A stretch of DNA of 29,588 nt from a virus. Shown here one piece after another: positions 1 to 29,588 of the stretch (within the stretch, counting starts at the first letter, position 1; each line of letters starts with the position of its first letter). Location of the stretch: the IMG/VR virus record IMGVR_UViG_3300031977_000080, positions 1 through 29,588 of that record, one strand, 5' to 3'. The notes below the pieces were generated by a model. It was not told the DNA's origin. It saw only the letters and a program-made list of their open reading frames with translations, and searched no databases. Position numbers and translations under genes: made by a program.

Positions 1-41
1 TTATGGGCGAAACTCCATCTTTTTTAGAAGGACTAACTCAA
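1..41. repeat. Left copy of 41-bp terminal direct repeat (circular junction)
   Basis: These 41 bases are identical to positions 29548-29588. The 81-residue reading frame that enters from the right end continues in frame across the repeat and stops at 104. The simplest reading is that the contig is a closed circle (or a circularly permuted or terminally redundant phage genome) with an assembly overlap, giving a unit length of 29,547 bp. A repeat this short is more likely an assembler overlap than a biological terminal repeat. Confidence 0.93.
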
Positions 42-104
42 TATACTCACGAGGAGATATTAGCAATAGTAAGAGGTTCTGATTGGACACCTGAACAAGA
101 ATAA
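1..104 (+). CDS. Small hypothetical phage protein, C-terminal part (begins at 29406)
   Basis: This is the continuation of the frame that starts at 29406. Codons are in register from position 3 (ATG GGC GAA) and end with TAA at 102-104. Twenty codons lie beyond the terminal repeat. The portal gene follows after 8 bases. The apparent truncation is an artefact of where the circle was opened. Confidence 0.8.
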   Translation, partial: MGETPSFLEGLTQYTHEEILAIVRGSDWTPEQE

Positions 105-112
105 AATAAATT

Positions 113-2323
113 ATGGAAAATATACTAAGTGTAGATTTATCGAGTGAAACAAGTCCTGTCGTACAAGAAGTACGAGGACGAGAATATATAGAGTATGGTA
201 CTGAGCATTGGAAAAACCTTTACCCTCAGTTCTTAATTGATTTATATTATAATTCTAGTACACACGCAGCTATTATTAATACAACTGCTGAAATGATTGC
301 AGGAGAGGACATAATAGTAGATGAGAATGAAAACCTAGAACAATTTGTTAAACTTAAAAAATTCTTTGCTGAAGCTAATGGTAAAGAAACACTACACGAA
401 GTAATTAAAAAGATTTCATTTGACTTTAAGCTACAGGGTGCATTTGCTTTACACATTATATGGAATAGAGCAAAAACAGAAATAGCTGAGATACACCACG
501 TACCTGTAGAGAGAGTAAGAGCAGCAAAACCTAATGCTATGGGCAAAGTAGATTGCTACTATGTTTGTGCAGATTGGAGTAATACGAGAACTAACAAACC
601 TATGAAGTTAGCTGCTTTCAATACTAAAGATAGAACTAATCCTAGTCAGTTATTATATACAGGTTTATATAGTCCTAATATGGACATTTATCATACTCCT
701 GATTACTTAGCTGCAAATAATTGGGCATTAGTAGATCAAAGAGTTGCTGAGTTTCATCTAAATAACATAAGTAACGGATTTTCAGGCAGTTACATGATTT
801 CTTTTGCTAATGGAGTACCTACACAAGAGGAGAGATTTCAAATTGAGCAAAGTTTAGCAGCAAAGTTTACAGGTGCTAGTAATTCAGGAAAGTTTGTATT
901 AACGTTCTCAGATGATAAAACTAGAACTCCTGAGATAACACCAATTACTGTAAGCAACGCAGATAAGCAATATCTTGCCTTACAGGAACTTTTAGTACAA
1001 AATATACTTACAGGTCATAGAGTTACTTCTCCTATGCTTATGGGTATTAAAAACGATACAGGGCTAGGTTCTAATGTTGATGAAATGAACGCAGCTTTTG
1101 AAATATATTTAAATACTGTAATAGTACCCTACCAAAAACATATCATAAAAACTTTATCTAAAATATTTGAAGTTAATGGTATTAATATACCTTTTTCGTT
1201 TGTACAAGCTAAACCTATTACTACTAAGTTTACTATTGAAGATTTAAAAAGTGTTTTAACTGAAGATGAGATTAGAGAAGAATTTGGATTAAAACCTTTA
1301 ACTGATGAAGAACTAACGGCAGAAGATGAAGATAACTATAACTTAGAAAAAGTAGGTTCAATAGTTTCTGATGGTAAAGAGTTACCTTTATTTGACAGTA
1401 TAGAAGAAGCTGAAGCTGAAGCAGAAAGATTAGGTTGTAGTGGACATCATATACATACACAAGATGGTAAAGAATACTTTATGCCTTGTGAAAATCACGA
1501 TCAATTAATAGATTTAGAAGATTGTGGTTGTAAAAAAGCATTAGATAAAGAGTGTGATTGTGGTAAGAAAGATGGTAAATGCGACAAGAGTTGTTATGGG
1601 GATGAAGATATGATAACACCGAACCCTTGTCAATCAGGATATGAACCTATAGGACATAAAATAAAAGATGGTAGGAAAGTACCTAACTGTGTACCTATAA
1701 AAGCAAAAACTGAGTTAGATGCTTTCTTAGAAACTGTAGAGGATATACCTGAAGGTTGGGAACTAATAGATGAAGAAGTAGTAGATGGAGAACACGCAGA
1801 TTTTAACTTTGAAGAAGAACTAAATCAGATAGCTAGTGAGAAAGTAGAGTTAGCTACTACAGGAGTTGCAAGACCTGACAGTAAATCTGAGCAAGATGGT
1901 ATATCTAAAAAAACATATGACTACTATAGAGTACGTTATGTATATGCAGAAGATAATTTTTTAAGTAGAAAGTCAGGAAAACAAAGAGAATTTTGCAAAA
2001 AAATGTTAGAATCAAAAAAATTATATCGTAAGGAAGATATTTCTAGAATGAGTACAAAAAGAGTTAATCCAGGTTGGGGTAAAGGTGGTGCAGATACTTA
2101 TGATATATTCTTATATAAAGGGGGTGGTAATTGCCATCACTTTTGGCTAAGACAAATATACAGAACAGAACTAGGTATATCTGTAAGTACAAAGATTAAA
2201 GATGCAGATTTAGTAGGATATACTAAAGCTAGATCAGAAGGGTTTACTGCTAAGAGAAATGACAAGAGAGTAGCAATAGCACCTAAAAGAATGAAAAATA
2301 ACGGATTTGTAAAAAAGAGATAA
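113..2323 (+). CDS. Phage portal protein with long modular C-terminal extension
   Basis: The N-terminal ~400 residues look like a portal of the HK97/PBSX type: an early helix-rich part, YYNSSTHAAIINTTAEMIAG near residues 45-65, and GHRVTSPMLMGIKNDTGLGS around 300-320, the segment where portals of this type contact packaged DNA. The remaining third is unusual. It carries a Cys/His cluster (SGHHIHTQDGKEYFMPC, about 442-463), a Cys-rich stretch (CGCKK...CDCGKK...CDKSC, about 469-497), a DGRKVPNCVPI motif (about 520-530), and a basic C-terminal domain (about 590-736) with RKEDISRMS and CHHFW. Family portals are usually 400-550 residues, so this one is extended. It is followed after 1 base by the connector gene. 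The portal call rests on fold-level resemblance and on its place before a connector and downstream (on the circle) of the capsid genes. Confidence 0.8.
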   Translation: MENILSVDLSSETSPVVQEVRGREYIEYGTEHWKNLYPQFLIDLYYNSSTHAAIINTTAEMIAGEDIIVDENENLEQFVKLKKFFAEANGKETLHEVIKKISFDFKLQGAFALHIIWNRAKTEIAEIHHVPVERVRAAKPNAMGKVDCYYVCADWSNTRTNKPMKLAAFNTKDRTNPSQLLYTGLYSPNMDIYHTPDYLAANNWALVDQRVAEFHLNNISNGFSGSYMISFANGVPTQEERFQIEQSLAAKFTGASNSGKFVLTFSDDKTRTPEITPITVSNADKQYLALQELLVQNILTGHRVTSPMLMGIKNDTGLGSNVDEMNAAFEIYLNTVIVPYQKHIIKTLSKIFEVNGINIPFSFVQAKPITTKFTIEDLKSVLTEDEIREEFGLKPLTDEELTAEDEDNYNLEKVGSIVSDGKELPLFDSIEEAEAEAERLGCSGHHIHTQDGKEYFMPCENHDQLIDLEDCGCKKALDKECDCGKKDGKCDKSCYGDEDMITPNPCQSGYEPIGHKIKDGRKVPNCVPIKAKTELDAFLETVEDIPEGWELIDEEVVDGEHADFNFEEELNQIASEKVELATTGVARPDSKSEQDGISKKTYDYYRVRYVYAEDNFLSRKSGKQREFCKKMLESKKLYRKEDISRMSTKRVNPGWGKGGADTYDIFLYKGGGNCHHFWLRQIYRTELGISVSTKIKDADLVGYTKARSEGFTAKRNDKRVAIAPKRMKNNGFVKKR

Positions 2324-2324
2324 T

Positions 2325-2900
2325 ATGGCATACGTACTATTCATATCAGAAGATAAACTAAAAGATTCTACGGCAATCAATATGAATGTAGATGTAGAGT
2401 TTTTATTACCTTTTGTAAAACAAGCACAGAAACTTTATGTAGAAACTAAGTTAGGTACAGACCTTAACCAAAAGATTAAAGACCTTATAACGGCAGGAAC
2501 TATAAATGATCCTGCTAATGCTAATTACAAAACATTACTAGATACTTACATAGGAGATATGCTACCTAATTTTGCGTTATATCACGCAATACCTTTTTTA
2601 CGTTTTAAGATAGAGAATGGTAACATATATTCTAAGACATCAGAAAATGGAGTAGCTTTAACAACAGAAGAAGCACAACATTTAAGAAGTGAAGTATTAA
2701 ATACAGGAGAGTATTATATGGAAAGAATGATTGACTATATTAAGAATAACATTAGCTTGTTTCCTGAGTATTCTACAAACTCAGGTGCAGATGTATCTCC
2801 TGATAGCAACGCATATTATGCAGGAATGAATTTAGAAAGACCTAAAATGCAGGGAGATAGAATAACACTTAGAGATTTTTTAACACCTGATCTTACATAA
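2325..2900 (+). CDS. Head-tail connector/adaptor, DUF6712-like
   Basis: 191 residues, starting MAYVLFISEDKLKDSTAINM, with mostly helical segments and a short disordered C-terminus. Proteins with this opening and size follow the portal in many Bacteroidota phages and are classed as DUF6712. They are thought to fill the position of the head-completion/adaptor protein that docks under the portal ring. The start ATG lies 1 base after the portal stop, and the stop TAA overlaps a possible small ORF at 2900. Assignment is from sequence pattern and gene order; the exact adaptor role is inferred. Confidence 0.7.
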   Translation: MAYVLFISEDKLKDSTAINMNVDVEFLLPFVKQAQKLYVETKLGTDLNQKIKDLITAGTINDPANANYKTLLDTYIGDMLPNFALYHAIPFLRFKIENGNIYSKTSENGVALTTEEAQHLRSEVLNTGEYYMERMIDYIKNNISLFPEYSTNSGADVSPDSNAYYAGMNLERPKMQGDRITLRDFLTPDLT

Positions 2901-3043
2901 TGAAGAAAAGATATAAAGTAAAAGAAGTAAATAAGATTAAATTAAAAACATATTTGACAAATGCCAATACAAAAAACAGTACAGGACACACTAGAAGTAG
3001 CAGCAGTAAACGGAACAGTCCTAAGTGTAACAACATTTACTAA
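2900..3043 (+). CDS. Possible small basic ORF of 47 residues
   Basis: The ATG at 2900 overlaps the previous stop (TAATG) and opens 47 codons to TAA at 3041-3043. The product is rich in Lys, Ser and Asn (MKKRYKVKEVNKIKLKTYL...). Its second half is in a different frame over the first 83 bases of the holin-like gene at 2961. The tight overlap with the upstream stop is typical of this operon, but the low-complexity composition and the long overlap downstream make it doubtful. It may simply be the 60-base spacer before the holin. Confidence 0.3.
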   Translation: MKKRYKVKEVNKIKLKTYLTNANTKNSTGHTRSSSSKRNSPKCNNIY

Positions 3044-3143
3044 TTTAGAACTAGCACTTAAAATTATACTGTTAGTTGTTTCTATAATTTATACTATAGA
3101 TAAATGGCACAATCAAAGAAAGAATAATGCCAAAAAAAATTAA
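2961..3143 (+). CDS. Holin-like small membrane protein
   Basis: 60 residues. One clear hydrophobic segment at about residues 29-46 (LELALKIILLVVSIIYTI) follows a polar N-terminus, and the tail is strongly basic (KWHNQRKNNAKKN). Size, single transmembrane helix with charged tail, and position two genes before a DUF5675 lysis-type protein fit a holin or pinholin, which would permeabilise the inner membrane at the end of infection. A second hydrophobic small protein (3651) flanks the lysin candidate, so either or both may act as holin. It overlaps the following small basic gene by 17 bases. Confidence 0.6.
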   Translation: MPIQKTVQDTLEVAAVNGTVLSVTTFTNLELALKIILLVVSIIYTIDKWHNQRKNNAKKN

Positions 3144-3252
3144 ATCTTATACAATCATTAAAAAAACTCCTACTAAACGTAAAGGAGTACATTCTAAAAA
3201 TGCTTCCAAAGGTCAAGTTGGTTTCAAGAAAAAAAGTAGAGGGCAAGGTTAA
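3127..3252 (+). CDS. Very small basic protein (41 residues)
   Basis: The ATG at 3127 opens 41 codons to TAA at 3250-3252. The product is extremely basic: MPKKIKSYTIIKKTPTKRKG, then VHSKNASKGQ, ending KKKSRGQG. It overlaps the holin-like gene at its 5' end (17 bases) and the DUF5675 gene at its 3' end (53 bases). I have an impression that short proteins with a K-T-x-x-R-K-G-V-H-S-K core and a C-terminal R-G-Q-G occur at this position in other flavobacterial phages, but I cannot verify it here. Function unknown; nucleic acid binding is a plain inference from charge. Confidence 0.65.
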   Translation: MPKKIKSYTIIKKTPTKRKGVHSKNASKGQVGFKKKSRGQG

Positions 3253-3649
3253 TCTTGTTCTTGAGAGAGAAATATTTACAGATAAATCTATAATAGGTAG
3301 GTTGTATCTGAATAAAGAATATGTATGTGATACCTTAGAAAATCCATACATAAACAATGAACGCAATATAAGTTGTATCCCTGAAGGAAAATATGATGTA
3401 AGATTGCGTACACCAAGAGAGAGTGCTACAAGAGATTATTTACATCTTATAGTACAGGAAGTACCTGATAGAAGTTATATCCTATTTCATAAAGGTAATA
3501 AACCTGAACATACACAAGGTTGTATTCTAGTAGGAACGAATAATGAACAGGACTATGTTAGTAAGTCAGGGTATGCTATGGACTTTTTGATGAGGAGAAT
3601 ACTTAATTTAGGTGGCGAGAATATTAAATTATTAATAAAAAATAAATAA
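3200..3649 (+). CDS. DUF5675 family protein, candidate lysis enzyme
   Basis: 149 residues. The core fits DUF5675: REIFTDKSIIGRLYLN, then CDTLENP, ISCIPEGKYDVRL, and FHKGNKPEHTQGCILVG near residues 111-127. The HKGN...QGC arrangement recalls the His/Cys catalytic signature of YkuD-type L,D-transpeptidases, with C123 as the candidate nucleophile. The gene sits between two small membrane proteins, the usual place of a lysis enzyme, and no other endolysin is visible in the genome, so a peptidoglycan-acting role is plausible but unproven. The ATG at 3200 overlaps the preceding gene by 53 bases. A TTG at 3218 is an alternative start; the conserved part begins only near residue 19. Confidence 0.65.
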   Translation: MLPKVKLVSRKKVEGKVNLVLEREIFTDKSIIGRLYLNKEYVCDTLENPYINNERNISCIPEGKYDVRLRTPRESATRDYLHLIVQEVPDRSYILFHKGNKPEHTQGCILVGTNNEQDYVSKSGYAMDFLMRRILNLGGENIKLLIKNK

Positions 3650-3650
3650 A

Positions 3651-3839
3651 ATGAAAGAATATTTAATAATGACAATGTTAAAATCAAAGAAAGTATGGTA
3701 CACAATAGCAGCTATTGTAGTACCTTTTGTAGCAAGATCATTAGGTGTAGATGAAGTTCATGTTAGCGAAATATTTTGGGCTTTATTAGCACTACTTGGA
3801 GTAACAGGTTTACAGGACTTCGGTAAAGATGCGAAGTAA
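3651..3839 (+). CDS. Small membrane protein, holin-like
   Basis: 62 residues with two hydrophobic stretches: WYTIAAIVVPFVARSLGV (about 16-33) and IFWALLALLGVTGL (about 41-54). This would allow two short membrane passes with a basic N-terminus. Internal ATGs at 3669 and 3675 could be used instead. It starts 1 base after the DUF5675 stop, so it is translationally linked to the candidate lysin. A holin or holin-partner role is inferred from size, hydrophobicity and position. Confidence 0.55.
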   Translation: MKEYLIMTMLKSKKVWYTIAAIVVPFVARSLGVDEVHVSEIFWALLALLGVTGLQDFGKDAK

Positions 3840-4548
3840 TAGATACAGATTAAAACCACACGAGATACAAGTCATTCAAAAATTGCGAGAGCAAGAAGTA
3901 AGTAACGTATTAGTAATTGGAGATTTGCACGAACCTTTTTGTCTTGACTCGTATCTTGATTGGTGTATAGAACAATACCACACCTATAATTGCACGGAGA
4001 TAGTGTTTATAGGCGATATAATAGACAATCACTACTCAAGTTACCATGAGACCTCAGCAGATGGAATGGGTGGCTTAGATGAGCTAGAATTAGCTATTAA
4101 GAGAATCTCTAGATGGTATAATGCTTTTCCTAAAGCAACTGTAATAATAGGAAACCACGATAGGATCATTATGCGTAAAGCACAGACAAGTGCAATACCA
4201 AGCAAATGGATTAAATCATATAAAGAAGTATTAGAAGTACCTGATTGGAACTTTGTAGAAAGATACGAACTAAATGGAGTTCAGTATATACACGGAGAAG
4301 GTGGTACTGCAAGAACAAAGTGTAGAGCAGATATGATGAACACAGTACAAGGACATCTACACACACAGGCATATTGCGAACACTATGTAGGAAAAAACTT
4401 TAGAGTATTTGGAATGCAAGTAGGATGTGGTATAAATCACAAATCCTATGCTATGGCTTATGCTAAATATGGAAAGCGACCTGCCGTAGGTTGTGCAGTT
4501 ATTCTTAATAATGGTCAAACTCCATTAAACCTCTTAATGCCTTTATAA
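3829..4548 (+). CDS. Calcineurin-like metallophosphoesterase
   Basis: 239 residues with the full metallophosphoesterase signature: GDLH at 31-34, GDIIDN at 62-67, GNHDR at 108-112, IHG near 154-156 and GHLH at 175-178. These residues bind two divalent metals and hydrolyse phosphoester bonds, so the enzyme is probably active. The substrate cannot be read from sequence; nucleotides, nucleic acid ends or phosphorylated metabolites are all known for this superfamily. It overlaps the small membrane protein gene by 11 bases and is the last gene before the intergenic region at 4549-4645, so it appears to end the late transcript. Confidence 0.9.
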   Translation: MRSNRYRLKPHEIQVIQKLREQEVSNVLVIGDLHEPFCLDSYLDWCIEQYHTYNCTEIVFIGDIIDNHYSSYHETSADGMGGLDELELAIKRISRWYNAFPKATVIIGNHDRIIMRKAQTSAIPSKWIKSYKEVLEVPDWNFVERYELNGVQYIHGEGGTARTKCRADMMNTVQGHLHTQAYCEHYVGKNFRVFGMQVGCGINHKSYAMAYAKYGKRPAVGCAVILNNGQTPLNLLMPL

Positions 4549-4582
4549 TCATATATTAACATCTTAATTGTTAATAACTTTT

Positions 4583-4614
4583 TTAATTACTTAGTTAATT
4601 ACCAAGTTAATTTG
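4583..4614. repeat. Three 12-bp-spaced TTAATT(A/T) repeats, candidate operator or iterons
   Basis: TTAATTAC at 4583 and 4595 and TTAATTTG at 4607 recur with an exact 12-base period. A further TTAATTG lies at 4564. The array abuts and partly overlaps the host-type promoter at 4615, in the only sizeable intergenic gap ahead of the replication genes. It could be an operator for the early promoter or iterons of a replication origin. In such AT-rich DNA, chance repeats are a real risk. Confidence 0.45.
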
Positions 4615-4622
4615 TATATTTG
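4615..4622 (+). promoter_or_regulatory. Host-type (Bacteroidota) promoter -7 box for the early operon
   Basis: TATATTTG at 4615-4622 matches the Bacteroidota primary sigma -7 consensus TAnnTTTG exactly. It lies 23 bases before the ATG at 4646, in a 97-base gap after the late genes. No clear -33 TTG is seen at the usual distance. It would drive the whole early/replication block. Confidence 0.6.
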
Positions 4623-4645
4623 TATCATAAATTTTAAAAACTATT

Positions 4646-4864
4646 ATGAAAACAAATTATAAAGTAATTAACAGACAAACAAGAAACGAGTATATACTTA
4701 ATGCTAAAGAAGTTGTAGAGTTTTTTAAACATCAACACATTAGAGATTATGCAGTTTCTGTAATACCTAATTCAACATATACATTTTTAAAGACATTATT
4801 AGCTAGTGCATTAGCAGTAGCTTTTGTAGTGTGTATGACAAAAGTTATTATGTTATGGATTTAA
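4646..4864 (+). CDS. Hypothetical protein with C-terminal membrane segment
   Basis: 72 residues, the first gene of the early operon. The N-terminal ~45 residues are polar and basic (MKTNYKVINRQTRNEYILNA). The C-terminus is a hydrophobic helix (LLASALAVAFVVCMTKVIML, about 51-70), so the protein would be tail-anchored with its N-terminus in the cytoplasm. Family not recognised. As the most promoter-proximal early gene, a role in early host interaction or exclusion is possible, but this is inference from position alone. Confidence 0.65.
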   Translation: MKTNYKVINRQTRNEYILNAKEVVEFFKHQHIRDYAVSVIPNSTYTFLKTLLASALAVAFVVCMTKVIMLWI

Positions 4865-5094
4865 ATTACGAAGATTGGTTAAAAGGAACTTACGAACATT
4901 GTATTGATCCTACATTAGATATATACGTTGATGAAGATACAAGATGTGTAATATGTGGAGATTTTAATAAATGTGATTGTGAAGAAAAATGGAGTAAAAA
5001 AAGTTTCTGCTGCGAAGCAGATATGGATGCAGATAAAATCTGTAGTGAATGTGGAGAGCATTGTTTAAGTGCTTGGGAATATGATAATAAATAA
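4855..5094 (+). CDS. Cys-rich small protein, probable zinc binding
   Basis: 79 residues from the ATG at 4855, which overlaps the previous stop. An upstream GTG at 4831 in the same frame is a weaker start inside the neighbour's membrane segment. The protein is acidic and carries CVICGDFNKCDC and, after a spacer, CC...ICSECGEHC, giving ten cysteines in pairs that suit one or two zinc knuckles. Function unknown. Zn-knuckle proteins of this size in early phage operons often bind nucleic acids or host proteins, but nothing here decides that. Confidence 0.65.
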   Translation: MDLNYEDWLKGTYEHCIDPTLDIYVDEDTRCVICGDFNKCDCEEKWSKKSFCCEADMDADKICSECGEHCLSAWEYDNK

Positions 5095-5108
5095 TTAAAT
5101 AAATAAAT

Positions 5109-5588
5109 ATGAAAAATAGTAAAGTAGTAAACGTACAAGGTTCAGGGATGTTTAAAGAACTATATGTATTTGAAGTAGAATTAGACAACGGAGATATAGG
5201 TAAAATATATCGTAAGTCAAATGATTCTAAATTAAGTGTAGGACAAGATATTTCTTACACTATAAACGACAAGGGAAGTATTAAGATTGTAACAGATTAT
5301 CAAAAGAATAATCAAAGTCAATCAACTCCTAAACAAGATAATGTGCAGAAATTTATTGTAAGACAGTCAAGTATAACTCGTGGAATAGAATTTATGAATC
5401 TTATGAATCTTATAAATCCTTCTAAATTTACTAGAAAAGAAATAAGACAAATAATATTAGAAGAAGCAGAAGTTTTTGAAAAATGGGTAATGCGTTCTGA
5501 TTTGCAATATAAAGTAGATATGATAAAAAAATCTTTTGATGCAGAAGTAAAAAATGATGATATACCATTTTCAGATTTACCATTCTAA
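5109..5588 (+). CDS. Divergent SSB-like protein with acidic DIPF tail
   Basis: 159 residues. The first ~70 residues are beta-rich and look OB-like (FKELYVFEVELDNGDIGKIY, then DISYTINDKGSIKIV). A polar linker rich in Gln and Asn follows (YQKNNQSQSTPKQDN), then a helical segment (about 90-145). The C-terminus is NDDIPFSDLPF, a close copy of the bacterial SSB tail that recruits replication and repair proteins. I infer a single-stranded DNA-binding or SSB-mimic protein. The helical insert is not typical of SSB, which usually goes directly from linker to tail, so the protein may instead be a partner that borrows the SSB tail. It is adjacent to the replication genes. Confidence 0.5.
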   Translation: MKNSKVVNVQGSGMFKELYVFEVELDNGDIGKIYRKSNDSKLSVGQDISYTINDKGSIKIVTDYQKNNQSQSTPKQDNVQKFIVRQSSITRGIEFMNLMNLINPSKFTRKEIRQIILEEAEVFEKWVMRSDLQYKVDMIKKSFDAEVKNDDIPFSDLPF

Positions 5589-5589
5589 T

Positions 5590-6105
5590 ATGACAGATAG
5601 AGAAAAATTTGAAACCATTTGCGACCTTACTACACAGATAGTAGGGTTGCAACAAGGTTCATTAGCTTATAAAACTAGAAAGCAAGAAGTGTTAGTGCCT
5701 AGAATGGTTGCGACAGTAATAGGTATAATGACTAAAGATATACACCCTACTATTATTGCAGAAATAATTAAAAAGGATCGTACTTCTGTATTACATTATA
5801 TGAATTGTCATAAATCTAACTATGCTAGTTTTCCTTTTTATAGAAATACTTTTAATAAAGTTTACAATGCTTTTACTGAAGCTGAAAAGATAAAAGTAGT
5901 ATTAAGTAGTAGGGATGAGATATGTAGATTATTAATAGATTCAGGTATAAAGATTTCTGCTAAACCACAAGTAAAAATTAAGATAACAAGTGGCAAGGCA
6001 AATTATACCTTACCAACTACCTATTTGGATTTTTCAAAAAATATTGATATAATTAAGCAGTCATTAACTGAAGTAGATTACTCTACAGATATTATAACAT
6101 TATGA
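5590..6105 (+). CDS. DnaA domain IV-like DNA-binding protein
   Basis: 171 residues from the ATG at 5590, 1 base after the previous stop. An ATG at 5554 in the same frame lies inside the SSB-like gene and is unlikely. Residues ~28-75 resemble the C-terminal DNA-binding domain of DnaA: TRKQEVLVPRMVA, then IHPTIIAEIIKKDRTSVLHY, matching the basic loop and the D-x-T-x-V-x-H signature helix that reads DnaA boxes. There is no AAA+ ATPase domain, so it is not a full initiator. It could mark a phage origin, compete with host DnaA, or act as a regulator. The C-terminal ~90 residues are unrecognised. Confidence 0.6.
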   Translation: MTDREKFETICDLTTQIVGLQQGSLAYKTRKQEVLVPRMVATVIGIMTKDIHPTIIAEIIKKDRTSVLHYMNCHKSNYASFPFYRNTFNKVYNAFTEAEKIKVVLSSRDEICRLLIDSGIKISAKPQVKIKITSGKANYTLPTTYLDFSKNIDIIKQSLTEVDYSTDIITL

Positions 6106-6716
6106 ACGAAAAACCAAATTACTACGCAATAATACCTGCTAACGTAAGGTATTCAGATTTAAAACCTAATGCTAAATTATTATATGGAGAAATAACTGCA
6201 CTTAGTAATAAGCACGGATATTGCTTTGCTTCAAATAATTACTTTGCTAATTTATATAATGTAAATAAAAATACTATTAGTTCTTGGATTACTGATTTAA
6301 AAAATAAAGGTTTTATTGTAGTTACAATAGAACGAGATTTAAGGAACGTAATCACGAAAAGATGTATAGGTATACTGAAAAAGATGGATACCCCTATACA
6401 CGAAATCACGGAGTATAATAATACAAGTATTAATATTACAAGTAATAATATATCTATAGAGCAATTTGAAAATCATGTTATGTACTTTGATTATCCTAAT
6501 GAAATGAAACAAGATTTTATAGATTATTGGACAGAAAAAAGTTCTGACCATATTAACGCAAAAATGCGTTTCCAAAAACAATCTACTTTTGATGTGAAAA
6601 GGCGACTTGCTCGTTGGGCAAAAAATTCTCAGAAATGGGATGCACCTAAAAAAACAGGTACTTCTAAATTAGATGCACAGATAGATGAATGGCAAAAAGC
6701 AAAGAACTTATTATGA
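6102..6716 (+). CDS. HTH replication-initiator-like protein
   Basis: 204 residues. An N-terminal winged-helix domain of the HTH_36 type spans ~12-85 (NAKLLYGEITALSNKHGYCF, then ANLYNVNKNTISSWITDLKN). A variable, Asn-rich linker (~100-125) follows, then a C-terminal part (FIDYWTEKS...KMRFQKQSTFDVKRRLARWAKN) seen in replication proteins of Bacteroidota phages and plasmids. By analogy with lambda O it may bind the phage origin and recruit host helicase. It overlaps its upstream neighbour by 4 bases. No helicase loader is evident next to it. Confidence 0.65.
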   Translation: MNEKPNYYAIIPANVRYSDLKPNAKLLYGEITALSNKHGYCFASNNYFANLYNVNKNTISSWITDLKNKGFIVVTIERDLRNVITKRCIGILKKMDTPIHEITEYNNTSINITSNNISIEQFENHVMYFDYPNEMKQDFIDYWTEKSSDHINAKMRFQKQSTFDVKRRLARWAKNSQKWDAPKKTGTSKLDAQIDEWQKAKNLL

Positions 6717-6907
6717 TAAAAGAATACAAGCAAATGATCTACTTAAAAAACCTATATAAAAAAAATACTATAGATTTGGATAACTATTTTAAGTATAGTG
6801 GTAAGTTAGAAATAGGTAAAAGATTTAAAGAACCAAAAAAAGATTATGTATATGTACATAGGAGATTGATTAAAAATGATATGTCTAAATATAAATTTAA
6901 GAAATGA
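6713..6907 (+). CDS. Small basic hypothetical protein
   Basis: 64 residues from the ATG at 6713, chosen because it overlaps the previous TGA stop (ATGA), the pattern of this operon; an in-frame ATG at 6689 is alternative. The protein is very basic and Tyr/Lys rich (MIKEYKQMIYLKNLYKKN...). No family recognised. The small size and charge would allow DNA or RNA binding. It is followed by another small unknown gene with a 4-base overlap. Confidence 0.6.
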   Translation: MIKEYKQMIYLKNLYKKNTIDLDNYFKYSGKLEIGKRFKEPKKDYVYVHRRLIKNDMSKYKFKK

Positions 6908-7146
6908 AAAAAAATAAATTTTTAAATAGTGTTATTGATTTATTAGATATTATGACTAATGAATTAAAAGAAAAAGAAGAAAAATGTGCAGATGGTAGGA
7001 TGTTAATTAGAATTGGACATAGAATTTCTGCTATACATAAAGTTAAACATTATATAAAACAAAGAATTAAAAACGAAGATATACCTGAAGTTATTAGAAA
7101 AAAAACAAATGTAGATTTTTTATATAATTTAAAATCAAAAGATTAA
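6904..7146 (+). CDS. Small helical hypothetical protein
   Basis: 80 residues, predicted all-helical, with alternating charged residues (LLDIMTNELKEKEEKCADGR, then RISAIHKVKHYIKQRI). No domain recognised. It begins inside the upstream stop (ATGA) and is followed directly by the next ATG at 7147 with no gap, so it is part of a translationally coupled run of early genes. Confidence 0.65.
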   Translation: MKKNKFLNSVIDLLDIMTNELKEKEEKCADGRMLIRIGHRISAIHKVKHYIKQRIKNEDIPEVIRKKTNVDFLYNLKSKD

Positions 7147-7515
7147 ATGAAAACATTACAAGAAGAAAACATAAAAGAACTAACAGAAAAGACATTAGAC
7201 CTAATTGCCAAGACATCAGTAGAGTTAGGACATAGGGCAGATGCTAAAACTATGGCATCTCTTGCAAAGATATTAGCTGAAGATTTACAAAAAGAGAATA
7301 GATTTAGAAGGATGTATTTTAATCAAATAAAAGATTCTTTTTATCAGGGGGTAAGGTTTTGCGACTTTGAACCTTTTCTTAATATAAGAACTTTTTACAG
7401 ATGGATTATTGCTCATAAGAAAATAGTAAATGATGCTTACTATCAAGTACATACATTAAATAAAAAACCTGAAGAAGTACCATTTTATCAAGAACCTAAA
7501 AAACTATTAAAATGA
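7147..7515 (+). CDS. Hypothetical early protein, possibly replication-associated
   Basis: 122 residues. The N-terminal half is helical (LTEKTLDLIAKTSVELGHRA, then MASLAKILAEDLQKENRF). The middle has YQGVRFCDFEPFLNIRTFYRW, where the stretch before RTFYRWI looks like a conserved core, and the C-terminus is basic and proline-containing. I have seen similar cores beside initiator proteins in flavobacterial phages but cannot name a family. The neighbourhood (initiator-like, HTH, NinG) suggests DNA replication or recombination. Confidence 0.6.
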   Translation: MKTLQEENIKELTEKTLDLIAKTSVELGHRADAKTMASLAKILAEDLQKENRFRRMYFNQIKDSFYQGVRFCDFEPFLNIRTFYRWIIAHKKIVNDAYYQVHTLNKKPEEVPFYQEPKKLLK

Positions 7516-7790
7516 AAACTATAACTATTACACAAGATGAAATTAAAACTGCAACTGATGCAATTAAATGGCATCTTAAAAACTATGGACATATAACAAG
7601 TTGGGAAGCTATAAAAGAATATGGTGCTACAAGATTAGCAGATATTATATATAAATTAAAGAAACAAGGTTACAATATACATACTACTGAAATAGCAAAA
7701 ACTACTAGATTCGGTAGAAAAACAACTATAGCTAAGTATCTTTACTTTAAACCGAAACCACAATACGAACAAAAATTAATATGGGGGTAA
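7512..7790 (+). CDS. Helix-turn-helix protein, HTH_55-like
   Basis: 92 residues. ITSWEAIKEYGATRLADIIY followed by KLKKQGYNI is the typical core of the small phage HTH family PF14090 (HTH_55), ending in a beta strand (TTIAKYLYFKP). It overlaps the upstream gene by 4 bases and NinG by 10 bases. Such proteins often sit beside ninG-like genes and may be regulators or nucleoid-binding accessory proteins. The target site is unknown. Confidence 0.75.
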   Translation: MKTITITQDEIKTATDAIKWHLKNYGHITSWEAIKEYGATRLADIIYKLKKQGYNIHTTEIAKTTRFGRKTTIAKYLYFKPKPQYEQKLIWG

Positions 7791-8197
7791 AAAAACCTGT
7801 AAGCAAATTAAAGAAAGAGTTAGATAGTTGGTTCTCTAAATATATAAGATTAAGAGAAGCTACAGATACTGGTGCAGCCCAATGCTTTACTTGTGGTAAG
7901 GTTGCACATTATAAATCAGGTATGCAATGTGGTCATTTTCAATCTCGTAGGCATCATAATACAAGATGGAATGAACAAAATTGTCAAGTACAATGTGTTA
8001 AATGTAATATGTTTGGTCAGGGAGAGCAGTATAAGTTCGGCATGTATTTAGATGCTAAGTATGGATTAGGTACTGCTGAAGAATTAGAATATCTGTCAAA
8101 GCTAAATGTAAAAATGACTAGGATAGATTATGTAGAAAAGATAAGTTATTACAAAGGGCTTGTTAATAAAATAAAAAAGGAAAAGAATATAGAGTAA
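7781..8197 (+). CDS. ninG: NinG/Rap-like recombination endonuclease
   Basis: 138 residues. The metal-binding nuclease core is clear: C35xxC38, then QCGHFQSRRHHNTRWNEQNC (residues 49-68), and CVKCNMFGQGEQYKFG (72-87). This pattern of paired Cys with GHF and RRH is that of lambda NinG (Rap), an HNH-related structure-specific nuclease that cuts D-loops and Holliday junctions during recombination. Family members are usually about 200 residues; this one is shorter but keeps the core. With the NinB-like gene at 10706 it gives the phage a lambda-type recombination pair. Confidence 0.85.
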   Translation: MGVKKPVSKLKKELDSWFSKYIRLREATDTGAAQCFTCGKVAHYKSGMQCGHFQSRRHHNTRWNEQNCQVQCVKCNMFGQGEQYKFGMYLDAKYGLGTAEELEYLSKLNVKMTRIDYVEKISYYKGLVNKIKKEKNIE

Positions 8198-8206
8198 TTA
8201 ATTTTC

Positions 8207-8214
8207 TATATTTG
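8207..8214 (+). promoter_or_regulatory. Host-type promoter -7 box just before the 8219 gene
   Basis: TATATTTG fits TAnnTTTG and sits in the 21-base gap before the ATG at 8219. The expected transcription start, a few bases downstream, would coincide with the ATG, giving a leaderless mRNA. This internal promoter would boost the 8219 gene and the sigma-like gene that follows. Confidence 0.55.
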
Positions 8215-8218
8215 GAAT

Positions 8219-8575
8219 ATGACAAAACCAATATTTGCAAATACTACACATCAAATAGTTGTTAATGATTATTTGAACTTAATGTTATCTTTTGTCAAAG
8301 AGATTTCTTCTGAAACTAGATACAATAATTTTAAGGAAGTATTACAAGTTATAATAGAATATCATAATAGTTATGGCAAAGATGTAGATGCAGGTAATTG
8401 GGATGATTGGCTAACACTTATACCTTCGCATACTTCAGTAATGGTAAACGGATATTTTGCAGGTATACAAACAAAAAGAAATTTAGAAGCTATAAGAGCA
8501 TACAAGCTATTGTTAGACAATGCTTTAGAAATGGTTGTAAGAGATTTAAGAGATATAAAAAATAATAATGAATAA
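8219..8575 (+). CDS. Hypothetical early protein
   Basis: 118 residues, mainly helical, no transmembrane segment. Features: DYLNLMLSFVKEISSETRY, then WDDWLTLIPSHTSVMVNGYF, and a C-terminal helix with acidic and basic patches ending RDIKNNNE. No family recognised. It has its own host-type promoter box 5 bases upstream and overlaps the sigma-like gene by 8 bases, so the two are probably made together. It could be an anti-host or sigma-partner protein, but this is inference from adjacency. Confidence 0.65.
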   Translation: MTKPIFANTTHQIVVNDYLNLMLSFVKEISSETRYNNFKEVLQVIIEYHNSYGKDVDAGNWDDWLTLIPSHTSVMVNGYFAGIQTKRNLEAIRAYKLLLDNALEMVVRDLRDIKNNNE

Positions 8576-9131
8576 AGTATATCAGGCAGTAGCAGATTGT
8601 AGAGAAACATTTGTAGAAATGTCTTACACCTACTCGCAAGATATAAACGAAATAGAAGAAGCAGTACAAGAATTAATGTTATACTTTATGCAGATGAACC
8701 CTGCAATATTAAAAGATATATATAATAAAGATGGCAAGAAAGGATTAATAAGATATGGTGCAGTAGTATTAAGAAGAAGCTATACATCAGTAAGAAGTCC
8801 TTTTTATTATAAATACAATAAATACTATACTAACTTAGATGCACAGGCAAGTAGTATAACATACGACATAACAGAAACAGGAGAAATGTCAAACGAGAAA
8901 CATCTATACAATATACCTAATCCTGAAGAATACCAACAATGGCAAAAGCTAGAACAAATAGACAAAGCATTAGAAGATGTATATTGGTATGATCGGGATG
9001 TATTTAAGTTGTACTACTACGAGGGTAACACATTAACAGGACTAGCAAAGAAAACAGGCATAAGTAGAAATAGCTTGTTTACGACTATAGACAAAGTAAG
9101 AGAATATCTAAAAGAAAAATTAGATGATTAA
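8568..9131 (+). CDS. Sigma-70-like RNA polymerase sigma factor
   Basis: 187 residues with the two-domain layout of ECF-like sigma factors. An N-terminal region 2-like part (DINEIEEAVQELMLYFMQMN, about 25-44, and the basic IRYGAVVLRRSY, about 61-72) is followed by a loop, then a C-terminal region 4-like HTH (YYYEGNTLTGLAKKTGISRN, 149-168, then SLFTTIDKVREYLKEKL). Such proteins bind core RNA polymerase and select promoters. It is the only transcription factor of this type in the genome. The phage has five late sites with a non-host consensus (see 11091, 12853, 22026, 23511, 25781), which makes it the natural candidate for their recognition. Sequence divergence in region 2 means function is inferred. 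Confidence 0.65.
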   Translation: MNKVYQAVADCRETFVEMSYTYSQDINEIEEAVQELMLYFMQMNPAILKDIYNKDGKKGLIRYGAVVLRRSYTSVRSPFYYKYNKYYTNLDAQASSITYDITETGEMSNEKHLYNIPNPEEYQQWQKLEQIDKALEDVYWYDRDVFKLYYYEGNTLTGLAKKTGISRNSLFTTIDKVREYLKEKLDD

Positions 9132-9750
9132 TATTACAAACGAAGATAACATGGAGTTAATGTCAAGATATGAGGATAAACATTTCGACTTAGCAATAGT
9201 TGATCCTCCTTATGGAATTGATGTAACAAAAATGACTTTGGGAAATGGTAAAAAAAAAATAAATAGAGGCACAACAAATTGGGATAGTTCTACACCATCT
9301 CAAAAATACTGGAATAATTTATTTAGAGTAAGTAAAAATCAAATAGTTTGGGGAGCTAATTATATGACTGAATATTTACCACCAAGTATGGGATGGATTT
9401 ATTGGGATAAAGGAACTGGAGCAAATGATTTTTCTGATGGTGAACTTGCATTTACATCTTTTAATAGAGCTTTAAGAAGTTATAAAATATCTTGGGTTGG
9501 AGCAAATGCAAATAATGGAACTCCAAGAATACATCCAACTGAAAAACCAATTAGGCTTTATGAATGGATATTAATGAATTATGCAAAGGAAGGAGATAAG
9601 ATTTTAGACACACATCTTGGAAGTGGTAGTATTGCAATAGCTTGTCATAATTTAGGTTACGACCTTACTGCTTGTGAACTTGACAAAGAATATTATAATG
9701 CAGCTATAAAAAGATTAAATGAACATACTGCACAATTAAGAATAATATGA
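9124..9750 (+). CDS. Orphan DNA methyltransferase, N6/N4 amino type
   Basis: 208 residues. Catalytic motif DPPY at 27-30 precedes the AdoMet-binding motif DTHLGSGS at 162-169, and HPTEKP lies at 137-142; this order is typical of the beta class of amino-methyltransferases (PF01555). DPPY favours adenine-N6 methylation. The target-recognition region between the motifs is short, which fits compact phage enzymes. No restriction endonuclease is adjacent, so the likely role is protection of phage DNA from host restriction or marking for replication or packaging. It overlaps the sigma-like gene by 8 bases. The target sequence cannot be read here. Confidence 0.9.
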   Translation: MINITNEDNMELMSRYEDKHFDLAIVDPPYGIDVTKMTLGNGKKKINRGTTNWDSSTPSQKYWNNLFRVSKNQIVWGANYMTEYLPPSMGWIYWDKGTGANDFSDGELAFTSFNRALRSYKISWVGANANNGTPRIHPTEKPIRLYEWILMNYAKEGDKILDTHLGSGSIAIACHNLGYDLTACELDKEYYNAAIKRLNEHTAQLRII

Positions 9751-10145
9751 GTAACTTTTTTGTAAAAAACGAGGTATATGAAGAACGCATAGAAATATGT
9801 AGAGGTTGTGTGTATTATAAAAAGTTACTAGGAAATTGTTCAATTTGTGGTTGTTTTATGAAAATTAAGTCAAGAATTTCCGTAATGGAGTGTCCAAAAA
9901 AATATTGGACTGCATCAAATAAAATAGAAAGTCCTGATATTATACCTGAAGAATTAATAGAAGAATGTCTTTTGATTTGGGATGATATAAAGACAGGAGT
10001 AGCAAAGAATGTAACAGTTAAAAAGAAAATGGTTGAACTGTATAACACAATATATGGTACTAGATACAAACCTAATAGTAATTGTGGTACTTGTCTAAAC
10101 AACTGTTTTCAAGGAATTAAACAAATAAAAGAAAAATATGGATAA
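9747..10145 (+). CDS. Cys-rich protein with DUF6171-like zinc motif
   Basis: 132 residues. RIEICRGCVYYKKLLGNCSI then CGCFMKIKSRISVMECPKKY shows the spacing CxxC...CxxCGCxMxxK...CP typical of small phage DUF6171-like zinc-ribbon proteins. A second Cys group (CGTCLNNCFQG) lies near the C-terminus, about 113-123, after an acidic helical part. Function unknown; widely present in phage early regions. It overlaps the methyltransferase stop (ATGA) and the next gene by 8 bases. Confidence 0.65.
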   Translation: MSNFFVKNEVYEERIEICRGCVYYKKLLGNCSICGCFMKIKSRISVMECPKKYWTASNKIESPDIIPEELIEECLLIWDDIKTGVAKNVTVKKKMVELYNTIYGTRYKPNSNCGTCLNNCFQGIKQIKEKYG

Positions 10146-10398
10146 AAGAATACCTGACTATTATATAGGAAAATATTATAAATACGAAGCTAGAAAAGTA
10201 ATAGCAGATTGGGAGTTAAGTTACAACGTAGGTAATTCAGTTACTTATCTTTTAAGATGTGGTAAGAAAACAGAAAAAGGAATGAGTAATATAGATAAAC
10301 ATATTGAAGATGTAAATAAAGCTATACATCATTTGGAATTTGAATTAGAAGAATTAAAGAAAAAGAAATTAAGTAAAATTAGATTAAATCATATTTAA
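10138..10398 (+). CDS. DUF3310-like protein
   Basis: 86 residues. YYIGKYYKYEARKVIADWEL, then NVGNSVTYLLRCGKK and DVNKAIHHLEFELEEL, match the DUF3310 pattern (EA..vI..w.l....GN..kY..R.G.K....DL.KA..yL..E). In some phages the domain is attached to nucleotide kinases, but its own role is unknown. It is the last gene before the structured intergenic segment 10397-10453, and its stop codon overlaps the start of that stem. Confidence 0.8.
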   Translation: MDKRIPDYYIGKYYKYEARKVIADWELSYNVGNSVTYLLRCGKKTEKGMSNIDKHIEDVNKAIHHLEFELEELKKKKLSKIRLNHI

Positions 10399-10453
10399 AG
10401 GAGAGTAGGCATATTGCCAATATAATAATATTAAATGTTTTTTGCTCTCCTTT
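10397..10453 (+). terminator. Branched RNA structure, probable terminator or regulatory RNA
   Basis: A 9-bp closing stem pairs AAAGGAGAG (10397-10405) with CTCTCCTTT (10445-10453). Inside it are two further perfect hairpins: GGCA-tat-TGCC (10408-10418) and AATAT-aata-ATATT (10419-10432). The downstream flank is U-rich (TTTATTTT). The whole is a three-way-junction-like fold in a 74-base gap. It could be a terminator of the early operon with a long decorated loop, an mRNA-processing site or a small regulatory RNA. Confidence 0.55.
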
Positions 10454-10472
10454 ATTTTAAAACAAAAAAACT

Positions 10473-10706
10473 ATGTTAAACTATATATGTAATGCTTGTG
10501 GTAACACAAAACAATTAGCTAAAGCTACCTTAGAAGTAATAGATGGTAAAGTTAGAACTAGAGAAGCACAATGCAAATGTGGAGAATATATGCAAGAAGA
10601 ATCTAAAGAGTTTGGGGGTTTTCCAAATATAAGAAGAACAGAACCATCATTAAGTAAAAGACAAGATAGAATGTGGAAAGAAACTAAAGAGAAATTTACA
10701 AGCTAA
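10473..10706 (+). CDS. Small zinc-ribbon protein
   Basis: 77 residues. The N-terminal CNACGNTKQL and, 25 residues on, CKCGEYM form a CxxC...CxC zinc ribbon, followed by a basic and polar tail (IRRTEPSLSKRQDRMWKETK). Function unknown; likely nucleic acid or protein binding. It has its own gap upstream with the branched RNA structure, and its last base overlaps the next start (TAATG), so it is coupled to the NinB-like gene. Confidence 0.65.
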   Translation: MLNYICNACGNTKQLAKATLEVIDGKVRTREAQCKCGEYMQEESKEFGGFPNIRRTEPSLSKRQDRMWKETKEKFTS

Positions 10707-11089
10707 TGAAATTTGTAATTCACGATAAAAAAGATAAGATGCAATTAGTAAACTATTTAAAAGATATGGAAAGTCCATATACTGTAGAGGTTAAGAAACA
10801 CAGAAACACAAGATCAAACGTACAGAACAATTACTATTGGAAGTGTATAGTGCAAGTATTAGCTGAGGAGTTAGGATTTTTTAATGATGAAATGCATGAT
10901 GCATTAAAGGTTAAGTTTAGTTCTGAATGGCAAATGATACAGTATAAAGATAAAACTATTCCTATGCACAATATAACAAGTACAACTAACATGAATACTA
11001 AAGCATTTGAAAATTATTGTGAACAAATAAGAATATGGGCATTATCTGATTTAGGGATAAGATTAATGCTGCCAAATGAATACCAATAA
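10706..11089 (+). CDS. ninB: NinB (Orf)-like recombination mediator
   Basis: 127 residues. RSNVQNNYYWKCIVQVLAEE (36-55), then DEMHDALKVKF (61-71) and TTNMNTKAFENYCEQIRIWA (93-112) fit the lambda NinB/Orf family, where the R-S-x-x-Q-N-x-x-Y-W core is followed by a long helix. Orf binds single-stranded DNA and SSB and helps load recombinase in the Red or RecF pathways. Here a NinG-like nuclease and an SSB-like protein are encoded nearby, but no RecT or Red-beta annealing protein is seen. It is the last gene before the first late promoter motif. Confidence 0.8.
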   Translation: MKFVIHDKKDKMQLVNYLKDMESPYTVEVKKHRNTRSNVQNNYYWKCIVQVLAEELGFFNDEMHDALKVKFSSEWQMIQYKDKTIPMHNITSTTNMNTKAFENYCEQIRIWALSDLGIRLMLPNEYQ

Positions 11090-11090
11090 T

Positions 11091-11102
11091 TTCTATTATA
11101 TA
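11091..11102 (+). promoter_or_regulatory. Phage late promoter motif copy 1, before terS
   Basis: TTCTATTATATA begins 2 bases after the ninB-like stop. The ATG of terS starts exactly 14 bases after the motif start, as at 12853 and 25781. The upstream element at the corresponding distance (11071-11080, GCCAAATGAA) matches ATCAAACAAA at 6 of 10 positions and lies inside the preceding coding sequence. The short distance implies a leaderless or nearly leaderless mRNA. Confidence 0.6.
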
Positions 11103-11104
11103 CT

Positions 11105-11464
11105 ATGGACAAACGAACAGAACGAACACAAACTAACAAAGAAAAATTATTAGATGCTTTAGAGTTATCACTAGGAATAGTTACTGAAGCTTGTGTTAAG
11201 TGTGGTCTTAGTAGAACCCAACATTATAAGTGGTATAATGAAGATGAAGAATATCGTAAAGCAGTAGATAGTATAGATAATAAATTTATTGACTTTGCAG
11301 AAAGCCATTTAAAAAAACAAATAGAGAATGGCAGTACACAAGCTACTACATTCTTTCTAAGGACAAGAGGTCGTAAGAGAGGTTATAATGAGAAGCAAGA
11401 GATAGATTTAACATCAGGTAATGAACCTATCAAAATAAATATAAATCTTGGAGATAAATCCTGA
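11105..11464 (+). CDS. terS: Small terminase subunit
   Basis: 119 residues. An N-terminal HTH (KLLDALELSLGIVTEACVKC, then GLSRTQHYKWYNEDEEYRKA) is followed by helices (FIDFAESHLKKQIENGS) and a C-terminal basic/Thr part (RTRGRKRGYNEKQEIDLTSG). This is the usual layout of small terminases, which bind the packaging site and stimulate the large subunit. It is directly followed, with a 17-base overlap, by terL. The packaging site (pac or cos) is not identified. Confidence 0.85.
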   Translation: MDKRTERTQTNKEKLLDALELSLGIVTEACVKCGLSRTQHYKWYNEDEEYRKAVDSIDNKFIDFAESHLKKQIENGSTQATTFFLRTRGRKRGYNEKQEIDLTSGNEPIKININLGDKS

Positions 11465-12758
11465 ATTTACAAGCACACAAAAACAAGCACTTAAATACTT
11501 ATTTGATAACAAGACAAAAGAAGTATTATTTGGAGGTGCAGCAGGTGGTGGTAAATCTTGGGTAGGTGTAAGCTATTTAATTCTTATGTGCTTACAATAC
11601 AAAGGCACAAGATACTTAATGGGTAGGTCTAAGTTAGATGCACTAAAGAAAACAACACTAAATACTTTCTTTGAAGTATGTAATGCTTGGAACTTAAAAT
11701 CAGGAGAACACTATACCTTTAATGGCTCTAGTAATATAATTAGCTTTTACAATAAAAGCGAGATAATACTAAAAGACCTATTCTTATATCCTTCAGACAG
11801 AAACTTTGATAGTTTAGGTTCATTAGAGATTACAGGTGCTTTTATAGATGAAGCAAACCAAATAACTGAAAAGGCAAAAAACGTAGTAGCTTCAAGATTA
11901 AGATATAAATTAGATGAAAACAATCTAATACCTAAATTACTAATGACTTGCAACCCTGCAAAGAATTGGGTATATACTGAATACTACAGACCTGCTAAAG
12001 ACAACACAATAAAACCTTACAGGAGATTTATACAATCATTAGTAAAAGACAATCAGTATATATCACAACATTATGAGAAGCAATTATTTGAATTAGATGA
12101 ACTAAGCAAACAACGACTACTTTATGGTAATTGGGAATATGATGCTACTGATGATAGCTTAATAGATTACAATGCTATAGTAAGTTTATTTAATCAACAA
12201 GGACAAGATGGAGAAAAGTATATAACTTGTGATGTAGCACGTTTTGGTAACGATAGAACAGTTATTATGCTTTGGAAAGGGTTGCATACTATAGAGATAC
12301 AAACTTTGCTTAAATCATCTGTAAATGAGGTTGTAGAGCAAATTAAGAAATTACAACAAAAATATCAGGTCAATTTAAGAAACATAATAGTTGATGAAGA
12401 TGGCGTAGGTGGTGGTGTAAAAGATTATCTTAGATGTCAGGGCTTTGTAAATAATTCAAGACCAATAAAAGGAGAGAACTATCAAAACCTTAAAACACAA
12501 TGTTATTATAAGTTAGCCGACTTAATAAATAAATCACAAATAGGTATAAGCTGCACAGATGTAAATATTAAGAGTTATATAATTGAGGAGTTAGAGCAGG
12601 TAAGAACTAAAGATGCAGACAAAGACAATAAACTACAGATACTTTCTAAAGACAATGTAAAAGCTATACTAGGTCGTTCTCCTGATTATTCAGATGCTTT
12701 AGCTATGCGTATGTATTATGAAATAGATAGTAACTATGGCAAGTATTATGTACAATAA
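11448..12758 (+). CDS. terL: Large terminase subunit
   Basis: 436 residues, starting from a TTG codon at 11448 (LEINPEF read as MEINPEF) inside the 3' end of terS; no ATG precedes the ATPase core, so the alternative start is needed. Walker A is GGAAGGGKS at 29-37, Walker B FIDEANQ at 132-138, and coupling motif TCNP at 167-170. The RNase H-like nuclease has D262 (CDVARFGND), the VDEDGVGGG segment near 315-323 and the C-terminal PDYSDALAMR near 412-421. These match headful or cos motor proteins that translocate and cut DNA. A stem-loop follows the stop. Confidence 0.97.
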   Translation: MEINPEFTSTQKQALKYLFDNKTKEVLFGGAAGGGKSWVGVSYLILMCLQYKGTRYLMGRSKLDALKKTTLNTFFEVCNAWNLKSGEHYTFNGSSNIISFYNKSEIILKDLFLYPSDRNFDSLGSLEITGAFIDEANQITEKAKNVVASRLRYKLDENNLIPKLLMTCNPAKNWVYTEYYRPAKDNTIKPYRRFIQSLVKDNQYISQHYEKQLFELDELSKQRLLYGNWEYDATDDSLIDYNAIVSLFNQQGQDGEKYITCDVARFGNDRTVIMLWKGLHTIEIQTLLKSSVNEVVEQIKKLQQKYQVNLRNIIVDEDGVGGGVKDYLRCQGFVNNSRPIKGENYQNLKTQCYYKLADLINKSQIGISCTDVNIKSYIIEELEQVRTKDADKDNKLQILSKDNVKAILGRSPDYSDALAMRMYYEIDSNYGKYYVQ

Positions 12759-12760
12759 AA

Positions 12761-12791
12761 AAAAGATGTAACTCTAGGAATCACATCTTTT
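12761..12791 (+). terminator. Stem-loop terminator after terL
   Basis: AAAAGATGT (12761-12769) pairs with ACATCTTTT (12783-12791) across a 13-base loop, 2 bases after the terL stop. The A-rich left arm and T-rich right arm make it bidirectional in form. It probably separates the terminase transcript from the tail operon. Confidence 0.7.
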
Positions 12792-12852
12792 AAAAACAAA
12801 AACCTTAAGAAAACGCAGCAAACATAACGATTTTAAACTAAATAACAAATAA

Positions 12853-12864
12853 TTCTATTATATA
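12853..12864 (+). promoter_or_regulatory. Phage late promoter motif copy 2, before tail chaperone
   Basis: TTCTATTATATA with the ATG exactly 14 bases after its start. Upstream at 12833-12842 is TTAAACTAAA, a 6/10 match to the ATCAAACAAA element at the same relative position. It lies in a 108-base gap following the terL terminator, so it is well placed to start the tail operon. Confidence 0.65.
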
Positions 12865-12866
12865 TT

Positions 12867-13511
12867 ATGCAAGTAAACATTAAGAAGGATGGTAAGAAAA
12901 ATACTTACAATCTAATTAACAGTTGGGATGATGTAACACTTGAAAAATGGGCTAAACTTATTGATAGTAATAATAAGTCAAAGACCAAAGAAGCATTAGA
13001 TACGATAACTATGTTATCAGACATACCGAGAAAACTTGTAAAAGAGTTGAGTATAAATGATGTATCTAATATTCTAAATAAAATAGCTGAGTTGCAAAAC
13101 AAAGCTAAGAGCAGGTTTAAGAAGGTAATAAAAGTAGATGGAGTAGAGTATGGTTTCCATCCTGATTTATCTGAGATAACACTTGGAGAATATGCAGATA
13201 TAGAAACCTACATACAAGCAGGGATAGAGAATAACTTAGCTAAGATGATGGCAGTTCTTTATAGACCAATAGTAGAGAGAAATGGTAAATACTATACTAT
13301 AAAGAGATATGATGGAAGCGAGGTTAGAATGAGGGCAGAAAAGTTTAAGAAGATGAAAGCAGTAGATGTAAATAGTTGCTTGGTTTTTTTTTGGACTTTA
13401 GGCAACGAACTATCAACGATTTTGCCGTTGTATTTGATGGAACGGATCAGGGAAGTGAAACAATCACTACAGATGAAAAGTTCGCACAAAAATGGGGATG
13501 GTTTGGAGTAA
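12867..13511 (+). CDS. Tail assembly chaperone, short (zero-frame) product
   Basis: 214 residues. Helical protein with a domain around VDGVEYGFHPDLSEITLGEY (about 91-110) and IETYIQAGIENNLAKMMAVL (about 112-131), as in tail assembly chaperone-type proteins of Bacteroidota phages. The zero frame ends KNGDGLE at 13511. The -1 frame overlaps its 3' end and continues to 13636. This is the G/GT layout in which a fixed fraction of ribosomes shift frame to make a longer form; both forms coat the tape measure during tail assembly. It is located right after terL, far from the tape measure (20600), which is unusual. Confidence 0.7.
   Translation: MQVNIKKDGKKNTYNLINSWDDVTLEKWAKLIDSNNKSKTKEALDTITMLSDIPRKLVKELSINDVSNILNKIAELQNKAKSRFKKVIKVDGVEYGFHPDLSEITLGEYADIETYIQAGIENNLAKMMAVLYRPIVERNGKYYTIKRYDGSEVRMRAEKFKKMKAVDVNSCLVFFWTLGNELSTILPLYLMERIREVKQSLQMKSSHKNGDGLE
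13385..13391 (+). other. Programmed -1 ribosomal frameshift site (T TTT TTT)
   Basis: The zero frame reads CTT GGT TTT... resolved as TTG GTT TTT TTT TGG around 13380-13394, giving the ideal heptamer T TTT TTT at 13385-13391 inside a run of nine T. A -1 shift continues TTG GAC TTT AGG and stays open to 13636. The -1 frame has no ATG near its beginning (only TTG at 13376), so it is reached by shifting rather than by independent initiation. About 10 bases downstream GCAA (13402-13405) can pair with TTGC (13422-13425) and CAACG (13414-13418) with CGTTG (13426-13430), an H-type pseudoknot arrangement. Confidence 0.8.
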
Positions 13512-13636
13512 TGTATAGATTGACAAATGGAGATATAAGTAAATTAGGTGCTATAACAAATATGAACTTATACGAATGTTTAACTTGGCTAACTTATGAA
13601 GTTGATTTAAACGAAACTAAAAAAGTTAAAAGATGA
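13391..13636 (+). CDS. Tail assembly chaperone, frameshift extension (fused to 12867-13391)
   Basis: Read in the -1 frame after the slip site, this adds 81 residues (LDFRQRTINDFAVVFDGTDQ, then KFAQKWGWFGVMYRLTNGDI, ending NETKKVKR) to the first 175 residues of the short form, giving a 256-residue fusion. The added part replaces the 39-residue zero-frame tail. In other phages this extension (the T part of GT) contacts the tail tube protein. The next gene starts 4 bases inside the stop (13633). Confidence 0.75.
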   Translation: MDFRQRTINDFAVVFDGTDQGSETITTDEKFAQKWGWFGVMYRLTNGDISKLGAITNMNLYECLTWLTYEVDLNETKKVKR

Positions 13637-14127
13637 CACATTTTAAGAATTATAATAACACAATAGATACTCTAAAGCAGTTAGGTAACAATCACTATCA
13701 AATCAAAACTGTTACAACAGGAGATATATTTGAAATTGACTTAGAGAAGAATACTTTATATCCATTAATGCACATAAACCCTATCAATGCAGTAGCACAA
13801 AATAATCAAATGACTTTAAGTTTTCAAATATTTGTTATGGACATAGTTTTTCCTGATGAAAGTAATGAACAAGAAGTATTATCAGATTGTTTAAGTATCT
13901 GTAATGACTTAATCGGTACACTAAAGAATGGAGAGAGTTTATATTTGTCTAATGCAGATCAGGGAGAAAGTCCTGCATACTTTACAGAAGGAGATATTAC
14001 AATAGAGCCGTTTACAGAAAGATTTGACAATTCAGTAAGTGGATGGGTGTTTACGTTACCAATAATAATTGAGAATGACTATAACACTTGTATAGCACCA
14101 CAACAAACAGTATATGCAGGTAAATAA
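13633..14127 (+). CDS. Tail completion/terminator-like protein
   Basis: 164 residues, beta-rich. It has NNTIDTLKQLGNNHYQIKTV, TLYPLMHINPINAVAQ, then a helix after SNEQEVLSDCLSICNDLIGTL and a final strand pair ending FTLPIIIENDYNTCIAP. The alternating strand-helix-strand pattern with a middle helix resembles phage tail terminator or head-tail joining proteins, which are small rings of about this size. The link is structural impression plus position between the chaperone and the gp10-like gene; no signature motif was seen. Confidence 0.5.
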   Translation: MTHFKNYNNTIDTLKQLGNNHYQIKTVTTGDIFEIDLEKNTLYPLMHINPINAVAQNNQMTLSFQIFVMDIVFPDESNEQEVLSDCLSICNDLIGTLKNGESLYLSNADQGESPAYFTEGDITIEPFTERFDNSVSGWVFTLPIIIENDYNTCIAPQQTVYAGK

Positions 14128-14195
14128 TGTTTAAGATAAAAATAGGAAAATTAACAATACAACTAATACCACCGAAGATTACTTATGAACTATGA
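14127..14195 (+). CDS. Possible 22-residue ORF linking two tail genes
   Basis: The ATG at 14127 overlaps the upstream stop (TAATG) and 22 codons end in TGA at 14193, overlapping the next start by 11 bases. It fills the 57-base gap exactly, with the coupling signals used elsewhere in this operon, and reads MFKIKIGKLTIQLIPPKITY plus two residues. It may be a real micro-protein or only a translation bridge. Confidence 0.35.
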   Translation: MFKIKIGKLTIQLIPPKITYEL

Positions 14196-14535
14196 AGATA
14201 TATTAGAGAAGCTAGAAGAAATTAGTATAGGACTAGAAAGCTATAATGACTATCCTGAAAGTGCTAGTAACAATGCAAAGAGAGCAATAGAATGGAAAGA
14301 AAAAAATGGTAGTGATTGTGGTACTAGAGTAGGATGGACTAGAGCAGGACAATTAGCAAGAAAAGAAAATATTAGTAGAGACACTATAGCAAGAATGGCT
14401 AGTTTTAAAAGACATCAACAAAATAAAGATGTACCATATTCAGAAGGATGTGGTGGTTTAATGTGGGATGCTTGGGGTGGTACTTCAGGTATAGAATGGG
14501 CAATAAATAAATTAAAAAAAATAGATAATAAATAA
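14185..14535 (+). CDS. Conserved Bacteroidota-phage domain protein (GCGGLMWDAWGG)
   Basis: 116 residues. Strong conserved-looking core: SNNAKRAIEWKEKNGSDCGT, then RAGQLARKENISRDTIARMA and SEGCGGLMWDAWGGTSGIEW. I know this module mainly as a domain attached to other proteins in Bacteroidota phages; here it stands alone within the tail operon. Its basic helix with RKENISRDT and the following GG-aromatic segment resemble, in order and spacing, the C-terminal part of this phage's portal (RKEDISRMS...YKGGGNCHHFW), which may mean a shared fold. Function unknown. Confidence 0.65.
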   Translation: MNYEDILEKLEEISIGLESYNDYPESASNNAKRAIEWKEKNGSDCGTRVGWTRAGQLARKENISRDTIARMASFKRHQQNKDVPYSEGCGGLMWDAWGGTSGIEWAINKLKKIDNK

Positions 14536-14536
14536 T

Positions 14537-14980
14537 ATGGCAGATTTAACAACAACAGTAACAGAAAGTGTTACATTAAATGGTGCAGTAAGAGGCACGA
14601 CTAATACAGTAACAACAACTGGTATAAATAACGTATATGAAAGAATAGTAACTTGTACTTCAGCACAAACTACACACTTAGCAACTTTTGATTCTAACTC
14701 TTATGGTTCAGCAGTACAGATAGATAAAGAGGATGTTAGATATATTAGAGTAACTAATTTAGATCAAACTAACTCATTAGAACTAGCAGTAGTTGGTGCA
14801 GCTACTAATTACCAAGTATTACTTAATGCAGGTCAATCTCATATACTTTGTGCAGCAGATGATGTAATGTTAGCAGAAGAAGGTACTACACCTAGCTTTG
14901 GTACTATGTCTGATTTAAGAAGCTTACAAGTAAATCCTTCGGCAGACTTAGATGTAGAAATATTTGTAGCTAGTGTATAA
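14537..14980 (+). CDS. Structural protein, unknown (tail module)
   Basis: 147 residues, almost entirely beta-strand and Thr/Ser/Ala-rich (TTTVTESVTLNGAVRGTTNT, then LATFDSNSYGSAVQI, ending VEIFVASV). It has few charged residues, is weakly acidic, and lacks a signal peptide. Its composition is that of a virion surface or decoration protein. It starts 1 base after the preceding stop and overlaps the following gene's ATG by one base. No family recognised. Confidence 0.6.
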   Translation: MADLTTTVTESVTLNGAVRGTTNTVTTTGINNVYERIVTCTSAQTTHLATFDSNSYGSAVQIDKEDVRYIRVTNLDQTNSLELAVVGAATNYQVLLNAGQSHILCAADDVMLAEEGTTPSFGTMSDLRSLQVNPSADLDVEIFVASV

Positions 14981-15489
14981 TGGAAGCATTAGAACGATAC
15001 TTAAATAGTTTCGGTAAAAGTGTTATAAAACAAGCTAGAAGTAATTTAACTAGAAAGAAAAAGAATGTTAGTAAAGAATTATATAACTCCTTAGAGTTTA
15101 AAGTTGTAAAAACTACAGAAGGTTTTAGTGTGCAATTCTTTATGGCAGATTATGGTACTTTTGTAGACAAAGGAGTATCAGGTACTAAAAAGATAAATGA
15201 ATACACTACTTATGATGGCAGGAAAGTTGAAAGTCCATATAAATACAGGGGTAAAAGACCACCTATGAAAGCATTTGATAAATGGATAATACGTAGAGGT
15301 ATAGCACCTAGAGATGAGCAGGGTAAGTTTATTTCACGAAAAAGTTTACAGTATCTAATAGCTAATAAAATATACACACAAGGAATACAAGGTATTAGTT
15401 TTTTTCAAAGACCATTACAATTAGGATTAAAGGATTTTTACAACGAAGTAGGTAACGCAATAAAAGAAGATATAATAAACACGATATAA
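14980..15489 (+). CDS. HK97 gp10-like tail completion protein
   Basis: 169 residues, basic. An N-terminal helix (LNSFGKSVIKQARSNLTRK) is followed by VQFFMADYGTFVDKGVSGTK near residues 51-70, the D-Y-G-x-F-V-D-x-G-V pattern typical of HK97 gp10-like proteins. A basic middle (YRGKRPPMKAFDKWIIRR) and C-terminal helices follow. These proteins sit at the head-tail joint and help complete the tail. The gene is in the expected neighbourhood, after the terminator-like gene. Confidence 0.7.
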   Translation: MEALERYLNSFGKSVIKQARSNLTRKKKNVSKELYNSLEFKVVKTTEGFSVQFFMADYGTFVDKGVSGTKKINEYTTYDGRKVESPYKYRGKRPPMKAFDKWIIRRGIAPRDEQGKFISRKSLQYLIANKIYTQGIQGISFFQRPLQLGLKDFYNEVGNAIKEDIINTI

Positions 15490-15490
15490 G

Positions 15491-16930
15491 ATGGCATTAA
15501 CAATAGAACAAAAACCATTATACAAAACCTTACCAGTTGGTCAGGATATAATATTTACAGTAAAAGATGATACTATAGTAGCTAGTAATTATAATGTAAA
15601 ATTTGTAGCTTATGTATATGTAAATGACAGTAGTACTAACTTAAATGATATATCAAATAGAGTAGCCGTATTAAAAACAACTCCAAATAATGCAGGAGTA
15701 GGTATATTCTCTATGCAGCCTATTTTAGAAAGCTTTGTAAAGCCTGATAATAAAGGAACTGATTTTGGTAATACTAGTACATATAAAACAGTAAGCTATT
15801 CAGATAGTACACCACACCCTATACACTTAATTGATAAGTTTGCCACATCTGATAATGTAGCTAGATATTTTCAAGTAGAGTTTTTATTAGAATACTCTAC
15901 AACACTAACAGGGGTGGTAACTATAGATACAACAAATTCAGTATTATCAGAACCATACTTATTTTATAATGGTTACTTACAATATGATGATGTATTAAAT
16001 CAAATAGGTGCAGATTATGGTTATCAGTTGTCTGACTTTAATTATGTAATGAATGATACTGATGCTAAATTTTTAAGTAATGCACCTACTACACAATATG
16101 CAAGATTAACAGATTATGGTACTTTGCCTTTCTTTAATTTTTTATCTACAGGAGATTATTCATTTCAGGTAGGAGATGATACTGCTACTAACTATAGAGT
16201 TAATTATTTTAATATAAAACTATATGATAGTTCTAATACATTGTTAGCTACTATAACTTCTTTTGCTAATTGGACAAATGGTGCTTTTACAAACGCAAAT
16301 AACTTAGCACGTACTAGAATAAATTACTTAGGTGCTTTTCCTGCCAACTTAGATGGTTGGAGTGCTAGTTGGGATGCACATAAAGCAAATACATCTTATT
16401 ATACAATACAAGCTTTTGATGACCAAAATATAGCTATAAGTCAATTATATACTATAAACATAATAACAGATGACTGTAAAGGATTTGAAGGTATTAGATT
16501 AACTTGGTTAAATCCTCACGGAACTTGGGATTACTATACGTTTACTAAAAAGTCAGTAAGGTCTTTACAAACTAATAAAACATCATATACACAATTAGAT
16601 GGTACTTGGAATGAAAGCACATATAAAATAGATGGCTTTAGAGGTGGTAAGAAAAACTTTAGAGTAAACAGTAAAGAAATAATCCGTTTAAATACTGACT
16701 ACTTAGTAGATGCAGATGCAGTATGGTTTGAGGACTTAATAAATAGTCCTGAAGTATATATGTTAAATGGTTATTCAGATTCAGATACAAGTGGTATGAT
16801 AAATAAATATGTAGAGCCTGTTACTGTTACTACTTCTAGCTATACTAGAAAAACAAAGGCTAATGATAAGTTAATTCAATATACTTTTGAGTTAGAAAAA
16901 ACTAAGAATAAAAGAATACAATCTGCATAA
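15491..16930 (+). CDS. Tail/baseplate structural protein, unknown family
   Basis: 479 residues, beta-rich with many Thr, Asn and Tyr. It opens EQKPLYKTLPVGQDIIFTVK; a segment near 310-345 has TINIITDDCKGFEGIRLTW followed by NPHGTWDYYTFTKKS, which looks conserved among flavobacterial siphophage tail proteins. It starts 1 base after the gp10-like gene and shares a base with the next start (TAATG). Size, composition and position before the 940-residue protein suggest a distal tail or baseplate subunit. I cannot name the family. Confidence 0.6.
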   Translation: MALTIEQKPLYKTLPVGQDIIFTVKDDTIVASNYNVKFVAYVYVNDSSTNLNDISNRVAVLKTTPNNAGVGIFSMQPILESFVKPDNKGTDFGNTSTYKTVSYSDSTPHPIHLIDKFATSDNVARYFQVEFLLEYSTTLTGVVTIDTTNSVLSEPYLFYNGYLQYDDVLNQIGADYGYQLSDFNYVMNDTDAKFLSNAPTTQYARLTDYGTLPFFNFLSTGDYSFQVGDDTATNYRVNYFNIKLYDSSNTLLATITSFANWTNGAFTNANNLARTRINYLGAFPANLDGWSASWDAHKANTSYYTIQAFDDQNIAISQLYTINIITDDCKGFEGIRLTWLNPHGTWDYYTFTKKSVRSLQTNKTSYTQLDGTWNESTYKIDGFRGGKKNFRVNSKEIIRLNTDYLVDADAVWFEDLINSPEVYMLNGYSDSDTSGMINKYVEPVTVTTSSYTRKTKANDKLIQYTFELEKTKNKRIQSA

Positions 16931-19752
16931 TGAGTGTACAACTAATATTATACCCACAGGATTATCAGGGAGTTTACCAATATAACTCTAGTGTAATTAA
17001 TACAAACCTAGTAGCAGATGGTGTAGGCTTTAACACTATACAAAATCACACAGGATATAGCTCTACTACTAGTAATCCAGCTTTTGATGCAGTAACTAAT
17101 GATGCACCAATAACTAACTGGAAAAAATTTAGGTCTTTTGGTGGTACTTCTTATGCAGATGTAGATTTTCCAATTAAGATAGGTACGATAGCACCTAAAT
17201 TAAGATTTAGAGCAGCATCAGGAGGTGTAAATTCTAGTAGTGGTGTATATCAAAGAATAGATAACTTAGTAATAGGTGCAACCTATCAACTTAAATTTAG
17301 AATAACAAATGCTGCTTCAGGTGGTTTTTTATTTATAGGTAATGATAGTTATGGTAACAATTTAGGAGGTGGTGGTGCTACTGCTATATCCACATCTACT
17401 ACAGGATATAAAACATTTGACTTTACGGCAGTAAACTCATCAGAAGTATTAATATTAGATTACCAAAATGATGGTGCAGATTATATAGATGTAAGAAGGA
17501 TAAGTATTAGGGGTGCAGGTGCTACACCACCTTTAGTATTTACTGACTTAGCAGATGGTCAAGTAATATGCGACTTATACCAAGATGAAGATATACCATT
17601 AAGCTTATCTATTGACAACTTTAAAAATGCAGCCGAAAAAACACAAAGCTACTCTAAGGACTTTAACTTACCTGCTACTAAAAGAAACAATAAAATATTT
17701 ACACAAATATTTGAAATAACGAACTCTACACAAATAGATGGAGTATTAGCACAAAATACATTCAATCCTTATGTACAAACTAAGTGCGTATTAAAACAAG
17801 ATGGCTATATTTTATTTGAAGGGTTTTTAAGGCTTATAGATATAGTAAACAAAGAAGGAGAGATTAGCTATAATGTTAATTTATATTCAGAAACTATAGC
17901 ATTAAAAGATGTGCTAGAAAATAAGAAATTATCTGATTTAGATTTAGATGAACTAGAACACGATTATAACAAAACAAATATAAAGGCAAGTTGGGAAACA
18001 ACAGGGCTTCCTTTAACCAATTCTTTACCTGTAAATTCATTTGCTTACAAATCTTCTTTAGGTGCAAACAATACAGATGTATTAAAATACCCTTTTGTTG
18101 ATTGGACAGGTAATATTAGTTTAACTGCTCCTTCAGGAACTAATGCAGTAGATGGGCAGCCTGTATTAAATAGATTAGAAGATGCTTTTAGACCTTTTAT
18201 AAACTGTAGATATTTATTTAGAAAAATAATGAATGATGCAGGATTTACTTATTCATCTGATTTTTTAGATGGCTCAAACCTAAGCACAGGAGATGTAGAT
18301 TTTACTAAGCTTTATATGGACTTTAATTTTACAGGAGAAGTTCCTAGTGAAACAAAACAAGGTGTATATAATAGATTCGGACAATCTTTACCTGATTATC
18401 TTTCGGCTACAACTTTTAAAAATGTAAACTTATCATACAACGAATATTCAGATGAGATGGGTTGGGATGATGTTAATTATAAGTTTGTAGGACAATCAGA
18501 TAATTCAGGTTATAAAATAGAGTATAGTGTAAGATTTACTTGTATAACAAATGATACCTTAACCTTTAGGGGAGTAAAAAAAGATAGTGGAGGTAATATT
18601 ACAGATGTATATAATTTAACATCAACTGCATATACTACTACAGTTTACGTAGTAGAATCAGGTGTTATATTTACTACTTTAGATACTAACGAAACATTTG
18701 AACTTCAATTTAGAAGTACAACGGCAGGAACTTTTAAACAGTATAATAGTACAGTAGCACCATTCCCTAGTACAGTAGATGTAACTGTAGGATTAACAAC
18801 TGTAATAGATTCTACTTTGCTTAATTCAAAGCGAGGCGAGATAGGACAATGGGAGTACGTTAAATCGTTTTTTACAATGTTTAACTTAGTTTCTATGCCT
18901 GATCCTAATAATACACGAAATATACGTATAGAGCCGTATAATAAGATATTTTTTGAAGATACGACAGGGCTAAGTTTAGCAGATAGAAATATAAAACACG
19001 ATTGGACAGATAGAGTAGATGCTACTGAAATAAAATTAACACCTTTAGAATTAAAGAAAAAAACAATATTCAAATATGAAGAAGATAATGAAGATTATCC
19101 TTTCACTTTGTATAAAAATGGTACTGGTGGCTCTTTATATGGTTCTAAAATATTCAATTCTCATCTTTTATTTGGCTTTACATTACTTACTGGAGAAGAA
19201 GAAATAACTGCTTCTCCTTTTGCAGCTACAGTTGTAAAACCATTATTTGATAGATTCCCTGACTTTATAGTACCTGCAATATTTTCATCTAATGATACTC
19301 AAAGTGCTTTTGAAGGATTTGATAATGCACCTAGAATATTATTTGATAATGGTAAGAAGCTATCGGCTAATTCTTATTATATACCTGCACAAAATGGGCT
19401 ATCTAGTGAGAATCAAACCTATTTTGGACAGTTTACTCATTTATCAGAAGTAAGTCCTACTACTGTAGATACAAGCGACTTAAATTTTGAATCATCACAA
19501 TTAATAAATCCTGTAGGAAGTCCTTTTATACCTGTAAATAACTTATTCAATATATATTGGCAGCCTTACTATAATGAGTTATACAATGCAGATACTAGAG
19601 TTATGACAATTAAGGTAAATCTAAGTCCTGCTGACATTAATACATTTCAGTTTAATGAAAAAGTAATGATAAAAAACAGATTATATAGAGTAAATAAAAT
19701 TGATTACAAACCTAGAGATTTATCAACTGTAGAATTTATATTAATACCATAA
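16930..19752 (+). CDS. Large tail/baseplate protein with N-terminal carbohydrate-binding-like domain
   Basis: 940 residues. It starts with a short strand (MSVQLILYPQDYQGVYQY). Residues ~25-200 then form a separate jelly-roll-like domain (IDNLVIGATYQLKFRITNAA, then GYKTFDFTAVNSSEVLILDY and YIDVRRISIRG), the pattern of CBM_4_9-type glycan-binding modules. From ~205 a distinct structural region follows (VICDLYQDEDIPLSLSIDNF, TQSYSKDFNLPATKRN) and runs to a C-terminal part ending PRDLSTVEFILIP. I read it as a baseplate-hub or distal tail protein into which a binding domain has been inserted near the N-terminus. No lytic motif was seen. Confidence 0.6.
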   Translation: MSVQLILYPQDYQGVYQYNSSVINTNLVADGVGFNTIQNHTGYSSTTSNPAFDAVTNDAPITNWKKFRSFGGTSYADVDFPIKIGTIAPKLRFRAASGGVNSSSGVYQRIDNLVIGATYQLKFRITNAASGGFLFIGNDSYGNNLGGGGATAISTSTTGYKTFDFTAVNSSEVLILDYQNDGADYIDVRRISIRGAGATPPLVFTDLADGQVICDLYQDEDIPLSLSIDNFKNAAEKTQSYSKDFNLPATKRNNKIFTQIFEITNSTQIDGVLAQNTFNPYVQTKCVLKQDGYILFEGFLRLIDIVNKEGEISYNVNLYSETIALKDVLENKKLSDLDLDELEHDYNKTNIKASWETTGLPLTNSLPVNSFAYKSSLGANNTDVLKYPFVDWTGNISLTAPSGTNAVDGQPVLNRLEDAFRPFINCRYLFRKIMNDAGFTYSSDFLDGSNLSTGDVDFTKLYMDFNFTGEVPSETKQGVYNRFGQSLPDYLSATTFKNVNLSYNEYSDEMGWDDVNYKFVGQSDNSGYKIEYSVRFTCITNDTLTFRGVKKDSGGNITDVYNLTSTAYTTTVYVVESGVIFTTLDTNETFELQFRSTTAGTFKQYNSTVAPFPSTVDVTVGLTTVIDSTLLNSKRGEIGQWEYVKSFFTMFNLVSMPDPNNTRNIRIEPYNKIFFEDTTGLSLADRNIKHDWTDRVDATEIKLTPLELKKKTIFKYEEDNEDYPFTLYKNGTGGSLYGSKIFNSHLLFGFTLLTGEEEITASPFAATVVKPLFDRFPDFIVPAIFSSNDTQSAFEGFDNAPRILFDNGKKLSANSYYIPAQNGLSSENQTYFGQFTHLSEVSPTTVDTSDLNFESSQLINPVGSPFIPVNNLFNIYWQPYYNELYNADTRVMTIKVNLSPADINTFQFNEKVMIKNRLYRVNKIDYKPRDLSTVEFILIP

Positions 19753-20597
19753 TGGAATACAAAAAAGGATTTAAAATAAAACCAAAATATGTTACTAGTA
19801 TAGGTAACGTAATATTTACTGATGGTACAAATGATGTAGAGCCAAATCAACTAACTTGTGAAGCTTATGGATATACTTATAATGAAGCTACAGGAACTTG
19901 TACTGCTTTTGATTATAATACTAAAATAACCAATACATCAGACAATATTTATAATATAGTAAACGGAGAACTTAACACAACAAACATAGGAACTGAAAAT
20001 ACATCTATATTAGGTACTAATAATACATCTAGTGGTAATAATCTTAATGTATTTATATCAGGTAAGAATCATTTAGTAGATAATGGATTAAATGACTCTG
20101 CAATTATAGGGGGTTCATTTGCACAAGCTAGAAATCAGGGAGAAGTGGTTATGGGTGGTGGTGGTTTCGGTACTACCTTAAGTTTAGCACAAGTATCTTA
20201 TGTACAACAATCAGGAAACACAGAAGATGATACTGAAACTGCTTTACTAACTCAATATTTACCTACTACATATATACAAAAAGTAGCTAATTGTATTATG
20301 GGTTTTGAGGCTCATGTTATTGGAGTTAATACAGGTGTAGGTGTTGGTACGGCAGGAGAATATGGCTATTTTAAACTTACAGGAGGTGTAGAATTTAGTA
20401 ATGGATTGGCTTCTACTTACCATGTAGATGTTCATGCAGTAGTGCCACATGGGCATAGTGGATTAAATCTAACTGGTACTGTAAAGGATGTTACGGCAAC
20501 ATCTTTCGGTGTTTATGTAACAGGAATAGCAGAAACATATATACAATGGACTGCCGAAGTAAAACTATGGCAAAATAAAATAACACAAACAATATAA
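19752..20597 (+). CDS. Tail fibre/spike-like protein with Asn-Thr-Gly repeats
   Basis: 281 residues. The N-terminus has CEAYGYTYNEATGTCTAF. Residues ~65-130 show repeats of the form (N/G)-(T/S)-x-I-x-G-x-N-x-T (TNIGTENTSILGTNNTSSGN, then FISGKNHLVDNG and SAIIGGSFAQARNQGEVVMG), as in trimeric left-handed beta-roll stalks of adhesins. A compact beta domain follows (YLPTTYIQKVANCIMGFEAH...). This suggests a trimeric fibre with a beta-roll stalk and a C-terminal tip. Host binding is inferred. It ends 2 bases before the tape measure. Confidence 0.6.
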   Translation: MEYKKGFKIKPKYVTSIGNVIFTDGTNDVEPNQLTCEAYGYTYNEATGTCTAFDYNTKITNTSDNIYNIVNGELNTTNIGTENTSILGTNNTSSGNNLNVFISGKNHLVDNGLNDSAIIGGSFAQARNQGEVVMGGGGFGTTLSLAQVSYVQQSGNTEDDTETALLTQYLPTTYIQKVANCIMGFEAHVIGVNTGVGVGTAGEYGYFKLTGGVEFSNGLASTYHVDVHAVVPHGHSGLNLTGTVKDVTATSFGVYVTGIAETYIQWTAEVKLWQNKITQTI

Positions 20598-20599
20598 TT

Positions 20600-22003
20600 A
20601 TGGCAGACAAGACATTAGAAATGGAAGTTAAGTCAAATGTTGGCAAAGTTGCAGAAGATACAGAAAAATTAGGTAAAGCAACGAAAGAAGCACAGTCAGG
20701 TATAAAAAAACTATCTGCAAGTTTTGGTACATTAGCTAAAGCGACAGGTATAGTATTTTTATTAAACAAAGCATTTGAAGTATTCCAAGAAGTATTCAGA
20801 CAAAACCAAAAAGTAGTAGATATATTTAATACTGCATTTGAAGTTTTAAGTATAGCTTTTAATGATTTCTTTAAATTCTTAGAAAGTAATATAAATACTG
20901 TTTCAGGTTTTATGGATAAAATATTCGGTAATGAAGTAGTACAAAATGTAATAGATTTCGGAAGGACTTTAAGTATAGAAGTAATTACTAGAATAAAAAA
21001 CTTAGTACAAGGTATTGGTGGTTTAGGATCGGCTTTAGTTAAGTTATTTAAAAAAGATTTTGCAGGTGCAAGTGAAACTGCTAAAGCAGCAGTAAAAGAC
21101 CTTACAGAAGTTGTAACAGGTAACGTAGTAGAAACTGTAGAAATGGAAAAAGCTATTACTAAGGTTACTGATAAAATAAAAGATTATGCTAAGTCTACAA
21201 TAGAAGGTGCAAAAACATTAGTAGGATTAAGAAAAGAAAGTGAGTTAGCAGCAGTTAAGGTACAAGGACTTATAGAGGAGTACGATAGACAAGCAGAAAA
21301 ACTAAGACAGGTTAGAGATGATGAAACTAAGACATTTGAAGAAAGAATAGCAGCTAACGAAGAATTAGGTAGGGTTCTTAAAGAGCAAGAAGAAGAAATG
21401 CTAAAACTAATTGATATTAGAATTAAGGAAGCTGAATTAGATGTAGAAAAAAATAATAGTGTTGAAAATCAAATTAAATTACAAGAAGCATTAAATGAAA
21501 AGAAAGCAGTAGAAGCACAAATTACAGGTTTTCAATCTGAGCAGTTAGTAAACCAAGTATCATTACAAAAAGAACAGACACAATTAGCTTTAGAAAACAC
21601 AGAAGCACAACTACAAGCATATAGCGACCTAGCAGGTGCATTAAGTAGTTTAGCAGGAGAAAATAAAGCACTAGCAGTAGCACAAGCAATTATAGATACT
21701 TATGCAGGTGCTAACAAGGCATTTGCACAAGGTGGTGTAACAGGTTTTGTAAGTGGTGCAGCTATTATAGCTTCAGGATTAGCTAATGTTAGAAAAATAT
21801 TAAATACAGATGTAGGAAGTGGTGGTGGAGGTGGTGGCTCAGTACCATCAGAAACAGGAACTCCTGCACCTGAGATGTTAAGTGGTGCGTTTACGTTAGG
21901 TGGTACACCTGAACCACAACCTGTACAGGCATACGTTGTAACAGATGATATGACTAACAACCAAAACAAGTTAGCTAATATCCGTAGAAGGGCTACTATT
22001 TAA
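20600..22003 (+). CDS. Tail tape measure protein
   Basis: 467 residues, long helical protein. A heptad-like N-terminus (VKSNVGKVAEDTEKLGKATK), hydrophobic segments (about 45-60 and about 380-398), a long charged coiled coil (about 205-340) and a Gly-rich linker (GSGGGGGGS) are followed by a proline-rich C-terminus. ALAVAQAIIDTYAGANKAFA, then AAIIASGLANVRKI, is the usual C-terminal block of Bacteroidota phage tape measures. At about 1.5 Å per residue it predicts a tail near 70 nm, short for a siphovirus. A tape measure this close to an adhesin and far from the chaperone is unusual. Confidence 0.8.
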   Translation: MADKTLEMEVKSNVGKVAEDTEKLGKATKEAQSGIKKLSASFGTLAKATGIVFLLNKAFEVFQEVFRQNQKVVDIFNTAFEVLSIAFNDFFKFLESNINTVSGFMDKIFGNEVVQNVIDFGRTLSIEVITRIKNLVQGIGGLGSALVKLFKKDFAGASETAKAAVKDLTEVVTGNVVETVEMEKAITKVTDKIKDYAKSTIEGAKTLVGLRKESELAAVKVQGLIEEYDRQAEKLRQVRDDETKTFEERIAANEELGRVLKEQEEEMLKLIDIRIKEAELDVEKNNSVENQIKLQEALNEKKAVEAQITGFQSEQLVNQVSLQKEQTQLALENTEAQLQAYSDLAGALSSLAGENKALAVAQAIIDTYAGANKAFAQGGVTGFVSGAAIIASGLANVRKILNTDVGSGGGGGGSVPSETGTPAPEMLSGAFTLGGTPEPQPVQAYVVTDDMTNNQNKLANIRRRATI

Positions 22004-22025
22004 AAATCAAATAAATTAATAAATA

Positions 22026-22037
22026 ATCTATTATATA
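22026..22037 (+). promoter_or_regulatory. Phage late promoter motif copy 3, before the head module
   Basis: ATCTATTATATA (11/12 match) with ATCAAATAAA at 22006-22015, exactly 10 bases upstream of the box, matching the layout at 23511 and 25781. The ATG at 22054 lies 28 bases after the motif start, leaving a leader of about a dozen bases. Confidence 0.6.
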
Positions 22038-22053
22038 CTAAAAGATAAAGAAA

Positions 22054-22455
22054 ATGAATAATATAAATCCATTAGGTAAAACTTATAAAGAATATCAAGA
22101 AGAATTAGAAAAGGTAAATTTAGAAAAATCTTATAAAGTAGAATTAGGATTAGCACAAGATTTAGAAAAAGCATTTAAAAAAAGTGATTCATTAGTAAAA
22201 AAATCTAAAAAACTTGTAGATAAAATGGAAAAACTTTTTAAATCTTATAATGACCAAAATCAAAAGTTAATTACTGAAAGAGATGGAGTAGAACAACAAT
22301 TAGCTAGAAATGAAAGATTAATTATAGATGCAAAAAGTGCAGCTAAAGAATTAGGTGTTAATATAAAAGATATTAAGGGTGTTTCTACTTTAGAAGAAAT
22401 AAATAAAGATTTATCTAGAGAAATTAATATGTTAAAATTTCCACAAATAAGATAA
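22054..22455 (+). CDS. Coiled-coil protein in the head module
   Basis: 133 residues, Lys/Glu/Leu-rich with long heptad patterns (YKEYQEELEKVNLEKSYKVE, LVKKSKKLVDKMEKLFKSYN, then VEQQLARNERLIIDAKSAAK), ending with GVSTLEEINKDLSREINML. No other domain. It has its own late promoter motif and lies 1 base before the protease. Candidates are a scaffold-assisting or internal head protein. It resembles in style the C-terminal half of the protease downstream, which is also pure coiled coil. Confidence 0.55.
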   Translation: MNNINPLGKTYKEYQEELEKVNLEKSYKVELGLAQDLEKAFKKSDSLVKKSKKLVDKMEKLFKSYNDQNQKLITERDGVEQQLARNERLIIDAKSAAKELGVNIKDIKGVSTLEEINKDLSREINMLKFPQIR

Positions 22456-22456
22456 T

Positions 22457-23488
22457 ATGAAAAGAAAACCAACTAAAATTATAGAACTAGTAATTTCTGA
22501 TGAAAGCGAAGAATTAACAATAGATGCTATCAGTTTAGTTACAAGCCCTGCAATAGAACAAGATTTTGTATTCTTTGGTAAGGACAAGAACAATCTTACA
22601 CTAGCTAAGATAGATGAGGAGAAAAGAATGCTAGTAAGTCCTGCATTAATACCTAACAAACAAATATTTAGATATGATCCTAATACTGACAGTAATTACT
22701 ATGTATATTTTTCAAAAGAAACAGTAAGACAAGCTAGTGAGTTATATCTAAAGCATAATAATCATCATAAAGCTACATATCAACACGAAGATAGAGTATC
22801 AGGTGTATTAACTATAGAAAGTTGGATAAAAGAAGGCGACATGGATAAATCTAAGCTATATGGCTTTGACTTACCTGATGGTACATGGTTTGTTAAGATG
22901 AAGATAGAGAATGATGAGATGTGGAATAAGATAAAAGATGGAGAACTAAAAGGTCTAAGTATAGAGGGCTACTTTATTAATAAAATGGAAAAAATGGGTA
23001 AACAACAATTTTCAAACGAAGAAATAAGAGAAGCATTTGTTGAATTATTAAATGACAAAAAAATAAAATTAAAAAATTTAGATACTGTTGAAAAAGCAAT
23101 AGCAGAAGCTAATAAAATAAAAAATGTCAAAGATATTGTTAGTAATATTGTAAAAACTAAAAAAACTTATGATACTTTAGGTAAAGAATATGATGCAATA
23201 GAAAAACAATTAAAAAAATTAAATGCTGAACAAGATAAATTATCAAAACCTTTAGGTAAAACAGAAAAAACATTTGATAAATTAAAAAATGATGCAAATA
23301 TGACAAGAAATAAATTAATTGCTACTTATAGTAAAATAGAAAATGCAAGAAATTTATTTACACAAGGTTTAAAAAGATTAGGTGTAACTAAAATGCCACC
23401 TATAATAAAAGAAGCAACTGAAAAATTAAAAAAAATTGACAAAGACCTTGATAATTTAGAAAAAGGACTAAATATATATCTAAATTAA
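22457..23488 (+). CDS. XkdF-like prohead protease fused to a long coiled coil
   Basis: 343 residues. Residues 1-180 fit the Peptidase_S78_2 (XkdF) pattern: AISLVTSPAIEQDFVFF, H110 in YQHEDRVSGVLTIESW, GTWFVKMKIENDEMWNKIKD and GELKGLSIEGYF (162-173), where H110 with S116 or S168 may form the active centre. Residues ~185-343 are a Lys/Glu/Leu coiled coil (DAIEKQLKKLNAEQDKLSK, then KLKKIDKDLDNLEKGL) with a more A-rich base composition than the protease part. In tailed phages such a tail can act as built-in scaffold. The gene precedes the scaffold and capsid genes, as expected. Confidence 0.75.
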   Translation: MKRKPTKIIELVISDESEELTIDAISLVTSPAIEQDFVFFGKDKNNLTLAKIDEEKRMLVSPALIPNKQIFRYDPNTDSNYYVYFSKETVRQASELYLKHNNHHKATYQHEDRVSGVLTIESWIKEGDMDKSKLYGFDLPDGTWFVKMKIENDEMWNKIKDGELKGLSIEGYFINKMEKMGKQQFSNEEIREAFVELLNDKKIKLKNLDTVEKAIAEANKIKNVKDIVSNIVKTKKTYDTLGKEYDAIEKQLKKLNAEQDKLSKPLGKTEKTFDKLKNDANMTRNKLIATYSKIENARNLFTQGLKRLGVTKMPPIIKEATEKLKKIDKDLDNLEKGLNIYLN

Positions 23489-23510
23489 AAATCAAACAAA
23501 TAATAATTAA

Positions 23511-23522
23511 TTCTATTATATA
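23511..23522 (+). promoter_or_regulatory. Phage late promoter motif copy 4, before scaffold/capsid
   Basis: TTCTATTATATA with ATCAAACAAA at 23491-23500, exactly 10 bases upstream of the box. The scaffold ATG at 23535 is 24 bases after the motif start. It is placed to give strong capsid expression. Confidence 0.7.
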
Positions 23523-23534
23523 AAAAAAAGACAA

Positions 23535-24176
23535 ATGGATTTAAAACAACAAATATTAGTAGCACTTGGTCTTGACAAACAAGAAGAAGTGAGTTTAGAG
23601 TTTCAAGCGAAACTTGAAGATGGTACTATAATAGTTTCTACTGCTGATTCATTAGAAGCAGGAGTGGATGTATCAGTTCTTACAGAAGATGGAACAACTA
23701 TGTTACTTCCTGTTGGAGAATACAAGACCGAAGATGGTCAAGGTTTTTCTGTTGAAGAAGAAGGTGTAGTTGCTGAAATCTACGAAGAAGAAGTAGTAGA
23801 AGAAGAAGCTACAAAAGAAACTGAAAAGGAAGAAATGAACGAAGAAATTACTGAAGAAGTTGAAGAAACAGAAGCAGTAGAATTTGATTCGGTTGCTTTT
23901 ATGGATGAAGTTAAATCCGTAGTAACTGATTTAATAGGTAATGTTAATACAGAAATAGAAAACTTAAAAACTGAATTAGCAGAACTTAAGTCAGCAAATG
24001 AAGAATTATCTTCAGAAAAAGAAAAACTATCTGCACAAGTAGTAGAGTTATCAAATGAACCTGCTGCAAAACCTGTAGATATTAATAAATTTAGTGCATT
24101 AGGCAAAGAGCTTTCTAGTAAAGATATTGCTAAAATGTCTAAAAGAGAAAGAATATTATATAACATAACTAAATAA
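23535..24176 (+). CDS. Capsid scaffolding protein
   Basis: 213 residues, strongly acidic. The N-terminal part is beta-rich (VSLEFQAKLEDGTIIVSTAD). A very acidic linker follows (VVEEEATKETEKEEMNEEIT), then a coiled coil (IENLKTELAELKSANEELSS) and a basic C-terminal helix (LSSKDIAKMSKRERILYNIT). An acidic coiled coil with a basic tip next to the capsid gene is the usual scaffold layout, with the basic end binding the capsid protein. It ends 8 bases before the capsid start. Confidence 0.75.
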   Translation: MDLKQQILVALGLDKQEEVSLEFQAKLEDGTIIVSTADSLEAGVDVSVLTEDGTTMLLPVGEYKTEDGQGFSVEEEGVVAEIYEEEVVEEEATKETEKEEMNEEITEEVEETEAVEFDSVAFMDEVKSVVTDLIGNVNTEIENLKTELAELKSANEELSSEKEKLSAQVVELSNEPAAKPVDINKFSALGKELSSKDIAKMSKRERILYNITK

Positions 24177-24184
24177 ATAAAAAA

Positions 24185-25087
24185 ATGGCTTTTACAGTAA
24201 CATCAAATTACGCAGGTAAAGCATTCGGACAATATATTTCGGCTGCTTTAAAAGAGGCAAAATCTCTTGAAGGATTAACTATCCTAGAAAATGTAAAGTA
24301 TAAAGAGAACATTAGAAAAATGGCAGGTTCAAGCTTAGTAGCAGATGCAACTTGTGATTTTACTGATGCAGGTACTTTAGCTTTAACAGAAAAAGTATTA
24401 GAACCAAAAAATCTACAAATCAATGTAGACCTATGTAAGAAAACTTTACTATCAGGGTGGGAAGCAGAAGAAATGAGAGCAGGGGCTTTCAATAGAACTG
24501 CACCAACTTTTGATCAGTATGTATTATCTTACTTTGGAGAAATTATTGCAGATGCAGTAGAAGGTTCTATTTGGCAAGGTGCTGCTGCTTCAGCAGGACA
24601 ATTTGAAGGATTCCAAACTGCTACTACAGGTGCTTTCGCAGTAGATGGTACAGTTGTAGCTTCAAGTGCTACGGCTGCTTATACAGAAGCAAACATTATA
24701 GAGAACCTACAAACTTTAGTAGCTGACATTCCTTCTAATGTATATGGGAGAGATGATTTAAGTATCTACATGAATTGGAAAACTTACAGATTCTACATTT
24801 CTGCAATTTCTACATTAGGATACTTAAATGCTTACAACATGACAGGAGACTACAAGCCTGTATTTGAAGGTATCAATATCCAACCATGTCCAGGTATGGC
24901 AGATAACGTAATGGTAGCTGCTGAAAAATCTAACTTATTCTTTGGAACTGATTTATTATCAGATAACACTAATATTAAAATGTTAGATATGACTGATCTA
25001 GATGGTAGCGATAACTTACGTGTTGTGGCGAAGTTCTCAGGAGGTGTACAAGTTGGAGTTGGTTCTGATATTGTTAACCAATCATAA
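24185..25087 (+). CDS. Major capsid protein
   Basis: 300 residues. An N-terminal segment (FTVTSNYAGKAFGQYISAAL) is followed by VDLCKKTLLSGWEAEEMRAG (80-99) and then a long helix near YFGEIIADAVEGSIWQGAAA. A domain with GRDDLSIYMNWKTYRFYISA follows, and the C-terminus has strands (NLRVVAKFSGGVQVGVG). This matches HK97-fold capsid proteins common in Bacteroidota siphophages. Position after protease and scaffold and before a strong UUCG terminator supports it. No Lys/Asn cross-link motif was checked. Confidence 0.85.
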   Translation: MAFTVTSNYAGKAFGQYISAALKEAKSLEGLTILENVKYKENIRKMAGSSLVADATCDFTDAGTLALTEKVLEPKNLQINVDLCKKTLLSGWEAEEMRAGAFNRTAPTFDQYVLSYFGEIIADAVEGSIWQGAAASAGQFEGFQTATTGAFAVDGTVVASSATAAYTEANIIENLQTLVADIPSNVYGRDDLSIYMNWKTYRFYISAISTLGYLNAYNMTGDYKPVFEGINIQPCPGMADNVMVAAEKSNLFFGTDLLSDNTNIKMLDMTDLDGSDNLRVVAKFSGGVQVGVGSDIVNQS

Positions 25088-25100
25088 TAACTGATTAAAA

Positions 25101-25122
25101 GGGAGTAGCTTCGGCTACTTCC
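25101..25122 (+). terminator. Rho-independent-type stem-loop with UUCG loop after the capsid gene
   Basis: GGGAGTAGC (25101-25109) pairs with GCTACTTCC (25114-25122, one G·T wobble) around a TTCG tetraloop closed by C-G, the most stable tetraloop type. The following sequence TTAACTTT is only moderately T-rich, so it may be a partial terminator or an mRNA-stabilising 3' hairpin for the abundant capsid transcript. Confidence 0.75.
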
Positions 25123-25143
25123 TTAACTTTAAAAATAAATAAT

Positions 25144-25710
25144 ATGTCTTGTAATTTAACAAAAGGAAGAAATATAACTTGTAGAGATACAGTAGGTGGG
25201 ATAAAGGCAATTTATTTCGCACAGTTTGATGAGGTTGCTTCTTATGTAACTGCATCAGGCGAATTGACTGACTTTGACTTAGGTGCTTCTGATGACATAT
25301 ATAAATACACTTTAAAGAGGGGTACTGCTTCTTGTACAGAAACTATTACAGGTTCTAGCGAGAATGGTACAGTATTTTATACTCCATCAGTTCAAATAAT
25401 GTTACACAAATTAACAAAAGAAGATCAAAACCAAGTAAAACTATTAGCTTCTAATAGATTGGTTATTTTCTTAGAATTAAATGAAGTATTGACTGCTAAC
25501 AATCACAATGTATTATTAGCTTTAGGATTAGAAAATGGTATGGAACTAAATTCAGGTACTAATGCAACAGGTGCTGCTTTTGGTGATATGAATGGTTACA
25601 CTTGGACTTTTGATGGTATGGAAAGAGATCCAATGGTAACTGTAGCTGACTATACTACTACTCCATTAGATAATGCTGCTTTTACTTATCAGTCAATAGT
25701 AACTTCTTAA
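25144..25710 (+). CDS. Major tail tube protein
   Basis: 188 residues, beta-rich. It opens with NITCRDTVGGIKAIYFAQFD, contains YTLKRGTASCTETITGSSEN, a helical segment LHKLTKEDQNQVKLLASNRL, and GMELNSGTNATGAAFGDMNG, and ends TFDGMERDPMVTV. This is the usual arrangement of strands and one helix of a gpV-type tail tube protein. It is flanked by two strong UUCG hairpins, typical for an abundant structural gene. It lies downstream of the capsid rather than beside the tape measure. The call is from fold pattern and context. Confidence 0.65.
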   Translation: MSCNLTKGRNITCRDTVGGIKAIYFAQFDEVASYVTASGELTDFDLGASDDIYKYTLKRGTASCTETITGSSENGTVFYTPSVQIMLHKLTKEDQNQVKLLASNRLVIFLELNEVLTANNHNVLLALGLENGMELNSGTNATGAAFGDMNGYTWTFDGMERDPMVTVADYTTTPLDNAAFTYQSIVTS

Positions 25711-25731
25711 TCATTGTTTTTCATATTTCTT

Positions 25732-25760
25732 AAAGGGCTACTTCGGTAGCTCTTTTTTTT
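25732..25760 (+). terminator. Rho-independent terminator with UUCG loop after tail tube
   Basis: AAAGGGCTAC (25732-25741) pairs with GTAGCTCTTT (25746-25755, one G·T) around TTCG at 25742-25745, followed by a continuous T tract to 25760. This is a textbook intrinsic terminator, and a late promoter motif begins just downstream. Confidence 0.9.
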
Positions 25761-25780
25761 ATCAAACAAAAATGACTTTT

Positions 25781-25792
25781 TTCTATTATATA
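25781..25792 (+). promoter_or_regulatory. Phage late promoter motif copy 5, after the tail tube terminator
   Basis: TTCTATTATATA with ATCAAACAAA at 25761-25770, exactly 10 bases upstream of the box, and the ATG at 25795, 14 bases after the motif start. It follows directly on the intrinsic terminator, so it must start a new transcript. Confidence 0.75.
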
Positions 25793-25794
25793 GT

Positions 25795-26271
25795 ATGATA
25801 CATATACAATATGGAAATTTAGGTAGGTTTTATGTAACAACAGAAGAGAAAAGAATAGATACAGGTGTACCAAGTTCTAAAATAAGATATTTGTTTAAAT
25901 TTACCAATAATATGTCTAAGAGTGTTGTATATGGCTATGGACAAAACCAAACAGTAAATGATAGATATACATTAGTAGCAATAAATCACGGAACTAATGA
26001 TATTTATACAGGAACAGTAGATTTTACTCCAAATGGTTATTGGACTTATGAGATATACGAGGTTAGTTGGCAAGATGTTGCTACTTTAGCATCAGGGTTT
26101 GCACCAGTAAACGAGAATGATGTACTAACACCACCAGCAGCAGATAAAGGTATAGTACAAGGGTTAGTAGAGAAAGGAAAATTATTAGTATCAGAAGCAT
26201 CAGGAGAAGAAGAAGTACAATATACAGAGCATCCTGAACCAAGTGGTACAAATTACATATACGTTAGTTAA
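25795..26271 (+). CDS. Structural protein, unknown
   Basis: 158 residues, beta-rich N-terminal two thirds (YGNLGRFYVTTEEKRIDTGV, then FTPNGYWTYEIYEVSWQDVA) and a Pro/Glu-rich C-terminus (ASGEEEVQYTEHPEPSG). The product has no signal peptide. It is first in the transcript that carries the large adhesin, and could be an adaptor between capsid or tail and that adhesin. Family not recognised. With no leader upstream, its mRNA is predicted to be leaderless. Confidence 0.6.
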   Translation: MIHIQYGNLGRFYVTTEEKRIDTGVPSSKIRYLFKFTNNMSKSVVYGYGQNQTVNDRYTLVAINHGTNDIYTGTVDFTPNGYWTYEIYEVSWQDVATLASGFAPVNENDVLTPPAADKGIVQGLVEKGKLLVSEASGEEEVQYTEHPEPSGTNYIYVS

Positions 26272-26287
26272 TAATAAATAAAAAATT

Positions 26288-26548
26288 ATGGTAATAGAAA
26301 ATAATAACGAATTATTAAGAGAGCAGTTAGGAAAAGGTACTGTAGAAGTATTTACAACTACTGCACAAACAGGCAAAGATTATTATGCAGTTTATTTTGT
26401 TTTAGAAAGTGTAATATCTAGTATAACTGTAGCAGATTGTACAGGAGAGAGTAACCTAGTTACGACAATCCCAGCAGGTACAACTCTTTTTATGAACGTT
26501 ACGGCTATAACTCTTACGAGTGGATTAGCTATTGGATATGTAGAATAA
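26288..26548 (+). CDS. Small structural protein, unknown
   Basis: 86 residues. A short helical start (NNELLREQLGKGTVEVFTTT) is followed by a compact hydrophobic beta domain (YYAVYFVLESVISSITVADC, TIPAGTTLFMNVTAITLTSG). The N-terminal helix plus small beta sandwich resembles short fibre or decoration subunits. It sits one base before the adhesin and may be its adaptor. Function is inferred from neighbourhood only. Confidence 0.55.
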   Translation: MVIENNNELLREQLGKGTVEVFTTTAQTGKDYYAVYFVLESVISSITVADCTGESNLVTTIPAGTTLFMNVTAITLTSGLAIGYVE

Positions 26549-26549
26549 T

Positions 26550-29393
26550 ATGTTAGCATTAGCAAACAAATTAAGTTTAACAACTCAACCTGTTTATAGG
26601 TTTGTAAATAAGTATTCTATTGACTTTGATGGAGTAGATGATAGGATTATTACTGATGGTGCAGATACAGTACTACAACCTACTACTTATTCTTTTTGGT
26701 GTAAGTCAAGTACAACAACACAAAATAATGGTGTATTTGGACACGGAAGCGATAGAATAGGTGCTTTTCATTTCAATAGAAATGCAGATAGACCTCAATT
26801 ATTTTTAGGTTCAAATTATTTAGTTATCTGGAATGATACATCTGCACAAGATGATGGAGAGTGGCATCATTGGGTTGTTTATTCAGACCCTAATGATTTA
26901 AATAATTGTAAATTATATGTAGATGGTGTATTACAATCACAAAGTTTTGTTGATTCATCAGGTAGTGCTAATGCTTATACTGAAAGTTTAACTATAGGTT
27001 CAGAAAGACAATCAGGTGGTAATAGTTTTGAAGGCAAGATAGATGAGTTTGCAGTTTACGATAGAGAACTCACACAAGCAGAGATTACTCGTATGTATAA
27101 TAATGGTAATCCAATAAATCTTAATTTGAACGCATCAGATTATCAGTCAGCAAACCCATTAATCACTTCTACTAAGAGTATGGAGTTTGATGGTGTAGAT
27201 GATTATATGGAAGTACAAGATGATTCTAGTTTACAATTAGAAGGAAGCGAAGCAAGTTGGACATTTTGGACAAGATTAGATAGCTTGTCAGGTGGCGACC
27301 AAAAGTTTATTGCAAAAGCAACTACTGTAGGGGGTGCAAATGCAGCATATCAAATAAGAACTAATAATGCAGATTTATTATTTCAATCTAATGATGGAGG
27401 TTGGTATGGTGTTACTGCTTCTTCTTTTTTTACAGATTTAAATTGGGTTAATGTAACAATAACTTTAGATTCTAGTAATTTAGCTAGTTTTTATAAAAAT
27501 GGTGTTTTATTTTCATCAGGAAATTTAGGTATTGACATACCTGCAAATACAGGAGAAATGTTATTTGGTGCAAGAACACCATCTAGTCCTACTAATTTCT
27601 TAAATGGAGAAATGACTGAAGTAGGTATATACAATAGATGTCTTACTGCATTAGAAGTAGCATCACTATACAATCAGGGAGTGCCGACTGATTTATTAGT
27701 AAGTAGAGGAGATTATGTAGCTACAGGATTACAAGGATATTGGAAGATGGGGGATGGTACTAATGATGAGTACCCTGTTATCTACGACCAAACTAATCCT
27801 ACACTAGGTTCTGAAGAAATTGTAAATGGAGATTTTTCATCTTCAGATATTTCAATGATAAGTGGTGCAGGAACTAGGTCTGTAGTAAATAATGAATTAA
27901 AAATTGAAGAAAATGGTGCAGGTTACAGTCAAGTTATATATAATGGAATATTAGATACATCAAAAATTTATAAAGCTACTTTTGATTTTACTATTGGTAC
28001 AGGTTCTTATAATATTTATAATACTACACAAGGCAATCCTCAAATTACTTCAAGTGGTACATATACATTTTATTTAGAAAATACTGCTAGATTTTATGTA
28101 GGAAGTAATGGTGCAGGAGATGTATGGTATATGGATAATATATCTGTTAAAGAGGTTAATGGCAATCCTGCTTATATGACCAATATGGTAGAGGGTAATA
28201 TTACTAACCAATATCCACTAACAAAGATTAGAAACTACTATAGAATGGGTGATGGTATATTAGATGGTTATCCTATCATACAAGACCAAACAAGTCCTAA
28301 TCTTGCACATATACCTACTACTAATTTAGCAACGTATTCAGAAAATTTCACAACAATAGGTTGGACTAACGACAAAGTTATAGTAACAACAAATTCAGTA
28401 GTAAGTCCTGATGGAACACAAAATGCAAGTACAATAACACCTACTAATGTAAGTGGTGTTCACTTAATATCTACTACAGGAACTAATACAGTTGCTATGT
28501 CTGTATATGCTAAACAAAATGGTTACACTAGATTTAGATTTAATTCAGGTTCATCAAGTAATGGTTATGCTTCTTTCAATCTTTCAACAGGCGAAGTAGC
28601 AGCTACAGGTGGTACTTATTTATTTGATAGTGGGATAGAAGATGTTGGTAATGGTTGGTTTAGATGTTTTTTGGTTCTTAGAGGTGGTGTTGCTACTAAT
28701 ATGACAATAGCAATAGAAGATGCTTCAGGAAGTGTTAGTTTTACAGGAGATGGTACTTCAGGTATACACTTATGGGCTGCACAATCAGAAGAACAATTAC
28801 AACCAACAACTTACATAAAGTCAGATGGTATAGCAGCAGTAAGAAAATCATCTACTACTAACTTAATACCTTATAGTGAAGATTTTAATAATGCAGCTTG
28901 GTTTAAATCATCAGCTATTAGCATTACATCTAATTATGCGACTGCACCTGATGGAACACAAACTGCTGATAGACTAGTTTCTACAGGTGGTTCATTTCCA
29001 CAATTACACGAAACATTAACAGGATTAACTATAGGGCAAGTATATACTGTTAGTTTTTATGTCAAATCTGATGGTACAACACAAATACAACAATCTGCTC
29101 ACATTACATCAAATGGCGATACTATTAATTTTACACCTACAAATGATTGGGTAAGAATACAATATACAAGGGTTGCTACTGCAACTTCGCATGTTTTTGT
29201 AACTTTTACTAATTCAGGTTCGGCAGCAGCTTCTTCTTATTTAATATGGGGTTACCAAGTAGAAGAACAAACACAAGCAGAAACGTATGCTAAAACAACA
29301 GGATTACCTGTAACAATAGATTTATTTACAGAAAATAACTATGGTACAATGACTAATATGTCTGCATCAGATATAGTAGAAGATACACCTTAA
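26550..29393 (+). CDS. Large multi-domain adhesin with two LamG and three carbohydrate-binding-like domains
   Basis: 947 residues. Two LamG-type jelly rolls carry FDGVDD openings at about 26 and 213 and end in DEFAVYDRELTQAEI and GEMTEVGIYNRCLTALEV. A Y-(W/Y)-(K/R)-M-G-D-G linker is repeated at about 398 and 562. A CBM_4_9-like module follows the first linker (about 425-548: NGDFSSSDISMISGAG...YMDNISVKE), and two NL..YSE.F modules begin at about 592 and 771 and each end in a (Q/V)-x-E-E-Q segment. It is likely a surface adhesin for host or environmental glycans. No collagen-like stalk or DGR signal was seen. It could sit on capsid or tail; position after capsid and tube does not decide. Confidence 0.75.
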   Translation: MLALANKLSLTTQPVYRFVNKYSIDFDGVDDRIITDGADTVLQPTTYSFWCKSSTTTQNNGVFGHGSDRIGAFHFNRNADRPQLFLGSNYLVIWNDTSAQDDGEWHHWVVYSDPNDLNNCKLYVDGVLQSQSFVDSSGSANAYTESLTIGSERQSGGNSFEGKIDEFAVYDRELTQAEITRMYNNGNPINLNLNASDYQSANPLITSTKSMEFDGVDDYMEVQDDSSLQLEGSEASWTFWTRLDSLSGGDQKFIAKATTVGGANAAYQIRTNNADLLFQSNDGGWYGVTASSFFTDLNWVNVTITLDSSNLASFYKNGVLFSSGNLGIDIPANTGEMLFGARTPSSPTNFLNGEMTEVGIYNRCLTALEVASLYNQGVPTDLLVSRGDYVATGLQGYWKMGDGTNDEYPVIYDQTNPTLGSEEIVNGDFSSSDISMISGAGTRSVVNNELKIEENGAGYSQVIYNGILDTSKIYKATFDFTIGTGSYNIYNTTQGNPQITSSGTYTFYLENTARFYVGSNGAGDVWYMDNISVKEVNGNPAYMTNMVEGNITNQYPLTKIRNYYRMGDGILDGYPIIQDQTSPNLAHIPTTNLATYSENFTTIGWTNDKVIVTTNSVVSPDGTQNASTITPTNVSGVHLISTTGTNTVAMSVYAKQNGYTRFRFNSGSSSNGYASFNLSTGEVAATGGTYLFDSGIEDVGNGWFRCFLVLRGGVATNMTIAIEDASGSVSFTGDGTSGIHLWAAQSEEQLQPTTYIKSDGIAAVRKSSTTNLIPYSEDFNNAAWFKSSAISITSNYATAPDGTQTADRLVSTGGSFPQLHETLTGLTIGQVYTVSFYVKSDGTTQIQQSAHITSNGDTINFTPTNDWVRIQYTRVATATSHVFVTFTNSGSAAASSYLIWGYQVEEQTQAETYAKTTGLPVTIDLFTENNYGTMTNMSASDIVEDTP

Positions 29394-29405
29394 AAAATTA
29401 AAATT

Positions 29406-29588
29406 ATGATATATACAACACCAAATACAAGTTTATTGACAGAAGTAGATGCAGAAGGAAACCCTGTATGTGATTTCTCACAAATAGTAGAAGATTCTCC
29501 TGCAACTGTAAGAAAGTCATTAGATGGTACATTATTTATTGCTAAATTTATGGGCGAAACTCCATCTTTTTTAGAAGGACTAACTCAA
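29406..29588 (+). CDS. Small hypothetical phage protein, N-terminal part (continues at position 1)
   Basis: The ATG at 29406 opens a frame of 61 codons that is still open at the window end. Across the circular junction it continues through codon TAT at 42 to the TAA at 102-104, giving 81 residues in all. The protein is acidic and soluble, starting MIYTTPNTSLLTEVD and ending GSDWTPEQE. It has no signal peptide or membrane segment. It lies 12 bases after the large adhesin and 8 bases before the portal gene, so it is probably co-transcribed with structural genes. I do not recognise the family. A small virion-associated or adhesin-accessory role is only a guess from position. Confidence 0.8.
   Translation, partial: MIYTTPNTSLLTEVDAEGNPVCDFSQIVEDSPATVRKSLDGTLFIAKFMGETPSFLEGLTQ
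29548..29588. repeat. Right copy of 41-bp terminal direct repeat (circular junction)
   Basis: Exact copy of positions 1-41, including the run of six T. Joining the two ends restores one uninterrupted small gene (29406 onward, ending at 104), which supports circularity rather than chance similarity. Confidence 0.93.

Follow-up and report, generated by a model that had tools for sequence, protein, structure and literature searches.

The window analysed here, that is, the whole stretch of 29,588 nucleotides, represents a circularly closing 29.5-kb phage genome with a GC content of 30%. The relatives of this phage probably infect Flavobacteriia and make up a widespread marine family. Five intergenic sites in the genome are best read, with support from several lines of sequence evidence, as a phage-specific class of late promoters, which are probably recognized by a small phage-encoded sigma factor. 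We consider it likely that the complete model holds, in which the host sigma factor leads to a phage sigma-like protein and this protein to late promoters giving mostly leaderless mRNAs. Comparison of the late region with known phages (megablast) gave no match, and no relatives of the terminase were found in cellular genomes.

Five promoter-like sites before late genes

The first-pass annotation had pointed to five intergenic copies of TTCTATTATATA on the plus strand, and all of them were recovered, four exactly and the one at 22026 with one mismatch. It had also placed an ATCAAAYAAA box 10 nt upstream of this -10 element. This arrangement was found with 3, 3, 1, 0 and 0 mismatches of the composite over the five sites, and the site at 22006 has zero mismatches once W is permitted at the first -10 base. 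The sites precede late genes as proposed, here terminase and structural genes, with the refinement that three of the five directly abut an ATG (2 nt before 11105, 12867 and 25795), the others lying 12 and 16 nt away. The intrinsic terminator reported directly before the last site is the top-ranking of 17 terminator-like sites. The features of the late block are as follows, with promoters and start sites as predicted.

113–2323 (+): portal protein, with which the late block ends on the circular map
11071–11102 (+): late promoter 1; -35-like GCCAAATGAA at 11071–11080, -10 TTCTATTATATA at 11091–11102; predicted +1 is the A of ATG 11105
11105–11464 (+): terminase small subunit, opening the late block (phrog_4044, phrog_24579)
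11448–12758 (+): terminase large subunit
12833–12864 (+): late promoter 2; -35-like TTAAACTAAA at 12833–12842, -10 TTCTATTATATA at 12853–12864; predicted +1 is the A of ATG 12867
22006–22037 (+): late promoter 3; ATCAAATAAA at 22006–22015, ATCTATTATATA at 22026–22037; predicted +1 at about 22040, 14-nt leader to ATG 22054
22457–23488 (+): probable head maturation protease, the second gene downstream of late promoter 3 (phrog_3017, phrog_34096)
23491–23522 (+): late promoter 4; ATCAAACAAA at 23491–23500, TTCTATTATATA at 23511–23522; predicted +1 at about 23525, 10-nt leader to ATG 23535
25732–25755 (+): intrinsic terminator
25761–25792 (+): late promoter 5; ATCAAACAAA at 25761–25770, TTCTATTATATA at 25781–25792; predicted +1 is the A of ATG 25795

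At late promoter 1, an in-frame TAA at 11087 leaves no start codon upstream of ATG 11105, and the -35-like box at 11071 is constrained by coding because it falls within the final codons of the preceding gene. With up to three mismatches, the composite pattern was found six times in the window versus 0.04 expected in shuffled sequences; the sixth match (18365) is on the minus strand within a gene, has three mismatches and resembles a chance hit. Furthermore, a matrix of 38 columns trained on relatives only, with the window sequence kept out, recovered exactly the five sites at 27–46 bits each, compared to 3.3 bits for the best other position of the genome and 13.8 bits for the best of 40 random genomes. 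A scan for standard sigma-70 promoters gave fewer matches than shuffles and was uninformative.

The concern raised at first pass, that the motif might be as common inside genes as between them, was not borne out in 157 related loci, where the coding strand carries 260 intergenic and 12 genic sites and the other strand 33 and 107. Of 157 distinct sites, 156 have the same spacing between the -35 and -10 elements. As for the -35 element, the originally suggested consensus ATCAAA(C/T)AAA describes the leadered sites, and YMAAMYRAA fits better across the relatives. Among orthologous genes collected without use of the motif, CTATTATAT is kept upstream in 145/169 cases for late promoter 2 and in 106/108 for late promoter 4, and the motif is retained in 71/74 for late promoter 5. 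Counting against the model, 85 of 140 orthologues at the terminase site lack the promoter within 60 nt of their start. In cellular genomes, the composite promoter followed by ATG is nearly absent, with six matches in 84,980 genomes by a scan that demanded the leaderless form, so that leadered host sites would escape it; one of these matches comes from a phage contig within a MAG, and four others are copies of a single further locus. Altogether, the strand and intergenic bias, the retention at orthologues, the position before late genes and the near-absence from cellular genomes agree with the phage-specific promoter class first suggested.

A candidate phage sigma factor and its operon

The first-pass annotation overlooked a gene at 8568–9131, whose product is likely a sigma-70-family factor, as sequence profiles and predicted fold agree. 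The gene belongs to the following group of features.

8207–8214 (+): host-type -7 box TATATTTG, 4 nt before ATG 8219
8219–8575 (+): 118-aa conserved protein, overlapping the start of the sigma-like gene; 212 homologous loci
8568–9131 (+): candidate phage sigma factor, 187 aa (profile matches, AlphaFold, Foldseek)

The protein matches phrog_36, phrog_1740 and, below the curated cut-off, Sigma70_r4. Its single-sequence E-values of about 1e-3 lie below the Pfam cut-off and mark a distant assignment; all 33 of 33 homologues match phrog_36 (best 5.6e-8), phrog_1740 (best 5e-6) and Sigma70_r4 at E <= 0.1. A Sigma70_r2 sequence match was not obtained for the protein, tblastn against annotated phages gave no match, and a sequence search of the PDB returned nothing significant. 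The AlphaFold model predicts a sigma-2-like helical domain (residues ~1–75), a disordered linker and a sigma-4-like helix-turn-helix domain (~119–187). For region 4, the helix-turn-helix is recognizable (fold match 3hug_C, rmsd 2.6 Å over 68 columns). For region 2, a confident N-terminal helical domain comes together with full-length sigma fold matches, whose whole-chain TM-scores are weak, only ~0.3–0.5, since a disordered linker connects the domains. The top 50 Foldseek matches in the PDB are sigma factors or their domains, with M. tuberculosis SigL as the best (4e-4), and phage sigma-70/RpoE-like proteins are among the matches to viral folds. Of the proteins scanned, none was recognized as an RNA polymerase, and therefore a phage specificity factor acting on the host core enzyme would be the simplest agent.

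A sigma-like gene is present in all 24 near-complete relatives examined, 15 of which were chosen by the motif alone. The motif itself occurs in 23 of the 24, always on the strand of the sigma-like gene, and a control pattern gave zero hits. The sole exception (G016) belongs to a diverged sigma clade and has four late sites with a TATATA-type -10 element, the -35 element and spacing being unchanged at those measured. Variant -10 boxes change in concert at several sites within one genome, for example TTACATTATATA at two sites each in L345 and L347 and TTATATTATATA at two sites in L366, and on the sigma tree they group together (6 changes versus 15.6 when shuffled). Common ancestry alone would likewise cluster the -10 variants on this tree, and the co-occurrence of sigma-like gene and motif could simply stem from inheritance in one phage family.

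One alternative takes the sites as late promoters but sees in the sigma-like protein a partner of the host's primary sigma factor, either an activator or a sigma-appropriating factor (RinA/ArpU-like). Small late regulators resembling sigma region 4 occur in other phages; here, the best PHROG match, phrog_36, is annotated only as 'transcriptional regulator', the sigma-factor family being phrog_1740, and Q-like and activator families match weakly. However, the predicted structure holds a confident sigma-2-like N-terminal domain besides the sigma-4-like one, and full sigma factors come up in both fold searches. In addition, the -10 element differs from the host box and shifts with phage lineage, as expected of a factor reading the -10 directly. 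We regard this explanation as unlikely. A host alternative sigma factor as the reader of these promoters appears clearly less probable. Boxes at about -33 and -10 with fixed spacing would suit any sigma-70-family factor, and the phage would then need none of its own, but the six cellular matches to the leaderless form give no sign of a host regulon, and the -10 elements change in concert within phage genomes.

Regarding early expression, the first-pass observation was confirmed that the host -7 box TAnnTTTG is absent from all five late sites and present at 8207 and near 4615, both as TATATTTG. The box at 8207 is predicted to be a host-driven leaderless promoter of the operon including the sigma-like gene. 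Among homologues of gene 8219–8575, TAnnTTTG ends 3–4 nt before the ATG in 193 of 204, suggesting a cascade in which the host sigma factor makes the phage sigma factor and then the late genes follow. The 118-aa protein, which shows no family match above cut-off, is a candidate partner of the sigma-like protein. In the sequence of events that we infer, the host holoenzyme (sigma-ABfr type) would early in infection transcribe the operon of gene 8219–8575 and the sigma-like gene 8568–9131 from the TAnnTTTG promoter. The sigma-like protein would then bind host core RNA polymerase and direct it to the -35 element (YMAAMYRAA; ATCAAAYAAA at leadered sites) and the -10 element TTCTATTATATA at fixed spacing. 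Transcription is predicted to start at a purine located 14 nt past the first base of the -10 element, and at most sites this purine is the A of the ATG.

Fusion to start codons and predicted leaderless mRNAs

The usual layout, also overlooked at first pass, is TTCTATTATATA-N-T-ATG: of the 260 sites, 164 finish 2 nt short of the start codon, and for 31 the gap is 4 nt. Where the ATG lies elsewhere, a purine still occupies the position expected for its A, in 21/21 sites at distance 4 and 28/31 at distance >=5. Because most sites abut a start codon, most late mRNAs should be leaderless and the others should carry very short leaders, with start sites predicted from the motif. Flavobacteriia lack Shine-Dalgarno signals, and the mRNAs of F. 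johnsoniae are mostly leadered, 87% of them with more than 10 nt (PMC6847099). Leaderless phage mRNAs whose transcript begins at the start codon are known from lambda and P2, as cited in PMC4633059; these are isolated cases, whereas in the present family leaderless transcription is predicted as a repeated rule of the late programme.

The fixed position of most sites relative to the ATG, in a class of bacteria without Shine-Dalgarno signals (PMC6847099), would also suit a translation-initiation or other RNA-level signal instead of a promoter. Against this, the identical -35/-10 pair with identical spacing is also found at other start codons, 10–32 nt upstream of them, the motif is limited to a handful of genes in each genome, and one site directly follows a terminator, which leaves this reading highly improbable. 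Finally, the reading of the sites as AT-rich repeats that arose by chance at 30% GC, for which the modest enrichment of the 12-mer by itself (39 found versus 26 expected in the window with up to two mismatches) might speak, is refuted by the composite count, the matrix test, the strand and intergenic bias and the conservation at orthologues.

Comparison with known systems

The idea of a phage sigma factor that serves its own set of late promoters is a textbook one. In T4, gp55, a small phage protein of the sigma family, similarly brings the RNA polymerase of the host to late promoters with an AT-rich -10 element. These promoters (TATAAATA) lack a -35 box, and their use requires gp33 and the sliding clamp. 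In contrast, the window has a different -10 element, a conserved -35-like box, fixed spacing and sites that mostly touch the ATG; its sites do not show the form of TATAAATA without a -35 box, and no clamp or gp33 homologue was recognized in this phage. The cascades of SPO1 (gp28, gp33/34), a large Firmicutes phage, are comparable in that early transcription by the host sigma factor yields a phage sigma factor reading a new promoter class. They differ from the 29.5-kb phage studied here, with its start-codon-fused late promoters and a phylum without Shine-Dalgarno translation. Bacteroidetes sigma-ABfr promoters (TTTG/TAnnTTTG) share a TA at a nearly equal distance from the start, and the sigma operon appears to use their box at 8207, where this promoter form is found. 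The five late sites do not conform to it, as they lack TTTG and carry TATTATATA instead, together with a strong -35-like box.

In the literature searched, we found no description of phage sigma factors with late promoters in small Bacteroidetes phages, and a class of late promoters fused to start codons, as the rule of a phage family, appears to be new. This promoter class could be used for predictive annotation in a very common group of marine viruses, and a matched sigma/promoter pair might be orthogonal in Bacteroidetes, where Shine-Dalgarno signals have largely been given up. A bolder and rather doubtful possibility is that several Flavobacteriia phage lineages independently evolved sigma factors driving the whole late programme from start-codon-fused promoters, with leaderless mRNAs translated unlike most host mRNAs. 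If true, the phage would gain a combined transcriptional and translational takeover.

Among other phages compared, the window form of the motif is absent from Flavobacterium phage 11b, Cellulophaga phage phi10:1 and Polaribacter phage P12002L, and an unbiased start-anchored 6-mer search in these three gave no comparable motif. The Nonlabens (Persicivirga) phages P12024S and P12024L are among the closest known systems; the isolate P12024S resembles the window in having AAAACAAA about 34 nt before the ATG, followed by CGTTAATA, and it encodes its own Sigma70_r2 protein. It differs in its -10 element (CGTTAATA) and in a sigma-like protein not recognizably close to that of the window; profile comparison with P12024S_33 gave a weak C-terminal match only (probability 6%). 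In P12024S, CGTTAATA ends 3–4 nt before the ATG at seven genes, and this cultured phage offers a system for asking whether phages exploit leaderless translation.

A probable late promoter motif in the window and in related phages

The first-pass annotation had proposed five sites as late promoters, and a motif scan of the window confirmed all five motif sites at the correct positions. Each combines an A-rich, -35-like box with a 12-mer -10 box placed 10 nt downstream.

11071-11102, plus strand: late promoter 1
12833-12864, plus strand: late promoter 2
22006-22037, plus strand: late promoter 3
23491-23522, plus strand: late promoter 4
25761-25792, plus strand: late promoter 5
8568-9131, plus strand: sigma-like gene (187-aa protein)
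About 4.6-11.1 kb, plus strand: replication, recombination and modification genes
From 11.1 kb past the closure point to the portal gene (0.1-2.3 kb), plus strand: packaging and structural genes

All genes lie on one strand, and an exact 41-base terminal overlap (1-41 = 29548-29588) closes the record as a circle of about 29.5 kb, giving a complete-looking phage record. Since its terminase shares 53-54% identity with its counterparts in Flavobacterium phage 11b and Cellulophaga phi10:1, and its portal 33% with those of Nonlabens phages P12024S/L, the phage probably infects a bacterium of the Flavobacteriia.

By itself, the 12-mer is only mildly enriched in the window; the composite has six matches versus 0.04 in shuffles and is therefore not explained by chance. 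A weight matrix trained exclusively on sites from other contigs recovered the five sites and no others, with scores of 27-46 bits, compared with 3.3 for the next best place in this genome and 13.8 for the best of 40 random genomes (some training sites are from close relatives, so that the scores themselves are too high, whereas the gap is unaffected). An AT-rich hairpin at 12761-12791, just upstream of late promoter 2, was called as a minus-strand terminator and may act on either strand.

We analyzed 157 related loci, collected for their similarity in terminase or sigma rather than by motif and not dereplicated; the counts that follow include the window. Allowing one mismatch, the 12-mer occurred at 260 intergenic versus 12 genic positions on the coding strand, bearing out the expectation of intergenic sites in relatives, and at 33 versus 107 on the other strand. 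The modal -35 register was shared by 156 of the 157 distinct sites. For genes orthologous to those behind the window sites, upstream regions were read without using the motif, in a pool that also takes in loci fetched by motif; here, CTATTATAT preceded 145/169, 106/108, 71/74 and 10/24 orthologues. For the terminase small subunit the figure was 55/140, with other genes often lying in between.

A host regulon as the source of the composite is disfavoured, as a scan of 84,980 genomes of bacteria and archaea found the composite with its ATG only six times; the same scan of viral contigs gave at least 120 stretches. One cellular match lies in a Pseudooceanicola MAG, on a phage contig (L398 / G028:C4) that has the sigma gene and late promoters; the contig belongs to a relative of the window phage, and its placement in this MAG is probably a binning error. 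Four more matches repeat a single unrelated locus, found in three MAGs of Flavobacteriales (of which one is labelled Cryomorphaceae) and one of Dehalococcoidales, and the sixth lies elsewhere. Loci from four MAGs (L394, L396, L397, L399) share one conserved near-palindromic element, GCATATTTTCTATTATATAATATGCC(ATTTAAGAAAGGAACAAGCG), which starts an ORF (MPFKKGTSGN...) in two and is a truncated copy in two, one lying on a 251-kb contig; no sigma homologue was found in these genomes.

Predicted transcription starts and leaderless mRNAs

The commonest layout is TTCTATTATATA-N-T-ATG: in 164 of 260 sites, exactly 2 nt separate the end of the 12-mer from the start codon. In the window it occurs at 11105, 12867 and 25795, and at 11105 and 12867 in-frame stops rule out a start codon further upstream. 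The likely transcription start site is the purine lying 14 nt beyond the first base of the -10 box, because a purine is retained there in sequences whose ATG is shifted by 4 nt (21/21 distinct sequences) or by 5 nt or more (28/31). TATTAT would then lie at about -11 to -6, a normal promoter geometry, and this spacing predicts mRNAs without a leader or with one of 1-2 nt; for the remaining two window sites, leaders of 14 and 10 nt are predicted. In Flavobacterium johnsoniae, transcription starts 4-5 nt after the -7 element and leaders exceed 10 nt in 87% of mapped transcripts (PMC6847099).

A parallel start-fused layout, together with its own phage-encoded sigma-like protein, was found in the isolated Nonlabens phage P12024S. 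Seven genes (promoters at 179, 3031, 5412, 21280, 23961, 25201 and 26802) carry a AAAACAAA-like sequence ~34 nt before the ATG and, closer in, a CGTTAATA-like one whose end is 3-4 nt from the ATG; CGTTAA at -12 was found five times versus 0.037 expected, and the protein at 20595-21074 passes Pfam's cut-off for Sigma70_r2. Flavobacterium 11b, Cellulophaga phi10:1 and Polaribacter P12002L showed no comparable start-anchored motif, so the arrangement is not universal among flavophages.

The putative sigma-like regulator and its probable link to the late promoter sites

As a single sequence, the 187-aa protein gave only marginal sigma family matches; its aligned homologues (33/33) match phrog_36 (transcriptional regulator), phrog_1740 (sigma factor) and Sigma70_r4 at E <= 0.1, with best values of 5.6e-8, 5e-6 and 3.5e-4, respectively. 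Two AlphaFold models showed a helical domain at the N-terminus joined by a disordered linker to a helix-turn-helix domain at the C-terminus, both domains being confident with 76 sequences (means about 91-96 and 83-89). The top 50 PDB fold matches were sigma factors or sigma domains, with an ECF sigma first, and matches among viral predicted structures included several annotated phage sigma-70/RpoE-like proteins; whole-chain TM-scores were low, since the linker does not fix how the two domains sit relative to each other. None of the window proteins scanned was recognised as an RNA polymerase.

The sigma-like gene was present in 24/24 near-complete records tested, 15 of them picked by motif alone. 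The start-fused motif occurred in 23, always on the sigma strand, and the reversed-pattern control gave zero. The exception, genome G016 from a diverged sigma clade, has TATATA-type -10 boxes at orthologous late sites, with -35 and spacing unchanged at the sites measured. Between the window and this clade, sigma-2 is 44-45% and sigma-4 58-60% identical, a single comparison that fits a -10 box that has changed and a -35 box that has not. The -10 box also changes in concert within a genome, with TTACATTATATA at two sites each in loci L345 and L347 and TTATATTATATA at two sites in L366, and the variants are clustered on the sigma tree (6 changes versus a shuffled mean of 15.6). Both patterns support one trans-acting phage factor, with shared ancestry also contributing.

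A candidate sigma cascade

The host box, TATATTTG (8207 onward), lies 4 nt before the ATG of the 8219-8575 gene, which sits just before the sigma gene and overlaps it. Of 204 homologues of this gene, 193 have a TAnnTTTG that stops 3 or 4 nt short of the ATG, an apparent host-driven leaderless promoter. From this position, host polymerase would be expected to make a leaderless mRNA carrying sigma, which would then switch on the late genes; we infer a host-to-phage sigma cascade. The conserved 118-aa product of 8219-8575 has no assigned function, its only match being a sub-threshold one to Csm2; it is possibly a sigma partner or anti-sigma.

Altogether, these results support and extend the reading of the sites as a phage-specific late promoter class. 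Leaderless mRNAs and sigma cascades of phages are already known separately; the papers searched, which exclude most subscription papers, held no description of their combination as a late rule. We predict that an abundant phage family of Flavobacteriia type follows this combination as its late rule, with transcription wholly predicted. Elsewhere in the window, the protein encoded at 5554-6105 shows a weak match to the DnaA C-terminal (origin-binding) helix-turn-helix, and its gene adjoins that of a replication initiation protein (6102-6716).
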